Below are positions 1 through 64,000 of a stretch of 64,000 bases of DNA, piece after piece. A program made the position numbers and the translations under genes. Every line of letters starts with the position of its first letter. The stretch's first letter is position 1. The notes under the pieces were generated by a model that worked only from the letters and a program-made list of their open reading frames with translations, was not told the origin of the DNA and did not search any database. This DNA is from Pseudonocardia sp. C8 (GTDB taxonomy: Bacteria; Actinomycetota; Actinomycetes; Mycobacteriales; Pseudonocardiaceae), in NCBI RefSeq assembly GCF_014267175.1, contig NZ_JACMTR010000002.1, forward strand, positions 3,001,501 through 3,065,500, read 5' to 3'.

Positions 1-316
1 GCACCGTTGCGGAGTACCGGTTGTTCTGCATCCGCGACCGCTTTCCGGCGCTGTGCCCCGTGGAAACCGGAGGCTTCCCGATCCGGGGGGAACTCTACGA
101 CGTCCCGCTCCGGCAGCTCCGTGAGATCTCCTACCCGCCGAGTCCCCCGAGCTGGAACTGGGGATCGTCCTGCTCGACGACGCACAGGCGTGCCTCGCCA
201 TGCTGCTCCGGCAGACCGAGCGGGTTCCCGGACGCTTCCCGGACATCACCGCCTACGGTGGATGGCGGGAGTACATGCGGCAGTCACGGGTGGCCGGCGG
301 GGCGCACCGACCATGA
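1..316 (+). pseudogene. Allophanate hydrolase C-terminal-like / gamma-glutamylcyclotransferase-like protein, 5' truncated and frameshifted
   Basis: The 3' end of a gene entering from the left edge. One forward frame reads a segment with AEYRLF, FPAL, GG and GELYDVP up to about position 128. The match then continues in another frame from about position 134 with PPELELGIVLL and later DITAYGGWREY. Together these resemble the AH_C (allophanate hydrolase C-terminal) / GGCT-like family found beside urea and amide catabolism genes. The frame change lies at about 126-134 and would be repaired by one extra base, so this is a one-base deletion or an assembly error. The second frame ends in a TGA at 314-316 that overlaps the ATG of the next gene at 313, so the two were translationally coupled. 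The break would remove the C-terminal half. Family assignment is moderate because the N-terminus lies outside the window. Confidence 0.55.
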
Positions 317-1899
317 CCGCCGAGAGCCGGACGCCGGCGGCGGGTTCCGGTTCCGGGCCCACGGCAGGGTCCGAGTCCTACGGACGCGGACCGCTCGGGA
401 GCCTCTTCCGCCTGCTCGAGCGCGTCGGTAACCGGGTGCCCGAGCCCTTCACGCTCTTCGTCTACGCCTTCTGCCTCCTGGCGGTCCTCTCCACCGTCTT
501 TGCCGGACGAACCGTCACCGTTCCCGGCCAGGCCGACGCAGTCATCGTTCGCAACTTCCTCTCGGTCGATGGGGCGCTTCACCTTCTCGACACCGCGGTC
601 GAGAACTTCATCGGCTTCCCGGCCCTCGGCACCGTCCTGGTCATGGTCATGGCGGTCGGCGTGGCGCAGGGCACCGGCCTGCTCGAGGCCGCCGTTCGCG
701 CCATGATGGTGCGGGTTCCGGCATGGGCGATCCCGTATGCCGTGGCTTTCGCGGCGGCCCAGGGTCACGTTCTCTCGGACGCGTCGTACTTCGTCATCGC
801 GCCACTCGGAGCCCTGGTGTTCAAGGCCTGCGGTCGCAATCCGCTGGCGGGACTCATCGGCTCCTACGCCTGCCTTCAGGCCGGCTATGCGGGCGGATTC
901 GTCCTCGGCACCTTGGACGCGACCTACGCCGGCATCACGCAAGAGGCCGCCATGATCGTCGGCGGCGACGAGCCCATCCACATCGCCATGAACATCTTCT
1001 ACACCGCGGCTGCGGGGATCATCCTCCCGGTCCTGGGTGGTTGGTTGATCGCGCATGTCCTGGAGCCACGGCTGCCCGCATCGACACGGCCGCCCGGCCA
1101 CGACGACGAGACCACGGTCACGCTGGGCGTGACGCCGGTCGAGCGCCGCGGACTGCTGATGGCGATCGCCGGCGTCGCGACCTACTCCGCGGTGGCACTG
1201 ACCCTCTGGCTCCTCCCGGACAGCCCGCTCCGAGGCGACGGCGGCCGTCTCGTTCCGTCACCGTTCACGAGCGGACTGGTTCCCCTCATCGCCATCGCCT
1301 TCGTGATCGGCGGCGCCGTCTACGGCTTCGTGACGCGAGCGCCCGGAGATCGCGAGAACCTGCCGACGCTGATGGCCCGGTCGGTGCGCAACGTGGCCGG
1401 ACTGGTCGTTCTCTTCTTCGTGGTCGGTCAGGTGTTCGCCCTGATCCAGTGGACGAACCTCGGCACCTTCCTCGCCGTGACTCTCGCCGAGACGGCGCGG
1501 GCGTGGCACATCGAGGGGTTCGCCGCACTGATGGTCCTCGTCGTCGTTTCTGCGCTCCTCAACATGGTGATCACGTCGGGGTCCGGACTGTGGAGCCTCG
1601 TCGGGCCCGTCATGGTGCCCAGCATCATGCTTCTCGGGCTGTCGCCGGCGGCGATCCAGGCCGCTCACCGGATCGGTGACTCGACCACCTCGCTCATCAC
1701 GCCGATGTCCGTGTTCCTGTTCTGGCTCCTCGGCGTGGCAAGGGAGTACGAGCCAGGGCTGAAGTTCGGCACCCTCATCACCCGGCTGGCGGTCTTCGTG
1801 CCGGTGTACCTGGTCGGCTGGATCGCCGTCCTGGCGGCCTTCTACTACGCCGACCTCCCCCTCGGCCCCGGAACCGGATTCGAACTGACACCGCCCTGA
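313..1899 (+). CDS. AbgT-family transporter (p-aminobenzoyl-glutamate permease type)
   Basis: A 528-residue inner-membrane protein with about a dozen hydrophobic segments. The family signature is clear: QGHVLSDASYFVIAPLGALVF near the middle and MVITSGSGLW..GPVMVPS followed by RIGDSTTSLITPM near the C-terminus. AbgT proteins are about 500 residues, so length fits. The start is the ATG that overlaps the TGA of the preceding gene; the frame is open further upstream, but that stretch is antisense-like and lacks family similarity. The next gene is an allantoicase, so the substrate here may be a ureide or amide rather than p-aminobenzoyl-glutamate; this is inference from neighbours. AbgT members are proton- or sodium-coupled, and some export sulfonamides. 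Confidence 0.88.
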   Translation: MTAESRTPAAGSGSGPTAGSESYGRGPLGSLFRLLERVGNRVPEPFTLFVYAFCLLAVLSTVFAGRTVTVPGQADAVIVRNFLSVDGALHLLDTAVENFIGFPALGTVLVMVMAVGVAQGTGLLEAAVRAMMVRVPAWAIPYAVAFAAAQGHVLSDASYFVIAPLGALVFKACGRNPLAGLIGSYACLQAGYAGGFVLGTLDATYAGITQEAAMIVGGDEPIHIAMNIFYTAAAGIILPVLGGWLIAHVLEPRLPASTRPPGHDDETTVTLGVTPVERRGLLMAIAGVATYSAVALTLWLLPDSPLRGDGGRLVPSPFTSGLVPLIAIAFVIGGAVYGFVTRAPGDRENLPTLMARSVRNVAGLVVLFFVVGQVFALIQWTNLGTFLAVTLAETARAWHIEGFAALMVLVVVSALLNMVITSGSGLWSLVGPVMVPSIMLLGLSPAAIQAAHRIGDSTTSLITPMSVFLFWLLGVAREYEPGLKFGTLITRLAVFVPVYLVGWIAVLAAFYYADLPLGPGTGFELTPP

Positions 1900-1937
1900 T
1901 CCGTCCAGGTCGCAGTCGATACCACGTCAGGAGAAAC

Positions 1938-3128
1938 GTGTCTCGCCTCCCACGGCCAATTGATCTTGCATCCCGCCGCCTCGGCGGTGGGGTGATGGCA
2001 GCGAACGACGAGCATTTCGGCAAGAAGGAAAGGCTGCTCGATCCCTCCGACCCGGTCTCGCATGCCGCGCACACCGGCCTGACCGGCGACCTGTATGACG
2101 GGTGGGAAACCCGCCGTCGACGCGGGCCGGGTGATGACTGGGCCCTGGTTCGCCTCGGTGCCGCCGGGATCGTGCGGGAGATCGTCGTGGACACCCGGCA
2201 CTTCCGGGGTCAGAACCCGCCGAGCTGCACGATCGAGGCCTGCGCGGTCGAAGGGTTTCCGTCGGCCGAGTCCGTTCTTGCGGACGACGAGGTCCGGTGG
2301 GTGCCGCTCGTGAAGCAGGTACCGCTGCTCGCGGACGACGTGAACCGTCTCCCGGTCGATTCGGCGCTCAGGATGACCCACGTGCGGCTCAGCATCCACC
2401 CCGACGGCGGTGTCGCACGCCTCAGGGTCCTCGGTGACGTCGTGCCGGACCCCAGACGGCTACACGGAATGACCTTCGACCTGGCGGCGCAGGCCAACGG
2501 AGGCCGGGTCGTCGCGTGCAGCGACGAGTTCTTCGGCAACCCGACGAACATCAACGCACCGACGCCGCAGCTGCGCAAGGAGAAGGGATGGGAGTCCAAC
2601 AGGCGACGGAGCGGCGGCCACGACCACCTGGTCATCGAACTGGCGGCCAAGGGAGTCGTCGGCATCATCGACTACGACACCACGTACTACACGGGGAACT
2701 CGCCCGAGTCGTTCTCGCTCGAGGGTTGTGATGCCACGGCCTCCGATCTTCGCGATCCGGACGCCTGGTTCTCCCTGCTCGCCCGTACGGAAGGCCGGCA
2801 CGACACGCCCCACTGGTTCAGCGCACTGCCGGCTCCCGCGGTCACCCACGTGCGACTGAACATCTACCCGGACGGCGGGGTTTCACGGCTACGCCTCTGG
2901 GGGCGACCGGATGGGACGGGGCGATCGCACCTCGCTCATCGCTGGTTCAACTCCCTCCCCGAGGACCACGCGGCTGCGGTGCTGCGAAACCTGGATGTCC
3001 CTGCGGGGATCGCCGCACGGGTCGTGCCCGGGCGCCCCTTCCCCACCCCGGCCGAGACGATCGCTGCGCTCAGGCACGCGGATGACGGGCCCGGTGTCGG
3101 GAAGCTCCTGGAGCTGTTCGAGGTGTGA
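1938..3128 (+). CDS. alc: Allantoicase with a rudimentary OHCU-decarboxylase-like tail
   Basis: Hydrolyses allantoate to ureidoglycolate and urea in purine catabolism (EC 3.5.3.4). The N-terminus has the family opening DLASRRLGGGVMAANDEHFG, then two jelly-roll repeats, each with a W(E/S)xxRRR and D(T/Y)xxxxGN/QxP pattern (GWETRRRRG..VVDTRHFRGQNPPS at residues 55-95; GWESNRRRS..DYDTTYYTGNSPES about 215-260), each closing with HVRL.I.PDGGV.RLR. The GTG start at 1938 has an AGGAGA at 1929-1934. The last ~60 residues (WFNSLPEDHAAAVLRNL..GRPFPT..) resemble the beginning of 2-oxo-4-hydroxy-4-carboxy-5-ureidoimidazoline decarboxylase, which is fused to allantoicase in some actinobacteria. Here it stops after about 60 residues, so no active decarboxylase is expected. 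It probably shares a transcript with the AbgT gene 38 bases upstream. Confidence 0.9.
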   Translation: MSRLPRPIDLASRRLGGGVMAANDEHFGKKERLLDPSDPVSHAAHTGLTGDLYDGWETRRRRGPGDDWALVRLGAAGIVREIVVDTRHFRGQNPPSCTIEACAVEGFPSAESVLADDEVRWVPLVKQVPLLADDVNRLPVDSALRMTHVRLSIHPDGGVARLRVLGDVVPDPRRLHGMTFDLAAQANGGRVVACSDEFFGNPTNINAPTPQLRKEKGWESNRRRSGGHDHLVIELAAKGVVGIIDYDTTYYTGNSPESFSLEGCDATASDLRDPDAWFSLLARTEGRHDTPHWFSALPAPAVTHVRLNIYPDGGVSRLRLWGRPDGTGRSHLAHRWFNSLPEDHAAAVLRNLDVPAGIAARVVPGRPFPTPAETIAALRHADDGPGVGKLLELFEV

Positions 3129-3146
3129 TCCGCCCCTCCTGCGTCC

Positions 3147-3193
3147 ACTCATGGACCTTTGGTCCCGTGGCGCGGGACCAAAGGTCCATGAGT
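3147..3193. terminator. Perfect 21-bp hairpin between convergent genes
   Basis: Two 21-base arms (3147-3167 and 3173-3193) are exact reverse complements around a five-base loop. It lies between the allantoicase stop and the convergent MTA-phosphorylase-like gene. No T-tract follows on either strand, as is common for actinobacterial terminators. Probably a bidirectional terminator. Confidence 0.7.
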
Positions 3194-3235
3194 ACGCGAC
3201 CGGCGCGGGTGGGTGCGGGCCGGCCCCGGGAGCGG

Positions 3236-3994
3236 TCAGCCCGCGGGCCCCGACAGCTGCACGGCCACGTGCAGCAGGGCCTCCCGCAGCCGGCGCGTGT
3301 TCGCCGAGAGCTGCTCGGTGACCTGCTCCTGGGTGACCGGCCACGGGGTGTCGGGGATGACGTCGTGGTCGGTCACCAGCGCCACCGAGGTGTAGGCGAT
3401 GCCGAGCTCGCGGGCGAGCACGGCCTCCGGGTACGGCGTCATGCTGACCAGGTCCCATCCCTGGGCCGCGTACCAGCGCGACTCCGCCCGGGTGGAGAAC
3501 CGGGGGCCCCGGACGGCCACCATCGTCCCGCCGTCGTTGACGACCCAGCCGCTCTTCCGCAGGGTGGCGACGACCTGGCGGCGGCCGGCCGCGCTGAACG
3601 GCTCGGCGAACGCGACGTGCACGTCGTCCTCGTCGTGGAAGGTGTCGTCGGTGCGGCTGGTCCGGTCGATGAGCTGGTCCGGGACGACCACCGAGCCGAC
3701 TCCGAGCGCCGGCCGCAGCGACCCGGACGGGGTCGGCGCGAGGATGGCCCGGACGCCGATGCTGTGCAGCGCCCAGATGTTGGCCCGGGCGTTGATCTCG
3801 TGCGGCGGGATGTTCCGGTCCGGGCCGGTCCGCGTCAGGTAGGCGACCCGCCGGCCGTGGGCCTCGCCGACGAGGATGTCGTCGGACGGCGGGCCGTAGG
3901 GCGTCGTGACGCTCAGCTTCTCGGGATCGGTCAGCAGCCCCTGGTACCCCCAGGTACCCAGGATCGCGACCGTCGGTGCCGGCTGCTCAGGCAT
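3236..3994 (-). CDS. S-methyl-5'-thioadenosine (or thioinosine) phosphorylase-like
   Basis: A 252-residue purine nucleoside phosphorylase family 2 enzyme that splits methylthioadenosine or methylthioinosine with phosphate in the methionine salvage route. Visible features are the N-terminal ILGTWGYQGL, the DDI..GE..GR.VAYL.RTG..RNIPPHEINARANIWAL segment (phosphate/sugar region, HxIN), the VVVPDQLIDRT motif and, near the C-terminus, RGPRFSTRAES and SMTPYPEAVLARELGI (active-site M and E). The canonical HGxGxxH is replaced by a variant N-terminus, so exact substrate is open. Translation begins at the ATG at 3994, preceded by GGAGGG, and overlaps the stop of the upstream dctA-like gene by eight bases, so the two form an operon. 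Confidence 0.82.
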   Translation of the reverse strand: MPEQPAPTVAILGTWGYQGLLTDPEKLSVTTPYGPPSDDILVGEAHGRRVAYLTRTGPDRNIPPHEINARANIWALHSIGVRAILAPTPSGSLRPALGVGSVVVPDQLIDRTSRTDDTFHDEDDVHVAFAEPFSAAGRRQVVATLRKSGWVVNDGGTMVAVRGPRFSTRAESRWYAAQGWDLVSMTPYPEAVLARELGIAYTSVALVTDHDVIPDTPWPVTQEQVTEQLSANTRRLREALLHVAVQLSGPAG

Positions 3995-5387
3995 GCTCGC
4001 CCTCCGTCTTCGCTGGGGTGGCGCCCGTGACCGGGGTGGAGCCCACGTCGACGCCTTCCGGGATGACCTCGTCGACGTCGGCCAGCTCCTCCTCGGACAG
4101 CCGGCCGTCGAGGGCCGCCTTCATCTGGTCGCGGTCGAGCAGACCCTCCCACCGCGCGACCACGAAGGTCGCCATGCAGTTGCCGAGCAGGTTGGTGAAG
4201 ACCCGCATCGAGTCCATCAGCCGGTCGGCGCCCAGCAGCAGCGCCACCGCGGCGACCGGGAAGGCGTTGACGGCCGCGGCCGTCGCCGACAGCGCGACGA
4301 ACGCCGAGCCGGGGACCCCGGCCATGCCCTTGGAGCTGAGCATCAGGATCCCGAGGATCACGATCTGCTGGCCGAGGCTGAGGTCCACGCCGACGGCCTG
4401 GGCCAGGAACAGCATCGCCAGCGACAGGTAGATCGCGGCCCCGTCGAGGTTGAACGAGTACCCGGTGGGCACCACCAGACCGACGACGGCGCGGTCGCAG
4501 CCGGCCCGGTTCAGCTTCGTGATGATCCGCGGCATGACGGCCTCGGACGAGCCGGTGCCCAGCGCGAGCATGAACTCGTCGCGGCAGTAGCGCACGAACT
4601 TCCAGGCGCTCACGCCGGTGATCAGCCGGACGACCACCGCGAGGATCACGATGAACACGACCGCCGCCCCGTAGGCGGCGAGGACGAGCATGCCGAACGA
4701 CGCGAGCGATCCGGCCCCGTAGTTGCCGACGGTCGCCGCCATGGCACCGAAGGCACCGATCGGCGCCAGGTACATCACGTAGCCGACGATCTTGAAGATC
4801 ACGTGCAGCGTCTGGTCGATGACCTCCATCAGCACCGGCGGGGCGCTGCTGTGGAGGGCGGCCAGTGCGACGCCGAACAGGATCGCGAACAGCAGCACCT
4901 GGAGCAGGCTGTTCTCCGCGAACGCGCTGAACACGCTGGTCGGGATGATGTCCATGATGAAGGGGACGGCGCCGGGCAGCTGCCCGCCCTTCGTCTTCTC
5001 CTCCAGCGCGCTGGTGTTCAGCGTCGCCGGGTCGACGTTCAGCCCGCTGCCCGGCTGCACGACGTTGGCCACGACCAGCCCGAGCACCAGCGCGGACATC
5101 GTCGCGACGGTGAACCAGGCCAGCGCCTTGACCCCGATCACGCCGAGCGCCTTCATGCTGCCGACCTTGGCGATGCCGGTGACGATCACCAGGAAGATCA
5201 GCGGCGCGACGACCATCTTGATCAGCTTGATGAACCCCTCGCCCAGCGGCGAGAGCAGCTTTCCGAAGTCCGGGAAGAGGAGCCCGGTCAAGATGCCCAG
5301 CCCGATACCGATGAGCACCTGGACGAACAGGGACGGACGCCAGCGCCGCCGCGGCGGCGAGGCTTCGACTACCTGGCTGTCTGCCAT
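3987..5387 (-). CDS. Dicarboxylate/amino acid:cation symporter (DctA/GltP type)
   Basis: A 466-residue membrane transporter for C4-dicarboxylates or acidic amino acids. Segments typical of the DAACS family are all present: [26 protein letters not shown] near the N-terminus, the serine-rich hairpin [30 protein letters not shown] in TM7, and [16 protein letters not shown] in the second hairpin, followed by the TM8 NxxxD equivalent [18 protein letters not shown]. About eight membrane spans are expected. A GGGGAG precedes the ATG. Upstream at 5406-5420 is a TTTC-N7-GAAA element that could be an IclR-type operator. The C-terminal ~25 residues are acidic and cytosolic. Co-transcribed with the downstream phosphorylase gene by overlap. 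Confidence 0.93.
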
Positions 5388-5405
5388 GCGGGACTCCCCT
5401 TCGAG

Positions 5406-5420
5406 TTTCGCATCGTGAAA
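5406..5420. promoter_or_regulatory. Candidate IclR-type operator upstream of the DctA-like gene
   Basis: TTTCGCATCGTGAAA, with TTTC and GAAA arms around seven bases, 19 bases before the symporter start. A 15-mer at 5598-5612 before aceE is similar at 11 of 15 positions (TTCCATATCGCGAAA). The shared pattern TTYCRYATCGYGAAA resembles IclR-family sites. No binding is shown. Confidence 0.4.
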
Positions 5421-5587
5421 TTTTGATTCCGCAGCGGCGAACAGTAAAGAGCTTGCATACCCGCGCTGTCAAACCGACTGGTGCACGTGGGGCCGACCGC
5501 CCCCCTGGGCGCGGCATGATCCTGCGGCACCTGCATGGCGCCTTGACACCCCGGGGCCGTCGTGCTCGGATTGACTCCCCACAGAGC

Positions 5588-5612
5588 GGAATAATCATTC
5601 CATATCGCGAAA
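5588..5612. promoter_or_regulatory. Candidate operator/promoter region of aceE
   Basis: An inverted repeat GGAAT-AATC-ATTCC at 5588-5601 overlaps the second copy (5598-5612) of the 15-mer found before the DctA-like gene. It lies about 55 bases upstream of the aceE ATG. The same regulator may control pyruvate entry and dicarboxylate uptake; this is inference from the shared site. Confidence 0.4.
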
Positions 5613-5665
5613 AGATCACGTGGCGACGCGCGTGCGAGCAGCGACCACGCGAGAAGGGATCGGCC

Positions 5666-8482
5666 ATGGTTCAGCGCAGCACCGGCTCCACCGGCTCCGA
5701 CGACGAGCGGGGCCCGGGCTCCGGGGCGGCCGAGCCGCGCCGCGTGAACGTGATCCGGGACGGGCTGGCGGCTCATCTTCCGGATATCGATCCGGAGGAG
5801 ACGGCCGAGTGGTTGGAGTCCTTCGACGCGGTCCTGGACAATGCCGGGCAGCAGCGGGCCCGGTATCTGATGTTGACGATGCTGCAGCGGGCCCGGGAGC
5901 GCCATGTCGGGGTGCCCGCGTTGACGGCGACCGACTATGTGAACACGATCCCGACCGAGCGGGAGCCGTGGTTCCCCGGTGACGAGGACGTGGAGCGCAC
6001 CTACCGCCGCTGGCTGCGGTGGAACGCGGCGATGACGGTGCACCGCGCCCAGCGTCCCGGGATCGGGGTGGGCGGGCACATCTCCTCGTATGCCTCCTCG
6101 GCGACGCTGTACGAGGTGGGGTTCAACCACTTCTTTAGGGGCAAGGACCATCCCGGCGGCGGGGACCAGGTCTTCATCCAGGGGCATGCCTCGCCGGGCA
6201 TCTACGCGCGCGCGTTCCTGGAGGGCCGCCTGTCCGCGGACCGGTTGGACGGGTTCCGCCAGGAGCTCTCGCACGCCGGCCCGGGTGGGGGGCTGCCCTC
6301 GTATCCGCATCCGCGGTTGATGCCCGACTTCTGGGAGTTCCCCACGGTGTCGATGGGGATCGGCCCGATGAACGCGATCATGCAGGCCCGGTTCAACCGC
6401 TACCTGGGCGACCGCGGCATCACCAACACCTCCGATCAGCGGGTGTGGGCGTTCCTCGGCGACGGCGAGATGGACGAGCCGGAGTCCCGGGGCATGGTGC
6501 AGGTGGCCGCGAACGAGGGCCTGGACAACCTCACCTTCGTGATCAACTGCAACCTGCAGCGCCTGGACGGCCCGGTCCGCGGCAACGGCAAGATCATCCA
6601 GGAGCTGGAGGCGTTCTTCCGCGGCGCCGGCTGGAACGTGATCAAGGTGATCTGGGGCCGGGAGTGGGACGCCCTGCTGCACGCCGACCGGGACGGCGCC
6701 CTGATCAACCTGATGAACACCACCCCGGACGGCGACTACCAGACCTACAAGGCCAACGACGGCGCCTACGTGCGGGATCACTTCTTCGGCCGCGACCCGC
6801 GGACCAAGGCCCTGGTCGAGCCCATGACCGATGCCGAGATCTGGAACCTCAAACGCGGCGGGCACGACTACCGCAAGGTCCACGCCGCCTACGCCGCCGC
6901 GACCGCGCACCACGGCCAGCCCACGGTGATCCTGGCCAAGACCATCAAGGGCTACGGGCTGGGCTCGCATTTCGCCGGCCGCAACGCCACCCACCAGATG
7001 AAAAAGCTCACCCTCGACGACCTCAAGCAGTTCCGCGACGAGCAGCGCATCCCCATCTCAGATGCGGCGCTGGAGGCCGACCCCTACCTGCCGCCCTACT
7101 ACCACCCCGGCGACGACGACGAGGCGATCCAGTATCTGCGGGAGCGCCGCCGCCAGCTCGGCGGCCCGCTGCCCTCACGCCGCACGTCGTCCAAGGCGTT
7201 GGTGCTGCCCGGGGACAAGGTCTACGACCCGGTCCGGAAGGGCTCCGGCAAGCAGGAGGTCGCCACCACCATGGCGTTCGTCCGGCTGCTCCGCGAACTG
7301 ATCAAGGACAAAAACGTCGGCGGCCGGATCGTGCCGATCATCCCGGACGAGGCCCGCACCTTCGGCATCGACGCCATGTTCCCCACCCAGAAGATCTACA
7401 ACCCGCACGGCCAGCACTACACCTCGGTCGACGCCGAACTACTGCTGGCCTACAAGGAATCCGAACAAGGCCAGATCCTGCACGAAGGCATCAACGAAGC
7501 CGGCTCGGTCGGCACGTTCACCGCCGCCGGCACCTCCTATGCCACCCACGGCGAGCCGATGATCCCGATCTATGTCTTCTACTCCATGTTCGGGTTCCAA
7601 CGCACCGGCGACTCCATCTGGGCCGCCGCCGACCAGATGGCCCGCGGGTTCCTCGTCGGCGCCACCGCCGGACGCACCACCCTGACCGGCGAAGGCCTGC
7701 AACACAACGACGGCCACTCCCTGCTGCTGGCCGCCACCAACCCCGCCGTCGTCGCCTACGACCCCGCCTTCTCCTACGAGGTCGCCCACATCGTCCGCGA
7801 CGGACTGCGCCGCATGGTCGGCGACAACGCCGAGAACGTCATCTACTACCTCACCGTCTACAACGAGCCCTACGTCCAACCCGCCGAACCGGCCGACCTC
7901 GACACCGACGGCCTGCTGCGCGGCCTCTACCGCTACGCACCCGCCCCCGACGGCACCGGACCCGTCGTCCGGCTGCTCGCCTCCGGGGTCGCCATGCCCT
8001 GGGCCCTGCACGCCCAACAGATGCTCGCCGACGACTGGGACGTCCGCGCCGAGGTCTGGTCGGTCACCTCCTGGGGCGAACTGCGCCGCGACGGCGTCGA
8101 CGCCGAACGAGCCAACCTGCTCCACCCTGCCGCCGACCCCGTCGTGCCCTACGTCACCAGCAAACTCGGCGACGGCGACCACGCCGACACCCCGGTCATC
8201 GCCGTCTCCGACTGGATGCGCGCCATCCCCGACCAGATCCGCCAATGGTCCCCGGCACCGTTCACCTCCCTGGGCACCGACGGATTCGGCCTGTCCGACA
8301 CCCGACCCGCCGCCCGCCGCCACTTCGCCGTCGACGCCGAGTCCATCGTGGTCGGCGCCCTGACCACACTCGCCCGCCACGGACAGATCAAAACCGAAAC
8401 CGCCGCCGACGCCGCCACCCGCTACAAGATCGACGACCCCCAAGCCACCGGCCCCCAAACCAGCGACTCCGGCGTCGCCTGA
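5666..8482 (+). CDS. aceE: Pyruvate dehydrogenase E1 component, homodimeric type
   Basis: A 938-residue thiamine-diphosphate enzyme that decarboxylates pyruvate and acetylates lipoyl-E2. The ThDP motif is GDGEMDEPE at about residue 267, followed by [17 protein letters not shown]. Other family segments are the [33 protein letters not shown] substrate region, KTIKGYG, and the transketolase pyrimidine domain beginning near residue 545. Length matches AceE proteins (880-930). The ATG at 5666 has GAGAAGGGA upstream; the frame stays open further upstream, but that region lacks similarity. Only E1 is present, so E2 and E3 are elsewhere, as usual in actinobacteria. It is divergent from the DctA-like gene, with related putative operators before both. 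Confidence 0.96.
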
Positions 8483-8494
8483 CCACAGCGCTCA

Positions 8495-8548
8495 CGCGCC
8501 CGTGAGTGGTTGGCAGGGCCAGGACCCGCCCAACCACTCACGGGCGCG
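8495..8548. repeat. Palindromic repeat copy 1, 19-bp arms (terminator-like)
   Basis: Arms 8495-8513 and 8530-8548 are exact reverse complements around a 16-base loop that itself pairs GGGCC with GGACCC. It follows the aceE stop by 12 bases, so it can act as terminator. A second copy lies at 10439-10488; over about 57 bases the two differ at only two positions. Confidence 0.8.
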
Positions 8549-8621
8549 TCAGCGCGTCACACCCCCGACCGGGGGCATGGCGGGCCGTCGGCATGCCGGC
8601 CTCCGTCCGGCTGGCGGTGCC

Positions 8622-8637
8622 GTAAACAACTGTTTAC
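8622..8637. promoter_or_regulatory. Operator overlapping the promoter of the TetR gene
   Basis: A 16-base inverted repeat with seven-base arms (GTAAACA / TGTTTAC) sits 10 bases before the TetR start codon. TACTAT at 8635-8640 overlaps it and is placed as a -10 element. Binding there would block initiation, so autorepression by the encoded TetR protein is likely. Confidence 0.65.
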
Positions 8638-8647
8638 TATCCTCAAC

Positions 8648-9289
8648 ATGGGTTCACTCCCGGACGACCGGACGGCGCGGGCCCGCATCCGGGACGAGGC
8701 ACTACGGCTGTTCGCCGACCACGGGCCGGACGCGGTCACCGTCCGGGACATCGCGACCGCCGCCGGCGTGTCCCCCGCGCTGGTCGTGCGGCACTACGGC
8801 TCCAAGGACGGGTTGCGCGACGCGGTCGACGACCACGTCGCGCAGGTCTTCGAGGTGATGCTGGACCAGGTGTCCGGCCCGCCCGGCGCCGGCGACCCGT
8901 TCGATCCCGCGGCACTGCCGGGCCTGGCCGAGATCGTCGCCGACCAGCTGCCCGCCGGCTCGGCGATCCCGGCCTACCTCGGGCGGATGCTCGTCGCCGG
9001 GGGGCCGGTCGGGTCGGCGCTGTTCGAGCGCCTGCACCAGCTCAGCCGGCGCACGCTCGCCGCCCTCGCCGACGCCGGGCTGGCCACCGAGGGTGCGGCC
9101 CCGGACGTGCGGGCAGCCTTCCTGCTGGTCAACGACCTGGCGGTGCTGATCCTGCGCGCGCGGCTGACCGACGTGCTCGGGACCGACCCGCTGTCGGCGC
9201 CCGGCATGCGGCGGTGGGCGGGCGAGGTGCTCGCCGTCTACGGCGGGGGCCTGCGCACTCCGACCAACCCGAGAGGAGATCCACGATGA
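8648..9289 (+). CDS. TetR-family transcriptional repressor
   Basis: A 213-residue regulator. The N-terminal helix-turn-helix is visible at about residues 12-58: RARIRDEALRLFADHG, VTVRDIATAAGVSPALVVRHYGSKDGLRDAV. The C-terminal ligand domain (LFERLHQLSRRTLAALADAG) is variable and gives no ligand. The ATG at 8648 is chosen because it lies directly behind the palindromic operator and -10-like TACTAT; the frame extends upstream through the repeat but without similarity. The stop overlaps the ATG of the FAD monooxygenase (ATGA at 9286-9289), so the pair is co-translated and the monooxygenase is the probable regulated function. Confidence 0.9.
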   Translation: MGSLPDDRTARARIRDEALRLFADHGPDAVTVRDIATAAGVSPALVVRHYGSKDGLRDAVDDHVAQVFEVMLDQVSGPPGAGDPFDPAALPGLAEIVADQLPAGSAIPAYLGRMLVAGGPVGSALFERLHQLSRRTLAALADAGLATEGAAPDVRAAFLLVNDLAVLILRARLTDVLGTDPLSAPGMRRWAGEVLAVYGGGLRTPTNPRGDPR

Positions 9290-10596
9290 AGGTCGTCATC
9301 TGCGGAGCCGGCATCGCCGGGCTCGCGCTCGCCCACCGGCTCGGCACCCTCGGCTGCGAGGTCGTGGTGCTGGAGCGGGCACCCGGTCCCCGGCCCCAGG
9401 GGTACATGATCGACTTCTTCGGTCCGGGCTACGACGCCGCCGAGGCCATGGGGGTCCTGCCCCGGCTGCGGGAGCTCGGCTACCGCTTCGAGGAGGCGAC
9501 CTTCGTCGACGGCACCGGTCGGCGCCGGGCCGGCCTGAAGTTCGACGTCTTCGGGCGGGTGATGCAGGGCCGCCTGTTCAGCATCCTGCGCCCGGACCTC
9601 GAACGGGGACTGCGCGAGCAGCTCCCGGACGGCGTCGACCTGCGGTTCGGCACCGGCGTGACCGCCGTCCACCGCACCGCAGGCGGTGTCCGGGTCACGC
9701 TGGGCGACGGCGGCACGCTCGACGCCGACCTGCTCGTCGGGGCGGACGGGATCCACTCGACGGTGCGCCGGCTCGTCTTCGGTGCGGAGCACCGCTTCCT
9801 GCGTCACCTCGGGTTCCACACCACCGCGTTCCTGTTCGAGGACGCGCGGATCCACCGCGAGCTCGGCGGGCGGCTGTGCCTGACCGACACCGTCGACCGC
9901 CAGATGGGTCTGTACGCCCTGCGGGACGGCCGGATCGCGACGTTCGGGGTGCACCGCGCGCCCGGTCCCACGCTGCCGGACGACGCGGCCACCGCCGTCC
10001 GGCGCGAGTACGGCTCGCTGCCGTGGATCGTGCCGCAGGTGCTGGACCGGTGTCCGCCCTCGTCCGAGGTCTACTACGACCAGGTCGCCCAGGTCGAGCT
10101 GCCGCGCTGGAGCGACGGCCGGGTCGTGCTGCTCGGTGACGCCGCCTACGCGGTGTCGCTGCTGGCCGGCCAGGGCGCCTCCCTCGCCGTCGCGGGCGCC
10201 TACGTCCTGGCCCAGCAGCTGGCCGGCGCCGGTTCGATCGAGGCCGCGCTCGAGGGCTACGAGCGGCTCTGGCGGCCGGTGGCCGAGGAGAAGCAGCGGG
10301 TCGCCCGCGCCGGCGTCCAGTGGTTCCTGCCGCACTCCCGGATCCGGCTGCTCGCCCGCCGCGTCCTGATCGGACTGTCCCGGGTGCCGGGCCTCGACCG
10401 CTACGTCGCCCGCGGGCTGGCCGGGGATGCGCTCTGCACCCGTGAGTGGATGGCAGGGCCAGGACCCGCCCAACCACTCACGGGCGCGACAGCGCGTCCA
10501 GGTGGGCCAGCGAGTTCTCCAGATGCTCGCGGCCGAACGGCGGGAACCGCAGGTACTCGCGCACCGACGCGGGCACGCCCGACCAGTCGTAGGTGA
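9286..10596 (+). CDS. FAD-dependent aromatic-type monooxygenase with a read-through tail
   Basis: A class A flavoprotein monooxygenase. The N-terminal Rossmann motif is VVICGAGIAGLALAHRL, the second FAD/NADPH motif is LVGADGIHSTVRRLV at about 155-170, and the third is RWSDGRVVLLGDAAYAVSLLAGQGASLAVAGA near 275-310. Substrate is unknown; relatives hydroxylate phenolics or tetracyclines. RBS GAGAGGAG precedes the ATG, which overlaps the TetR stop. The conserved domain ends near residue 385. The palindromic repeat at 10439 has replaced the natural end, so translation runs about 50 residues through the repeat and antisense to the next gene, ending at 10596. That tail is low-complexity and probably not functional. 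Confidence 0.88.
   Translation: MKVVICGAGIAGLALAHRLGTLGCEVVVLERAPGPRPQGYMIDFFGPGYDAAEAMGVLPRLRELGYRFEEATFVDGTGRRRAGLKFDVFGRVMQGRLFSILRPDLERGLREQLPDGVDLRFGTGVTAVHRTAGGVRVTLGDGGTLDADLLVGADGIHSTVRRLVFGAEHRFLRHLGFHTTAFLFEDARIHRELGGRLCLTDTVDRQMGLYALRDGRIATFGVHRAPGPTLPDDAATAVRREYGSLPWIVPQVLDRCPPSSEVYYDQVAQVELPRWSDGRVVLLGDAAYAVSLLAGQGASLAVAGAYVLAQQLAGAGSIEAALEGYERLWRPVAEEKQRVARAGVQWFLPHSRIRLLARRVLIGLSRVPGLDRYVARGLAGDALCTREWMAGPGPAQPLTGATARPGGPASSPDARGRTAGTAGTRAPTRARPTSRR
10439..10488. repeat. Palindromic repeat copy 2
   Basis: Nearly identical to the element at 8495-8548. Arms are 10439-10453 and 10470-10484 with one mismatch. It lies at the junction of two convergent genes, supplying the stop codon of the SRPBCC gene on the minus strand and lying in frame inside the end of the FAD monooxygenase on the plus strand. 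Confidence 0.8.
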
Positions 10597-10951
10597 GCGT
10601 GACCGCGGTCGCCCCGTCACCGATCGGCGCGAGGTCGTAGCGCCAGGTCCATCCGCCGTAGCGGATCGTGCCGGTCCCGTCGTCGTACCCGGGCTTCCAC
10701 GAGATCGTCCGGGGCGGGTCGCACACCTCCACGAGGTTCTCGATCTCGTAGTTCCCGTCCGGGTGATCGGGGTGGTACATGGCGACGCGGAACGTCTGCC
10801 CGGACGCGGTCAGCCGCCGGGCGTCGAGCGCGTCGCCCACCCAGCCGGTGCCGTCGACCTCGGCGTGCCGCGTCGGGTCGGCGAGCACGGCGAACACGTG
10901 CTCCGGGGTCGTGGCCACCGTCCGGGTCACGACCATGGTCTCGTCGGTCAT
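10478..10951 (-). CDS. SRPBCC (START/Bet v1-like) family protein
   Basis: A 157-residue protein of the polyketide-cyclase/START-like superfamily, a hydrophobic-pocket fold that binds or cyclises lipophilic ligands. The family pattern is an N-terminal beta strand VVTRTVATTPEHVFAVLADPTRHAEVDGTG, a middle block NLVEVCDPPRTISWKPG, and the C-terminal long helix HLENSLAHLDALSRP. No catalytic residue can be assigned. It converges on the FAD monooxygenase, and the two reading frames overlap by 119 bases because the monooxygenase has lost its natural stop. Its own stop codon lies inside the palindromic repeat. Confidence 0.85.
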   Translation of the reverse strand: MTDETMVVTRTVATTPEHVFAVLADPTRHAEVDGTGWVGDALDARRLTASGQTFRVAMYHPDHPDGNYEIENLVEVCDPPRTISWKPGYDDGTGTIRYGGWTWRYDLAPIGDGATAVTLTYDWSGVPASVREYLRFPPFGREHLENSLAHLDALSRP

Positions 10952-11139
10952 GCCGGTACCGACCGCGGCCGGAGCGGAATCTCATCGCTTCCCGCCGCCC
11001 GGTACGCGGCACGCCACAGGAGTGACCGAAATCGACCCGGCCCGCGACGCGTCGGAGCGATGCCCGACCATAATCTCCTGGCACGATCACATCACCCCGC
11101 ACCGGATGGTGACGGGGTGAGCGACCGGACCGAGAGGAG

Positions 11140-11640
11140 ATGGACGTGGCGGAGGGTGCGGCGGCCGGAACGCCGAGATCGATCCAGGGCGAACAGCAAC
11201 AGGAATCGGGTTGGATCCGGGCCTCCGAGGAGGACGTCGACCTGTACGTGGATCGGGTCTCCGACGAGGTGCTGGCCTGCCGCGAACGCGGCCGCCACCT
11301 GTTCCCGACGATCCGTCAGGCCGGGATCCATTTCACCGGCGTCGACGACGACGGCCTGCTGATCCGCCGGTTGACCTGCACCTGCTGCCAGCTCGCCGTG
11401 AAGGTCGAGAAATGGGAAGGCGTGCGTGGCCGCGGTCGCCGCACCCGGTTCCAGCGTGTGGCCTCGCATCTCGAGTACCGCACGGGCCCCGACGGCCAGG
11501 CCTATCTGGCCCCGTCGGGTCGCGGGCACATGACTCCACGGCAGATCGGCGACTCCGTCGCGTCGAAGGCGTTGGCCGGCCAGAGCCTGACCGCCCTCCG
11601 CAAGGCCGCCATCCGGGCGAGCAAGGAAGAGGGGCGCTGA
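11140..11640 (+). CDS. Conserved-looking cysteine-containing protein paired with Lsr2-like gene
   Basis: A 166-residue protein I do not recognise. Residues 20-60 are acidic and helical; at about residue 85 there is a compact RRLTCTCCQLAVKVEKWE segment with three cysteines that could bind metal. The C-terminal third is basic and ends in alternating charged helices (KALAGQSLTALRKAAIRASKEEGR), suggesting nucleic-acid contact. The stop is followed three bases later by the start of an Lsr2-like gene, so the two are one operon. An AGGAG ends right at the ATG at 11140; an in-frame GTG at 11146 has better spacing and may be the true start. A role as partner of the Lsr2-like protein is inference from position only. 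Confidence 0.7.
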   Translation: MDVAEGAAAGTPRSIQGEQQQESGWIRASEEDVDLYVDRVSDEVLACRERGRHLFPTIRQAGIHFTGVDDDGLLIRRLTCTCCQLAVKVEKWEGVRGRGRRTRFQRVASHLEYRTGPDGQAYLAPSGRGHMTPRQIGDSVASKALAGQSLTALRKAAIRASKEEGR

Positions 11641-11643
11641 CCC

Positions 11644-12033
11644 ATGGGGATCCGTCAGATCCGGTTCTGCGATCTCACCGGCACCGAGAACGACGTCGAG
11701 TCGCACGAGATCCACATCGACCAGATGCGGATCCAGATCGACCTCGCCGGAAGCGAGTACCGCCGGCTGCTCGAGACCCTGAAACCGTTCATCGACGCGG
11801 GCCGGGTGGATGCGTCCGTACCGGACGAGGCCACGCTGCCGGGCCGCGGGGGGCGCCGCGGGCGGGCCCCGACCCGTTCGGGCCTGTCGGCCGCCGAGCG
11901 CGACCAGCTGCGCCAGTGGGCCGAGGCCAAGGGAATTCCCGTGCCGTCGAACAACCGCTTCAAGCGCTCCCTGATCGCGCAGTGGCGGGAGGAGACGGCA
12001 CCGGGGACCTCGGAGGGCGACGCCCAGGAGTGA
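11644..12033 (+). CDS. Lsr2-like nucleoid-associated protein
   Basis: A 129-residue protein with Lsr2 architecture. The N-terminal dimerisation strand region has IDLAGSEYRRLLETLKPFIDAGR, matching the D-L-x-x-x-E-Y pattern of Lsr2. A basic GRGGRRGRAPTRSG linker follows at about 64-80. The C-terminal helix pair RDQLRQWAEAKGIPVPSNNRFKRSLIAQWRE corresponds to the DNA-binding domain, but the usual RGRI AT-hook-like loop is replaced by NNRFKR. Lsr2 proteins silence horizontally acquired AT-rich DNA. The altered loop and the cotranscribed cysteine protein suggest a specialised paralogue rather than the main chromosomal Lsr2. Confidence 0.75.
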   Translation: MGIRQIRFCDLTGTENDVESHEIHIDQMRIQIDLAGSEYRRLLETLKPFIDAGRVDASVPDEATLPGRGGRRGRAPTRSGLSAAERDQLRQWAEAKGIPVPSNNRFKRSLIAQWREETAPGTSEGDAQE

Positions 12034-12062
12034 GCCCGCCGGGGCCGGCGCGGCTGCTCGCT

Positions 12063-12088
12063 GCATGGCCGGTGCTGCACCCGGGTAC
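12063..12088 (+). promoter_or_regulatory. SigB-type promoter of the P450 gene
   Basis: GCAT, 16 bases, GGGTAC. The hexamer ends nine bases before the ATG at 12098, so the mRNA should be leaderless. Confidence 0.6.
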
Positions 12089-12097
12089 GGCGGGTGC

Positions 12098-13489
12098 ATG
12101 TCCCGATCCCACCACGCGACGAGCCCGGCCCCGGCCACCGGCCGGACCGCCACCGCGTCGCTGCCCGTCCTGTCCCCCGCCGACACCGCACGCCTGCTCG
12201 GGTCGGGGCTCGGCCCGATCGTCGCGCAGGGCGTCATCGCCCGCCGCCCGCTCGTGGTCGCGGCGGCCGGCAAGGCGGGCACCGACGACCGGTCGGTGCG
12301 GTTGTTGCAGGAGCTGCGGGACCGCTACGGGGACGGCCCGGTCCGGGTACCGGTGCCCGGCCGGCCGGCCGCCCTCGTGCTCGACGCCGGCGGGGTCCGG
12401 CGGGTGCTCACCGAGGGACCGGAGCCGTTCGCGCCGGCGTCCTGGGAGAAACGCGGGGCGCTGCGGCAGTTCCAGCCGCACGGCGTGCTGGTCTCGCACG
12501 GCGAGGCCCGCGCCGAGCGCCGCCGGTTCACCGAGGCCGTGCTGGACACCGGGTCCCCGCTGCACGCCGAGGCCTCCCACATCGCCGAGGTCGCCCGGGC
12601 CGAGACCGCGGCGCTCCGCGACGACGCCGCCCGCCGCGGCGCCTTCGGGTGGGACGGGTTCGTCACCACGTGGTGGCGGATCGTGCGCCGGATCGTGCTC
12701 GGCGACGGCGCCCGCGACGACCACGCGCTCACCGACACGCTGACCCGGCTGCGCCGGCGCGGCAACTGGTCGTTCCTCGTCCCGCGCCGCGACGACCTCC
12801 ACGAACGGTTCGCCTCCGGGGTGCGCGATCACCTCGAACGGGCCGAACCCGGCAGTCTCGCCGCCCGCATCGCCCAGGTCGACCCCGGCCCGGGCAGCGC
12901 CGTGACCCCGGAGGACCAGATCGGGCACTGGTTGTTCGCCTGGGACCCCGGCGCGGCGGTGACGCTGCGCGCCCTCGCGCTGCTGGCCACCCACCCGGAG
13001 GTGCGGGGCCGGGCCCGCGCCGAGGCCGCGGCCCCGTCGCCCGGCGGGCCTCCGGAGCTGCCGGTGCTGCGCGCGACCGTCCTGGAGTCGACGCGGCTGT
13101 GGCCGACCACTCCCCTGCTGCTGCGCGAGTCGACCGCCGACACGAGCTGGCCGGGCGGCACCCTCGCCGCGGGCACGTCGCTGCTGGTCCCGACCTGGTA
13201 CCTGCACCGCGACGACCGGCGCCGCGCCGACGCGGACCGGCTCGACGTGGAGCAGTGGCTCGACGGCGGTGCCGCCGACGACTGGATGCTGACCCCGTTC
13301 AGCGGGGGTATCGGGGCCTGCCCGGGCCGGGAGCTGGTGCTGTTCGTCGCGTCGACGGTGCTGGCGACGCTGCTGGACGGCCACCACGCGGTGCTGCTGC
13401 CGCCGGAGTCGTTCGACGCGAGCCGCCCGCTGCCGCGCGGGCTCAACCCCTACGCGCTGCGGCTCGGCCTGTCCCGGGCGGCGCGCTGA
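12098..13489 (+). CDS. Cytochrome P450 with atypical I-helix
   Basis: A 463-residue haem-thiolate monooxygenase. The K-helix ExxR is in VLESTRLWPTTP, the PERF-like region is LDVEQWLDGG, and the haem loop is FSGGIGACPGREL near residue 410, carrying the cysteine ligand. The I-helix reads WLFAWDPGAAVTLRALALLATHPEV: the conserved acid-alcohol pair of AGxDT/ET is D-P here. That suggests unusual oxygen activation or peroxygenase-type chemistry. No ferredoxin or reductase is nearby. The ATG at 12098 is preferred over one 33 bases upstream because a GGGTAC hexamer lies nine bases before it. It is the closest gene before the SigB/F-type sigma factor. Confidence 0.88.
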   Translation: MSRSHHATSPAPATGRTATASLPVLSPADTARLLGSGLGPIVAQGVIARRPLVVAAAGKAGTDDRSVRLLQELRDRYGDGPVRVPVPGRPAALVLDAGGVRRVLTEGPEPFAPASWEKRGALRQFQPHGVLVSHGEARAERRRFTEAVLDTGSPLHAEASHIAEVARAETAALRDDAARRGAFGWDGFVTTWWRIVRRIVLGDGARDDHALTDTLTRLRRRGNWSFLVPRRDDLHERFASGVRDHLERAEPGSLAARIAQVDPGPGSAVTPEDQIGHWLFAWDPGAAVTLRALALLATHPEVRGRARAEAAAPSPGGPPELPVLRATVLESTRLWPTTPLLLRESTADTSWPGGTLAAGTSLLVPTWYLHRDDRRRADADRLDVEQWLDGGAADDWMLTPFSGGIGACPGRELVLFVASTVLATLLDGHHAVLLPPESFDASRPLPRGLNPYALRLGLSRAAR

Positions 13490-13649
13490 AACACGCCACA
13501 CCGTGGGTTCCGACCTGGGTCGTGGGCCGGCGGGAGCCGGTGCGACGAGCGGTGTTGTGGGATGCTGCTCCTCTTCGTACTGTCGAGATACGACAAGGTT
13601 CCGTTCAACCACGCAGCGGAGACGCCACCCCGAACAGCCGGGAGCCTCC

Positions 13650-14465
13650 ATGCGCACCTCTGAACAGAACCGCGTCGAGCACCGGCCCGCCGCCCCCGGA
13701 TCCCGCCGCGACGGCCCCCACGGCTACGACGACCTCGAGCCCGACCTGCGCCGCCTCGCGGACATGGACCCCGACGACCCGGCCCGCGGCGCGCTCCGCG
13801 ACCAGATCATCTGCGAGTTCCTGCCGCTGGCGCGCAACCTGTCCCGCCGCTACGCGACCGGGGCCCAGTCCGCCGACGACGTCGAGCAGGCCGCCACCCT
13901 CGGGCTCATCAAGGCCGTCGACCGCTACGACCCCGACGCGGCCACCGGGGGGCCGCTCGGCTACCTGGTGCCCAGCATCCGCGGCGAGCTCATGCGCTAC
14001 CTGCGCGACCACAGCTGGGCCCTGCGCGTCCCCCGGGACCTCAAGGAGCTCAGCGTCGGCCTGAACCGGGCCACGGCCGTCCTCACCCAGCGCCTCGGCC
14101 GCGCTCCCCGGCCCTCCGAGATCGCCGCCGAGCTCGACACCGACACCGCCGACGTCGTCGAGGCGCTCGGCGCGCTCGAGACCTACCGCGCGGTGTCGCT
14201 CGACGTGCCCGGCCCGGACGGCGAGGCGCCGCTGGGCGAACGGATCGGGGACATCGACGACGACCTGGAGACCGCGTCACTGCGCGACGAGCTGAAGGAC
14301 CGGATCGAGGCGCTGCCCGACCGGGACCGGCGGATCCTGCTGCTGCGGTTCTACGGCGACCGCACCCAGTCGGAGATCGCCGCGGAGATCGGGGTGTCCC
14401 AGATGCACGTGTCCCGGCTGCTGACCCGCATCCTGGCCCGGCTGCGCGAGGAGCTCGACGCCTGA
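13650..14465 (+). CDS. SigB/SigF-subfamily RNA polymerase sigma factor
   Basis: A 271-residue group 3 sigma factor. Region 2 is seen as EFLPLARNLSRRYATG, DDVEQAATLGLIKAVDRYDP and GPLGYLVPSIRGELMRYLRDHSWALRVPRDL (residues about 55-135). Region 3 follows with QRLGRAPRPSEIAAELD. Region 4 helix-turn-helix is DRRILLLRFYGDRTQSEIAAEIGVSQMHVSRLLTRILARLREEL at the C-terminus. This is the pattern of Streptomyces SigB/F/G and Bacillus SigB, which drive stress and differentiation genes. No anti-sigma factor or antagonist lies beside it. Seventeen promoter-like sites of the type these factors read occur within 30 kb, several next to it. The ATG at 13650 has GGAG six bases upstream. Confidence 0.92.
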   Translation: MRTSEQNRVEHRPAAPGSRRDGPHGYDDLEPDLRRLADMDPDDPARGALRDQIICEFLPLARNLSRRYATGAQSADDVEQAATLGLIKAVDRYDPDAATGGPLGYLVPSIRGELMRYLRDHSWALRVPRDLKELSVGLNRATAVLTQRLGRAPRPSEIAAELDTDTADVVEALGALETYRAVSLDVPGPDGEAPLGERIGDIDDDLETASLRDELKDRIEALPDRDRRILLLRFYGDRTQSEIAAEIGVSQMHVSRLLTRILARLREELDA

Positions 14466-14474
14466 GACGCACGG

Positions 14475-14504
14475 GTCGGGGCCCGCCGTTCGGCGGGCCC
14501 CGAC
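14475..14504. terminator. 14-bp GC hairpin terminator
   Basis: Arms 14475-14488 and 14491-14504 are exact complements around a two-base loop. It sits 10 bases after the sigma factor stop and before the convergent glycosyltransferase end; likely bidirectional. Confidence 0.8.
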
Positions 14505-14529
14505 GTCTGTCCGATGTGTGTCCGGCGTG

Positions 14530-15663
14530 TCACCCGGTCCCGGCGAGACACGCCCGCTCGAAGACCTCACCCAGCGCCCGGGCCAGGTGGCTGCGCCGGA
14601 ACGCCACCTCGACCCGGTTCCGGCCGGCGGCGCCGAACGCGATCCGGCTGCTCTCCCGGGACAGCACCTCCCGCAGCCCGCGGCTGAGCGCCCGGTCGTC
14701 GCGCGGCGGCACGGTCAGGCCGCACACCTGGTCGACGACCACGTCGGCGTTCCCGCCGACGGCGGCCGTGACGACCGCGCGGCCGCAGGCCATCGCCTCC
14801 AGCGCGGCGATGCCGGTCGACCAGCGCGGCGCGGCGTTCACCACCGCGTCGGCGGACCGGATCAGCCGTGGCACGTCGGCCCGCTCGACCGGGCCGAGGA
14901 ACCGGACCCGGCGTCCCACGCCGTGCTGCCGGGCGAGGGTGTACAGGCGGGCCCGCGCGGGGTCGTCCGCGCCGGCGGGCAGGCCACCGGCGACGAGCAG
15001 CTCCGCGTCCGGCACCGTGGCCAGCGCGCGCACGACCCGGTCCGCACCGCCCTCGGCGTCGGCCCCGCCGAGCGCGACCAGCCGCGGGCGGGTCCCGCGG
15101 CGCAGCGCCGGGCCGGACGGGTGGAACTCGTCGTCGTCGACGGCCAGCGGGACGATCCGCAGCCGGTCCGCCCGGACCCCGATCCCCTTCACCGCGTGGT
15201 GGTCGGCGGAGCTGGTCACGACGACCTGGTCGGCGCCGCGCAGCACCGCGTGCTCCACGGCGCTGCGGTCCTGGTCGGACTCCAGCTCGCCGCCGTGCAC
15301 GGTCTGCACCACCGGCACCGGTGCGTCCGCGGACGCCTGCCGGGCCGCCAGCGCGGCGATCCAGTGGTGGACGTGTACGACGTCCGGCCGCCGGTCGCGC
15401 CAGAGCCCGGACAGGTGCTCGGTGAGCGTCCGCACGGCGGCGGCCGGATCGGGTGCCGCCGGGTCGACCGGTACCCGGTGCACGACCGGGCCGGACCCCT
15501 CGACGACGTGGCCGGGCCGGCCCGGCACCACCACGTCCACCCGGTGTCCCCCGGCGGCCAGGGTGTCGACCACCTCGCGGAGGTGGCCGGCGCGTCCGCA
15601 CCAGTCCGGACGGCCGGGCGTGGTCCACGGATCGAGCGAGCTGGAGACGACGGCGACGTGCAC
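14530..15663 (-). CDS. GT-B fold glycosyltransferase (family 4-like)
   Basis: A 377-residue retaining-type glycosyltransferase. The acceptor domain begins MHVAVVSSSLDPW, and contains the DVVHVHHWIAALA and PVVQTVHGGELES motifs. The donor domain has VRFLGPVERADVPRLI and the E-x7-E-like [23 protein letters not shown] region near residue 300 that binds the nucleotide sugar. It resembles the other GT4 enzyme at 16978-18210, and both flank a zinc dehydrogenase. Start is GTG at 15663 with GAGGGGG upstream. A GNNT-type promoter lies at 15693-15716, so it may be read by the SigB-like factor. Sugar and acceptor are unknown. Confidence 0.88.
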   Translation of the reverse strand: MHVAVVSSSLDPWTTPGRPDWCGRAGHLREVVDTLAAGGHRVDVVVPGRPGHVVEGSGPVVHRVPVDPAAPDPAAAVRTLTEHLSGLWRDRRPDVVHVHHWIAALAARQASADAPVPVVQTVHGGELESDQDRSAVEHAVLRGADQVVVTSSADHHAVKGIGVRADRLRIVPLAVDDDEFHPSGPALRRGTRPRLVALGGADAEGGADRVVRALATVPDAELLVAGGLPAGADDPARARLYTLARQHGVGRRVRFLGPVERADVPRLIRSADAVVNAAPRWSTGIAALEAMACGRAVVTAAVGGNADVVVDQVCGLTVPPRDDRALSRGLREVLSRESSRIAFGAAGRNRVEVAFRRSHLARALGEVFERACLAGTG

Positions 15664-15692
15664 ACGGACCCCCTCGGTTCATGACGAGCGAG

Positions 15693-15716
15693 CTACCCGC
15701 GCAGGCGGTTCTACGC
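15693..15716 (-). promoter_or_regulatory. SigB-type promoter of glycosyltransferase
   Basis: On the minus strand GCGT, 14 bases, GGGTAG, ending about 29 bases before the GTG start at 15663. Confidence 0.5.
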
Positions 15717-15749
15717 GCTGGACACCGGGATTCCCCGCGGAGGTGCGGG

Positions 15750-16946
15750 TCAAACGCCGGGGCCCGGCGTGAAGAGGATCTTCACTGCGCCGCTGCGCTT
15801 CTCCTGGAACATCCGGTACGCCTCCGGGGCCTGCTCCAGCGGCAGCCGGTGGGTGGCGAACTCGTCGACGCCCAGCGGGTCGTCGTCGCCGAGCAGCGGC
15901 AGCAGGTCCGGCACCCAGCGCCACACGTTGGCCTGCCCCATCCGCACCTGAACCTGCTTGTCGAACAGGGTCAGCAGCGGCACCGGGGTGGCCGTGCCGC
16001 CGTAGACCCCGGCCAGCGAGAGCGTGCCGCCGCGGCGGACCAGGTCGATCGCCAGGTACAGCGCGGTCGTCCGGTCGATGCCGGCGGTCTCCATCAGCTT
16101 CCGCCCGGCGCCTGCCGGGAGCGCCGCGGCCAGCCGCTGGCCGGCGGTGGCGACCGGGGAGCCGTGCGCCTCCATGCCGACGGCGTCGATGACGGCGTCC
16201 GCGCCGCGGCCCTCGGTGAGGGAGTCCACCCCGGCCCGGACCTCCCGGGCCCCGGAGCGCACGTCGAGCGTCGTGGTGCCGCGCAGCTCGGCGCGGCGCA
16301 GCCGCTCGGGGACCCGGTCCACGCCGACCACCTGCCGCACCCCGAGGTGGCGGGCGATCCGGGTGCACATGTCCCCGATCGGGCCGAGGCCGAGCACGAC
16401 CACGGTGCCGTCGCGCGGCGGGTCGGCGTACTGCACGGCCTGGTAGGCGGTGGGCAGCACGTCGGACAGGTAGACGAACCGGTCGTCCGGCGGGCCGTCC
16501 GGGACCCGGATCGGCAGCGTGTTGCCGAACGGCACCCGCAGGTACTCGGCCTGCCCGCCGGGGATCCGCCCGTAGAGGCTGGTGTAGCCGAACAGCGACG
16601 CGCCGGTGCTCGTGTCCCGGTTCTGCGTGGTCTCGCACTGCGAGTGCAGGCCCCGCCCGCACATCCAGCAGGTCCCGCAGCTCACGTTGAACGGGACGAC
16701 GACCCGGTCGCCCACCGCCAACTCGGTCACCGCGGGCCCGGTCTCGGCGACCACGCCGATCGGTTCGTGGCCCAGCACGTCACCGGGGGTCAGGTAGGGC
16801 GCGAGCACCTCGTACAGGTGCAGGTCGGAGCCGCACAGCCCGGAGCTGGTGATCCGCACGACGACGTCGTCCGGTGCGGAGATCACCGGGTCGGGGACGG
16901 TCTCGACGCGGACGTCGCGACGGCCCTGCCAGGTCAGCGCGCGCAT
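15750..16946 (-). CDS. Zinc-dependent alcohol/formaldehyde dehydrogenase family protein
   Basis: A 398-residue medium-chain dehydrogenase. Catalytic zinc ligands are in GLCGSDLHLYE and GHEPIGVV; the structural zinc loop is CGTCWMCGRGLHSQC (four cysteines, about residues 89-103). The cofactor motif is VVVLGLGPIG near 186. The length and the insert DRTTALYLAIDLVRRGGTLSLAGVYGG match the glutathione-independent formaldehyde dehydrogenase-like subgroup used for stress and xenobiotic aldehydes. Start ATG with GAGGAG upstream. A GTTT-N15-GGGTAG element lies at 16992-17016 inside the end of the next gene, fitting its promoter. Whether it serves glycan synthesis or detoxification is unclear. Confidence 0.9.
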   Translation of the reverse strand: MRALTWQGRRDVRVETVPDPVISAPDDVVVRITSSGLCGSDLHLYEVLAPYLTPGDVLGHEPIGVVAETGPAVTELAVGDRVVVPFNVSCGTCWMCGRGLHSQCETTQNRDTSTGASLFGYTSLYGRIPGGQAEYLRVPFGNTLPIRVPDGPPDDRFVYLSDVLPTAYQAVQYADPPRDGTVVVLGLGPIGDMCTRIARHLGVRQVVGVDRVPERLRRAELRGTTTLDVRSGAREVRAGVDSLTEGRGADAVIDAVGMEAHGSPVATAGQRLAAALPAGAGRKLMETAGIDRTTALYLAIDLVRRGGTLSLAGVYGGTATPVPLLTLFDKQVQVRMGQANVWRWVPDLLPLLGDDDPLGVDEFATHRLPLEQAPEAYRMFQEKRSGAVKILFTPGPGV

Positions 16947-16977
16947 CGGCTCTCCTCCTGCGGTCCGGTGGGGACGG

Positions 16978-18210
16978 TCATGACGCCGCGGCTACCCGGG
17001 GCCGCCGGTCGGAAACGGGCAGCGGGGCCCGCCGGCGGGCGGCCCGGGCGGCGTCGGCGTAGACGCCGGCGATCCGCTCGGCGACGCGGTCCCAGCCGTA
17101 CCTCTCGACGACCCGGCGCCGGCCGGCCGCACCGAGCGCCGCGGCCCGCACCGGGTCACCCGCCAGCTCGCGCAGCGCCGCCGCGAGGGCGTCCGGATCG
17201 CGGGGCGGCACGTGCAGCCCGGTCCGGCCGTCGCGCACCGTGTCCTGCAGGCCGCCCACCGCGGTGACCACCACCGGCCGCCCGCACGCCATGGCCTCCA
17301 GCGGGACGATGCCGAACGGCTCGTACCAGGGCGCGCACACGACGATGTCGGCCGAGCGCAGCAGCCCCGGGACCGCGTCGCGGCGCACCGCCCCGAGGAA
17401 CCGGACCCGGTCCGCGACCCCGGCCCGGGCCGCGACCTCCTGCAGCCGGTCGACGTCCGGGTCGCCGCCGGGGCCGGATCCCCCGGCCACCACGAGCTCC
17501 GCGTCCGGCACCCCGGCGAGTGCCTGCACCGTCTCGTCGACGCCCTTGCGGCGCACCAGCCGTCCGAGCACCAGCAGGCGGGGGCGGCCGGTCGGTTCCC
17601 GGGCCGGCCCGGGCCGGAACAGGGAGGTGTCCACCCCGGACGGCACCGTGACCAGGGCGCCGAGCGGTGCGCCCAGCCGGATCAGCTCCGCGGCCTCGTC
17701 CGGGCAGGACGCGACGACCCGGTCGGCCCGGCGGGCCACCGCCGCCTCGATCCGGATCCGGCCCTCCGGGCTGGTGTCGGCCGCGCCCTGGTGACGGCGC
17801 TTGACCGCGCCGAGCGCGTGGTAGGTCTGCACCAGCGGCAGCCCGAGCCGCCGCGCCGGGCCGGCCGCGGCCCACCCGGACATCCAGAAGTGCCCGTGCA
17901 CCACGTCCGGGCGGTCGGCCCGCCACGCCTCCTCCAGGGCGGCGGACAGCTCCGGGACGTGCGCGGCGATGTCGTCCTTCGGCATCGGGCCGGCCGGGCC
18001 CGCCGGCACGTGCCGGACCCGCACGGACCCGGTGAGCGGCACGACCTCGGGCGCGGCCGGGTCGTCCCGGCGGGTGCAGACGGTCACGTCGTGCCCGGCG
18101 CGGGCCAGTGCCAGCGCCAGCTCGCGGACGTGCACGTTCTGCCCGCCGGCGTCCGGGCCGCCCGGGTCGACGAGCGGGCTGGCGTGTTCGGAGACCATCG
18201 AGATGCGCAC
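16978..18210 (-). CDS. Glycosyltransferase family 4 (MshA-like)
   Basis: A 410-residue GT-B glycosyltransferase. The N-terminus [45 protein letters not shown] is close to D-inositol-3-phosphate glycosyltransferases and sucrose-phosphate synthases. The donor site has [22 protein letters not shown] and [25 protein letters not shown]. An ATG at 18288 exists but would coincide with the divergent start at 18287; the GTG at 18210 starts exactly at the conserved domain and is used. It belongs to the glycan region. MshA itself is usually encoded apart from such clusters, so I do not assign mycothiol synthesis. Confidence 0.88.
16992..17016 (-). promoter_or_regulatory. SigB-type promoter of zinc dehydrogenase
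   Basis: Minus-strand GTTT, 15 bases, GGGTAG, about 45 bases before the ATG at 16946. It lies within the 3' end of the upstream coding region. Confidence 0.5.
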
Positions 18211-18252
18211 GCCCCCCGCATCGCCGCGCAGCCGCCGTCCAAACCCGCCGGG

Positions 18253-18277
18253 GCATGGAACCGGGCGCGGCGGGTAG
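18253..18277 (+). promoter_or_regulatory. SigB-type promoter of glycosyltransferase
   Basis: GCAT, 15 bases, GGGTAG; the hexamer ends nine bases before the ATG at 18287. Confidence 0.6.
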
Positions 18278-18286
18278 CGGGCCGCC

Positions 18287-19315
18287 ATGACCGGGTCGTC
18301 GTCGCCGACAGAAGCGTGCGCAACGAGCCATGGGCTGAGCGTTCTGCTCTGGCACGTCCACGGGTCGTGGACCGGCTCGTTCGTGGCCGGGCGCCACCGG
18401 TACCTGATCCCCGAGCTCGACCGGGGCGGGCCGTGGGGCCTCGGCCGGGCCGGGCGGGACTGGCCGCCGTCGGCGCGCGCGGTGCCGCCCCGGGAGCTGG
18501 CCGCGTCGGAGGTGGACGTCGTCGTCCTGCAGCGACCCGAGGAACCGGCCCTGGTGGAGGGCTGGCTGGGGCGGCGCCCCGGCGTCGACGTGCCCGCGGT
18601 CTACGTGGAGCACAACGCGCCGCCCGAACACGCCGCCCGGTCCCGGCATCCGCTGGCCGGCCGCGCGGACGTGCCGGTCGTGCACGTCACCGGGTTCAAC
18701 GAGCTGATGTGGGACTGCGGGGACGCCCCGGTCACCACGATCCCGCACGGGATCGCCGACCCGGGGCACCGCTGGACCGGGGAGCTGCCGCGCGCGGTCG
18801 CGCTCATCAACGAGCCGGTGCGCCGCGGCCGGGTCACCGGCAGCGACCTGCTCCCCCGGTTCGGCGTGCGGCTGCCGGTCGACGTGTGCGGGATCGGGAC
18901 CGAGGGGCTCACCGCCGCCGACCTCGGCCCGCCGCGGGACGCCGACGTCAGCGGGCTCGGCGACCTGCCGCAGGACCGGCTGCACGCGACGATGGCCCGC
19001 CGGCGGCTCTACCTGCACACCGCCCGCTGGACCTCGCTGGGGCTGTCGCTGCTGGAGGCCATGGCGCTGGGCATGCCGGTGGTGGTCCCGGCGACCACCG
19101 AGGCCGCGGTCGCGGTGCCCCCGGCGGCCGGGGTGGTGGCCACCTCGCCCGCGGAGCTGGTGGAGGGGGCGGCGGCGCTGGCCGGCGACCCGGCCCGGGC
19201 CGCCGACGCCGGCGCCGCCGCCCGCGAGCACGTGCTGACCCGGTTCGGGCTGCCCGCGTTCCTCAAACGCTGGGACGAGCTGCTCGGCGCGGTCGTCTCC
19301 GGCCGGCCGGTCTAG
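18287..19315 (+). CDS. GT-B fold glycosyltransferase
   Basis: A 342-residue protein divergent from the GT4 gene. The opening [29 protein letters not shown] resembles actinobacterial glycosyltransferases that keep only a short acceptor domain. [15 protein letters not shown] and [10 protein letters not shown] correspond to the central part, and [30 protein letters not shown] near residue 245 is the nucleotide-sugar motif. Donor and acceptor unknown. The ATG at 18287 is supported by a GGGTAG hexamer nine bases upstream, giving a leaderless mRNA. It is convergent with the TetR gene, with a four-base overlap at the stops. Confidence 0.85.
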
Positions 19316-19920
19316 CGCGGCGTCGCCTGCCAGCCCGCGATCAGCGCGCCCACCGCGTCCGCCCAGATCTGCGTGGTGTCCGGCCGACGGCCCGCCGTCG
19401 CCGTGCGGAGGTCCTGCGCGGCGAGCCCCTCGCACAGGCTGCTGAACTGCCAGGCGGCCTCGCGGACCGTGCGCCCCCCGCAGCCCCCGGACTCCCGGAG
19501 CCGCCGGATCCGCTCGAGGAGGACCTCCAGGGCTTCCGCCCGGGCCGGGTCGAAGCGCGCACGGACCTCGGGCGACACGGTGACCCGCTGCGGGAAGGTG
19601 ACCTGGAACAGCGCGGGATGCGCCAGCGCCCAGACCCGGAACCCCGACACCGCCGCCGAGACCAGGTCCGCGGCGGGATCGTCCGTCCCGCGCACTCCCG
19701 CGACCTCCGCCGCGAGCAGCGCGAACCCCCGCACGCCCAACCCGGTGAGCAGGGCGTCCTTGGACCCCAGGCTGGTGTAGACGGCCCGAGTCGTGGTCCC
19801 GACCTCGTCGGCGACCCGGCGGACGGTCAGCGCCTCCAGGCCGCCGGCCTCCAGGATCCGCTCGGCCGCGTCCAGCAGCGCCTCGGCCGTGTCCTCGTCG
19901 TGTATCCGCCTGCGCCCCAC
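19312..19920 (-). CDS. TetR-family regulator
   Basis: A 202-residue repressor. The helix-turn-helix is at residues 10-55: EALLDAAERILEAGGLEALTVRRVADEVGTTTRAVYTSLGSKDALL. The C-terminal domain (TetR_C_33-like WALAHPALFQVTFP..) is seen in regulators of hydrolases and efflux pumps. The start is a GTG at 19920. A minus-strand TTGTAA-N16-TATGCT lies right before it, so the transcript should begin at the start codon. An inverted repeat lies between it and the divergent hydrolase, which is the probable target. The TetR/hydrolase pair interrupts the glycan genes and is likely unrelated to them. Confidence 0.88.
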   Translation of the reverse strand: MGRRRIHDEDTAEALLDAAERILEAGGLEALTVRRVADEVGTTTRAVYTSLGSKDALLTGLGVRGFALLAAEVAGVRGTDDPAADLVSAAVSGFRVWALAHPALFQVTFPQRVTVSPEVRARFDPARAEALEVLLERIRRLRESGGCGGRTVREAAWQFSSLCEGLAAQDLRTATAGRRPDTTQIWADAVGALIAGWQATPR

Positions 19921-19934
19921 CTTGACAGCATATC

Positions 19935-19952
19935 GTAACAGAATTACGTTAC
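19935..19952. promoter_or_regulatory. Operator between divergent TetR and hydrolase genes
   Basis: GTAAC, eight bases, GTTAC, within an AT-rich stretch unlike its surroundings. It lies between the -35 and -10 of the minus-strand TetR promoter and next to a plus-strand TTGACA at 19922. One repressor dimer could shut both genes. Confidence 0.6.
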
Positions 19953-19985
19953 AATGATTCGAAATCGTGTCCCGAGGAGGCCGTC

Positions 19986-20822
19986 ATGGACGTCGCGAAT
20001 CCGGAGGCCGGCCTCGCCCACGACGTCGAGGGAACCGGCACGCCCGTCGTCCTGCTGCACGGGATGACCTTCGATCGCCGGACGTGGCGGCCGGTCGTCG
20101 ACGAGCTGGACGGCTCCGTCACGAGCATCGCGGTCGACCTGCCCGGGCACGGCGGAAGCAGCGGCCGGCCGACCCGGCTCGAGGAGGTCGTCGAGCAGGT
20201 TCACCGGCTGCTGGAGTCGCTGGCCGTGGAACGCCCGGTCGTCGTCGGCCACTCGATGGGTGCCGCGGTCGCCGCGCTCTACGCGGGCACGCATCCCGCG
20301 CGCGGCCTCGCCATGGTCGACCAGGCGACCGAGATCGAGCCCTTCGCCCGGGCGCTCCACCGGATCGCACCGATGCTGCGCGGACCCGCCTTCGGCCAGG
20401 CCTGGGCGGCCATCGAGAACGGCCTCGGCCTCGACCGCATCCCCGAACCGGTCCGCACCCTGGTGCGGGATGCGCACACGGTCGAGCAGGACGTCGTGCT
20501 CGGGTACTGGGATCAGCTCCTGACCACCGATCCGGCCGGGATGCAGGCCTGGATCGACGCCCGGGCGGCCGGGATCCGGGCCCCCTGCCTGGCCGTGTTC
20601 GGTCGGCAGGCCACCGAGGGTGAACGCGAGCGGGTGGGGCGGATGCCGGACGCCCAGCTCGAGGAGTGGGTGGGCGACGGGCACTTCGTGCACCTCGTCG
20701 ACCCCGCGCGGTTCGCGACCAGGCTGCGCGCCTTCGTCGACCACTGCGATCACGACAGTGATCAGCGCGGTGATCAGGGCGGGGCCGTCGCCGGGGAACC
20801 GGTGGCCGGCCAGCGGAGCTAA
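19986..20822 (+). CDS. Alpha/beta-fold hydrolase
   Basis: A 278-residue hydrolase. The oxyanion motif is VVLLHGMTFDRRTW, the nucleophile elbow is VVVGHSMGAAVAALYAG with Ser at about 88, and the catalytic His is in VGDGHFVHLVDP near residue 238. Substrate unknown. RBS GAGGAGG lies at 19974-19980. It is divergent from a TetR gene with a shared palindromic operator, so it is probably induced by its substrate or a related lipophile. The last 30 residues (DHDSDQRGDQGGAVAGEPVAGQRS) are low-complexity and overlap the end of the convergent glycosyltransferase by four bases. Confidence 0.88.
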   Translation: MDVANPEAGLAHDVEGTGTPVVLLHGMTFDRRTWRPVVDELDGSVTSIAVDLPGHGGSSGRPTRLEEVVEQVHRLLESLAVERPVVVGHSMGAAVAALYAGTHPARGLAMVDQATEIEPFARALHRIAPMLRGPAFGQAWAAIENGLGLDRIPEPVRTLVRDAHTVEQDVVLGYWDQLLTTDPAGMQAWIDARAAGIRAPCLAVFGRQATEGERERVGRMPDAQLEEWVGDGHFVHLVDPARFATRLRAFVDHCDHDSDQRGDQGGAVAGEPVAGQRS

Positions 20823-21715
20823 CCGACGTAGCGGCGGGCGGTGGACCGGCGCTGCGGCTCCTCCAGCAGCCGCAGCCCCTCCTCCACCGCCGGCGGCACG
20901 ACCCGGCGCTCGCGCAGCACCCACGGCAGCCCGGCCACCGCCGCCAGGACGGCACGCAGCGTCGCCGCGTCGGCGGGCGCGCCCCGCACGACCTCCACCG
21001 TGCGCCGCACCGCGCTCCGGACCGGGCGACGCAGCCACAGCGTCCACAGCGTGTTCCGGATGCCGAGCCGGCGCCGGGCCCGCGGGTCACGCAACGTCGA
21101 CGGGGCGTGGTGCACCACGACGTCCGGGATCCAGCACATCCACCAGCCCGCGGCGGCCAGGTCGAGGGCGAGCAGCTCCTCCTCCCCGCCCAGCCAGATC
21201 CGCGGGTGGAAGCCACCGGCCGCGCGGAACGCGCCGACCCGCAGCGTGGACAGCCCGGCCATGATCCCCAGCAGCGCCGGGCCGGGCAGCCCGTCCGGGG
21301 CCGGCACCGGCGAGTCCCGCATCTCCGGGGTGATCGGGTCCTCGTGCAGGTCCGGCTCGACCAGGCAGCGCCCGGTCACCGACGCGACACCCGGGTGCGC
21401 GTCCAGCACGTCCGCGGCCCGGGTGAGCGCGCCGGGCTGCGGGCGGGTGTCGTCGTCGCAGAACGTCACGTACGGGGTGCGGACCCGCTCGACGGCGACG
21501 TTGCGGCCGACCGCGCCGAGGTTCTCGCCCGCCGCGATCAGCGCGACCCGCGGGTGCCGGGCCCGCACGGCCGCCGCGGTCCCGTCGGTGGAGCCGTTGT
21601 CCACCACGATCACCGGGGCGGCGTCGGGCAGCGCCTCCAGGTGCGCGAGGGTCCGCAGCAGCTCCGCGCGCCGGTCCCGGGTGATGACGACGACGGTCGT
21701 CCGCGGCCCGCTCAC
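20819..21715 (-). CDS. Family 2 glycosyltransferase
   Basis: A 298-residue GT-A enzyme. The nucleotide-binding start is TTVVVITRDRRAELLRTLAHLEAL, followed by VIVVDNGSTDGT, the DXD-type metal site VTFCDDDTRPQPGAL near residue 95, and the acceptor-loop GGFHPRIWLGGEEELLALDLAAAGW. This is the WcaA/rhamnosyl-type pattern. The start is the GTG at 21715, which overlaps the TGA of the upstream gene as GTGA. The open frame extends far upstream but only antisense-like. It is the last gene of a three-gene operon with another GT2 and a pyruvyltransferase-like protein. Confidence 0.9.
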   Translation of the reverse strand: MSGPRTTVVVITRDRRAELLRTLAHLEALPDAAPVIVVDNGSTDGTAAAVRARHPRVALIAAGENLGAVGRNVAVERVRTPYVTFCDDDTRPQPGALTRAADVLDAHPGVASVTGRCLVEPDLHEDPITPEMRDSPVPAPDGLPGPALLGIMAGLSTLRVGAFRAAGGFHPRIWLGGEEELLALDLAAAGWWMCWIPDVVVHHAPSTLRDPRARRRLGIRNTLWTLWLRRPVRSAVRRTVEVVRGAPADAATLRAVLAAVAGLPWVLRERRVVPPAVEEGLRLLEEPQRRSTARRYVG

Positions 21716-22605
21716 CACTGCTCCACCAGCCGCAGCCGGTCCTCGACCGCTCGGGGCAGCACCCGGCGCCGGGCGAGCGCGCGAGGCGCCGCGGCCAGCC
21801 CGGCCGCGAACGCCCGCCGGGACACCCCGTCGTGCACGGCCCGTTCCGCAAGGCCGGCCAGCTCCGAGCCGACCCGCGACCAGGGCCGCCGCATCAGCGC
21901 GATCAGCAACCGGTTGCGGGCCTCCAGCGCGCACCGCTGGTCGTGCGGCATCCGGTGCGGCGACGGGTGGTGCAGCGCCACCACGCCCGGGTCGTGGCAC
22001 AGCCGCCAGCCCCGGGCCGCCAGGTCGACGGCCAGCAGCGTCTCCTCGGCGCCGAAGCGCAGCAGCGCGGAGAACCCGCCCGCCTCGTCGTAGGCCCGCT
22101 TCCGGACGACGGCCGCGCAGGCCAGGAAGCCCAGCACCTCCGGGCCCGGGTCGGTCCCGCCGAGCGGGCTGTCGCGCAGGTCGGCGTTCACCGGGTCGGG
22201 CCGCCGCTCCGGTCCGACCAGGACCGCGCCGGCGACCAGCCCGACGTCCGGGCACCGCTCGAGGATCTCCTCGGCCCGGGCCAGCGCGTCCGGGGCCCAC
22301 CACGAGTCGTCGTCGCTGAACGCCACGTAGGGGGTGCGGACCCGCGCGACGCCGGCGTTGCGGGCGGCCGCGCCCCGGCGGTCCCGCAGCCGGACGAGCT
22401 CCACCTCCGGGCGGGCGGCGACGGTCCGCGCCGTGTCGTCGGTCGAGGCGTCGTCGACGACCACGACCGGCGGCCGGGGCCGCAGCGCCGCCAGCTCGTC
22501 GAGCGTGCGGGCGAGCTCGCCGGCCCGGTTCCGGGTCGCGATCACCACCGTGGTCCGGACGCCGTGCTCATGGTGCTCATGGTTCGCTCGCTGACGCTCG
22601 CTCAC
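21712..22605 (-). CDS. Family 2 glycosyltransferase
   Basis: A 297-residue GT-A paralogue of the downstream gene. Motifs are TTVVIATRNRAGELARTLDELAAL, VVVVDDASTDDT, YVAFSDDDSWWAPDAL (DXD), and GGFSALLRFGAEETLLAVDLAARGW. The start is GTG at 22605 within a GTGA overlap with the upstream stop. A short duplicated segment (GTGCTCATGG twice) encodes the HEHHEHG stretch near residue 10. The two GT2 genes probably arose by tandem duplication and then diverged. Donor unknown. Confidence 0.9.
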   Translation of the reverse strand: MSERQRANHEHHEHGVRTTVVIATRNRAGELARTLDELAALRPRPPVVVVDDASTDDTARTVAARPEVELVRLRDRRGAAARNAGVARVRTPYVAFSDDDSWWAPDALARAEEILERCPDVGLVAGAVLVGPERRPDPVNADLRDSPLGGTDPGPEVLGFLACAAVVRKRAYDEAGGFSALLRFGAEETLLAVDLAARGWRLCHDPGVVALHHPSPHRMPHDQRCALEARNRLLIALMRRPWSRVGSELAGLAERAVHDGVSRRAFAAGLAAAPRALARRRVLPRAVEDRLRLVEQW

Positions 22606-23486
22606 GTGAGTCCGACCTCCGCCCGCAGCTCGGCCAGCAGCCGGTCGCCGTCCCGCGCGGCGGCCAGGTCCCGGGCCCGCCCGGCCGCACCCCGGCACCA
22701 CTCCCAGGCCCGGTCCAGCACGGCGCGGCCGTGCGGGCCGGCCACGTCCTCGCCGGCCAGCACCGGCCAGCCCAGCGCCCGGCCCTGCGCCGTCACCTTG
22801 GCGCCGCCGGCGACCGGGTCGACGGCCAGCGCCGGTACCCCGGCCGCGAGCGCGAGGACCGCGCCGTGCAGCCGGGTCGTCACGACGGCGTCGAGCCGGG
22901 ACAGCACGGCCCGGAACTGTCCGGGCGTGGCCGGGTGCCGCCAGTCCCGCGGGTCGACCCGGGTGTCCAGCTCCAGGCGGGCGGCGTCGAGGTCGCGCAG
23001 CCACTCGGCGAGCACCGCGTGCACCTGGTCGTGGCGGCGGCGGTCGCCGTACTCCGGCTGGCCGGGGGCGAGGACGACCCCCACCACCGGGACCGGCGCG
23101 GGGTCGGGGGCGGACCAGCACAGGTCCGGTGCGGCGTCCTCGGTTCCGTCGCGGGCCAGGACGCGGTGGAAGCCGGTCACCGCCGGGTCGAGCGGGTCGG
23201 GCACCGACACGCCGACCGCGATCCGCCGCGCGCCGGCGAACCGCTCGTGCAGCCGCGCCACCTGCGCGCCCCGCGCCGGGCCGCAGGCGAACACCAGGTG
23301 GGTGCAGCCCGCCGGGTCCGCGGTCGTCGCGGACTCCGCCGACGGGTCGAGCACCGGGCTGAGCAGCTGCTCGACCCGCCGGCCGGGCCCGCGCACCGCG
23401 TCGGCGACCCGGGCCATCGCCAGCAGGTCACCCGCGGTCGCCTCCCCGTCGACGAAGCTCGGCCAACCGGCCACCATGATCCGCAC
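22602..23486 (-). CDS. Polysaccharide pyruvyltransferase-like protein
   Basis: A 294-residue protein of the PS_pyruv_trans (CsaB) superfamily, a GT-B-like fold that adds ketal pyruvate to sugars. The C-terminal signature is LDAVVTTRLHGAVLALAAGVPALAVDPVAGGAKV (residues about 195-230), with the basic TTRLHG loop. The middle part is divergent (LVFACGPARGAQVARLHERFAG). The start GTG at 23486 is chosen because a GCAT-N15-GGGTAG promoter ends 10 bases before it; an upstream ATG at 23519 cannot be excluded. First gene of the operon with two GT2 enzymes. Pyruvylation would add negative charge to the glycan. Confidence 0.8.
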   Translation of the reverse strand: MRIMVAGWPSFVDGEATAGDLLAMARVADAVRGPGRRVEQLLSPVLDPSAESATTADPAGCTHLVFACGPARGAQVARLHERFAGARRIAVGVSVPDPLDPAVTGFHRVLARDGTEDAAPDLCWSAPDPAPVPVVGVVLAPGQPEYGDRRRHDQVHAVLAEWLRDLDAARLELDTRVDPRDWRHPATPGQFRAVLSRLDAVVTTRLHGAVLALAAGVPALAVDPVAGGAKVTAQGRALGWPVLAGEDVAGPHGRAVLDRAWEWCRGAAGRARDLAAARDGDRLLAELRAEVGLT

Positions 23487-23496
23487 GGCGGTGTGG

Positions 23497-23521
23497 CTAC
23501 CCCGGACCGGCGAGACCATGC
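23497..23521 (-). promoter_or_regulatory. SigB-type promoter of the pyruvyltransferase-GT2-GT2 operon
   Basis: Minus-strand GCAT, 15 bases, GGGTAG, ending 10 bases before the GTG at 23486. Confidence 0.6.
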
Positions 23522-23537
23522 GACTCGTGTGCCGACC

Positions 23538-23562
23538 GTTTCGCGCCGGTACGGCGAGGTAG
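23538..23562 (+). promoter_or_regulatory. SigB-type promoter of the epimerase gene
   Basis: GTTT, 15 bases, AGGTAG, ending nine bases before the ATG at 23572. It lies back to back with the minus-strand promoter at 23497-23521. Confidence 0.55.
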
Positions 23563-23571
23563 CCGCCGGCC

Positions 23572-24567
23572 ATGACCTCACCTCCGTTCGACCGCGCGAT
23601 CGTGACCGGCGGAGCCGGCTTCGTCGGCTCGCACCTGTGCGAGGCCCTGCTCTCGGCCGGCACCCGGGTCGTCTGCCTGGACGACCTCAGCAGCGGGCGC
23701 CGCGAGCACCTGGCGCCACTGTCCGGTTCGCCGCGGTTCCGCTTCGTCCGCCACGACGTGACGCTGCCCTGGCCGGAGCCGTGGCCCGGACCGGACGCGG
23801 CCGGCCGGGTGCTGGTCGCGCACCTGGCGTCGGCCGCGTCACCGGTCGACTACCACCGCCGCCCGCTGGAGACGCTCCGCGCGGGCGCCGCCGGCACCGA
23901 GCACGCGCTCGCGGCCGCGCAGCGGTACGGGGCCCGGTTCCTGCTCGCCTCCACCAGCGAGGTGTACGGCGACCCGGAGGTCCACCCGCAGCACGAGGGC
24001 TACCACGGCGACGTCGACCCGGTCGGCCCCCGCAGCTGCTACGACGAGGCCAAGCGCTACGCGGAGGCGCTGACCACCGCGCACCGGCGGGTGCACGGCA
24101 CCGACACCGCGATCGCCCGGCTGTTCAACACCTACGGCCCGCGGATGCGCCCCGGCGACGGCCGCATGGTGCCCACGTTCGTGGACCAGGCGCTACGCGG
24201 GGTACCGATCACCGTGACCGGGAGCGGGGAGCAGACCCGGTCGCTGTGCCACGTCGACGACACCGTCCGCGGGCTCCTCGCGCTGGCCGCGTCGGACCAC
24301 CCCGGCCCGATGAACATCGGCAACCCGACCGAGCGGAGCGTGCACGCCGTCGCCGAGCTGGTCCGGGACCTCACCGGCTCGGCGTCGGAGATCACCGCGG
24401 TCCCGGCGGCCGCGGACGACCCGCGCCGGCGCCGCCCGGACATCGGCCTGGCCGGGCGGGAGCTGGGCTGGGAACCGCGGATCGGGCTCGAGGAGGGCCT
24501 GCGCCACACCGTGGGCTGGTTCGCCTCCCGGTCAACCGTGCCCACCCCGGTCGACTCCGCTGTGTAG
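23572..24567 (+). CDS. NAD-dependent epimerase/dehydratase, UDP-glucuronate decarboxylase-like
   Basis: A 331-residue extended SDR. The cofactor motif is AIVTGGAGFVGSHLCEALL; the active site is STSEVYGDP, then VGPRSCYDEAKRYAE (YxxxK). The segments RLFNTYGPRM, DGRMVPTFV, ITVTGSGEQTRSLCHVDD and MNIGNPTE follow UDP-xylose synthases closely, so formation of UDP-xylose or a related nucleotide sugar is likely. It could also act as the heptose epimerase missing from the neighbouring operon; sequence favours UXS. Divergent from the pyruvyltransferase operon and 88 bases ahead of the heptose operon. Confidence 0.87.
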   Translation: MTSPPFDRAIVTGGAGFVGSHLCEALLSAGTRVVCLDDLSSGRREHLAPLSGSPRFRFVRHDVTLPWPEPWPGPDAAGRVLVAHLASAASPVDYHRRPLETLRAGAAGTEHALAAAQRYGARFLLASTSEVYGDPEVHPQHEGYHGDVDPVGPRSCYDEAKRYAEALTTAHRRVHGTDTAIARLFNTYGPRMRPGDGRMVPTFVDQALRGVPITVTGSGEQTRSLCHVDDTVRGLLALAASDHPGPMNIGNPTERSVHAVAELVRDLTGSASEITAVPAAADDPRRRRPDIGLAGRELGWEPRIGLEEGLRHTVGWFASRSTVPTPVDSAV

Positions 24568-24584
24568 CGACGTCCTGGGGCGAC

Positions 24585-24609
24585 GTTTGTGCCCGACCGC
24601 GGAGGGTAG
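24585..24609 (+). promoter_or_regulatory. SigB-type promoter of the heptose operon
   Basis: GTTT, 15 bases, GGGTAG, 46 bases before the carbamoyltransferase ATG. This is the best SigB/SigF-like -35 in the window. Confidence 0.65.
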
Positions 24610-24655
24610 GAGCCGTCCACCGGCCAATCGGAACGCAGAAGATCGGGAGGTGGGG

Positions 24656-26278
24656 ATGCGGGTCCTCGGGGTGAACGCCGTGTTCCACGACCCGGCCGCC
24701 GCGCTCGTCGTGGACGGCCGGGTGGTGGCCGCGGCCGAGGAGGAGCGGTTCACGCGCCGCAAGCACGGCAAGGAACCGGTGCCGTTCTCGGCCTGGGAGC
24801 AGCCCGCCGCGGCCGCCGCCTGGTGCCTGGAACAGGGCGGGCTCAGCCCCGCCGACCTGGACGCCGTCGGCTGGTCCTACGACCCCGACCTCGTCGAGCA
24901 CGGCCAGCCCGGCACCGACCCGGGCTGGGAGCAGCTGCGCACCGACTTCGCCCGCCGCGCCCCGTACTTCCTGCGGACGGCGCTGCCGGGGCTCGACCCG
25001 GGCGTGGTGCGGTTCGTGCAGCACCACCTGGCGCACGCCGCGTCGGCCGCACCGGCCGCGCCCTGGCAGGACGGCGCCGTGCTGGTCGCGGACGGGCGCG
25101 GCGAGGCGACGTCGTACCTGGCCGGCCTCTACCGCAACGGGATCCTGCAGCGGATGGCCACCCAGCGGCTGCCGGACTCACTGGGCCTGCGCTACGAGGA
25201 CCTCACCGCGCACCTGGGCTTCCGGCGCTCCTCCGACGAGTACAAGGTGATGGCGCTGGCCTCCTACGGCACCCCGCGGTTCGCCGACGACCTCGCCGAG
25301 GACCTGCACGCCCGCGGTGACGGCGGGTTCCGGGCGGCCCCGGTCGACCTGTCGCGGTTCGCGCCGCCCCGCGGCCCGGCCGACCCGGTCCTGCCCGAGC
25401 ACGCCGACCTGGCCGCCAGCATGCAGCGGCGGCTGGAGGACACGCTGCTCGACCTCGCCCGCTGGCTGCACGACCGCACCGGGGAGTCCCGGCTCGCGAT
25501 GGCCGGCGGGATCGCGCTGAACTGCGTGGCGAACACCCGCATCGCCGACGAGGGCCCGTTCGACGAGGTGTGGGTGCAACCCGCCGCCGGGGACGCGGGC
25601 ACCGCACTCGGCGCCGCGCTGCACCTGGCCGCCGAGGCCGGTGACCCGGTCGCCCCGATGCCCGGTGCCGACCTCGGCCGCGGCTGGACCGACGACGAGC
25701 TCGAGCAGGTCCTGCGGGACGCCCGGGTCCGCTACGAGCGCCCCGACGACCTGCCCGGCACCGTCGCCGACGCGATCGCCGACGACGGCGTCGTCGCCTG
25801 GTTCCAGGGCCGCTCCGAGTTCGGGCCGCGGGCGCTGGGCAACCGCTCGCTGCTGGCCCACCCGGGCCGGCGGGAGAACCTCGACCGGCTCAACGCGGTC
25901 AAGGGCCGCGAGTCGTTCCGCCCGGTCGCCCCGATGGTCCGCGCCGAGCGGGCCGCCGAGCTGTTCTCCCGCGGGCCCGCCGAGAGCCCGTACATGCTGT
26001 TCGTGCACGACGTCGCCCCCGAGTGGCAGGACCGGATACCGGCGGTCACCCACGTCGACGGCACCGCCCGCATCCAGACCGTGGACCACACCGAGCGGCC
26101 GCTGCTCGCCGCCCTGCTCGGCGACGTCGAGAAGGCCACCGGCCTGCCGTGCGTGATCAACACCAGCCTGAACACCGCGGGCCGCCCGATGGTCGACACC
26201 CCGGTGCACGCGCTGGAGACGTTCGGCTCGGCGCCGATCGACCTGCTGGCCCTCGGCCCGTTCGTGGTGCGCCGGTGA
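24656..26278 (+). CDS. Carbamoyltransferase (NodU/CmcH/TobZ family)
   Basis: A 540-residue enzyme that transfers carbamoyl from carbamoyl phosphate via carbamoyl-AMP to a hydroxyl, usually on a sugar. The Kae1-like N-terminal domain has GVNAVFHDPAAALVVDG, AAEEERFTRRKHGK, VQHHLAHAASAA (metal-binding histidines) and VLVADGRGEATSY. The C-terminal YrdC-like/carbamoyl domain has GRSEFGPRALGNRSLLAHPGRRENLDRLN and NTSLNTAGRPMVDTP. Length is close to the family norm (~550). GGAGG at 24646-24650 supports the ATG at 24656. Its stop overlaps the next gene as GTGA. Carbamoylated heptoses occur in known glycans and antibiotics, so the acceptor is probably the sugar made by the following genes. Confidence 0.92.
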   Translation: MRVLGVNAVFHDPAAALVVDGRVVAAAEEERFTRRKHGKEPVPFSAWEQPAAAAAWCLEQGGLSPADLDAVGWSYDPDLVEHGQPGTDPGWEQLRTDFARRAPYFLRTALPGLDPGVVRFVQHHLAHAASAAPAAPWQDGAVLVADGRGEATSYLAGLYRNGILQRMATQRLPDSLGLRYEDLTAHLGFRRSSDEYKVMALASYGTPRFADDLAEDLHARGDGGFRAAPVDLSRFAPPRGPADPVLPEHADLAASMQRRLEDTLLDLARWLHDRTGESRLAMAGGIALNCVANTRIADEGPFDEVWVQPAAGDAGTALGAALHLAAEAGDPVAPMPGADLGRGWTDDELEQVLRDARVRYERPDDLPGTVADAIADDGVVAWFQGRSEFGPRALGNRSLLAHPGRRENLDRLNAVKGRESFRPVAPMVRAERAAELFSRGPAESPYMLFVHDVAPEWQDRIPAVTHVDGTARIQTVDHTERPLLAALLGDVEKATGLPCVINTSLNTAGRPMVDTPVHALETFGSAPIDLLALGPFVVRR

Positions 26279-27777
26279 CGGCGACGGGCACGGTGAGCGT
26301 CGTCGTCCCGACGACCGGGCGGGCACGGCTGGCCCGGGTGCTCGACGACGTCCGCGCCCCGGGCGCGCGCGCCGCCGGGATCAGCGAGGTGATCGTCGTC
26401 GACGACCGGGTCCGCCCGGACACGCCGCTGCCGGGCGTGGCCGACCGGGACGGCGCGCCGCCGCTGCGGGTGCTGCGCACCGGCGGGCGCGGGCCGGCCG
26501 CCGCGCGCAACGCCGGCTGGCGGGCCGCGGCCCCGGGCTGGGTCGCGTTCGTCGACGACGACGTCGAACCCGGCACCGGCTGGGCCGCCGCGCTGGCCGC
26601 GGACCTTGCCGCGGTCGCCGCCGACGTCGGCGCCGTGCAGGCCCGGATCGCGGTGCCGCTGCCCGCGCACCGCCGCCCGACCGACGCCGAGCGCAACACC
26701 GCGGGCCTGGCCTCGGCCCGCTGGGTGACCGCCGACATCGCCTACCGGACCACGGCGCTCGCCGCCGTCGGCGGCTTCGACGAGTGCTTCCCCCGCGCCT
26801 ACCGGGAGGACGCCGACCTGGCCCTGCGGGTGCGCGCGGCCGGCTGGCGGATCGTCGCCGGCGACCGGGTCACCACGCACCCGCCGCGCGCGGGCGGCCC
26901 GCTCGCCTCGGTCCGGGCCCAGGCCGGCAACGCCGACGACGCCCGGATGCGCCGCAAGCACGGCCCGGCCTGGCGGGACGCCTGCGACGCCGGGCGCGGC
27001 ATGCTGGGCACGCACGCGGTCACCACCGGTGCCGCGCTGCTCGCGGTCGCGGCCGCGGCCACCGGACGGCGCGGGCTCGCCCGCACCGCCGCCGGGGTGT
27101 GGGCCGGCGCGACCGCCGCGTTCGCGGCCCGCCGGATCCTGCCCGGCCCGCGCACCCCGCGCGAGGTCGCGACGATGCTGCTGACCAGCGCGCTGATCCC
27201 GCCGGCCGCGACCGTGCACCGGGTCGCCGGCGAGCTGCGGGCCCGCCGGGCCCCGGCCGCCGTGCTGTTCGACCGCGACGACACCCTGGTCCACGACGTG
27301 CCGTACTGCACCGAACCGGATCGGGTGCGGCCGGTCGACGGGGCCGCCGCCGCGCTGGGGCGGGTCCGGGCCGCGGGCGTCGCCACCGGCGTGGTCACCA
27401 ACCAGTCCGGGGTGGCGAGGGGCCTGATCTCCCCCGACGAGCTCGCCGCGGTGAACGCCCGGGTGGGCGCCGACCTCGGGCCGTTCGGGACCTGGCAGGT
27501 GTGCGTGCACGGCGAGGACGACGGCTGCGGCTGCCGCAAGCCCGCGCCCGGCATGGTCCGGGCGGCGGCGGAGGCGCTCGGCGTCCGCGCCCGGGACTGC
27601 GTCGTGATCGGCGACACCGGCGCCGACGTCGCCGCGGCCCGGGCCGCCGGTGCCCGCGCCGTGCTCGTGCCGACCGCGCGGACCCGGCCCGAGGAGGTCG
27701 CCCACGCCCACCGGTACGCGCGGGTCGCGCCGGACCTGGGCGCGGCCGTCGACCTGGCAATGGGGGGCCGGGCGTGA
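26275..27777 (+). CDS. Fusion: family 2 glycosyltransferase + GmhB-type heptose bisphosphate phosphatase
   Basis: A 500-residue two-domain protein. Residues 1-235 form a GT-A domain: VSVVVPTTGRARLARVLDD, EVIVVDDRV, GWVAFVDDDVEPGTGW, and GGFDECFPRAYREDADLALRVRAAGW. Residues about 245-320 are hydrophobic and may associate with membrane. Residues 327-500 form a HAD phosphatase of the HisB-N/GmhB type: VLFDRDDTLVHD (nucleophile Asp), VVTNQSGVARGLI, the zinc-binding CVHGEDDGCGCRKPAPGM, and VIGDTGADVAAARAAG. GmhB removes the C7 phosphate of heptose 1,7-bisphosphate. DRDDTL replaces the usual DRDGTL. GTG start in a GTGA overlap on both sides. Confidence 0.88.
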   Translation: MTATGTVSVVVPTTGRARLARVLDDVRAPGARAAGISEVIVVDDRVRPDTPLPGVADRDGAPPLRVLRTGGRGPAAARNAGWRAAAPGWVAFVDDDVEPGTGWAAALAADLAAVAADVGAVQARIAVPLPAHRRPTDAERNTAGLASARWVTADIAYRTTALAAVGGFDECFPRAYREDADLALRVRAAGWRIVAGDRVTTHPPRAGGPLASVRAQAGNADDARMRRKHGPAWRDACDAGRGMLGTHAVTTGAALLAVAAAATGRRGLARTAAGVWAGATAAFAARRILPGPRTPREVATMLLTSALIPPAATVHRVAGELRARRAPAAVLFDRDDTLVHDVPYCTEPDRVRPVDGAAAALGRVRAAGVATGVVTNQSGVARGLISPDELAAVNARVGADLGPFGTWQVCVHGEDDGCGCRKPAPGMVRAAAEALGVRARDCVVIGDTGADVAAARAAGARAVLVPTARTRPEEVAHAHRYARVAPDLGAAVDLAMGGRA

Positions 27778-28907
27778 GCCGGCCGCGGCGCCGCGACCGG
27801 GTCCTGGTGGTCCGCCAGGACGCGGCCGGTGACGTCCTGCTCGCCGGGCCCTGCGTGAGGGCGGTCGCCGCCGGCGCGGGCTCGGTGACGCTGCTGGCCG
27901 GGCCGCGTGGCCGCCGCACCGCCGCGCTGCTGCCCGGGGTCGACACCCTGCTGGTGCGGCCGGCGCCGTGGATCGAACCGGACCCGGCGCCGGTGCACCG
28001 CGCGGACCTCGACGCCGCCGTCGACGAGCTGGCGGCCGGCGAGTTCGACGCGGCGCTCGTGCTGACCTCGTTTCACCAGTCCCCGCTGCCCGCGGCCCTG
28101 CTGCTGCGGGCCGCCGGGGTCCCGTGGGTCGGTGCGGCCTGCGAGGACTACCCGGGGTCGCTGCTGGACCTGCGGCACCCGCCCGAGCACCACCTGCCCG
28201 AGCCGGAACGGATGCTGTCGCTGGCCCGCGCGGCCGGGTTCCCGCCGGCGCCCGGGGACGACGGGCGGCTCGCCGTGAACCGCCCGCTGCCCGAGGTCGG
28301 GCCGCTGACCGGGCCGCCCGGCTACGTCGTCGTCCACCCGGGGGCGTCGGTCCCGGCCCGGCGGCCCTCCGCCGGGCGCAGCGCCGCGCACGTCCGGGCG
28401 CTCGCCGGCGCCGGGTACCGGGTCGTCGTCACCGGTGGGCCGGACGAGGCCGAGCTCACCGCGCGCGTCGCCGGCCGGGCGGCCACCGACCTCGGCGGCC
28501 GGACCGGCACCGCCGAGCTCGCCGCCGTGCTGGACGGGGCGCGGGTCGTCGTCGCGCCGAACACCGGGCCGGCGCACCTGGCCGCCGCGGTGGGCACCCC
28601 AGTGGTGTCGCTGTTCGCCCCGGTCGTGCCGGCGCACCGCTGGGGCCCCTACGGCGTGCCGTCGGTGCTGCTCGGCGACCCCGACGCGCCGTGCCGCGAC
28701 ACCCGGGCCCGCACCTGCCCGGTCCCCGGACATCCGTGCCTGGACGGCATCGGGGACGACGCCGTCGTCGACGCCGTCGCGGAGCTGGCGGGCGACCGCG
28801 CGCCGTACCCGGTCCCGGCCGGGGCGGCGCCGTCCGTCCCCGGCCCGCACCCACCCGCGACCGGCCGCGGCGCCCGCGGCCGCCCGACCCAGGGAGGTAC
28901 CCGGTGA
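27774..28907 (+). CDS. Glycosyltransferase family 9 (heptosyltransferase-like)
   Basis: A 377-residue GT-B enzyme of the ADP-heptose:LPS heptosyltransferase family. The opening DRVLVVRQDAAGDVLLAGPCVRAVA is the family N-terminus. The donor site is [80 protein letters not shown]. This family normally acts on Gram-negative lipopolysaccharide; here it must act on another acceptor. CPVPGHPC near the C-terminus contains a cysteine pair. GTG start overlaps the preceding TGA. The last 40 residues are a low-complexity tail leading into the next overlap. Confidence 0.9.
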   Translation: MSRPRRRDRVLVVRQDAAGDVLLAGPCVRAVAAGAGSVTLLAGPRGRRTAALLPGVDTLLVRPAPWIEPDPAPVHRADLDAAVDELAAGEFDAALVLTSFHQSPLPAALLLRAAGVPWVGAACEDYPGSLLDLRHPPEHHLPEPERMLSLARAAGFPPAPGDDGRLAVNRPLPEVGPLTGPPGYVVVHPGASVPARRPSAGRSAAHVRALAGAGYRVVVTGGPDEAELTARVAGRAATDLGGRTGTAELAAVLDGARVVVAPNTGPAHLAAAVGTPVVSLFAPVVPAHRWGPYGVPSVLLGDPDAPCRDTRARTCPVPGHPCLDGIGDDAVVDAVAELAGDRAPYPVPAGAAPSVPGPHPPATGRGARGRPTQGGTR

Positions 28908-29500
28908 GCGAGCACCAGCTGGACGAGCTGCACCGCGCCCTGACCGGCGTACGCCGTGACCTGCCGACCGTGCGCGCCTGGGGCGGCCACCTCGCCCGGC
29001 GGCTGTCCGACGGCGGGCGGCTGCTCGCGTGCGGCAACGGCGGCAGCGCCGCCGAGGCCCAGCACCTGACCGGCGAGCTCGTCGGCCGTTTCCGGTTCGA
29101 CCGCCGCCCGCTGTCGGCGATCGCGCTGCACGCCGACACGTCCTCGACGACCGCGATCGGCAACGACTACGGCGCCGACGAGGTGTTCGCCCGCCAGGTG
29201 TACGCGCACGCCCGGCCCGGTGACGTGCTCGTGCTGCTGTCCACGAGCGGGTCCAGCCCGAACGTCGTCGCCGCGGCCAAGGCGGCACCCGAGGTCGGTG
29301 CGACCGCGTGGGCGCTCACCGGTCCCGCGCCGAACCCGCTCGCCGCGCTCTGCGACGACGCCGTGACCGTCGACGCGGCCCTGACCAGCACCGTGCAGGA
29401 GCTGCACCTGTTCCTGGTGCACGCGCTGTGCGCCGCGATCGACGACGCGCTCGGGGTGGGGGCGGCGCGGTGCGGGAGCGCCGGCGAGGGCGCGCGGTGA
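28904..29500 (+). CDS. gmhA: Sedoheptulose 7-phosphate isomerase (SIS domain)
   Basis: A 198-residue isomerase converting sedoheptulose 7-phosphate to glycero-manno-heptose 7-phosphate, the first heptose step. Motifs are LLACGNGGSAAEAQHLTGELVGRFR (phosphate loop and helix with the catalytic Glu), IAIGNDYGADEVFARQV, VLVLLSTSGSSPNVVAAAKAA, and VQELHLFLVHALCAAID where Gln and His supply the second half of the site. Length equals E. coli GmhA. GGGAGG precedes the GTG, which overlaps the upstream stop; the stop overlaps the HldE-like start in the same way. Confidence 0.93.
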   Translation: MSEHQLDELHRALTGVRRDLPTVRAWGGHLARRLSDGGRLLACGNGGSAAEAQHLTGELVGRFRFDRRPLSAIALHADTSSTTAIGNDYGADEVFARQVYAHARPGDVLVLLSTSGSSPNVVAAAKAAPEVGATAWALTGPAPNPLAALCDDAVTVDAALTSTVQELHLFLVHALCAAIDDALGVGAARCGSAGEGAR

Positions 29501-31077
29501 GCGCACCGCTGGTGGTGGTCGGGGACTCCCTGCTCGACGTCGACCTGGCCGGCCGCTCGGACCGGGACTGCCCGGACGCGCCCGGCGCGCCCGTCGTGGA
29601 CGTCGCGGCGTCCCGGGCGCGGCCCGGCGGTGCGGCGCTCGCCGCCGTGCAGGCCGCCCGGCTCGCCCCGGACGGGTGCCCGGTCGTGCTGCTCACCGCG
29701 CTCGGCGACGACGCCGCGGCCGAGCGGCTGCGCGGGCTGCTCGGCGACCGGGTCACCGTGCACGCGCTGCCGCTGGCCGGTGCCACCCCGGTCAAGACCC
29801 GGGTGCTCGACCGGGGGCGGCCGGTGGCCCGGCTCGACACCGGGGACGGGCGGGCCACGGCCGACGGCCCGGCCGCCGAGGTCCTCACCGCGGCGCGGGC
29901 GGTCCTGGTCGCCGACTACGGCCGCGGGGTGGCCGCGCTCCCGGGCGTGCGGGAGCTGCTGGCCGGCCGTCCGGCCGGGGTCCCGCTGGTGTGGGACCCG
30001 CACCCGCGCGGGTCCGCGCCGGTCGCCGGCACCGACCTGGTCACCCCGAACGCGTCCGAGGCGCGCCGCGGGGCCGGCGGGGCGGGACCGGTCCGGGCGG
30101 CCCGGCGGCTGCGGCGGCGGTGGGACGCCGGCGCGGTCGCCGTGACCCGCGGCCGGGACGGTGCCGTGCTGGCCGCAGGCGGGGCGCGGCGGGTGCGGCG
30201 GATCCCGGTGCCCGGTGCCGCGCGCCCGGCGAGGGGCGGGCGCGCGGACAGCTGCGGGGCCGGGGACGTGTTCTCGGCCGCGGCGGCGGCGAGCCTGGCC
30301 GGCGGGGCGACGGCCGCGGCGGCCGTCGCCGCGGCCGTCGAGGCGGCGAGCCGGTTCGTCGCCGCGGGCGGGGCCGGTGGGGACGATGTCACCGTCGGGG
30401 CGGGCCGGGACGGTGTCACCGTCGGGGCGGGCCGGGACGGTGTCACGCTCGGCGCGGGCACGGACCGTGTCCCGGCCGGTGCGGGCGGGGACGGTCTCAC
30501 CGCCGGCGCGGGCGGGTGCGGGGGCGCCGTGGCGGACGGCGGCGCCGTGCCCGCCGGCGACTCCGGCGCCCTGCCCGACGCGGCGCCGGCCGGACCCGAC
30601 GGCTTCGCGCTCGCCGAGCGGGTCCGCCGCGCCGGCGGCCGGGTCGCCGCCACCGGCGGCTGCTTCGACCTGCTCCACCCCGGCCACGTGCGCGTGCTGC
30701 AGGCCGCCCGCGCCCGCGGCGACGCGCTGGTGGTGTGCCTCAACTCCGACGACTCGGTGGCCCGGCTCAAGGGACCGGGCCGCCCGTACGCCACCGCGGC
30801 CGACCGTGCCGCGGTGCTGCTCGCCCTGAGCTGCGTGGACGCCGTCGTGACGTTCGACGGCCCCGACCCGTCCGCGGTGCTGGACCGGCTCCGCCCGGAC
30901 GTGTGGGTGAAGGGCGGCGACCACGACCCGGACCGGATGCCGGAGACCCGGGTGGTGCGCGCGCACGGCGGGACCGTCGAGACGGTGCCGCGGGTGGGCG
31001 GGCACTCGACGAGCCGGCTGGCCGCGGCCGCGCGGGCCGCGGCGTCCCCGACGACCGACACGGAAGGAACTTCATGA
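29497..31077 (+). CDS. hldE: Bifunctional heptose 7-phosphate kinase / heptose 1-phosphate nucleotidyltransferase
   Basis: A 526-residue two-domain enzyme. Residues 1-285 are a PfkB/RfaE kinase: VVVGDSLLDVDLAG, RPGGAALAAVQAARL, VKTRVLDRGRPVARLD, VTPNASEARRG and DSCGAGDVFSAAAAASLAGG with the anionic hole GAGD. Residues about 370-500 are a cytidylyltransferase-like domain: VAATGGCFDLLHPGHVRVLQAARARGDALVVCLNSDDSVARLKGPGRPY, WVKGGDHD, and IS-type STSRL end. The domains are joined by a Gly-rich linker built on a 27-bp tandem repeat. ADP-heptose is the usual product of HldE; GDP-heptose routes use separate enzymes. GTG and TGA overlaps couple it to neighbours. Confidence 0.92.
   Translation: MSAPLVVVGDSLLDVDLAGRSDRDCPDAPGAPVVDVAASRARPGGAALAAVQAARLAPDGCPVVLLTALGDDAAAERLRGLLGDRVTVHALPLAGATPVKTRVLDRGRPVARLDTGDGRATADGPAAEVLTAARAVLVADYGRGVAALPGVRELLAGRPAGVPLVWDPHPRGSAPVAGTDLVTPNASEARRGAGGAGPVRAARRLRRRWDAGAVAVTRGRDGAVLAAGGARRVRRIPVPGAARPARGGRADSCGAGDVFSAAAAASLAGGATAAAAVAAAVEAASRFVAAGGAGGDDVTVGAGRDGVTVGAGRDGVTLGAGTDRVPAGAGGDGLTAGAGGCGGAVADGGAVPAGDSGALPDAAPAGPDGFALAERVRRAGGRVAATGGCFDLLHPGHVRVLQAARARGDALVVCLNSDDSVARLKGPGRPYATAADRAAVLLALSCVDAVVTFDGPDPSAVLDRLRPDVWVKGGDHDPDRMPETRVVRAHGGTVETVPRVGGHSTSRLAAAARAAASPTTDTEGTS
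30385..30519 (+). repeat. 27-bp tandem repeat in the hldE linker
   Basis: About five degenerate copies with period 27, phased at 30385, 30412, 30439, 30466 and 30493. They encode nine-residue units of the type GRDGVTVGA between kinase and nucleotidyltransferase domains. Period divisible by three keeps the frame. Confidence 0.75.
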
Positions 31078-31769
31078 GCCACGACCGCGACCTCGGGACG
31101 GTGCTCGTCACGGGTGGGAGCTCCGGGCTCGGCGCCGCCGTCGTCGACGCCGTCGCCGCCGCCGGCGGCCGGCCGCAGGTCCTCGACTTGCACCCGCCGA
31201 AGGCCGACGTGCCGCACGTGACCGTGGACCTGGCCGACACCGCCGCCACCGAGGCGGCCGTCGACGGCCTGGCCCGCACCGCGGGCCCCCCGGACGCCGT
31301 CGTGACCGCGGCCGGCATCGACCATCCGGCCCCGTTCGGGGCGCTGCCCGCCGACGAGTGGGAGCGCGTGGTGCGGGTGAACCTGCTCGGCACGGCCGCC
31401 GTCGTCCGGGCCGCGCTGCCCTACCTGGAGGGGGTCCGCGGCCGGGTCGTCACCGTCTCGTCCACGCTCGGCCTGAAGGCCGTCCCGGACGCGACGGCGT
31501 ACTGCGCCTCGAAGTTCGGGGTCCTGGGCTTCAGCCGGGCGCTCGCCGCGGAGACGGCCGGGCGGGTGTCGGTGACGACCCTGGTGCCCGGCGGCATGCA
31601 CACCGCGTTCTTCGACGGCCGCGACGAGCAGTACCGCCCGCCCGAGGACGCCAAGCTGAACCGGCCGGAGGACACCGCCGCCGCCGTGCTGCACGCGCTG
31701 CGGCAGCCGCCGGGCTGCGAGATCCGGGAGCTGGTGGTCTGCCACTCCGAAGAGGGCTCGTGGCCGTGA
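31074..31769 (+). CDS. Short-chain dehydrogenase/reductase
   Basis: A 231-residue classical SDR. The cofactor motif is VLVTGGSSGLGAAVV, then NLLGTAAVVRA, the catalytic VTVSSTLG and AYCASKFGVLGFSRALAAE (Ser, YxxxK). Position inside the coupled heptose operon suggests oxidation or reduction of the heptose or its carbamoylated form. It is not an HldD-type epimerase: those are extended SDRs with different motifs, and none is seen. ATG overlaps the hldE stop as ATGA, and its own stop overlaps the GT9 start. Confidence 0.9.
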   Translation: MSHDRDLGTVLVTGGSSGLGAAVVDAVAAAGGRPQVLDLHPPKADVPHVTVDLADTAATEAAVDGLARTAGPPDAVVTAAGIDHPAPFGALPADEWERVVRVNLLGTAAVVRAALPYLEGVRGRVVTVSSTLGLKAVPDATAYCASKFGVLGFSRALAAETAGRVSVTTLVPGGMHTAFFDGRDEQYRPPEDAKLNRPEDTAAAVLHALRQPPGCEIRELVVCHSEEGSWP

Positions 31770-32710
31770 TCCCGCCGGGTCCCGGCCGCCCGGAGGTGCT
31801 GGCCCTGCGGGCGCCGGGGATCGGGGACCTGCTGACCGCGGTCCCGGCGCTTCGGGCGCTGCGCCGCGGGTTCCCCGCCGCCGAGCTGGTGCTGGCCACC
31901 CCCGCCCGGCTCGCCGGACTGGTCAGCCTGATCGGCGGGATCGACCGGATCCTGCCCGCGGACGGCCCGGGTTCGCTGTGCTGGTCCGGGCGGCCGCCGC
32001 GGCTCGCGGTCAACCTGCACGGCTCCGGCCCGCAGAGCATCGACGCGCTGCGGGCCACCCACGCCGGTGAGCTGCTGACCCACCGGCACCCGGACCGCCC
32101 GGACGTGCCCGGCCCCGCGTGGCGGCCGGACGTGCACGAGGTCCGCCGCTGGTGCGACCTGCTCACCGGGTACGGCCTGCCGGCCGACCCGCACGACCTG
32201 GACCTGGACCCCCCGGACCGCCCGCCCCCGGTCCGCGGGGCGGTCGTCCTGCATCCCGGAGCGGCCTCGGGCGCGCGGCGCTGGCCCGCCGACCGGTACG
32301 CCGAGCTGGCCCGGGCGCTGCACCGGGACGGGCACCGGGTGGTGGTGACCGGCGGGCCGGGTGAGCGGGCGCTGGTGGCCGCCGTCGTCGAGTGCGCCGG
32401 GCTGCCCCGCTCGGCGGATCTCGCCGGCCGCTGCTCCGCCGAGGGGATCGCGGCGCTCGTTGCCGATGCCCGGCTGGTGGTGTGCGGCGACACCGGGCCC
32501 GCGCACCTGGCCACCGCCTACCGCACCCCGTCGGTGCTGCTGTTCGGCCCGACCTCACCGGCCCGGTGGGGCCCGGGACGAGAGGGCCCGCACACCGTGC
32601 TGTGGGCGGGCCGCACCGGCGACCCGCACGCCGACCGGCCCGATCCCGGGCTGCTGGAGATCGGCACCGGCACCGTGCTGGACGTCGCGCGGGCGCTGCT
32701 CGCCCGCTGA
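31766..32710 (+). CDS. Glycosyltransferase family 9 (heptosyltransferase-like)
   Basis: A 314-residue second GT9 enzyme. N-terminal motif [27 protein letters not shown], donor motifs [92 protein letters not shown]. Of two nearby GTGs (31760, 31766) the second is chosen because it forms the same GTGA overlap as every other junction here. Last gene of the operon; it ends eight bases before the convergent DUF4383 gene. Two GT9 enzymes suggest at least two heptose additions or two different acceptors. Confidence 0.9.
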
Positions 32711-32717
32711 GCCGGCC

Positions 32718-33227
32718 TCAGGAGTCCTCGCGGGGCTGGCGCAGGCCGATCACCCGCCGGCCGGTGCCCTCGATGCCCGCCTGCAGGCGGTCGTAGGGCA
32801 TGTCGCTGCGGACCCGCCCGAGAGCGGCCAGCGCGCCGAGCACCGCGTACGCCACGGCCACCAGCACCGTGCCGAGGTTGAACGCGAACGGGCCGGACGG
32901 GAGCACCGCGAGCACGCCGGTCAGCAGCCCGGCGAGCGCCTCCACCCCGCCCAGCACGAGCAGCGCCCAGCCGTAGACCCGGGTGGCCACGAGGTTCGCG
33001 GCGCAGGGCATCCCGGCCACGCCGACGGCGAGGTGCACGATGTTCCGGATCGGGTCGACCGCCGCGCCGAGCAGCTCGTTGCTGCCCGGCGGCGTGCCCG
33101 GCATGCCGCTGTACCGGAACCCGATCAGGCCGTAGAGCACCATCACGAGCGCGGTGACGAGCACGAGCAGCTGCGGCCACGGGAACCGGGCATGGCCGTG
33201 CGAGTGGTGTTCGGACTGGACGGGCAT
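32718..33227 (-). CDS. DUF4383 membrane protein
   Basis: A 169-residue membrane protein with four predicted spans ([76 protein letters not shown]). The HLAVGVAG segment is typical of DUF4383, a family common in actinobacterial stress loci; function unknown. Start ATG at 33227 is preceded by GGGAGG. A GCAT-N15-GGGTAC promoter lies at 33280-33304, 52 bases upstream. The frame continues further upstream but overlaps the divergent oxidase gene. Confidence 0.85.
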
Positions 33228-33279
33228 GGGACCTCCCGCAGTGCGCGCCCCGGCCGGGTCGGCCGGTCCAGCCGATCGG

Positions 33280-33304
33280 GTACCCGCTGCCGGGCCGGTG
33301 ATGC
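33280..33304 (-). promoter_or_regulatory. SigB-type promoter of the DUF4383 gene
   Basis: Minus-strand GCAT, 15 bases, GGGTAC. Confidence 0.55.
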
Positions 33305-33316
33305 ACCCGCCACGGG

Positions 33317-33342
33317 GAATGGACCACGCCGGCCCCGGGTAG
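33317..33342 (+). promoter_or_regulatory. SigB-type promoter of the orphan oxidase gene
   Basis: GAAT, 16 bases, GGGTAG, ending nine bases before the GTG at 33352. Confidence 0.55.
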
Positions 33343-33351
33343 GTGCGGGCG

Positions 33352-35060
<1,709 letters not shown>

Positions 35061-35304
35061 CCGGGTGCGACGACGCACGCGTGGCGTCGCCGGGCCGGTC
35101 ACGGCGCTCGCCCTGCGGTGGCGATCGACGCGCCGCACGGCAACACTGCGAACTGCACCCTCATCGCACCGTCGTCCCGGGAACCGACTGCCCGGGTGTC
35201 GCGGCGGCGCGGACGTCCGTCAACGGGTATCGGATCGACGCAGCCAGACCACCCGCCGAGTGATCGGATCCGCGGGAGCGGGAACGGTGACAGGAGGACA
35301 CCGG

Positions 35305-35745
35305 ATGATACCGGCCGTCGCAGCGAGCCAGCCGGACGCCGGGCACCCTCCGGCGGCCGCCGAGCAGCGAACAGCACCCGCGGTGCCACCCGGACAACGC
35401 CTCAAGGAGAGCGTCCAGCGACTGCTGGTCGTCCTCATCGACAGTGCCGCGGGCTTCGCAGTCGACAAGGTCGACGACCTGGCCGACTCCCTCGAGAACG
35501 TCACGGCCCGCGGCGGCGTCGGTCTGTCCGCGACGCTCGGGGCCGGGCGCGCCCTGCTGTCCGGCGACAATCCGCTGTTCGCCGCCGCGAGAGCGACCTA
35601 TGGCACGCTCGGTGCGCTCGGCAAGACCCTGATGATCATCGGGCTCGTGCTCTCGCCGGTGCTGCTGGTCCTCCTCGCGGTGCTGCTGCTCGTCGCCGCG
35701 ATCGTGATCGCGATCGTCCTGGTCATCCGGTCCGCCACGACCTGA
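35305..35745 (+). CDS. Small membrane-anchored protein of unknown function
   Basis: A 146-residue protein I do not recognise. The first 35 residues are Pro/Ala-rich and disordered. Residues 35-100 are amphipathic (LKESVQRLLVVLIDSAAGFAVDKVDDLADSLENVTARGG). The C-terminal 45 residues hold one or two membrane segments (TLMIIGLVLSPVLLVLLAVLLLVAAIVIAIVLVI). RBS AGGAGG at 35292-35297 supports the ATG. It stands alone between the oxidase pseudogene and a repeat array; the DUF4383 and other stress-type neighbours suggest an envelope role, but this is only context. Confidence 0.75.
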   Translation: MIPAVAASQPDAGHPPAAAEQRTAPAVPPGQRLKESVQRLLVVLIDSAAGFAVDKVDDLADSLENVTARGGVGLSATLGAGRALLSGDNPLFAAARATYGTLGALGKTLMIIGLVLSPVLLVLLAVLLLVAAIVIAIVLVIRSATT

Positions 35746-35822
35746 CCGCGACCGGCCCGTCGGGCCACGCAACAGAAGGGGATCATCCTGCGTAGCGCTC
35801 AGGTCGCCGGTGGTGCGCGGTC

Positions 35823-36345
35823 GATCAACACGATCGAGCCGCGGCGAGGGCCGAATCGTGCCGCTCACGGGCACCGGCCTCGCCGATCAGCACGCTGTTG
35901 CCGAGATGAGGGCGGAATCGCGCAACTCGAGGCACTGCGCGCAGTCGATCAACACGATCGAGCCGCGGCGAGGGCCGAATCGTGCCGCTCACGGGCACCG
36001 GCCTCGCCGATCAGCACGCAGTTGCCCCCGCGGGGGCAGAAACGCGCTGATCGAGTCCGCGTCGGGGCCCAGGTGTGCACCTTCCCGCCCCGACGCGGGC
36101 GGAAACGTGCTGATCGGATAGCGGGCTCCGGTCGGCGCGCGCGTTGCCGCCCCCGCCGGGGCGAGAGGGTGTTGATCAACTCGCCGGCGCGGTCGAGGTG
36201 CACCCTTTCGCCCCAGCGAGGGCTGAACGGTGCTGATCAACTCCCCGACGCGGGTCGAGGTGCACCCTTTCGCCCCAGCGAGGGCTGAACGGTGCTGATC
36301 AACTCCCCGACGCGGGTCGAGGTGCACCCTTTTCGCCCCGGCCGG
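35823..36345. repeat. 62-bp tandem repeat array A
   Basis: Units start with GATCA/GATCG at 35823, 35885, 35947, 36009, (short unit) 36049, 36112, 36174, 36235 and 36297. Spacing is 62 bases, with one shortened unit of 40 and small deviations. Units at 35823 and 35947 look identical over 62 bases, and 36235 and 36297 share their first ~45 bases. Internal features are a GC-rich core and a terminal GTGCT before each GATC. A period not divisible by three argues against coding. From 36346 to 36495 I see nothing definable. Confidence 0.85.
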
Positions 36346-36495
36346 CCTGTCGCTCGGCGACCGGTGCTGTCCGGTCCTGGCCGCCCGCCCGGACGCCCCG
36401 CCGTCACCGCCGACAAGGCCTGGACCGCGCTCGACGCCGGCGTGCGTGTCGTACCCGTCCGGTGGACCAGCACACGACAGCCGGCGCGGACCCCG

Positions 36496-36801
36496 TCAGC
36501 CCCGTCCGCTCAGCACCGGGCCCGGGTGCACCGGCAGCACGCCGCCCCCACCGCCGCCGTTCCCGTCGTCCGGGGGCGGCCCGGTCCAGACGTCGACCGC
36601 GCTGCCGTACGGCACGACCGCCCCGGGGCGCGGTTCCTGGCGGAGCACCCGGCGTTCCGGCTCCGCGCCGCACGAGCTGTGCTCCACCGCCAGCACCCCA
36701 CCGTCGAGGGCCGTGTCGTGTGCCTGCGTGACGTCCAGGCCGGTCAGCGGTGGCACCGTCACCACCCGCTGCCGGCCCGGGGACGACCCGTTGCCCGACA
36801 T
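36496..36801 (-). CDS. Orphan PASTA-domain protein
   Basis: A 101-residue protein whose residues 10-75 form one PASTA domain: VVTVPPLTGLDVTQAHDTALDGG, then VLRQEPRPGAVVPYGSAVDVWTG, matching the V-P-x-L-x-G-x-x-x-x-x-A and V-x-x-Q-x-P-x-x-G-x-x-V-x-x-G-x-x-V pattern. PASTA domains normally occur outside the membrane on PknB kinases and PBPs and bind muropeptide. Here there is no kinase, no signal peptide and no membrane span, so location is unclear. A glycine run follows the domain. GGGGG before the ATG could serve as RBS. It lies downstream of the DUF151 nuclease gene on the same strand, 49 bases apart. Confidence 0.7.
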   Translation of the reverse strand: MSGNGSSPGRQRVVTVPPLTGLDVTQAHDTALDGGVLAVEHSSCGAEPERRVLRQEPRPGAVVPYGSAVDVWTGPPPDDGNGGGGGGVLPVHPGPVLSGRG

Positions 36802-36849
36802 GCCCCCGGAATCACCGCCCCGGGCAAGTCCGAAACGCGGATCGGGGGA

Positions 36850-37413
36850 TCACTGGTCGTCGGGGCGCTCGTCGCCGGGCTCGAAGTCCTCGGGTGACGC
36901 GGTGTCGAGGAAGCGGCGGAACTCCTCCATCTCCCGGCTCTCCGGCTCGCCGGCCCCGGTCCCGCCGGCCTCGGGGCCGGCGCCCGCCACGCCGCTGCCC
37001 TCCACCGAGACGGTGTCCGCGGCGACCCCGGCCTCGGCGAGCACCGCCTCCTCCACGTCGATCCGGCAGGCGGCGTGCAGGGCCAGCACGACGGCGTCGC
37101 TGGTCCGGGCGTCGACCCGGGTGCCGTCGTCGAGCTCCAGCTCGGCGTGGAACACGTGCTCGCGCAGCGCGCACACCCGGACCCGGACCAGCCGCCTGCC
37201 GAACGCGGCGAGGACGGCGCCGATCAGGCGGTGCGTGTCCGGACGCTCGCCGACCACCCCCTCCAGGGCCGACGCGACGGCGATCGCCTCCGGCTCACCG
37301 ACGGCGACCGCGAGCAGGCGCCGGTCACCGGTCGTCTCCTGCAGCAGCACCACGGGGCCCTGGGTCCCGACGTCGATGCCCACTGCTCGCACCCGTACCT
37401 CGACCATGCCCAA
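36850..37413 (-). CDS. Bifunctional nuclease domain (DUF151) protein
   Basis: A 187-residue protein. The DUF151 domain covers residues 1-135: VRVRAVGIDVGTQGPVVLLQETTGDRRLLAVAVGEPEAIAVASALEGV, RPDTHRLIGAVLAAFG, VHVFHAELEL-type strand, and DARTSDAVVLALHAACRIDVEEAVLAEAG. Members were described as nucleases acting on DNA and RNA, and the family is linked to stress responses in plants and bacteria. The C-terminus is acidic. Start ATG 37413 with GGGAG upstream; a second ATG at 37407 is possible. A GCGT-N16-GGGTAC promoter lies at 37441-37466. Confidence 0.88.
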   Translation of the reverse strand: MGMVEVRVRAVGIDVGTQGPVVLLQETTGDRRLLAVAVGEPEAIAVASALEGVVGERPDTHRLIGAVLAAFGRRLVRVRVCALREHVFHAELELDDGTRVDARTSDAVVLALHAACRIDVEEAVLAEAGVAADTVSVEGSGVAGAGPEAGGTGAGEPESREMEEFRRFLDTASPEDFEPGDERPDDQ

Positions 37414-37440
37414 CTCCCTGCTCGGTCCGCGAGGCCACGC

Positions 37441-37466
37441 GTACCCGGTGCGCGGCGGCCGTACGC
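37441..37466 (-). promoter_or_regulatory. SigB-type promoter of the DUF151 nuclease gene
   Basis: Minus-strand GCGT, 16 bases, GGGTAC, 27 bases before the ATG. Confidence 0.5.
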
Positions 37467-37500
37467 CCGCGCCGGCCCCCGCGCACCGGCAGGGTGCCGG

Positions 37501-39519
37501 TCAGACCAGGTCCCGCGGCACCGAGGTGGACCGGTCGAGCGAGGCGATCCGCGCCTCACCACGGTAGGCGTCGACCGTCGCGTGCAGATGGAAGTCCTCC
37601 GCGTCGGCGGTCTGCACGGTCCGGGTCACCGCGGTCGCCTCGTGCTCGCCGCGCCGGAACGTCACCGTGGACCGTACCTCCCCGCGCAGCGACCCGTGGT
37701 CGTCGCCGCGGGCGGCGTAGCGCTCCTCGACCCGGTGGTCGAGCTCGAGCCCGTCCGGGTAGCGCACGCAGCCGAGGTCCTTGACCACCAGCAGCTCGGA
37801 GACGTAGTCGACCAGGTCACGGCGCACCTCCCAGCGCTGCTCACCCGGGCGCACCTGCTCCACGACGATCGGTGTGGCCCCCTCGGCGGGCCCGAACGGG
37901 TCGTCGCCGAGCTCGTCGGGTGCCTCCGCGTGCCGCACCGGCAGCGTCACCGACGACCGGCCCGACGCCAACCCGAGCCGCACGGGGTGCGGCGGCGCCC
38001 ACGCCAGCGGCCAGTACGAGGTGGACAGCGACAGCCGGATCCGGTGCCCCGCCGGGAACCGCTGGGCCACCCCGTTGAGGTCGAGGTGCACCCGGCACGG
38101 CGTCCCGGGCTCGAGCGGCTGCGGGTCGGCGTGCGAGTCGCGGTGGGTCAGGTTGAGCAGCCCGTAGCTGACGCGGGTCGCGGCCCCGTCGGGGGCGACG
38201 TCGGACAGCCGGGCCGCCACCATCGCCACCGGGGCGTCCGTGGTGACCTCCAGGTCCAGCCGGGGCGCGCCGAGGATCTCCACCGGCTCGTCGAGCGGCG
38301 GGGTCTCGAACACGAGCGAGCCGCCGTCCTCCTCCCGCTGGTCGTAGGGCAGGTCCGGCGGGGCGTTGTAGGAACACCACTTGCCGGCGAACTGGCCCAC
38401 CGACAGCGGCGAGCTGATCGTCAGCTCGGCCTCCGGTCCCTCCTCGCCGGGCTCACCGATCCGCCCGGGCAGCAGCGGCCGGCAGCGCCGCTCCACGTGC
38501 GGCGACGGCCAGGACGGGTCGGCCACCCACCGGCCGGGGCGGTCCTCGTAGGAGGTCGACGGCGGCACGCTGTCCTGCATCCAGGTGCACAGCGTCGGCT
38601 CGTCCCCCGCGCCGTTGTCCTCGTCGGCGAGCCAGTGACCGAACCAGCGGACCAGCTCCTGCAGGAACCCGATCGCCGGCCCGGGACGTCCCAGGTGCGG
38701 GTAGGTGTGCGACCAGGGCCCGATCAGGCCGCGGCGGGGGACGTCGAGCCGTTCCATCAGCCGGAACACCGCGTTCGAGTAGCCGTCGGCCCAGCCGCTG
38801 GCGGCGAGCACCGGGCAGCGGATCGCGCCGTAGTCCTCGTTCACCGAGCCGTGCCGCCAGTAGTCGTCGCGGCGCTGGTGGCGCAGCCACTCCTCCACCC
38901 AGAGCCCGCTGCCGTGGAGCCGCTCCAGCCACATGTCCTCCCAGCCGTCGCCGACCCCCTCGGGGTCGGGCGGGCAGGAGTTGTACATCAGCATCGTCGA
39001 CGCCCACGACAGGTTGTCCCCGAGCAGGCAGCCGCCCATGTAGTGGACGTCGTCGGTGTACCGGTCGTCGGTCGAGCACACGGTGGCGATCGCGCCCAGC
39101 GACTCGGGCCGGCGGGCCGCGACCTGCAACGCGTTGAACCCGCCCCAGGAGATGCCCATCATCCCGGTGCGGCCCGAGCACCACGGCTGGTCGGCCAGCC
39201 AGGCCAGGACCTCCTCGGCGTCGTCGAGCTCCTGCGGCAGGTACTCGTCGGTGAGCACCCCGTCGGAGTCGCCGCTGCCGCGCAGGTCGGCCCGCACCCC
39301 GGCGATGCCGTGCCCGGCGAGGTACGGGTGGTGCACCGAGTCGCGGACCGCGGTCATGTCCCGCAGGCGGTACGGGATGAACTCCAGGACGGCCGGGACG
39401 GGCCCGGCGGTGTCCGGGCGCCACACGCGGGCCGAGAGCGTGGTCCCGTCCCCCAGCTTGACCCGGGTGTCCTCGCAGACCACCGCGTGCGGCAGGTCGT
39501 GCGGGTCGATGGTGCGCAA
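37501..39519 (-). CDS. CocE/NonD-type (S15 family) serine hydrolase, TTG start
   Basis: A 672-residue hydrolase with the X-Pro dipeptidyl-peptidase fold. N-terminal alpha/beta domain: FIPYRLRD, RADLRGSGDSDG, GMMGISWGGFNALQVAA (nucleophile Ser in GxSWGG) and LIGPWSHTYPHLG (catalytic His). The C-terminal jelly-roll has EILGAPRLDLEVTTDAPVAMVAARLSDVAPDG and HRIRLSLSTSYWPLAWAPP. Substrates of this family range from acyl-prolyl peptides to cocaine-like esters. No ATG or GTG is suitably placed; TTG at 39519 with GGAGGGAG upstream starts just before the domain. It follows an ATP-grasp gene by 25 bases, so both probably act on one amide or ester substrate. Confidence 0.88.
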   Translation of the reverse strand: MRTIDPHDLPHAVVCEDTRVKLGDGTTLSARVWRPDTAGPVPAVLEFIPYRLRDMTAVRDSVHHPYLAGHGIAGVRADLRGSGDSDGVLTDEYLPQELDDAEEVLAWLADQPWCSGRTGMMGISWGGFNALQVAARRPESLGAIATVCSTDDRYTDDVHYMGGCLLGDNLSWASTMLMYNSCPPDPEGVGDGWEDMWLERLHGSGLWVEEWLRHQRRDDYWRHGSVNEDYGAIRCPVLAASGWADGYSNAVFRLMERLDVPRRGLIGPWSHTYPHLGRPGPAIGFLQELVRWFGHWLADEDNGAGDEPTLCTWMQDSVPPSTSYEDRPGRWVADPSWPSPHVERRCRPLLPGRIGEPGEEGPEAELTISSPLSVGQFAGKWCSYNAPPDLPYDQREEDGGSLVFETPPLDEPVEILGAPRLDLEVTTDAPVAMVAARLSDVAPDGAATRVSYGLLNLTHRDSHADPQPLEPGTPCRVHLDLNGVAQRFPAGHRIRLSLSTSYWPLAWAPPHPVRLGLASGRSSVTLPVRHAEAPDELGDDPFGPAEGATPIVVEQVRPGEQRWEVRRDLVDYVSELLVVKDLGCVRYPDGLELDHRVEERYAARGDDHGSLRGEVRSTVTFRRGEHEATAVTRTVQTADAEDFHLHATVDAYRGEARIASLDRSTSVPRDLV

Positions 39520-39544
39520 GGTGCTCCCTCCGTCGGTGGCCTCG

Positions 39545-40831
39545 TCACTCGCCGAACTCGAACGGGAGCAGGTCGGTGCAGCGGCGGATCTTCTCCTCCA
39601 GGTCGCTCGCGTCGCTCCCGCCCACGTAGATGTTCGCGATCTTGTAGCTGTAGCTGTCCTGGTCGGGCAGCTCGGAGAGCCGGTCGCCCTCGGACACGAT
39701 GACGTCCACCGTGGTCCCCGACACCTCGCGCTGGGCCCGCTCGATCTCCTCGGCCGTCGGGACCCGCCGGACGACACCGTCCTCGACGCGGCGCATGAAC
39801 CACTTCGCCGCGATCGCGTACGGCCCCTGCCCCCGGGGCATGTCCGGCTCCTCCCCGAGCGCCAGCCGCACCATCGCCAGGTGGTTCGCGGCCCCGTCGA
39901 CGTCGGCGAACAGCTCGGCGTGCGACTGCGAGTGCCGCGGGTTCACCTCCAGCACGGTGAGCCGGTCGGTATCGGGGTCCCAGAAGAACTCGACGTTGAG
40001 CGTGGTGTGGTCCAGCCCGACCCGGTGCACGATCCGCTCGGTGACCGACGCCATCCGCTCGACCACCCGGTCCGGGACCGACGACGGGTAGACGAACCGG
40101 TCCTGGCTGGGCACGTCGTCGCGGTTCACCGTGTCCACCGCGCCGAGCAGGTGCAGCTCACCGCCGCGGACCCAGGCCTCGAGGGTGACCTGGCGGCCCT
40201 CCACGGCCTCCTCGGCGACGCAGGCCGTGCCGCCGGCCTCGGCGATCTCCCGCGGCAGGTCCACCATGGCCAGCAGGTCCTCGAACGGCTCCCCGACCCG
40301 GTCGACGTCCTCCGCGATCCGGTCGATCGCCTCGGAGAACTCCTCGGCGTTCGTGACCCGGAACGCGAGGTCGGAGGAGAACGACTTCACCGGCTTGACC
40401 CACATCGGGAAGGGCACGCCGTCCGGCGGCAGGTCGTCCTCCTCCGGGTCGACCAGCGCGAACGCCGGGTACTCGTCGATCACCTCCCGCTGCTCGAGCC
40501 GGCACCAGTACTTGTGCTCGCAGCGCAGCACCGCCTCCAGCGACGGGCAGTTGCTCCCGAGGTGCGCGCACAGCAGCGGCACCATCGTGCTCACCGGGAA
40601 GTCCCAGAACCCGATGACGCCGTCGACCCGGCCGGCCTCGTCCAGCTCCTTCTTCGCCTTCTCCAGCAGCTCCAGCACCGGGATCTCCTCGCCGTACTGG
40701 AGCTCCTCGATGCTCAGCAGAGGCAGGAAGCGGTAACGTTCGGCGCCCGGCAGGCGCTCCAGGATCTCCCGGTTGTGGTCGTCGAGTCCCGGCACGGCCA
40801 CCGTGCGGACGTCGGCTTCCTCGTTTCCCAT
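39545..40831 (-). CDS. ATP-grasp ligase-like protein
   Basis: A 428-residue ATP-grasp enzyme. The preATP domain has VDGVIGFWDFPVSTMVPLLCAHLG. The ATP-binding part has PMWVKPVKSFSSDLAFRV (Lys), AEEAVEGRQVTLEAWVRGGELHLLG and LNVEFFWDPDTDRLTVLEVNPRHSQSHAELF with the metal-binding E and N. Such enzymes join a carboxylate to an amine or thiol through acyl phosphate. No amino-ligand specificity can be read. Start ATG 40831 rather than 40840, because a GGGTAC hexamer ends nine bases before 40831. Downstream lies the S15-type hydrolase in the same operon. Confidence 0.87.
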   Translation of the reverse strand: MGNEEADVRTVAVPGLDDHNREILERLPGAERYRFLPLLSIEELQYGEEIPVLELLEKAKKELDEAGRVDGVIGFWDFPVSTMVPLLCAHLGSNCPSLEAVLRCEHKYWCRLEQREVIDEYPAFALVDPEEDDLPPDGVPFPMWVKPVKSFSSDLAFRVTNAEEFSEAIDRIAEDVDRVGEPFEDLLAMVDLPREIAEAGGTACVAEEAVEGRQVTLEAWVRGGELHLLGAVDTVNRDDVPSQDRFVYPSSVPDRVVERMASVTERIVHRVGLDHTTLNVEFFWDPDTDRLTVLEVNPRHSQSHAELFADVDGAANHLAMVRLALGEEPDMPRGQGPYAIAAKWFMRRVEDGVVRRVPTAEEIERAQREVSGTTVDVIVSEGDRLSELPDQDSYSYKIANIYVGGSDASDLEEKIRRCTDLLPFEFGE

Positions 40832-40840
40832 GACCGTCAT

Positions 40841-40865
40841 GTACCCGGGCCGCCGGCGGCCATGC
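40841..40865 (-). promoter_or_regulatory. SigB-type promoter of the ATP-grasp/hydrolase operon
   Basis: Minus-strand GCAT, 15 bases, GGGTAC, ending nine bases before the ATG. Confidence 0.6.
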
Positions 40866-41157
40866 GTGGTGTCCACAGTCGATCCGCGGGCCGCGACGCG
40901 CCGATCACCGGGGCGGCGTTGCGATCGTCTCCCCCGCTGGAATACCGTCTCCGCCGAGTGCGCCCGGGCCTGCCCGCCGGCGCCGTCCCGGGGTCGAACA
41001 ACCGGCCCAGCGTCCACCCGTCCGGTCCCCACCGGCCGGGGATCCACGACAGTGCACGAAAGCAGCGCTGCCGGACCGCGCCCCGGCCAGGCCCGACGCT
41101 CCCCCGAGCCGTCTCCCCCTTCCCGCCGAACGCCGTCCTGCAGCGGCGGAGGTCGAC
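40866..41157. other. Intergenic region without a gene
   Basis: Between the ATP-grasp promoter and the PAS-ANTAR gene. Frames open here lack a ribosome binding site and family similarity. It must hold the promoter of the PAS-ANTAR gene, but I see no clear element. Confidence 0.5.
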
Positions 41158-41943
41158 ATGCCACCCGGACCCACGGAGGCGCGCGCGCTGCGCGCCGTCC
41201 ACGACGATCCCGTCTTCCACGCGACCCGGTCGCCGTACGTGGTCCTCGACCGCTCGCTGCGGATCCACGCCGCCAACCCCGCCTACCTGGCCGCGACGCT
41301 GCGCGAGCCCGGCGAGCTCGCCGGCCGGCACCTGTTCGACGTGTTCCCCGAGCATCCCGGGGCTCCTGGCGATGACGGTATGGCCCGGGTGACCGCGTCG
41401 CTGCTGCGGGTGCTGCGCTCCGGCGAGCGGGACGACCTCGGCATCGTGCGCTACGACGTGCCGGCACCCCGCGGGGCGGCCGGGTTCGTCGAGAAGGTCT
41501 GGGTGGCGGTCAGCTCGCCGGTGCGCGACGGCGACGACCGGACCGCCGGCATCCTCCTGCACGCCGAGGACGTCACCGCGCTGTGGGCCGCGCTGCCGCA
41601 CCGCAGCACCGACCGCGCCGGCGACCCGGACGGTGACGGCAGCGCGCCCCGCAGGGTCGTCCCGCTCACCGGCCACGGGCCGCACCGCGACGGGGCCGGC
41701 CCGGTCGACCCGGTCGGCGCGGTGGCGCTCGCCCGGGAGCTGGCCGCCGAGAACGCCCGGCTGCACCGGCGCTTCGGCCGGCACGCCGAGATCGAGCAGG
41801 CCAAGGGCGTCCTCATGGCCGAGCACGGGTGCGGCCCCGAGGAGGCCTTCGCGACGCTGCGCGAGCTGTCCCAGACCACGAACACGAAGCTGTGGAAGGT
41901 GGCCCGGTCGGTGGTCGACCGGGCGATCGGCGCCCCGCGCTGA
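41158..41943 (+). CDS. PAS and ANTAR domain signalling protein
   Basis: A 261-residue regulator. A PAS-fold domain occupies about residues 20-140 (SPYVVLDRSLRIHAANPAYLAATLREPGELAGRHLFDVFPEHP, then ILLHAEDVTALW). The C-terminal 60 residues are an ANTAR RNA-binding domain: NARLHRRFGRHAEIEQAKGVLMAEHGCGPEEAFATLRELSQTTNTKLWKVARSVVD. ANTAR proteins act as antiterminators on two-loop RNA hairpins. The PAS part could bind a cofactor or small ligand. GGAGG at 41147-41151 supports the start. Its RNA target is not evident in this window. Confidence 0.9.
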   Translation: MPPGPTEARALRAVHDDPVFHATRSPYVVLDRSLRIHAANPAYLAATLREPGELAGRHLFDVFPEHPGAPGDDGMARVTASLLRVLRSGERDDLGIVRYDVPAPRGAAGFVEKVWVAVSSPVRDGDDRTAGILLHAEDVTALWAALPHRSTDRAGDPDGDGSAPRRVVPLTGHGPHRDGAGPVDPVGAVALARELAAENARLHRRFGRHAEIEQAKGVLMAEHGCGPEEAFATLRELSQTTNTKLWKVARSVVDRAIGAPR

Positions 41944-41963
41944 CCGCGGGACGGGCCGGCGCC

Positions 41964-41989
41964 GCATGACCCGGACACGGTGCGGGTAC
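41964..41989 (+). promoter_or_regulatory. SigB-type promoter of the DUF6158 gene
   Basis: GCAT, 16 bases, GGGTAC, ending nine bases before the ATG at 41999. Confidence 0.6.
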
Positions 41990-41998
41990 GGGCCCGGT

Positions 41999-42250
41999 AT
42001 GCCCGACCGATCGCACGGCATCCCGCCCACCGAGCTCGACGACGACACGCTGCGGCGCGAGATGGCCCACCTGCACGAGACCCGGCACGACACCGTCCTC
42101 CGCGGGTCCGAGGACGCGCTGCGGGCGCACACCCGGCGGATGCTGGAGCTGGAGTCCGAGTTCCTGCGCCGGCTGCCCGCCGAGGCCGCGCCGGACCCGC
42201 ACCGCACCCGCGCGGGGAGCCGGGCCGACGCCGGGCAGGACCGTCCGTAG
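41999..42250 (+). CDS. DUF6158-like small protein
   Basis: An 83-residue acidic, helical protein. The central block PPTELDDDTLRREMAHLHETRHDTVLRGSEDALRAHTRRMLELESEFLRR matches what I know of DUF6158, a short actinobacterial family of unknown function found with general-stress genes. No catalytic residues. A GGGTAC hexamer nine bases before the ATG implies a leaderless mRNA. No ribosome binding site is visible, which agrees. Confidence 0.8.
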   Translation: MPDRSHGIPPTELDDDTLRREMAHLHETRHDTVLRGSEDALRAHTRRMLELESEFLRRLPAEAAPDPHRTRAGSRADAGQDRP

Positions 42251-42261
42251 CCGGCGCCCGG

Positions 42262-42897
42262 TCAGGGCGCGACCACCCGCAGGTCCTCGACCAGCGCGTC
42301 GAACGCGGCCCGGCGCTGCTCCGGATCGGAGCGCAGCACCGACGACGGGTGCACCGTCGCCAGCACCGACGGGCCGTCGCCGGGTGCGTCCGGCAGCGGC
42401 AGCAGCCTGCCGCGCTCGCGGGTGACCCGGAACCCCGGACCGAGCACCGCCTTCGCCGCGGTCGCGCCGAGGCACACCACGACCTCCGGGCCGACCGCGG
42501 CGATCTCGGCGTCCAGCCACGGCCGGCAGGCCACCACCTCGGTCCGGCTGGGCGTGCGGTGGATCCGGCGGGACCCGCGGGCGTCGCGGGTGAACTTGAA
42601 GTGCTTCACCACGTTCGTCACGTACGCCTCGTCGCGGGGGATGCCGGCCGCCTCGAGGGCGTCGTCGAGCACCCGCCCGGCCGGCCCGACGAACGGCGCA
42701 CCCCGCCGGTCCTCCGCGTCGCCGGGCTGCTCGCCCGCCAGCAGCAGCCGGGCACCGGCCGGCCCGGCGCCGAACACGGCCTGGGTCGCGTCCCGGTAGA
42801 GCCCGCACCCCCGGCAGCCGTCGACCGCCTCCCGCAACGCGGCCAGCCCACCGCCCTCGGGCAGGTAGGCCTCCGCACCGGTCGCCTGCTGTCCCAT
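42262..42897 (-). CDS. UdgX-type uracil-DNA glycosylase
   Basis: A 211-residue family 4-like uracil-DNA glycosylase. Motif A is GEQPGDAEDRRGAPFVGPAGRVLDDAL; the iron-sulfur cysteines are in CRGCGLYRDATQ, VACRPWL and near the N-terminus; the C-terminal HPSSVLR is the helix-clasp motif. The UdgX-specific R-loop is present as RRIHRTPSR, whose His covalently traps the deoxyribose after uracil removal. The enzyme thus marks uracil in DNA rather than simply releasing it. It is divergent from a HAD gene and both have GGGTAC promoters 9-10 bases from their starts. Confidence 0.92.
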   Translation of the reverse strand: MGQQATGAEAYLPEGGGLAALREAVDGCRGCGLYRDATQAVFGAGPAGARLLLAGEQPGDAEDRRGAPFVGPAGRVLDDALEAAGIPRDEAYVTNVVKHFKFTRDARGSRRIHRTPSRTEVVACRPWLDAEIAAVGPEVVVCLGATAAKAVLGPGFRVTRERGRLLPLPDAPGDGPSVLATVHPSSVLRSDPEQRRAAFDALVEDLRVVAP

Positions 42898-42907
42898 ACG
42901 CCCTCCC

Positions 42908-42932
42908 GTACCCGGTTCCGGCCGGGCCAGTC
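42908..42932 (-). promoter_or_regulatory. SigB-type promoter of the UdgX gene
   Basis: Minus-strand GACT, 15 bases, GGGTAC, ending 10 bases before the ATG at 42897. It overlaps the divergent promoter. Confidence 0.55.
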
Positions 42933-42940
42933 GCGGGTAC
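42914..42940 (+). promoter_or_regulatory. SigB-type promoter of the HAD gene
   Basis: GGTT, 17 bases, GGGTAC, ending nine bases before the ATG at 42950. Confidence 0.5.
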
Positions 42941-42949
42941 GCGGGGGTC

Positions 42950-43612
42950 ATGACCCGACCGGACACCGCGGTGATCGACGTCGACGGGACGCTCGTCGAC
43001 ACGAACTACCACCACGCGCTCGCCTGGTACCGCGCATTCCGCCGCCTCGGCCGGACCGTCCCGGTGTGGCAGCTGCACCGCGCCGTCGGCATGGGCGGTG
43101 ACCAGCTGGTTCCGGCCGTGGCCGGCGAGTCGTTCGACGCCCGGCACGGCGACGACACGCGGGCGGCGTGGAAGGAGGAGTTCGCCGAGCTGCTGCCGGA
43201 GATCGAGCCCCTCGCCGGCGCGGACGAGCTGCTCGCCGCCCTCTCCGAGATGTTCGGCGAGCAGCTGGTGCTGGCCAGCTCCGGGGCGCCCGAGCACGTC
43301 ACCGCCTACCTGGACCTGTTCGACGGTGCCGCAGACCTCCGCGACCGGTACCTGACCCGCGACGACGTGGACCGGACGAAACCCGAACCCGACCTGATCG
43401 AGATCGCGGTCCGGCAGGCGGGCGGGACGGCGGCGTTCGTCGTCGGCGACTCGGTGTGGGACGTCCGCGCCGCCTGCGCCGCGGGACATCCGACCTACGC
43501 CGTGCGCACGGGCGGCTTCTGCGAGGCCGAGCTGCGCGAGGCCGGGGCACGCGAGGTGTTCGCCACGCTCGCCGAGCTCCGGAACGCGCTGCCGCGGCTG
43601 GTGCTCGGGTAG
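42950..43612 (+). CDS. HAD-family phosphatase (phosphoglycolate phosphatase-like)
   Basis: A 220-residue haloacid dehalogenase superfamily hydrolase, subfamily IA. Motif I is VIDVDGTLVDTNYHHALAW, motif II is VLASSGAPEHVTAYL, motif III is the Lys in DRTKPEPDLIEIA and motif IV is FVVGDSVWDVRAA. A cap domain lies between residues 17 and 85. Substrate unknown; relatives act on phosphoglycolate, beta-phosphoglucose or nucleotides. The leaderless-type promoter is shared back to back with UdgX, suggesting a damage or stress link. Confidence 0.9.
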   Translation: MTRPDTAVIDVDGTLVDTNYHHALAWYRAFRRLGRTVPVWQLHRAVGMGGDQLVPAVAGESFDARHGDDTRAAWKEEFAELLPEIEPLAGADELLAALSEMFGEQLVLASSGAPEHVTAYLDLFDGAADLRDRYLTRDDVDRTKPEPDLIEIAVRQAGGTAAFVVGDSVWDVRAACAAGHPTYAVRTGGFCEAELREAGAREVFATLAELRNALPRLVLG

Positions 43613-43613
43613 C

Positions 43614-43740
43614 CGGGCACGCCCGCCGGCGCTGCCGCACCTCGTGCCGGCGTCGCACACCCGTACCGGCGCCGTTGCCCCGGCGCTGCCGTGCCCGTGC
43701 CGGCATCGCACCCGTGCCGACGCCGCGCCCCGGCGTCGCC
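43614..43740. repeat. Short imperfect GC repeats after the HAD gene
   Basis: A run of degenerate copies built from GCCGGCG(T/C)-type and CCCGTGCC-type words, ending at the large hairpin. It has no reading frame of interest. Confidence 0.55.
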
Positions 43741-43803
43741 GCACCCCGTACCGGCGTGCCGCACCTGTCGCGCGGCGTGCGGCACGCCGGTACGGGGTGC
43801 GGC
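43738..43803. terminator. Perfect 27-bp stem hairpin
   Basis: Arms 43738-43764 and 43777-43803 are exact reverse complements around a 12-base loop. It follows the HAD gene and precedes a GGGTAC promoter at 43835. It could terminate the HAD transcript; the stem is longer than most terminators. Confidence 0.75.
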
Positions 43804-43813
43804 GGCCGTGGGG

Positions 43814-43840
43814 GTGTGGAGGCGGCGTCGCTCGGGGTAC
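43814..43840 (+). promoter_or_regulatory. SigB-type promoter of the HSL-type hydrolase gene
   Basis: GTGT, 17 bases, GGGTAC, ending nine bases before the ATG at 43850. Confidence 0.5.
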
Positions 43841-43849
43841 TGCTACCCC

Positions 43850-44788
43850 ATGACCCGCGCCGACGACGAGCACGTCGCCGCGCCCACCGCGCCGGCGAGC
43901 CTCCGGGCCCGCGCCCTCGTCGCGGCGTTCCGGTGGCGGCGCACGTCGGATTTCTTCGCCGACCCGGCGACCATGCGCGCCCACCTCGCCGAACACCAGG
44001 ACCCGGCACACACCCGCCCGCCGCGGTGGCTGCGCGCCACCACCGACGTCGAGCACCGGACCGTCGACGGCCACGACGCCTGGACGCTGCGGCCCCGGCG
44101 CGGGGTGCGGACCGGCATGCACGTCCTCCACCTGCACGGCGGCGGTTTCGTGGAGCAGCCCGCGCGGCACCACTGGCGCTTCGCCCGCTGGCTGGCGTGC
44201 CGTCTCGGCGCCGCGGTCACCCTGCCGATCTACCCGTTGTGCCCCGACCACGACCACCACGACATCTGGCCGGTGGTCCGGCACTGCTACGAGCAGTTCC
44301 TGGCCGCGCACCGGCCCGACGACCGGGTGGTGCTCGGGGACTCGTGCGGCGGCGCGCTCGCGCTCGCCCTGGCCCAGCTGCTCCGCGACCGCGGCGAGCC
44401 GGTGCCGTCCCGGATCGGGCTGTTCTCCCCGTGGCTCGACCTGGCGGTGTCCGACCCGCTGTCGGCCCGCATCGCGCCGCACGACCCGGTCCTGGGGATC
44501 GAGGGGCTGCGCCTGGCCGGGCGCTGGTACGCCGGCAACAACCCGATCGACGACCCCGAGATCAGCCCGGTCGACGCCGACCTGCGCGGGCTCGGCCGCA
44601 TCGCCGCGTTCGCCGGCACCCGGGACCTGCTCCTGGCGGACACCCGGCGGCTCCGCCGTGACGCCGAGGAGGCCGGGCAGACCGTCGAGATGCACGAGTA
44701 CCCGGGCATGTTCCACAACTGGATCATGCAACCGATTCCGGAGGCCGAGGTCGCCCGCGGGCACCTCCTCGATTTCCTCCGCCGCTGA
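43850..44788 (+). CDS. Alpha/beta hydrolase of the hormone-sensitive lipase type
   Basis: A 312-residue esterase. The oxyanion loop is LHLHGGGFVEQP, the nucleophile motif is VVLGDSCGGALALAL, the acid is in AFAGTRDLLLADT and the histidine is in YPGMFHNWIMQP. This is the family IV (HSL) pattern, with an N-terminal cap. Epsilon-lactone or short acyl ester hydrolysis is likely. No RBS, and the promoter hexamer ends nine bases before the ATG, so the mRNA is probably leaderless. Followed by the small 44879 gene. Confidence 0.9.
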   Translation: MTRADDEHVAAPTAPASLRARALVAAFRWRRTSDFFADPATMRAHLAEHQDPAHTRPPRWLRATTDVEHRTVDGHDAWTLRPRRGVRTGMHVLHLHGGGFVEQPARHHWRFARWLACRLGAAVTLPIYPLCPDHDHHDIWPVVRHCYEQFLAAHRPDDRVVLGDSCGGALALALAQLLRDRGEPVPSRIGLFSPWLDLAVSDPLSARIAPHDPVLGIEGLRLAGRWYAGNNPIDDPEISPVDADLRGLGRIAAFAGTRDLLLADTRRLRRDAEEAGQTVEMHEYPGMFHNWIMQPIPEAEVARGHLLDFLRR

Positions 44789-44801
44789 GCCGCGCCGGCA
44801 G

Positions 44802-44826
44802 GTGTGCCCCGCGCGGGTCCGGGTAC
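44802..44826 (+). promoter_or_regulatory. SigB-type promoter of the 78-residue protein gene
   Basis: GTGT, 15 bases, GGGTAC; here a 52-base leader with AAGGAGG follows. Confidence 0.5.
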
Positions 44827-44878
44827 GCGAGGGACGCCCGCAGCGACCCGATCGAGAAGTTCGAGGAAGGAGGTTCCG

Positions 44879-45115
44879 ATGACGTCGACCAGCGAGACCG
44901 GTGAGGTCACCGGCACCAAGGACAAGGACTACAACCTCGTCTGGTACGTCCAGGCCTGCCTGGAGAACGCGCTCCGGCTGGACACCTACATCCAGGACGC
45001 CGAGCGCGACGGCGACAACGAGCTCGCCGACCTGTTCCGCCGGGCCCAGGCCGACAGCCGCAAGGGGGCCGAGCAGGGCAAGTCGCTGCTCGCCCAGCGG
45101 CTCAAGTCCGCGTAG
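44879..45115 (+). CDS. Small helical actinobacterial protein
   Basis: A 78-residue protein, almost all helical: YNLVWYVQACLENALRLDTYIQDAERDGDNELADLFRRAQADSRKGAEQGKSLLAQRL. I recognise similar short proteins in Streptomyces and relatives but know of no function. The pattern resembles one half of a ferritin-like helical hairpin, though no metal ligands repeat. A strong AAGGAGG lies eight bases before the ATG, unlike its leaderless neighbours, suggesting high expression. Confidence 0.8.
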   Translation: MTSTSETGEVTGTKDKDYNLVWYVQACLENALRLDTYIQDAERDGDNELADLFRRAQADSRKGAEQGKSLLAQRLKSA

Positions 45116-45271
45116 GGACTCTCCGCCGAGGTACTGCTCACCGGAATCCTGCCCGCCGAGGCGTGGCCCCGTCCTCCGCCCGGAGGGCCGGCCGCCCCGG
45201 CGGGCGGTTCTGTCTGCTCCGCTCGGGGACGTCCTGTCTGCGGCCCGGGTCATCTGCTCCGGCTGCCCGTT

Positions 45272-45365
45272 CGACCTCACACCCCTTCCCCGCACCGCAC
45301 ACCCTTCGCTACACCTCACACCCGACGCAACAGGTGTGTGGCGAGGTCAAGGGGGTGTGAGGTCG
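45272..45365. terminator. Long inverted repeat between convergent genes
   Basis: A 16-base arm (45272-45287) pairs with 45349-45365 with one bulged G. A second weaker pairing lies inside the loop (CCTCACACC against GGTGTGTGG). It separates the 44879 gene from the convergent DUF2267 gene and is probably a bidirectional terminator. Confidence 0.65.
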
Positions 45366-45367
45366 GG

Positions 45368-46087
45368 TCAGCCGCGGCGGGCCCGGCCGCCGGTCGCGGC
45401 TTCCGCCACCACGTGGTCGATGTCGGCCGCCAGCTCGATGTCCGGCCGGGTCACCTGCTGGTCCGCGGTCCGCAGGACGATCGTCAGCTCGCCCCGCCCG
45501 CGCTCGAGGTGTGCGTGGTCGTTGCGCCGGCGGGCCACCTCCTGGACCCGGGCGGCGAGCGGTTCGACCCGTTCGTCCGGGACCGCGACCGTCCGCGAGA
45601 TCCGCGTCGGGTCCCCGTCCCAGTTCTCCAGCCGGGCCAGCTCCCGCGCGACCTCGTCCGCGGTCAGCGCGGTCGGCCGCTCCGGGGTGGCGGTGACCTC
45701 GTCCCACCGCGCCGCACCGCCCCGCAACGACTCGAGCGCGCCGTCCGGTAGCGACCCGGCGATGCGCGCCGTGGTGTCCGGGTCCTGCCGGTCGATCTCG
45801 TCGAGCACCGCGCGGGCCAGCAGAAGGGCCTGCTCCGGGGGACGCTTGAGGAGCCCGGCGATGTCCTGGATCATGCGTTCGGGATCCACCGTCCGCGGGC
45901 CTTCCCCGACATCGGCGACCGCCTCGACCAGGGACGGCATGGCACCGAGCACGTGCTCGCGGGCGTCGGACGGCAACGCGCGCACCAGCGTGCCCAGCAC
46001 GATCCCGGTGGCCTCCCGGGCCTCGCGCGCATCCGGCAGCCCGGCGCGGTCCCGCACGGCCTCCACCAGTTCCTGGTAGCGGATCAT
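45368..46087 (-). CDS. DUF2267 fused to a degenerate pterin-4a-carbinolamine dehydratase domain
   Basis: A 239-residue two-domain protein. Residues 1-140 are DUF2267: YQELVEAVRDRAGL, ATGIVLGTLVRALPSDAREHVLGAMP, and two further helices with LPDGALESLRGG. Residues 150-235 resemble pterin carbinolamine dehydratase: LTADEVARELARLENWDGDPTRISRTVAVPD, VQEVARRRNDHAHLERGRGELTIVLRT, VTRPDIELAADID. The dehydratase signature H-H-P is altered to NDHAHLE, so catalysis is doubtful and the domain may serve dimerisation. DUF2267 proteins are common in stress regulons. Start ATG 46087 with GGAAGGGGG upstream. Confidence 0.82.
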   Translation of the reverse strand: MIRYQELVEAVRDRAGLPDAREAREATGIVLGTLVRALPSDAREHVLGAMPSLVEAVADVGEGPRTVDPERMIQDIAGLLKRPPEQALLLARAVLDEIDRQDPDTTARIAGSLPDGALESLRGGAARWDEVTATPERPTALTADEVARELARLENWDGDPTRISRTVAVPDERVEPLAARVQEVARRRNDHAHLERGRGELTIVLRTADQQVTRPDIELAADIDHVVAEAATGGRARRG

Positions 46088-46131
46088 GATCCCCCTTCCG
46101 CGTGAGTCTCGGCGGCATCGCTGCCGGCGGG

Positions 46132-46157
46132 CTACCCCCGGCGGGCATCGTTCATGC
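46132..46157 (-). promoter_or_regulatory. SigB-type promoter of the DUF2267-PCD gene
   Basis: Minus-strand GCAT, 16 bases, GGGTAG, 44 bases before the ATG. Confidence 0.5.
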
Positions 46158-46159
46158 GC

Positions 46160-46423
46160 GGGCGCCGAGGTCGTCGCGGGCCCGAGGCGCACGTTCCCGC
46201 CCTCCTCGGGGCATCACTGTGCGAGTCACCGCAGCTCGGTCCGTCGAGCCGCACGTTCCCGCCCCACCGAGGGCGTCACCGTGCAGATCACCGGCGGTTC
46301 CGCCCGGGCATTATCGCGCTGATCGGCCCGAGCCGTCCGACCCACGCGCGCACTCCGCTCCGCCCGGAGCGCACGTTCCCGGAACGGAGGCATCGACGGC
46401 GCCGGAACGGGGACCCGGTGGGG
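46160..46423. repeat. 62-bp repeat remnant array C
   Basis: GCACGTTCCCGCC occurs at 46189 and again 62 bases later at 46251. GAGTCACC at 46223 and GATCACC at 46286 are 63 apart, and a shortened unit begins GATCGG at 46321. Layout and word content match arrays A and B. No gene is seen in this stretch. Confidence 0.65.
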
Positions 46424-47395
46424 ATGACAAACACCGAGGCAGCGCCCCCTGACCGGCCCACCCGCCCACGCCCGGTCGCGCTGGTGACGGGCGCGAGCCG
46501 CGGGCTCGGGTTCCTGATCGCCCGCGAGCTCGGCGACCGCGGCCACGATCTCGTCGTGTGCGCCCGCGACGGCCTCGACGCCGCCGTCGCCGACCTCGCC
46601 CGGCCGGGCCGGGAGATCCTCGCCGTCGAGGCCGACGTCACCGACCGCGCGGACGCCGCCCGGCTCGTCGCCGAGACCGAGCGCCGCTTCGGGCGGCTCG
46701 ACGTCCTGGTCACCAACGCGGGCGTGATCCAGGTCGGGCCGGTCGCGCACATGCGCCTCGAGGACTTCCGGCACGCCATGGACGTCATGTACTGGGGCAT
46801 CGTGCACACGGTGGACGCCGCGCTGCCGCTGCTGCGCCGCCGGCACGGGCGGGTACTGGCGGTGACCTCGATCGGCGGGAAGCTGCCCGCCCCGCACCTC
46901 GCGCCCTACACGGCGGCCAAGCACGCCGCGGTCGGCTACGCCGAGGCGCTGCGGGTGGAGGCCCACCGGCTCGGCATCGGCGTCACGGTGGCGGTGCCCG
47001 GGCTGATGCGCACCGGCTCCACCCGCAACGCCCTGTTCACCGGTGACCGGGACGCCGAGCGGCGCTGGTTCACCCTCGGCGCGGGCGTCCCCCTGCTGTC
47101 GATGGACGCCGAGCGTGCGGCCCGCCGGCTGGTCGCCGCCACCCTGCGTGGCCGGCCGGAGGTGGTGCTCACGCCGGCGGCGAAGCTGGGCGTCCGGGCG
47201 CACGCGCTGGCGCCCGGGCTCACGATGCGCACCGTGGCCGCCGTCGAACGGCTCCTCCCCCCGCCGGCCGGCCCGGACGGCGACGGTCCGGAACCCGGCC
47301 ACGCCACCGGCCCGCAGCCGTCCTGGTTCGCCCGGCTCACCCGCCTGGACCGGACGGCGGCCCGCCGCTGGCACCAGCTCGACGACCCCGGCTGA
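46424..47395 (+). CDS. Short-chain dehydrogenase/reductase
   Basis: A 323-residue SDR with a C-terminal extension. Motifs are VALVTGASRGLGFLIARELG, VTNAGVIQVGP, LAVTSIGGKLPAPHLAPYTAAKHAAVGYAEALRVEA (Ser, YxxxK) and VPGLMRTGSTRNALF. The extension after residue 240 (GRPEVVLTPAAKLGVRAHALAPGLTMRTVAAVERLLP) is typical of a group that acts on lipophilic substrates. RBS is weak (GGTGGGG). It follows the repeat remnant and converges on the ABC permease gene, overlapping its 3' end by 59 bases. Confidence 0.88.
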   Translation: MTNTEAAPPDRPTRPRPVALVTGASRGLGFLIARELGDRGHDLVVCARDGLDAAVADLARPGREILAVEADVTDRADAARLVAETERRFGRLDVLVTNAGVIQVGPVAHMRLEDFRHAMDVMYWGIVHTVDAALPLLRRRHGRVLAVTSIGGKLPAPHLAPYTAAKHAAVGYAEALRVEAHRLGIGVTVAVPGLMRTGSTRNALFTGDRDAERRWFTLGAGVPLLSMDAERAARRLVAATLRGRPEVVLTPAAKLGVRAHALAPGLTMRTVAAVERLLPPPAGPDGDGPEPGHATGPQPSWFARLTRLDRTAARRWHQLDDPG

Positions 47396-49166
47396 CCCCG
47401 GCCGAGGCCAGGGACACGGCGAGCACGGCGACGAGCACCAGCATCCCGGCCGGGGCCAGCACCGCCCAGGGTGCGCGCTCGACGTAGGGCATGCCGTCGG
47501 CGAGCAGCCGCCCCCACTCGGGGCTCGGCGGCTGCGGGCCGAGCCCGAGGAACCCGAGCGAGGCGAGCGCCAGCGCGGTGCCGGGCAGCCGCAGCATCGC
47601 GTGCCGGACCAGCGGACCGGCCGCCGCCGGCAGCACGTGCCCGACCGTCGCCCGGACCGGGCCGACCCCCAGGACCGGCAGGATCCGCACGTGTGGCTGC
47701 GCGCGGATCTCCGCCACGAGCGCCGCGGTGTGCGCGGCCAGCGGCGCCCAGCCGACGAGGGCCACCCCGACCGCGGCGCCGACCGCCGACGGCCCCAGCA
47801 CGGCCGCGACGACCAGCCCGGCCAGCACCGGCGGGGCCGCGTTGGCGGCCTCCGCGGCGCCGGTGGACAGCCGGGGCGCCAGGCCGACCAGCACGCCGGC
47901 GACGAGCGCGACCGCGACGACCGCCAGCGCGGTCCCGGCCGTCAGCAGCGCCCCGTGCCCGGCCCGGGCCAGCAGGTCCCGGCCCGCCGCGTCGCTGCCC
48001 AGCGGCAGGGCGAGCGACGGGGCGGCCAGCCGCGGGTGGGCCGAGGTGTACGGGTCGCGGACCAGTCCCGCCGCGACCACCAGCAGCAGGAGCGTCCCGG
48101 ACAGACCGGGCAGCACCCACCGGTGGCGGCGGACGGCCGTCACCACCCACGCGACGGGGACGTCACCGGTGCGGGCCGCCCGGCCGAGGACCAGCCGCCG
48201 CGCCAGCTGGGCGAGCGCGCCGGCCGCCGCGGCGACGAGCAGCAGCGCCAGCACCCCGGCCTGCAGCACCGGCAGGTCCAGCGACGCGGCCGCGCCGAGC
48301 GTCGTCCGGCCCAGGCCGGGGACGGCGAAGACCTCCTCGACCGCGACCGCTCCCCCGGTCATGCCGACCAGGACCAGCCCGACCTGCGGGAGCACCGACG
48401 GCAGGGCCCGCCGGACCACCGCGGCCCCGACCCGGGCCGGGGGCAGCCCCGCGGTCTGCCACGTGCCGACCCACGGTTCGCCGAACGCCGACGCGACCGA
48501 CTCGGCGAGCAACCGGCCGACCAGGCCGCCCGCGGGCACGCCGAGTGCCAGCGCGGGCAGCACCGCGTACTGCGGCCCGGCCCAGCCGTAGGGCGGCAGC
48601 CAGCCGAGACCGACCGCCACGGTGACCAGCAGGACGGCGGCCAGCAGGAACTCCGGGAGCGCGGTCAGCGCGGCGGCGAGACCGCCCGCGTTCCCGGCCG
48701 TCCCGGCTCCGGTCAGGCCGCGGCGCAGGACCGGGGCGACCAGGACGGCCGTGACGGCGGCCGTCACGGCCAGGGCGAAGCCCATCAGGGTCAGCGACAC
48801 CCCCAGCCCGGACAGCACCGAGCCCAGCACCGGCGTCCCGGAGACCCAGGACGTGCCCAGATCGCCGGTCAGCACCCCGGCGAGCCAGCGGCCGAACACG
48901 CCCCACGGCCCGGCGTCCAGGCCCAGCTCGGCCCGGACCGACGCGAGCGCCTCCGGGGTGGCCTCCTGCTCGGCCGAGCGGGCCCGCAGCACGGCGAGCT
49001 CCGGGGAGCGCAGCGACAGCCACGGCAGGATCCCGATCAGGAACACCACGCCCGCGCCGGCGACGAGCCGGGACGCCGCGACGACCGCCCCGTCGCGGGC
49101 CCGCGCGGCACCGTCCCGGCGCGGCGGCGGACCGTCCGGCACGGTCACCGGGCGGGCCACGGTCAC
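47337..49166 (-). CDS. Fused ABC transporter permease (DppB-DppC type)
   Basis: A 609-residue protein that joins two permeases. The first half has LGTSWVSGTPV, ALPEFLLAAVLL, the EAA-type loop TAGLPPARVGAAVVRRALPSVLPQVGLVLVGMTGGAVAVEEVFAVPGLGRTTLGAA. The second half starts near residue 330 with LPLGSDAAGRDLLARAGHGALLTAGTALAVV and has the loop VGPVRATVGHVLPAAAGPLVRHAMLRLPGTALALASLGFLGLG. Together they give the two membrane subunits of an oligopeptide/nickel importer. GTG start overlaps the TGA of the binding-protein gene. Ten or more membrane segments are expected. Sequence is unusually Ala/Val/Leu rich. Confidence 0.9.
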   Translation of the reverse strand: MTVARPVTVPDGPPPRRDGAARARDGAVVAASRLVAGAGVVFLIGILPWLSLRSPELAVLRARSAEQEATPEALASVRAELGLDAGPWGVFGRWLAGVLTGDLGTSWVSGTPVLGSVLSGLGVSLTLMGFALAVTAAVTAVLVAPVLRRGLTGAGTAGNAGGLAAALTALPEFLLAAVLLVTVAVGLGWLPPYGWAGPQYAVLPALALGVPAGGLVGRLLAESVASAFGEPWVGTWQTAGLPPARVGAAVVRRALPSVLPQVGLVLVGMTGGAVAVEEVFAVPGLGRTTLGAAASLDLPVLQAGVLALLLVAAAAGALAQLARRLVLGRAARTGDVPVAWVVTAVRRHRWVLPGLSGTLLLLVVAAGLVRDPYTSAHPRLAAPSLALPLGSDAAGRDLLARAGHGALLTAGTALAVVAVALVAGVLVGLAPRLSTGAAEAANAAPPVLAGLVVAAVLGPSAVGAAVGVALVGWAPLAAHTAALVAEIRAQPHVRILPVLGVGPVRATVGHVLPAAAGPLVRHAMLRLPGTALALASLGFLGLGPQPPSPEWGRLLADGMPYVERAPWAVLAPAGMLVLVAVLAVSLASAGVSRGRRAGASGGPPSGPGG

Positions 49167-50689
49167 GGCGTCGCGCCCACGGTGGTGCCGGACGTGATCA
49201 GCTCGCGCTCCCGCGGGTCCCGGGCCACCCCGGCGACCCGCGCCGACTCGCCCTGGATGACCCGCTCGTGCAGCAGCGGGACCACGGCGTCGGTGGCGAG
49301 CACGGCCGCCTCGGCCTGCATCGTCGCCGCCCGCCGCGCCGGGCCGGCCTCGGTCCCGGCGGCCCGCTGCACCGCCTGCTGGACCTGCGGGGTGCAGAGC
49401 TGCGAGATGTTGAACCCGCCCGCACAGCCGAAGTCGCTGGCCAGGTAGGCGACCGGGTCCCCGGAGTCGAGCACGGTGGCGCGGGACAGGATGAACGCGT
49501 CGAACGCCCCGTTCAGTGCGTCGGCCTCGATGAAGGCGTACTCGCGCACGTCCTGGGTCACGACGAACCCGGCCGCCTCGAGCTGCTGCTCCAGCAGCAC
49601 GGCGACCTCGGGCAGCTCGGCGCGGTCGGTGAACGTGCCCAGCGTGATCGGCACGCCCCGCACCGGCGCCGGGGCGGGCCGGGCCGCGAGTGCCCGGGCG
49701 TAGGCGGGGTCGCGGCGCAGGTCGGCGGCCCACGGCAGCGCCGGACCCAGCAGCCCGGCCGCGCTGTCCGCGCGCCCCTCGTAGGCGCCGGCGATGATCG
49801 CCGCCCGGTCGACGGCCGCGCGGGCCGCCGCCCGGACCGCCGGGTCGGCGAACGGGCCGCGGGCGGTGTTCAGGTACAGCGTGTTCGTCCGCGGCATCGG
49901 TACCTCGTGCACGCGTGCCGGGTCCAGCACCGGCACCTGGCCGGCCGGGATCGCCTCGACGACGTCCGCGGTGCCGGTCCGCAGCGCGGCGGCGCGGGCG
50001 GTGCCGTCCGGCACGTAGGTCACGTCGATGCCCGCGACCCGGGCCGGCTCACCCCAGTAGCCGTCGTGGCGGTCCAGGGTCGCCGCCGTGGTGCCCTGGG
50101 CCGCGGTCAGCCGGAACGGGCCGCTGCCGTGGCCGACCGGGTCGACCCGCCCGTCCGGTCCGTACGCCGCCGGCGCGAGGATCGCCAGCTGCGGGCTGGA
50201 CAGGCGCTGCGGGACCAGCGGGTCCGGTACCGCCGTGGTGACCAGCACGGCGTCGCCGTCGGCACGGGCGGTCAGGTCGACGCCGTCGAGGATGCGGGGC
50301 GGCGGGGACGCGGCCACGGCCCGGTCGAGGACGTCGGCCGCGTGCGCCGCGGTCAGCTCGGTGCCGTCGTGGAAGGTGACGCCCTCGCGGACGGTGAACC
50401 GCCAGGTCCGCGGGTCGACCCGGGACCACGCGGTGGCCAGCATCGGCAGGGCGTCGCCGGCCGGGTCGAGCTGGACCAGCGTCTCGGCGGTGCGCCAGCG
50501 GGCCAGCTTGAACGCGTCGTCGCTGAACGGGGTCAGGCCGGACCGCGGCGGCTGCAGCATGGCCACGCTCACCCGGTCGGAACCGGCGGCGGTGCTGCTC
50601 GGCGGGGCGGCGAAGCAGCCGGCCAGCATCAGCGCGGACGCGCCCAGCGCCAGCCCGGCGAGGGATCGGTGGATTCGGGACGACGGCAC
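49163..50689 (-). CDS. ABC transporter substrate-binding lipoprotein (SBP family 5)
   Basis: A 508-residue extracytoplasmic protein. A lipoprotein signal peptide ends in LMLAGC with Cys25 as lipid site. Family 5 features: LDPAGDALPMLATAWSRVDPRTWRFTVREGVTFHDGTELTAAHAADVLDRAV, HGSGPFRLTAA, IDVTYVPDGTARAAALRTGTADVVEAIP and NTARGPFADPAVRAAARAAVDRAAI. Ligand could be peptide, nickel or a metallophore; the absence of a His-rich site leaves this open. It is transcribed after the fused ATPase gene and translationally coupled to the fused permease. Confidence 0.92.
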   Translation of the reverse strand: MPSSRIHRSLAGLALGASALMLAGCFAAPPSSTAAGSDRVSVAMLQPPRSGLTPFSDDAFKLARWRTAETLVQLDPAGDALPMLATAWSRVDPRTWRFTVREGVTFHDGTELTAAHAADVLDRAVAASPPPRILDGVDLTARADGDAVLVTTAVPDPLVPQRLSSPQLAILAPAAYGPDGRVDPVGHGSGPFRLTAAQGTTAATLDRHDGYWGEPARVAGIDVTYVPDGTARAAALRTGTADVVEAIPAGQVPVLDPARVHEVPMPRTNTLYLNTARGPFADPAVRAAARAAVDRAAIIAGAYEGRADSAAGLLGPALPWAADLRRDPAYARALAARPAPAPVRGVPITLGTFTDRAELPEVAVLLEQQLEAAGFVVTQDVREYAFIEADALNGAFDAFILSRATVLDSGDPVAYLASDFGCAGGFNISQLCTPQVQQAVQRAAGTEAGPARRAATMQAEAAVLATDAVVPLLHERVIQGESARVAGVARDPRERELITSGTTVGATP

Positions 50690-50723
50690 GGGACTCCTCT
50701 GTCGGGTGGGTTCGGTTCGGAGC

Positions 50724-52376
50724 TCAGGCGGGGACGCGGGTGCCCGCGGCCCGCACGAGGCCGGCGGTGGTCGGGTGGGTGGGCCGGGCCAGCACCTCGG
50801 TCGTGGGCCCGTCCTCGACGACCCGGCCCGCGTCGAGCACGACCAGCCGGGAACACAGCGCTTCTGCGACGTCGAGGTCGTGCGCGACCAGCAGCAACCC
50901 GGCGCCGGTGGCGGCGCAGGTGTCCGCGAGCAGCTCGACCACCTGCTCGCGCAGCTGCGGGTCGAGCCCGCTGACGGGTTCGTCGGCGAGCAGCAGTCGC
51001 GGCCGGACCACCAGCGCGCGGGCCAGCGCGGCCCGCTGGGCCTGGCCGCCGGACAGCTCGCCGGGACGGCGGTCGGCCAGGCCGGCGGTCAGGCCGACCC
51101 GGTCCAGGGCGGTCCGGACGGCCTCGGCGTGGTCGCCGGGCACGGCGAGCCGCCGCAGCGGCTCGGCCACGAGGTCCTGGATCGTCCACCGGGGATTCAG
51201 CGACCCCGCGGGGTCCTGCGGCACGTACTGGACGGCGCGGCGGAACCACCGCCGGGCCCCGGCGGCCCCGATCTCGCGGCCCTCGACGGTGACCGTGCCC
51301 TGGTCCGGGCGGTCGAGACCCAGCAGGATCCGCAGCAGGCTGGACTTCCCCGCACCGGACGGCCCGGCGAGACCGACCCGCTCGCCGGGGGCCAGGTCCA
51401 GGTCGACGCCGCGCAGCGCGCGTACCGGGTCGGCCGGCCGCCGCCACGGCCGCCGCGGGCGGGGATCCGGGTGCACCCGGTGCAGGTCACGGGCCGCCAG
51501 GAACGGCTCCGCGGCGGCGTGACCGGGTTCCGCGGAGGCACAGCCGGACGGGCCGAGCTCCGCGGTCGCGCGGCCGGGCGGGGACGGCTCGGCGGCACGG
51601 CCGGGCGGGCCGGGCTCCGCGGTGGCGTGGCCGGGTGGGCCGAGCTCGACGGCGGCGCGGCCGGGCGAGCCGGGCTCCGTGGCGGGAACCACCCGTCCCC
51701 CGTCGAGATGCACCGACCGCGTGCACAGCCGGTCGGCGGCCGGCACGTCGTGGCTGATGAACAGCAACGCCGTGGACGAGTCCGCGAGCCGGTCCGCCAG
51801 CACGTCCAGCACCCGGGACCGGGTGACCGGGTCGAGCGCGGTGGTCGGCTCGTCGGCGACCAGGAGGTCCGGCCGGCACGCCAGGGCCAGCGCGAGCTGC
51901 ACCCGTTGCCGCTGGCCTCCCGACAGCTCACCGGGCAACCCACCGAGGATCCGCTCCGGATCCGCGAGCCCGGTCGCGGCCAGCTCCGCGGCGAGGTCCG
52001 TGGTGTCGCCGGTACCGGCGGCGCGCACGGCGGCCCGCAGCTGCACGCCGACCGGCACCAGCGGGTTCAGCGCCACCCGGGAGTCCTGGCCCACGGCCGC
52101 GACCCGCACCCGCCGTGGCCGGCGCGCGGCCGGGACGGCGAGGACGTCGCGCCCGGCGAGCGCCACCGTGCCGCTCCCGGTCGCGACGGCGGGCAGGCGC
52201 CCCAGCACCGCGGCCGCGGTCAGCGACTTGCCCGACCCGGACGGGCCCAGCAGCGCGACCCGCTCGCCGCGGTCCACGTCCAGGTGGACCGACCGGACCA
52301 GCTCACGGCCGCCGATCGAGACGGTGAGGTCGCGGATCGAGAGCAGCGGCGGGCCCCCGGACGTGTCGGGCTTCAT
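50724..52376 (-). CDS. Fused ABC transporter ATPase (DppD-DppF type)
   Basis: A 550-residue protein with two complete nucleotide-binding domains. First: Walker A LLGPSGSGKSLTAAAVLG, signature GELSGGQRQRVQLALALA, Walker B LLVADEPTTALD, His ISHD. Second from about residue 315: Walker A LAGPSGAGKSSLLRILLG, signature GELSGGQAQRAALARALV, Walker B LLLADEPVSGLD, His VAHD. The linker (about 230-290) is a Pro/Gly/Glu repeat. It powers the fused permease and binding protein encoded next, so the importer has three polypeptides in place of five. Start ATG 52376; an extended frame upstream lacks support. An inverted repeat lies just upstream. Confidence 0.92.
   Translation of the reverse strand: MKPDTSGGPPLLSIRDLTVSIGGRELVRSVHLDVDRGERVALLGPSGSGKSLTAAAVLGRLPAVATGSGTVALAGRDVLAVPAARRPRRVRVAAVGQDSRVALNPLVPVGVQLRAAVRAAGTGDTTDLAAELAATGLADPERILGGLPGELSGGQRQRVQLALALACRPDLLVADEPTTALDPVTRSRVLDVLADRLADSSTALLFISHDVPAADRLCTRSVHLDGGRVVPATEPGSPGRAAVELGPPGHATAEPGPPGRAAEPSPPGRATAELGPSGCASAEPGHAAAEPFLAARDLHRVHPDPRPRRPWRRPADPVRALRGVDLDLAPGERVGLAGPSGAGKSSLLRILLGLDRPDQGTVTVEGREIGAAGARRWFRRAVQYVPQDPAGSLNPRWTIQDLVAEPLRRLAVPGDHAEAVRTALDRVGLTAGLADRRPGELSGGQAQRAALARALVVRPRLLLADEPVSGLDPQLREQVVELLADTCAATGAGLLLVAHDLDVAEALCSRLVVLDAGRVVEDGPTTEVLARPTHPTTAGLVRAAGTRVPA
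51540..51685 (-). repeat. Degenerate tandem repeat in the ATPase linker
   Basis: About five copies of a roughly 30-base unit encode ELGPPGHATAEPGPPGRA-like residues between the two ATPase domains. Unit lengths are multiples of three, keeping frame. Confidence 0.7.
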
Positions 52377-52387
52377 CCCCGAAACGA

Positions 52388-52408
52388 TAACGGACACAGT
52401 TGTCGTTA
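52388..52408. promoter_or_regulatory. Candidate operator of the ABC importer operon
   Basis: TAACG, 11 bases, CGTTA, 12 bases upstream of the ATPase start, in an AT-richer patch. A metal- or GntR-type regulator would fit; which one cannot be told. Confidence 0.45.
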
Positions 52409-52848
52409 CTGCACGCACCGTGACGAGGACCGCAGCCGGTTCCACCGGACGGGCGGCGGGCACGCCCCACCGTGGCCACCCGCACCACCCGCACCGCCCG
52501 CAGAATCCCGCCGAGGTGCAGCTGAGGGCGAATTGTCGATCTACGGCGAACGCTCAGGTGCATCTCGACGGGGTGTTCCGGACACGTATCAGTTCGCGGT
52601 CGGAACGGGCACGCGCCACCGGCCGATCATGGGGCTGGGTCCGCCGCCGTCCAGGAATCGCCCGCTGCGCGCCCGCAGGAGCGGTGGAGGCGCGGACGGC
52701 GCTGGTCACCGCCCGACGGGCCCGGGTTCCCGCCGAGTCCTCAGGCGTCGCGCCGGGTCCACGCCCGGCCCGGGCCCGGTCGGCTCCGCCGGGTCCTCAC
52801 CCGGCCCGGCTCCCCGGTCGTCACCCGGCCCGGCTTTCCGCCGCGACC
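52409..52848. other. Intergenic region with short direct repeats, no gene
   Basis: About 440 bases without a convincing gene. Near the right end CACCCGGCCCGGCT is repeated and CTCAGGCGTCG occurs at about 52740 and 52849, the second copy forming the end of the hydrolase gene. This looks like a local duplication. Confidence 0.5.
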
Positions 52849-53787
52849 TCAGGCGTCGGCGGGAACCGGGAGCTCCGGCAGCCCCAGGATCCGGCGCCGC
52901 ACCGCATCCCGGCCGCTGTCGGCGGGCGCGGTGCCGTCGACGAACTCCCGCACCAGCGCCGCGAACCGCGACGGCCGTTCGGCGTGCGGGAAGTGCCCGG
53001 CCCCGTGGAAGATCTCCAAACGGCTGCCCGGCAGGCGGTCGTGCGCCGCCAGCGTGTGCTCCGGCGGGATCACCCGGTCCCGGTCACCGCCGACCAGCAG
53101 CACCGGCACCTCGGAGAGCAGGTGCAGTCGCTGCGCGCCGTCGAGCCGCTGCCCGGACGGTTCGAGGGCGCCGCGGGCGGTGCGCACGAACGCGCCGCGG
53201 GCACCGTGGTCGGCGAACGACTCCCAGGCCGCGTGCACGCCGTCGACGTCGGAGGCGGGAGCGCTGCCCACCGCGTGCGCGATCCGGTGCACGGTCCGGC
53301 GCATCCAGCGCGGGGTCAGCGAGGCGGCCGAGCGCAGCACGACACCGGAGCCCGGCAGGCTGGCCGCACGCAGGGGCAGCGCGACGTCGTGGCCCAGCCC
53401 GCCGCTCGACACCAGCACCACCCGCTCGGTGCGCTCGGGGAACTGGTGCGCGAACTGCATGGCCACGCCGCCGCCGAACGAGTGCCCGACGATCGTCACC
53501 CGCTCGACGTCCAGGGCGACCAGGAGGTCGCGCAGGTCGGTCGCGAAGCCGCCCAGCGAGTAGTCACCGCTGCGGGGAGCGTCGCTGGCGCCGTGCCCGA
53601 GCAGGTCCGGGGCGATCACGTGCAGGTGCCGGCCCAGCGGCTCGAGCACCGGCAACCAGGTCGCCGAGCTGCCCGCGAGGCCGTGCACGAGCAGGACCGC
53701 CCGATCGCGGCCGCGGCCGGTCTCGCGGTAGCCGACCCGCTGGCCGTGCAGCTGGATCTCCTGCGCCGCAAGCAGTTCGCTCGCCAT
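52849..53787 (-). CDS. Alpha/beta hydrolase (epoxide hydrolase/MhpC-like)
   Basis: A 312-residue hydrolase. Motifs are VLLVHGLAGSSATWLPVLEPLG, the nucleophile VTIVGHSFGGGVAMQFAH, the acid in LLVGGDRDRVIPPEHT and the histidine in FHGAGHFPHAERP. Comparable proteins cleave C-C bonds or lactones, or act as perhydrolases. GGAGG precedes the ATG at 53787. It stands near a Rieske oxygenase on the same strand, with a gap of 107 bases; a joint pathway is possible but not required. Confidence 0.9.
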   Translation of the reverse strand: MASELLAAQEIQLHGQRVGYRETGRGRDRAVLLVHGLAGSSATWLPVLEPLGRHLHVIAPDLLGHGASDAPRSGDYSLGGFATDLRDLLVALDVERVTIVGHSFGGGVAMQFAHQFPERTERVVLVSSGGLGHDVALPLRAASLPGSGVVLRSAASLTPRWMRRTVHRIAHAVGSAPASDVDGVHAAWESFADHGARGAFVRTARGALEPSGQRLDGAQRLHLLSEVPVLLVGGDRDRVIPPEHTLAAHDRLPGSRLEIFHGAGHFPHAERPSRFAALVREFVDGTAPADSGRDAVRRRILGLPELPVPADA

Positions 53788-53893
53788 CCGCCACCTCCAG
53801 GCTCCCGGCTCGGGGTACCGGGACTCGGTACCGACACTACCGGCGGAGCGACGTCCGACCGTCCGGTGTGGTAGGCGCCTCCGGCGGCACGCG

Positions 53894-55090
53894 TCACGCC
53901 GGGGTGCGGCCCCGTTCCAGGGCCGCGGTGTACCAGGACAGGAACCCCTCGACCGAGGCCTCGACGACCGGCGAGAGCGGCCCGGGCCGGTAGCCGCGCG
54001 AGGCGATGCCGGCGTAGTTGTTCTCGCACAGCTCCCAGTCCTGCTCGGAGGTCGCGCGCCAGACCGCGGTGAGCGCGTCCACATCGAGCTCACCGGCCTC
54101 GGCGCGCACCAGGAAGCAGACGTCCACATCGGTCGTGCCGGCGTCCACCGGGGACAGCCGGGTCGTCACCGCGTAGTCGCAGTTGGCGTGCGCCCACATG
54201 TCGGGCAGGCCCACGATGCGCAGGCTGCCGGCGTCCTCCGCGGTGAGCCCGCCGAGGAACGGGGCCACCGGCCGCCCGTCGAGGGACTCGGTGACGAAGC
54301 CGTCGCGCAGCGGCAGCCGGGCGATCCGGTACCAGGCACCGCCCGGGAAGCTGACCTCCTCGCCGGGAAGCCCGCGGCGGGCCCAGCGGGCCCGCGCCTC
54401 GGCCAGGGCGGCCTCGTAGCGGGGGTGGGACCGCACGTCCCCGTGCACCCCCAGGTCGAAGTTGGACAGCGTGAACTCCGGGTGGCTGCCGCGGCAGTGG
54501 TAGCACTCGCGGTTGTTCTCCACGAGCGTCTTCCAGTTCGCCGCGACCCGGTAGTGCAGGCGCGCCTCGACCCGGGTGCCGGCGAGCCGGTGCGGGGCGA
54601 GCTGCGGGCCGAGCGCCGCGGCGAACCCGGCGATGTCCGGCGGGTCCTGGGCCAGGCTGACGAACACGAGGCCCTCGATCTCGCGGACGGCGACCGGGGC
54701 CAGCCGGTAGTCGTCCACCGGGAAGTCCGGGCCCATGTGCCGGGCCGCGCGCAGCCGGCCGTCGGTGCCGTACACCCACTGGTGGTACGGGCAGACGAAC
54801 GCCCGGACGCAGCCGCGGTCGGCACCGGTCAACCGGGAGCCGCGGTGCGCGCACACGTCGTGGTGGGCGTGCAGGGCGCCGTCCTCGCCGCGGACGACGA
54901 TCACCCGGTCCCGGGCGACGTCACGGGTCAGGTAGGCCCCGGGGCGGTCCAGCTCGCAGGTGTGACCGGCGAACAGCCAGCCGGTCGCCCAGACGTGCTC
55001 CAGGTCGGCGGCGAACACGTCCGGGTCGGTGTAGGCGGCCTGGGGCAGCGACCGTCCGGGGCTGCGGGTGAGCACGGCAGTCTCAGACAT
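53894..55090 (-). CDS. Rieske non-haem iron oxygenase alpha subunit (GbcA-like)
   Basis: A 398-residue oxygenase. The Rieske centre is C80-x-H82 in CAHRGSRL and C100-x2-H103 in CPYHQW. The mononuclear iron site is in NWKTLVENNRECYHCRGSHPEF, with the third ligand further on. The whole pattern follows the glycine betaine/stachydrine/carnitine demethylase branch. Overlap of its start with the stop of the sarcosine-oxidase-like gene (eight bases) indicates a demethylation pathway: Rieske removal of an N-methyl group and then flavin oxidation of the N-methyl amine. No ferredoxin reductase is encoded in the cluster. Confidence 0.9.
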   Translation of the reverse strand: MSETAVLTRSPGRSLPQAAYTDPDVFAADLEHVWATGWLFAGHTCELDRPGAYLTRDVARDRVIVVRGEDGALHAHHDVCAHRGSRLTGADRGCVRAFVCPYHQWVYGTDGRLRAARHMGPDFPVDDYRLAPVAVREIEGLVFVSLAQDPPDIAGFAAALGPQLAPHRLAGTRVEARLHYRVAANWKTLVENNRECYHCRGSHPEFTLSNFDLGVHGDVRSHPRYEAALAEARARWARRGLPGEEVSFPGGAWYRIARLPLRDGFVTESLDGRPVAPFLGGLTAEDAGSLRIVGLPDMWAHANCDYAVTTRLSPVDAGTTDVDVCFLVRAEAGELDVDALTAVWRATSEQDWELCENNYAGIASRGYRPGPLSPVVEASVEGFLSWYTAALERGRTPA

Positions 55091-56273
55091 GGAACGACCT
55101 CGCGAACCCGGGGTCGGTCAGGGCCGGCCGGTCGAGCGCGAACTCGCCGATCGGGTGCCGGGTGCGGCCGGTCGTGGCCAGCTCGGCGAGGACGTGGCCG
55201 AGCAGCGAGGCGAACTTGAACGCGTGCCCGGCCCCGACCGCGACGGTCACCCGCGGCGCTCCCGGCACCGGCCCCAGCACGAAGTGGTGGTCCGGCGGGA
55301 GCGTGTACAGGCAGGTCTTCGTGTACAGCTCGGGCCCGAGCATGCCGGGCACGTGCTCGGCCAGGAACTCCGCCTGACGCTTGCGGCGCACCGGGTCCGG
55401 GTCGTAGCTCCGGGTGTCGGCGGTGACCTCGTGGCCGCCCATGTGCTGGCCGAGCTTGGTGGCGACCTCGCCGTACACCGGGAAGCCGTAGAAGTTGTCG
55501 GCGCCGTGCCACATGAACACCGGGAAGCGACCCGGCGAGAAGTCGATCAGGTTCGGGGTCGCGTAGTAGGTCACCTGCTCCTGGAGGACGGTCAGCGGCA
55601 GCTCGAGCAACCCGTCGAGCACCTCGTTGGTGCGCGCGTCCACGGTGACGACGACGTGCTCGGCGCGGAACACCTCGTCGTCGGTGACGACCTCGACGTG
55701 CGACCCGGCCTCGTGCACGTCCCGGACGGGGGTGTGCTCGCGGATCTCCGCGCCGTACCCGCGGGCCAGCGCGATGTGCGTGGCGTTCGCCCGGCGCGCG
55801 TCGACGATGCCGGTCCGTCGCTGGTAGACGGCCCGTTCGGTGCCGCGGAGCCGGAACTGCGGCCAGCGCGCGGCCAGCGCGCCGGCGTCGAGCAGCTCGA
55901 GGTCGACCCCGTGCCGCGCCGCGACCTCGAGATAGCCGTCGATGTCGCGGCCGCCGGTGGGCAGCCCGCGGCGCGCCTCGACGTCCTCGATCACCAGCCC
56001 GCCGGTCTCGGTGACCAGGGTCTGGCCGGACAGGCTCTCGACCTGCCGCCAGGCGTCGTAGGCGGCGGGGGCGAGGCGTGCGTAGGCGTCCTGGTGCTGG
56101 ACGAGGCGGATGATCCGGCTGTGGTCCTGGCTGGCGCCGTGCTCGTGGCCGAGCGCGTGCTGCTCGAGGCCGAGCACCGAGGAGTACGGCGCGGCGCTGC
56201 GGGCCAGCCAGTACAGCGCGGCCGAGCCGAGGCCGCCACAGCCGACGACGACGAACGGGTGGTCGGAGTTCAC
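55083..56273 (-). CDS. Monomeric sarcosine oxidase / N-methyl amino acid oxidase
   Basis: A 396-residue flavoprotein. The ADP-binding motif is FVVVGCGGLGSAALYWLARS; HGASQDHSRIIRLVQHQDAYARLAPAAYDAWR is the SolA/MSOX block. KTCLYTLPPDHHFVLGP contains the Cys that binds FAD covalently, and VAVGAGHAFKFASLLGHVLAEL is the C-terminal FAD motif. It oxidises an N-methyl amine to formaldehyde and amine with H2O2. First gene of an operon with the Rieske oxygenase and divergent from a LysR gene. The formaldehyde may feed general one-carbon detoxification. Confidence 0.92.
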   Translation of the reverse strand: MNSDHPFVVVGCGGLGSAALYWLARSAAPYSSVLGLEQHALGHEHGASQDHSRIIRLVQHQDAYARLAPAAYDAWRQVESLSGQTLVTETGGLVIEDVEARRGLPTGGRDIDGYLEVAARHGVDLELLDAGALAARWPQFRLRGTERAVYQRRTGIVDARRANATHIALARGYGAEIREHTPVRDVHEAGSHVEVVTDDEVFRAEHVVVTVDARTNEVLDGLLELPLTVLQEQVTYYATPNLIDFSPGRFPVFMWHGADNFYGFPVYGEVATKLGQHMGGHEVTADTRSYDPDPVRRKRQAEFLAEHVPGMLGPELYTKTCLYTLPPDHHFVLGPVPGAPRVTVAVGAGHAFKFASLLGHVLAELATTGRTRHPIGEFALDRPALTDPGFARSFHV

Positions 56274-56372
56274 GGGGGATCACTCCCGAATCCGGTGGGT
56301 CGGTCGCCGTCCACTCTGGCCTCTGCCGTGCCGCCGCGGGGCCGTTCGATGATCGCGGCCCGCGATGCTGCG

Positions 56373-56388
56373 ATAAGGATGGTCTTAT
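56373..56388. promoter_or_regulatory. LysR operator in the divergent promoter
   Basis: ATAAG, six bases, CTTAT: a perfect inverted repeat fitting the T-N11-A LysR pattern. It ends nine bases before the LysR ATG, so binding would autoregulate LysR and control the divergent demethylation operon. Confidence 0.65.
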
Positions 56389-56397
56389 GATCGATGC

Positions 56398-57288
56398 ATG
56401 GACGTCGAGCTGCGCCAGCTGCGGGTGTTCCTCACCGTCGCCTCGGAGCTGCACTTCAGCCGGGCCGCAGCGCGGCTGCACGTCAGCCAGCCGGCGTTGA
56501 GCCAGCAGATCCGGACCCTGGAGAAGGCGCTCGGCACGCCGCTGTTCGACCGCACCAGTCGTGCCACCGAGCTGACCCCGGCCGGACGGGTGCTGCTCGA
56601 CGCCGCACCGCGGGTCCTGTTCGAGGCCGAACGGGCCCGGACCCGGGTCGCGCAGGCCGCCGAGGGCGCGAGCGGGCTGCTGGTCGTCGGCTCGGTCGGG
56701 ACGGCGCTCGCCTCGATCGCCCCGCGGATCCTGCGCACCGTGCGGGCCCGCTACCCGGACCTGCAGATGCAGGTGTCCCAGCACGACACGGCCGCACAGA
56801 TGGTCGCGCTGGCCGAGGAACGGCTCGACGTCGGCCTGGTCCGCGCGGCCGCGCCCACCACGGCCGTGACCGTCGAGGAGCTGGTCGCCGAGCCGCTGGT
56901 CGCCGTGCTGCCCGGCGACCACCCGCTGGCCCGGCACGACACCGTCGACGCCGGCGACCTCGCCGGCGAGGCGTTCGTGCTGTGGCCGCGGCCGCTGGGG
57001 TCGGAGTTCTTCGACATCCTCACCGGCTACTGCCGCGACCACGGGTTCAGTCCCCGCATCGTCGCCGAGGGTGCCGACATCGAGACCCAGCTCAGCCTCG
57101 TCGCGGCCGGGATCGGGGTGTCGTTGCAGCCGTCGTACTACGCCAACCTGCGGCCGCCCGGCGTCGAGTTCCGGCCGCTGTCCGGGGACGCGCCCGCCGT
57201 GGCGCTGCAGGTGGCGTGGCGCCGCCGGGACCGCTCCGCCGCCGTGCGGCACTTCGTCGAGGCGGCCCGGGTGTGCGCAGCCGGGTAG
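56398..57288 (+). CDS. LysR-family transcriptional regulator
   Basis: A 296-residue regulator. The N-terminal helix-turn-helix is LRQLRVFLTVASELHFSRAAARLHVSQPALSQQIRTLEKALGTPLFDRTSRATELTPAG. The effector domain begins near residue 90 (LLVVGSVGTALASIAPRILRTVRARYPDLQMQV) and has the typical GIGVSLQPS segment. Divergent from the sarcosine-oxidase/Rieske operon and with an inverted repeat in between, it is the likely activator responding to an N-methylated compound such as betaine. Confidence 0.93.
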   Translation: MDVELRQLRVFLTVASELHFSRAAARLHVSQPALSQQIRTLEKALGTPLFDRTSRATELTPAGRVLLDAAPRVLFEAERARTRVAQAAEGASGLLVVGSVGTALASIAPRILRTVRARYPDLQMQVSQHDTAAQMVALAEERLDVGLVRAAAPTTAVTVEELVAEPLVAVLPGDHPLARHDTVDAGDLAGEAFVLWPRPLGSEFFDILTGYCRDHGFSPRIVAEGADIETQLSLVAAGIGVSLQPSYYANLRPPGVEFRPLSGDAPAVALQVAWRRRDRSAAVRHFVEAARVCAAG

Positions 57289-57339
57289 GCGGCCCGTCGG
57301 CACGACCGGGTAGGGCCACGACCGCCCGGAAATCGCGGG

Positions 57340-58176
57340 TCAGGCCGGCGGCTGCGCCGGCGAGAAGAAATCCGTGAGCGCCTCGGCGAGCGCCTCGGGA
57401 TGGGTCAGCATGACGGCGTGCCCGGCACCGGGGATCTGGTGTATCCGTGCGTTGGGGACGTGGTCGGCCACGTACCGCGCGCCGGCGTGGTCGAAGTGCT
57501 TGGTGTCCGATCCGAGCAGCATCAGCACCGGAGCGGAGATCGCGCCGAGAACGGCCGGATCGGCAGGCGTGGGGCCTTCGTACTCCATCGCCTGCCGTTG
57601 GACGTCGAGCACGTTCGGGACGTAACGACCTGTGGCCTCGAAGTAGCCGGCATCCTCGGCCACGGCGATGTCGTCGTCGTTGAAGGGGAAGCCGGCGAAC
57701 GCGCGAGCCGCGGCCGTCAGCTGACCTTCTGCGGCCAGCTCGCCCATGCGGGCGACGGCCGCGCCGAGAGCCGCTCGCTCCTGCCCGTCCATCAGCCACG
57801 GCATCACCGGCCCGACGACGGCCACCGCGTCCACCGCGTCGGGCTGCACCCCCGCGGCCGTGAGTGCCAGTCCGCCGCCGGCGGACCAACCCACCAGTCC
57901 GGTCGGTTCTCCGATGCTGTCGACGTAGGCGAGGACGTCGTCGACCAGCCGGCCCCAGCTGAGGTCGGGGTGATCGTCGCTGAGGCCACGGCCCCGCCAG
58001 CTCGGCAGGTAGCACGTGAACCGGTCGATGAGATGCGGCAGCAGCGCCTGCCAGTCGATGTCGCCGTCACCGATGATCCCGTGCACGAACACCAGCGGCC
58101 GTCCTTGGCCGTGCACGGTCCCTCCGATGGTGACGCCGTCGGTGGCGGTCACGAAGTGGGTGCGTTGGCTGCTCAT
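57340..58176 (-). CDS. Alpha/beta hydrolase
   Basis: A 278-residue hydrolase. The oxyanion block is LVFVHGIIGDGDIDWQALLPHL, nucleophile GLVGWSAGGGLALTAA (GxSxG with W), acid in VLMLLGSDTKHFDHAG, and histidine in IPGAGHAVMLTHPEA. GGAGAG lies before the ATG at 58176. Downstream of the LuxR-ATPase regulator on the same strand, separated by about 100 bases where the regulator reads into its own stop at 58277. Substrate unknown; the regulator upstream may control it. Confidence 0.9.
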   Translation of the reverse strand: MSSQRTHFVTATDGVTIGGTVHGQGRPLVFVHGIIGDGDIDWQALLPHLIDRFTCYLPSWRGRGLSDDHPDLSWGRLVDDVLAYVDSIGEPTGLVGWSAGGGLALTAAGVQPDAVDAVAVVGPVMPWLMDGQERAALGAAVARMGELAAEGQLTAAARAFAGFPFNDDDIAVAEDAGYFEATGRYVPNVLDVQRQAMEYEGPTPADPAVLGAISAPVLMLLGSDTKHFDHAGARYVADHVPNARIHQIPGAGHAVMLTHPEALAEALTDFFSPAQPPA

Positions 58177-58276
58177 GTGCGCTCTCCTGCATCTCGTGCG
58201 GTCGTGCCCGACCATGACGCGAAGGACGCCGGAGAACGTCACCCCACCCGGTACGTCTCGGCGGGCAGGGGTGGTA

Positions 58277-61063
58277 CTAGAGGTCGCGGCGGGCCACCTG
58301 TGCGGCGAGATCCGCGCGTCCACCGACGTCGAGCTTGGCGTAGACGTGGGTCAGGTGCTTCTTGACCGTGTTGACGCTCATGAACAGGCGCTCACCGATG
58401 CCGGCGTTGGTGTGGCCTTCGGCGACCAGCAGCACGACGTCGCGTTCGACGGGAGACAGTGACGCCCAGCCGGCCTGCGGGCGCCGACGCTCGCCTCGCC
58501 CGCGGCGCGCATAGGCGACCGCGGCGGCCAGCGACAGCTCGCCGCCCGCGTCCCAGCATGCCGCCGCGTCGGTGGGGTTCAGGGCGGCTCGTGCCGTGCT
58601 GCGGGCACGGTCGAAGCGGTCGGCCTGGATCGGGAGGCGGGCGAGCCCCGTTTCGGTGTGGAACCGTTGCGACGCGGCGAGCAGGCGAAGCGACCGCTGG
58701 GGTTCGCCGAGGGCCACGGCAAGGTCGGCAATCATCTCCAGCGCCGCGGCGGCACCGACGCGGTCGCCGTAGTCGTCGAGCACCTCCAGGCCGTCATGGG
58801 CCAGCTCCCACGCCCTTCCGAGGTTCTCGTCCTCCTTCCCGGCCAGTGCCGCGAGGCCGAGCCACGACCGGCCCAACGGGAACGGGAGCCGTGGGTCGGA
58901 CGACAGTGCGCGGCTGGCCTCCAGATGTGCGCGGGCGTCGTCGTCGTGCTCACCGACGTGGGCGACCACGCCCAGCAGCCACTCACCGACGGCTTCGTCC
59001 CAGCGACTGCCACTCCCACGGCCGATCCGCACGAGCTCTGCAGCCGTGGCCCGTGCGGTGTCCAGGTCACCGGATGCACAGGCCGACAACGCGCGCCACG
59101 GGCACAACCACATCTCGTGGTTGGACCCCGTCAGGCCTCGTGCCCGCAGCACCGCGTGCGCCTCGGACAGCCAACGCCGGGCCTGACCCTGATTTCCGTG
59201 CAGGACCTCGACCGCTCCGAGGCCGGCGAGCCCGATCGCTTCCCACCCGGGACGTACGACCTGCCGGCCGAGCTCGACGGCACGTTCAGCGTGCCGGCGT
59301 GACCGGTCGAGCCGCCCCGACCACCCCGCCCACAGCCCGAGAACCGCGTGGGCGGCGGGCAGATGGAAGACGACGTCGTCGGCTTCGCACACCTCGATCG
59401 CCCGCTCGAGCAGGCTGCACCCGGCGTCGATCGTTCGACTTCGGAGCAGTGTCCATCCGGTGATCGCCAGGGCGTAGGCGTGGGTCGCCGCATCACCGCA
59501 CTGCTCGGCATGCCCGACCGCTTCCTCGACGTCGGCGTCCACCTGCGCGCTGGTCGACAGCCCCGCCAGGGCCCCCGTCTGGGCCCGAACGCTCAAGCCG
59601 AGCGCGAGCGCACCGTCCACACCAGTGGCGCGTGCCGCCTCGACCGCGTGGCTCGCCGACCGATGGGCGCCGGCATAGTCGCCGCCACCGATGGCCAGCA
59701 GCGCCGCGGTGGTCAGCCCCCGCACGCGTTCCTCCTCGGGTACGCCCCGGATCTCGGCTGCGTCGTGCAGGCGTCGATGCACCTCCCCGGACAGGCCGCG
59801 CTCGAACCAGAAGCGGACGATGGGCTCGGTGATGTCCACCAGCGCTCGCAGGTCCGCCGACTCCGCCGCCCGGTCCATCGCGGCACGCAGGTCGTCGAGG
59901 TCGGCCACGAGCCGCGTCATCCATGGCCCAGGCCGTCCACTGTTGAGACCCGCGTGCGCCCGCCCGGCCAGCCCGACATGGAACTCCAGATGGCGATCAC
60001 GCACCCGGGCGGGGTCATCGAGCTCGGACAGCCGCTGCCGGGCATACACCCGGATCGACTCCAACAGACGGTAGCGGGCTCTCCCGTGGCGCTCGATGAT
60101 CTCCAACATCGACTGTTCGACCAGCCCGGCGACCAGATCGAGCACGTCGTCGCCGTCGATGCCGTCCCCGGCCACGACCGCCTCCGCGGCGTCGAGCTCG
60201 AACGAACCGGCGAACACCGACAGCCGCGCCAGCGCCAGCCGCTGCGCGGCGTCGAGCAGGTCATAGCTCCAGTCCAGCGACGCCACGAGCGTTCGTTGAC
60301 GTGCCGGCGCCCCCCGCAGGCCGCCGGTGAGCAGGCCGAAGCGGTCCGACAGCCCGGCCGCGATCTGGCCCGGCGCCAGCACCCGCACCCGCGCCGCCGC
60401 GAGCTCGATCGCGAACGGGATCCCGTCCAGGCGGCGGCAGATCTCGGCGACGTCGGCGGCGTTGTCGACGCCGATCCGGAAGTCCGTGCGGACCTGCCGT
60501 GCCCGCACCTCGAACAACCGCGCCGCGTCCGCGGCGGCGACCGTGCCGGCGGACCTGGCATCCGGGTCGGGCACCGGCAGCCCGGTGACCTCGAATGTCG
60601 CCTCACCCTCGACGACCAGCGGCAGACGGCTGGTGGCCAGCACGTGAAGGTGCGGGCACGCCGACGACAGCTCGCTGACCAGAGTGGCGCACGCGGCCAC
60701 CAGGTGCTCGCAGTTGTCCAGCACCATCAGCAGATGCCGTGCATGGAGCTGCTCGGCGAGCGTGTCGGTCAGCGCCTGGTCGGGTCGCGCGTGGACGTCC
60801 ACCGCCCCGCCGACCGCCCCGCCGACCGCTGCGGCGACCGTGGCGGGTTCACTCACCCCTTGCAGGTCCACCCAAGAGACCCCGTCGGAAAACCGCGACA
60901 CCACGTCCCGGGCGACCTCCAACGCGAGCCGCGTCTTCCCGCAGCCACCCGAACCGGTCAACGTCACCACGCGGGAACCCGCGACCAGGTCGGCGACTTT
61001 CGCACGTTCACGACGGCGGCCGACGAACGCCGCGACCCCGGCAGGTAGCCCGTGCATCTCCAT
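58277..61063 (-). CDS. LuxR-family ATPase regulator (LAL/AfsR-like)
   Basis: A 928-residue regulator. An N-terminal AAA/STAND ATPase (residues about 12-330) has Walker A VTLTGSGGCGKTRLALEVA, Walker B LLMVLDNCEHLVA, the sensor LATSRLPLVVEGE and the GIPFAIELAAARVRVL motif. A helical TPR-like region follows (about 350-840; repeated A-L-G-L patterns). The C-terminal LuxR helix-turn-helix is LSPVERDVVLLVAEGHTNAGIGERLFMSVNTVKKHLTHVYAKLDVGGRADLAAQ. Such proteins switch on catabolic or secondary-metabolite genes in response to a ligand. The neighbouring hydrolase gene downstream is a candidate target. Confidence 0.93.
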   Translation of the reverse strand: MEMHGLPAGVAAFVGRRRERAKVADLVAGSRVVTLTGSGGCGKTRLALEVARDVVSRFSDGVSWVDLQGVSEPATVAAAVGGAVGGAVDVHARPDQALTDTLAEQLHARHLLMVLDNCEHLVAACATLVSELSSACPHLHVLATSRLPLVVEGEATFEVTGLPVPDPDARSAGTVAAADAARLFEVRARQVRTDFRIGVDNAADVAEICRRLDGIPFAIELAAARVRVLAPGQIAAGLSDRFGLLTGGLRGAPARQRTLVASLDWSYDLLDAAQRLALARLSVFAGSFELDAAEAVVAGDGIDGDDVLDLVAGLVEQSMLEIIERHGRARYRLLESIRVYARQRLSELDDPARVRDRHLEFHVGLAGRAHAGLNSGRPGPWMTRLVADLDDLRAAMDRAAESADLRALVDITEPIVRFWFERGLSGEVHRRLHDAAEIRGVPEEERVRGLTTAALLAIGGGDYAGAHRSASHAVEAARATGVDGALALGLSVRAQTGALAGLSTSAQVDADVEEAVGHAEQCGDAATHAYALAITGWTLLRSRTIDAGCSLLERAIEVCEADDVVFHLPAAHAVLGLWAGWSGRLDRSRRHAERAVELGRQVVRPGWEAIGLAGLGAVEVLHGNQGQARRWLSEAHAVLRARGLTGSNHEMWLCPWRALSACASGDLDTARATAAELVRIGRGSGSRWDEAVGEWLLGVVAHVGEHDDDARAHLEASRALSSDPRLPFPLGRSWLGLAALAGKEDENLGRAWELAHDGLEVLDDYGDRVGAAAALEMIADLAVALGEPQRSLRLLAASQRFHTETGLARLPIQADRFDRARSTARAALNPTDAAACWDAGGELSLAAAVAYARRGRGERRRPQAGWASLSPVERDVVLLVAEGHTNAGIGERLFMSVNTVKKHLTHVYAKLDVGGRADLAAQVARRDL

Positions 61064-61445
61064 GCACTCCAGCGCGAATCAGAAAGCGCGGTGAGCGAGA
61101 TGCCGACGGAGCAGCCCGATGAGTGGCCATCGACCCCACGCCCTGACCCCGGTCCCCATGGCCGGATCTTCCCACGAACTGCCACGGGGCAGCCGCGCTC
61201 TCGAGCCGCATTCCGCGCCGGAAAATCGGACCGGCGCACTCTGATCACAACCGACCGCGGTGACGGCTTTCACCACTTCTTCCTCGTCTCGGCGGTGGTC
61301 GGGCGTCGTGGCCCTCGTTGTGGTCGGGCCCGGGCCGGTTCCACCAGGACGTGCAGCCGCCGGTCCCCGTTCACCGCGTGAGTTGCGGACCGGCTCGGTG
61401 GTACGCCACGGTCACGGTGATCAGTCCCCGTCCCCTGGAGCCGAT
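61064..61445. other. Intergenic region without a gene
   Basis: About 380 bases between the divergent LuxR-ATPase and amidotransferase genes. Several open frames exist but none with RBS and family similarity. It must hold two promoters; I see no clear operator. Confidence 0.5.
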
Positions 61446-62153
61446 GTGACCGCGTCCCGCCCCCCACGTGTCCTGTTCGTCCAGCACCAGGACGACGGTC
61501 CCCCCGGGTACGTCGGGGAGCGGATCGCGCAGCGCGGTGGCGAGGTCGAGGTCGTCCGGGCACAGTCGCCGCGCATGCCCGACCCGCGCGGCTACGACCT
61601 CGTCGTGCCGCTCGGCTGCTACGCGTCCGCCTACGACGAGTCGCTGCCGTTCCTGCGCCGCGAACAGGACCTGCTCACCGCCGCGGTGGAATCCGGCGTC
61701 GCGGTGTTCGGGATCTGTTTCGGCGCGCAGCTGCTGGCGCGGGTCCTGGGCGGCGAGGTCCACCCCTCCCCCGGTGGCCCGGAGATCGGCTGGCTGGAGG
61801 TCGAGACCGCACCGCAGGCGGCGGGCACCGTCGAGCCGGGTCCGTGGCTGGTGTGGCACCTCGACGTGATCAGCCCGCCCGCGGACGGCGTCGAGCTGGC
61901 GTGGACCGGTGTCGGCACCCAGGCGTTCCGGCACGGCCGCCACCTCGGGGTCCAGTTCCACCCCGAGGCGACCCTGGACAGCGTGCGGTCCTGGGCCGAC
62001 CACTACCGCGATCTCCTTCTCGACATCGGCCCCGACCCCGACGAGATCGTCGCGACGACCCGGCGGACCGCAGCGGAGACGGCGCGGCGGGCGTACGTGC
62101 TGACGGACCGGGTACTCGCCGCGGCGATGCAGGACGCGGGCCGCCCGGCATGA
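61446..62153 (+). CDS. Class I glutamine amidotransferase-like protein
   Basis: A 235-residue GATase1. The nucleophile elbow is VAVFGICFGAQLLARVLGG with the catalytic Cys, and the His-Glu pair is in LGVQFHPEATLDSVRSW. The opening RVLFVQHQDDGPPGYVGERIAQRGGEVEVV resembles GMP-synthase-like hydrolases that act alone, for example on gamma-glutamyl compounds. No synthetase partner lies next to it. GTG at 61446 is the first good start at the domain edge. A hairpin follows the gene at 62222-62250. Confidence 0.9.
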   Translation: MTASRPPRVLFVQHQDDGPPGYVGERIAQRGGEVEVVRAQSPRMPDPRGYDLVVPLGCYASAYDESLPFLRREQDLLTAAVESGVAVFGICFGAQLLARVLGGEVHPSPGGPEIGWLEVETAPQAAGTVEPGPWLVWHLDVISPPADGVELAWTGVGTQAFRHGRHLGVQFHPEATLDSVRSWADHYRDLLLDIGPDPDEIVATTRRTAAETARRAYVLTDRVLAAAMQDAGRPA

Positions 62154-62221
62154 GGTTCCGCGCCGACCGATGAGGTCCGGGCAGGGGGGCAGTCCCTACC
62201 TGTGACCGGCGGGGTACGCCG

Positions 62222-62250
62222 GGGGTCCGCCCGATGGCAGGGCGGACCCC
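62222..62250. terminator. GC hairpin between amidotransferase and small regulator gene
   Basis: Arms 62222-62232 and 62240-62250 pair perfectly around seven bases. It lies 69 bases after the amidotransferase stop. A GGGTAC lies just before it at 62212-62217 but without a matching -35, so it could also sit in the leader of the 62308 gene. Confidence 0.6.
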
Positions 62251-62307
62251 TCCGGCGGATCGTCGACGGTCCCAGGTAGACGACCCGGACCCGAAGGAGC
62301 GACGACG

Positions 62308-62559
62308 ATGTCCACCACCACTGTTCTCCCCCGTTCCACCGGCCGTGACCGTGCGCTGCTCCGGGCCGTCGCCGCGGGCCGGTGCACCGTCAACGACGAC
62401 GCCTGCCACTCGCTGGCGATCGACGGTGTGTGCTTCTGCGACCAGTTCGCCGCGGTGCGCCTGGCCGGTGCCGGTCTCGTCGAGCCGGCGGGCCGGGCCC
62501 GAGGCCCGAGACCACTCCGGCTGACCGACACCGGACGGTCGTTGCTGGCCGCCGCGTGA
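62308..62559 (+). CDS. Small protein with winged-helix-like pattern
   Basis: An 83-residue protein. Residues 12-83 read as RDRALLRAVAAGRCTV, a loop with Cys (CHS..GVCFCDQ), AAVRLAGAGLVEPAG and PLRLTDTGRSLLAAA. The last part fits the recognition-and-wing portion of small MarR/PadR-like winged helices. Three cysteines could bind metal or respond to redox state. GGAG at 62297 fits an RBS. Function is unknown and the DNA-binding call is only pattern-based. Confidence 0.65.
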   Translation: MSTTTVLPRSTGRDRALLRAVAAGRCTVNDDACHSLAIDGVCFCDQFAAVRLAGAGLVEPAGRARGPRPLRLTDTGRSLLAAA

Positions 62560-62589
62560 GCCGGGCACCGCCGGGGCGCCCGAATCGCA

Positions 62590-63125
62590 CGATCCGGCCC
62601 TCGCCGCGCACGAGCGTGCTGACCGTACGGACCGGGCGCCGGTGAGCGGCACGACTCCGCCCCCGGCAGGTCGACACCGTGCTGATCGACTCGAACCGCC
62701 CGATGACCCGCACGAAGCTGCCCTCGGCCGGGCACCATCGCGCTGATCGACTGCGCGCCGCCCCCCGAGTCGCACGAATCCGCCCCCGCCCCGGCAACAG
62801 CGTGCTGATCGACGACGCCGGTACCCGCGAGCTGCACGAATTCGCCCTCGCCGCGGCACGATCGTGCTGATCGACCACGCGCCACCCGACGACACGCACG
62901 AATCCGCCCCCGTCCGGGCACAATCGCGCTGATCGACTGCGCGCCGCCCGCCGAGTCGCACGAATCCGCCCCCGCCCCGGCAACAACGTGCAGATCGACC
63001 ACGCGCCGCCCGACGACTCGCACGAATCCGCCGTCGCCCGGGCCGGATCGTGCTGATCGACCGCACACCACCCGACGATCAGCACGAATCCGCCCCCGCG
63101 ACGGCACGATCGCGCTGATCGACCA
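62590..63125. repeat. 62-bp tandem repeat array B
   Basis: Unit starts (GATCGAC, first GACC) lie at 62621, 62684, 62745, 62807, 62869, 62931, 62993, 63055 and 63117: spacing 61-63, mostly 62. The second half of each unit carries CGAATCCGCCCCCGCC followed by a palindromic GCACGATCGTGC-type end. Units differ by substitutions, not by replaced spacers. This fills the whole gap between the small regulator and the aldolase gene; no gene lies inside. Confidence 0.88.
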
Positions 63126-63213
63126 CGCCGTCGACGGCGAGGCCTGCACCGCGACCCGCCGAGAACCCGCGCGGGTGTGGCGCCGGCGGCTCCGGGCAGG
63201 CACGGTCACACCC

Positions 63214-63972
63214 ATGACCCCGGTTGCGTCCACTCCCGACCCGATGTTCACCGCCGACGCCGTCGGCGGCTGGCTGCAGCTGCCCTCCCCCGCGGTCGCC
63301 GAGGTCGTCGGCTCGGTCGGCTTCGACGTCGTCTGCGTCGACACCCAGCACGGGCTGATCGGCGACGACACCACCCTGGGCATGCTGCAGGCCCTCACAG
63401 CCACGGGGACGCGGTCGCTGGTCCGCGTGCCCGGGCACGGTGCGGAGCCGATCGGCCGGGCCCTCGACCGGGGCGCCGACGGCGTGATCGTCCCGCTGGT
63501 CGACACCGCCGAGCAGGCCGCGGCCGCCGTCGCCGCGTGCCGGTACCCGCCGGACGGCCACCGCAGCTTCGGACCCGTCCGGCCGTCCTGGCTGGGCCGC
63601 GACCTGCTCGCCGGCGGGCGGTGCGTCGTGATGGTGGAGACGGTCGCGGCCGTCGCGAACCTGGCGGAGATCCTCGCCGTGGACGGCCTCGACGCGGTGT
63701 TCATCGGCCCGTCGGATCTCGCCCTGGCGCACGGGTTCCCGCTCAGCGCGCAGGACCCGGACGGACCCCGCGCGGACGAGTACGGCGAGCTGGTCGGCGG
63801 GATCACCGGCCGGTGCGCGGCCGCGGGCGTCCCGGTCGGGATCTACTGCAACTCCCCCGCGCACGCCCGGCGGTTCCGCGAGCTCGGCTGCACGTTCACG
63901 ATGCTGGGCGCCGAGCAGGCGATCCTGCGGGCCGCGCTCGCCGAGCAGCTGGCCCGGGCCCGGGCCGGCTGA
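63214..63972 (+). CDS. HpcH/HpaI-family aldolase
   Basis: A 252-residue class II aldolase. Motifs are GFDVVCVDTQHGLIGDD (catalytic-base His region), GADGVIVPLVDTAEQAAAAVAACRYPPDGHRSFGP, VVMVETVAAVANLAEI (metal-binding Glu) and VFIGPSDLALAHG (metal-binding Asp). It splits 4-hydroxy-2-oxoacids to pyruvate or a related ketoacid and an aldehyde, as in aromatic or sugar acid breakdown. The ATG at 63214 lacks a clear RBS. No pathway partner is visible before the right edge. Confidence 0.92.
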   Translation: MTPVASTPDPMFTADAVGGWLQLPSPAVAEVVGSVGFDVVCVDTQHGLIGDDTTLGMLQALTATGTRSLVRVPGHGAEPIGRALDRGADGVIVPLVDTAEQAAAAVAACRYPPDGHRSFGPVRPSWLGRDLLAGGRCVVMVETVAAVANLAEILAVDGLDAVFIGPSDLALAHGFPLSAQDPDGPRADEYGELVGGITGRCAAAGVPVGIYCNSPAHARRFRELGCTFTMLGAEQAILRAALAEQLARARAG

Positions 63973-64000
63973 CGCAAGGACGGTGCCCGGACGGACCCCG

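Follow-up and report, generated by a model that had tools for sequence, protein, structure and literature searches.

Group 3 (SigB/F-type) sigma factors are short proteins that have regions 2, 3 and 4 but no room for region 1.1, and RsbW/STAS partner-switching regulators are their usual companions, not a defining trait. Mapped SigB-family transcription starts in Streptomyces lie mostly 8–11 bases after the hexamer, and in the available part of that source the start falls at base 8–11 in 21 of 24 table rows and at 3, 6 and 7 in the others (rows counted by hand, the last printed base being taken as the start) (PMC8346170). For sspA of S. coelicolor, the accessible text describes a mapped SigF-dependent leaderless case, with the start exactly at the codon (PMC4282423). 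A peak at 8–11 bases can also be found in Table 1 of the M. smegmatis SigF study, where it is not named as leaderless (PMC4694148). According to the sections available of another study, M. smegmatis transcripts with a leader no longer than 5 bases are classed as leaderless, and the ordinary leaderless share is 24% (PMC6448022).

Against this background, we have analysed an island of about 34 kb and 35 called genes (positions 12063–46157) within a 64-kb window, that is, the whole stretch of 64,000 nucleotides under study. The host, Pseudonocardia sp. C8, belongs to a genus of soil bacteria, and the window corresponds to positions 3,001,501–3,065,500 of the forward strand of contig NZ_JACMTR010000002.1 (GCF_014267175.1). 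We consider it probable that an accessory SigB/F-type sigma factor of Pseudonocardia has its local regulon in this region, leaderless at ten genes and leadered at others.

A scan of the island with the pattern GNNT-N14-17-RGGTAS returned 23 matches, 17 of them upstream of a gene (Table 1) and six inside genes or without a gene behind them (16540, 36456, 39239, 40467, 41288 and 45129). The 17 sites of the initial annotation were thus recovered, including the seven with GCAT, which is the commonest -35 word; two of the 17 (15698 and 16997) are weak, because the ATG that follows ten bases later is not in the reading frame of the called gene. Likewise, at all ten genes for which a hexamer 9 or 10 bases before the start had been proposed, GNNT-N15-17-(G/A)GGTA(C/G) ends at that distance from an in-frame start (the gap being the number of bases from hexamer end to start codon), and the other 7 of the 17 sites are leadered. 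The assignment to a SigB-type consensus is supported, and the gap suggests leaderless or nearly leaderless mRNA.

Table 1. Promoter sites and sigma factor gene of the island (window coordinates; start codons are listed for the ten leaderless-type genes, with our caller's alternative where it differed).
Gene	Coordinates (strand)	Start	Site	Gap	Class	Remarks
P450 (12098–13489)	12063..12098 (+)	12098	GCAT-N16-GGGTAC	9	leaderless	both orthologues found (L214, L335) at gap 9
SigB/F-type sigma factor, Pseudonocardia accessory clade	13650..14465 (+)					Pfam, NCBIfam, tree
Glycosyltransferase (14530–15663)	15693..15716 (-)		GCGT-N14-GGGTAG	29	leadered	weak
Alcohol dehydrogenase	16992..17016 (-)		GTTT-N15-GGGTAG		leadered	weak
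Glycosyltransferase	18253..18287 (+)	18287	GCAT-N15-GGGTAG	9	leaderless	putative start; caller 18383
Polysaccharide pyruvyl transferase	23486..23521 (-)	23486	GCAT-N15-GGGTAG	10 (to GTG)	leaderless	caller 23519
NAD-dependent epimerase/dehydratase	23538..23572 (+)	23572	GTTT-N15-AGGTAG	9	leaderless	kept in two species, gap 10
Carbamoyltransferase	24585..24650 (+)		GTTT-N15-GGGTAG	40	leadered	Shine-Dalgarno
DUF4383	33227..33304 (-)		GCAT-N15-GGGTAC	52	leadered	3/3 relatives found also leadered (49–64 bases)
aa3-type oxidase subunit I	33317..33352 (+)	33352	GAAT-N16-GGGTAG	9 (to GTG)	leaderless	split over two frames; caller 33630
Bifunctional nuclease (DUF151)	37383..37466 (-)		GCGT-N16-GGGTAC	57	leadered	
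ATP-grasp	40831..40865 (-)	40831	GCAT-N15-GGGTAC	9	leaderless	putative start; caller 40876
DUF6158	41964..41999 (+)	41999	GCAT-N16-GGGTAC	9	leaderless	
UdgX	42897..42932 (-)	42897	GACT-N15-GGGTAC	10	leaderless	UdgX–HAD intergenic space 52 bases
HAD	42914..42950 (+)	42950	GGTT-N17-GGGTAC	9	leaderless	interleaved with UdgX promoter
Alpha/beta hydrolase	43814..43850 (+)	43850	GTGT-N17-GGGTAC	9	leaderless	
78-aa protein	44802..44879 (+)		GTGT-N15-GGGTAC	52	leadered	
DUF2267/pterin dehydratase-like	46087..46157 (-)		GCAT-N16-GGGTAG	44	leadered	

Genes were called with a caller of our own, whose start positions are approximate and which passed over the leaderless start in four of the ten genes (Table 1). 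The start codons at 18287 and 40831 are putative; apart from these two, the leaderless sites present the -10 at a fixed distance before a recurring start. With the caller's starts, GGGTA[CG] together with the required -35 marks 14 of the 35 island genes (7 leaderless, 7 leadered). With 12 control cores, made by permuting the letters of GGGTA or by changing one or two of them, the mean for the same genes was 0.00 for leaderless sites (maximum 0) and 0.25 for leadered ones (maximum 1), so that GNNT-N14-17-GGGTA is in excess over chance. Also, among the 150 matches listed in a genus-wide pattern search, 63 have a gap of 9–10 and 9 a gap of 8, the other 14 gaps averaging 5.6 (highest 17, at gap 5).

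Broader scans gave a less distinct picture. Whole-genome matches to GGGTASN{4,14}ATG numbered 297 (100 of them listed) vs 193 in the reversed control, coding matches swamping the signal, and GGGTA did not rank in an unbiased 5-/6-mer enrichment, whose top words were mostly Shine-Dalgarno. GGGTAC counted by gap before any start occurs 8 times at gap 9 and 4 times at gap 10, but also 8 times at gap 0; before called starts the figures are 5 and 2, with a further 4 at gap 27. In the rest of the genome, with a loose -35, the real core yielded 6 leaderless and 22 leadered sites, and was matched or exceeded by one control core with 8 leaderless and one with 22 leadered. SigA-type leaderless genes of this genome have a TANNNT ending 6–8 bases before the start, which places the TA of TANNNT and that of GGGTA equidistant from the start. 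Disguised SigA promoters were rejected as an explanation, the ten leaderless window sites being devoid, by eye, of the second T of TANNNT. The control core RGCTA likewise peaks at gap 9 in 80 sigma loci, probably because of disguised SigA promoters, and this 80-locus gap scan is therefore not counted as evidence. A full -35/-10 model for the SigA leaderless share gave counts that were small and inconsistent between sets, and was not used; a class-level search (matches in 11 of 296 genomes) had the gap preset to 9, is thus uninformative on the leaderless share and was left out of the share counts.

Where relatives keep a promoter, they keep the hexamer and its distance too. P. parietis and P. 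ammonioxydans both retain the 23486 promoter, the latter with a start at gap 9, and the divergent pair 23486/23572 is conserved in relatives; the carbamoyltransferase promoter and its GGAGGT are conserved in two species, as leadered, and for oxidase subunit I hexamer, gap and N-terminus are the same in L063. UdgX shows a gap of 8–10 in 15 of 29 relatives (16 of 30 loci with its own), 11 of the 30 being without a site, and among 30 class-level DUF6158 loci 7 are leaderless, 4 leadered and 19 without a site. The site is absent from the single orthologue compared for each of the glycosyltransferase at 18287 (L115), DUF151 (L063), ATP-grasp (L335) and HAD (L316), and the weak alcohol dehydrogenase site is not kept in L061 or L071. 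Judging from these alignments, the leaderless or leadered mode seems gene-specific and conserved where relatives are comparable.

The sigma factor proposed at 13650 shows Pfam Sigma70_r2, r3 and r4 across residues 56–267 of its 271 aa, a region 2/3/4 layout that fits a SigB/F-type (group 3) protein; its two best NCBIfam families are SigF (237.4 bits, cut-off 372) and SigBFG TIGR02980 (226.7, cut-off 234.35), both scoring under their cut-offs. In a tree of 49 rows, 10 of them from outside the genus, it falls in a long-branched clade that within the tree occurs only in Pseudonocardia. The genome holds three SigB/F-type genes at E<=1e-30, one of the two others being of core type (C2:1047483). No RsbW- or STAS-type family was detected in the 50 window protein stretches scanned, six called window genes lying outside the scan. 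Autoregulation was rejected, as no GGGTA promoter lies upstream of 13650; a SigA-like TTGTGG-N17-TACTGT (TTGCGG-N17-TACCGT in the P. parietis copies) can be made out there by eye in an alignment, and in genome G024 one accessory sigma has a GGGTA promoter at gap 8.

The initial annotation saw in the leaderless arrangement an apparent rule of the regulon. We reject this, given the seven leadered sites (two conserved as leadered), the mode of each gene kept in relatives, and shares near 25% elsewhere. Of 20 strong promoters that could be assigned in a sample of the genus, 5 are leaderless (classes for which starts up to 223 bases off were used, and two near-duplicate locus pairs included). The published SigF regulon of M. 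smegmatis has 51 strong promoters no more than 250 bases away, and 12 of them are at 7–11 bases by the paper's counting (PMC4694148), close to the ordinary 24%. Leaderless output is an ordinary actinobacterial alternative. The claim that the arrangement is undescribed is also weakened by the mapped sspA case, as given in the accessible text (PMC4282423), and by the 8–11 peak of PMC4694148. The island share of 10/17 is somewhat above 5/20 (Fisher p 0.05) and 12/51 (p 0.015) in a set picked for its looks, and becomes 7/14 with our caller's starts. There is nearly an even chance that a share above the usual quarter has no regulatory meaning here and stems from the way the reader selected the sites or from densely packed divergent genes: the comparison of 10/17 with 5/20 was noticed before testing, some intergenic spaces are short, as between UdgX and HAD, and eight Mycolicibacterium sigma loci gave 11 sites, none leaderless. 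Against this, shares above a quarter recur near the accessory sigmas of P. dioxanivorans (6/15) and at ten Pseudonocardia loci (11/29, one locus lying inside the P. dioxanivorans sigma stretch).

The clustering of the promoters is the less expected and more interesting part. Density was sampled in 2.0 Mb of the 6.2-Mb genome and in 0.46 Mb of one relative. The promoter precedes 14 of 35 island genes vs 28 of 1771 elsewhere in the sampled genome (Fisher 2e-15, computed, like the other Fisher values, after the pattern had been seen); this latter sample is not random, since it includes blocks B4 and B5, picked for GCAT matches and a sigma paralogue, a bias that runs against the clustering. The P. 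dioxanivorans sigma region has 15 sites in 201 genes, and a control region 1 in 174, the respective figures for control cores being 1.4 and 1.2. Counting against the reading, besides the Mycolicibacterium loci, are 52 Nocardioides and other loci with 20 sites vs 9.7 in controls. That the promoters are real and the driver another SigB/F-type sigma, such as the core type, with the local one incidental, appears unlikely. In its favour, SigB homologues of one organism cross-recognize promoters, in the available part of the Streptomyces study (PMC8346170), the genome offers two further candidates, and the UdgX promoter is kept in relatives that were compared without regard to sigma neighbourhood. 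The sites nonetheless gather around accessory-clade sigmas (own genome, window included, 5 in 40 genes; P. dioxanivorans, 12 in 91), whereas the surroundings of other SigB-type sigmas show no such concentration (1 in 24; 0 in 53, around three), one of the four P. dioxanivorans accessory sigmas having no site within 10 kb. It would be a bold extrapolation, to which we give little credence, that this SigB/F clade is fast-evolving and duplicating, each sigma with its own short-range promoter module favouring leaderless mRNA, and that stress output thus bypasses Shine-Dalgarno initiation.

In the local-regulon reading, RNA polymerase with the window sigma, or with a related sigma of similar specificity, would recognize GNNT-N15-17-GGGTA(C/G) before some 15 genes in 34 kb, the window sigma being the presumed driver. 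At ten genes the T of GGGTA stands 12–13 bases before the start codon, so that transcription is predicted to begin at the codon or within about 3 bases of it, with the mRNA translated leaderless; given the mapped starts 8–11 bases past the hexamer, in the portion of the Streptomyces source available, these mRNAs are expected to have no leader or almost none. At the other genes transcription would begin some 20–50 bases upstream, at least one of them with a conserved Shine-Dalgarno. We find it improbable that the start lies 1–5 bases upstream, giving a very short leader and another translation route, or that some genes start further downstream. In favour of this, 15 of the 24 mapped SigB-family starts (8–9 bases after the hexamer, in the available rows of PMC8346170) would leave 1–3 leader bases, and our caller preferred other starts for 18287, 23486 and 40831; against it, leaders of up to 5 bases count as leaderless in M. 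smegmatis (PMC6448022, available sections), the sspA start is exactly at the codon (PMC4282423, accessible text) and ATG or GTG recurs at the same distance in relatives. Stress induction is likewise a prediction: of the stress-type and glycan labels given to the member genes, the former holds for UdgX, DUF2267 and DUF6158, and not for many others, which are glycan, P450 or hydrolase genes.

A GGGTA with its T 12–13 bases before ATG or GTG could serve as a sequence-only aid to SigB/F target finding in such actinobacteria, and the same spacing could be used for correcting start codons. Furthermore, a sigma clade with promoters clustered around it makes the division of targets among paralogous SigB-type sigmas testable.

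Among known systems, the M. smegmatis SigF regulon (PMC4694148, PMC6448022) resembles the island in its GTTT-N14-19-GGGTA promoters and in the many targets beside sigF (rows MSMEG_1758 to 1807 of Table 1, PMC4694148), and P450, hemerythrin, glycosyltransferase and methylenetetrahydrofolate reductase-like genes are targets common to SigF and the Pseudonocardia sites. RsbW lies beside sigF there, whereas the island has an extra sigma clade with no visible RsbW nearby, favours GCAT over other -35 words and has a higher leaderless share. The S. coelicolor SigB homologues share a GNNT-type -35 in the osmotic group, a GGG-type -10 and a start mostly 8–11 bases on, and the part of that paper available never uses the term "leaderless" (PMC8346170); sspA, with GTGT-16N-GGTTAC, is leaderless under SigF in the accessible text (PMC4282423), but is one gene and not a class. 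Finally, there are the SigA-type leaderless genes of mycobacteria (PMC3898074, PMC6448022). Leaderless transcripts make up about a quarter of the total in the available sections of PMC6448022, and SigA-type leaderless genes of the present genome have the same TA-to-start distance as the GGGTA sites; SigA-type genes rely on TANNNT and the housekeeping sigma, in contrast to the GGGTA and SigB/F-type factor of the island.

All [GA]GGTA[CG] hexamers of the window (C2:3001501-3065500 of the Pseudonocardia sp. C8 genome, 6.24 Mb in two contigs) were tabulated with their -35 words and neighbouring start codons, and genes were called in five 400-kb genome blocks with a codon-usage caller made for this analysis. 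The resulting list recovered all ten sites that the initial annotation had placed 9 or 10 bases before a start codon (here termed leaderless; more distant sites, leadered), as well as its seven GCAT -35 words. GGGTA[CG] with GNNT at 14-17 bases precedes 14 of the 35 island genes, split evenly into 7 leaderless and 7 leadered cases; in the rest of the sampled blocks it precedes 28 of 1771 genes (6 leaderless, 22 leadered). Twelve control cores, i.e., letter permutations or one- to two-letter changes of GGGTA, gave means of 0.00 leaderless and 0.25 leadered in the island, and of 2.75 and 9.25 in the rest; since single cores reached 8 and 22 there, the rest-of-genome signal under the loose GNNT is hardly separable from chance. 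When the -35 was restricted to G[CGT][AT]T and its distance to 15-16 bases, 2 leaderless and 9 leadered sites were left in the rest, whereas the control cores averaged 0.33 and 0.83 and never exceeded 1 and 3. The island promoter set is real and strongly local, and the observation of clustered SigB-type sites at leaderless distance is right and well supported. Outside the island, the sampled blocks contain one mini-cluster of such promoters.

Coordinates of the features discussed (positions without prefix refer to the window)
Feature	Position	Remarks
Small protein just left of the island	11644-12033	Lsr2-like, weak: 23.1 bits against a cut-off of 29.6
Island	12000-46500	
Window SigB/F-type sigma gene	13650-14465 (+)	
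Divergent pair including the epimerase gene	23486/23572	
aa3-type cytochrome oxidase subunit I gene	33352-35060	Split: N-terminal part in frame of 33352, remainder in frame of 33630
UdgX/HAD genes	42897-42950	Divergent; SigB-type promoters fully interleaved within 52 bases
Core SigB/F-type sigma gene	C2:1047483	
Paralogue of the window sigma gene	1.789 Mb	
Mini-cluster	C2:1648966-1651961 (L173:8362-12802)	Hemerythrin, short-chain dehydrogenase, hydrolase-like; ~140 kb from nearest SigB/F-type sigma gene found
Accessory sigma gene, Pseudonocardia genome G024	L334:6077-6894	GTTT-N15-GGGTAG 8 bases before called start

The strong -35 word found most often in the island and the sampled C8 genome is GCAT, whereas GGTT/GTTT prevails in 80 sigma loci, and this preference may mark a specificity shift; the C8 genome nevertheless contains 12 matches to the GGTT pattern used for the genus vs. 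3 in the reversed control.

Regarding the distance itself, TANNNT peaks at gaps of 6, 7 and 8 bases before starts in three C8 blocks (58, 48 and 16 cases, any start; 2 to 13 at other positions), which is the usual SigA-type leaderless arrangement. In the same blocks, GGGTAC occurs 8 times at gap 9 and 4 times at gap 10, and also 8 times at gap 0; the -10 TA sits equally far from the start codon in both classes. The start sites of S. coelicolor SigB-family promoters, determined by S1 mapping with a two-plasmid system in E. coli, fall at base 8-11 past the hexamer in 21 of 24 available rows (PMC8346170); with the codon here beginning at base 10 or 11, a leader of 0-3 bases is predicted. Transcription from the translation start itself has been described for the SigF-dependent sspA promoter (PMC4282423).

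The nearest named relatives of the window sigma are four P. parietis copies (77-80% identity) and P. ammonioxydans pieces (73-80%). In a tree of 49 rows it falls into a clade of 18, all Pseudonocardia (support 100/99), although with just 10 rows from outside the genus the clade limits are weakly probed. This accessory clade includes the C8 paralogue, the four P. parietis copies, four P. dioxanivorans and four G024 sequences; the core gene belongs to one of two further Pseudonocardia clades with shorter branches, in a topology limited by long branches and midpoint rooting. An 8-kb span of the G024 contig of L334 carries four SigB-type sigma genes, and the tabulated accessory gene of this contig is possibly a leaderless, autoregulated sigma. 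Ten Pseudonocardia accessory-clade loci have 29 sites in 146 genes vs. 1.1 in controls, and a 200-kb P. dioxanivorans stretch with four accessory-clade sigmas has 15 in 201 genes vs. 1 in 174 in a control stretch. Within 10 kb of those four sigmas lie 5, 2, 5 and 0 sites (91 genes in total), in contrast to none around the three other SigB-type sigmas of that species (53 genes) and one around the C8 core sigma (24 genes). Local clustering has precedent, since mycobacterial sigF likewise has targets around it (Table 1, PMC4694148) and eight Mycolicibacterium sigma loci show 11 sites in 168 genes vs. 1.5 in controls. On the other hand, no published description was found of sigma clades that contrast in this way inside a single genome, nor any paper on Pseudonocardia sigma clusters in the accessible, mainly open-licence literature, which is weak evidence of absence. 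The cluster around the accessory clade is the part that merits experiment.

Several island promoters are conserved in relatives. In P. parietis and P. ammonioxydans alike, the divergent pair still has GCATG, GTTTC and its two hexamers, the epimerase gap being 9 or 10; in two further genomes, P450 orthologues of 67% identity also carry the promoter at gap 9. At locus L063, the oxidase gene keeps GGGTAG and the 9-base gap to GTG with a different -35 word; this copy is called as a single gene of 534 codons. In M. smegmatis, loss of the aa3-type oxidase induces the SigF regulon (PMC10950880). UdgX was found in 35 of 62 genus genomes; of 30 loci, that of C8 among them, 16 have the promoter at a gap of 8-10 to an in-frame start codon, 3 have a distant site only and 11 have none. 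The UdgX and HAD promoters may exclude each other, because the -10 element of one directly adjoins the -35 element of the other. The class-level comparison for DUF6158 covered 30 of the 62 matches, of which 7 were leaderless, 4 were leadered and 19 lacked a site; the one orthologue compared for each of the ATP-grasp, DUF151, glycosyltransferase and HAD genes had no site either. Among 150 listed genus matches with a GGTT -35, all from the genomes at the head of the set of 62 and with eight of the strings being duplicates, 9, 39 and 24 lie at gaps 8, 9 and 10, and the other 78 over 14 other gaps (e.g., 17 at gap 5, 10 at gap 3).

The suggestion that leaderlessness is a rule of the regulon was not borne out, as the same island holds conserved leadered members and shares elsewhere are ordinary. 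The carbamoyltransferase gene is leadered with a Shine-Dalgarno sequence and conserved as such; DUF4383 is leadered in all three relatives found (gaps of 49-64 bases), and a DUF4383 gene of P. dioxanivorans is leadered as well, with a gap of 47. In a genus sample of the strongest motif (30 loci of 82 listed matches), 5 loci are leaderless and 15 leadered; of the remainder, 1 is intragenic and 9 fall in no class. No description of leaderless placement as a SigB/F regulon feature was found in the mainly open-licence literature, as far as its accessible text goes, again weak evidence of absence, and the main text of PMC4694148 uses neither “leaderless” nor “untranslated” nor “Shine.” Table 1 of that paper gives M. 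smegmatis SigF promoter-to-start-codon distances; its set of genes that are down in both phases has 59 rows with GNNT-N14-17-GGG(T/A/C)A. In 51 of them the promoter lies no more than 250 bases from the start codon, and 12 of the 51 have a distance of 7-11. This SigF-regulon share equals the 24% reported for leaderless genes across the M. smegmatis genome (PMC6448022). Shares near this value, together with the conserved leadered members, therefore make leaderlessness an ordinary option common to this sigma class, over which the 10 of 17 leaderless sites in the island are a modest excess.
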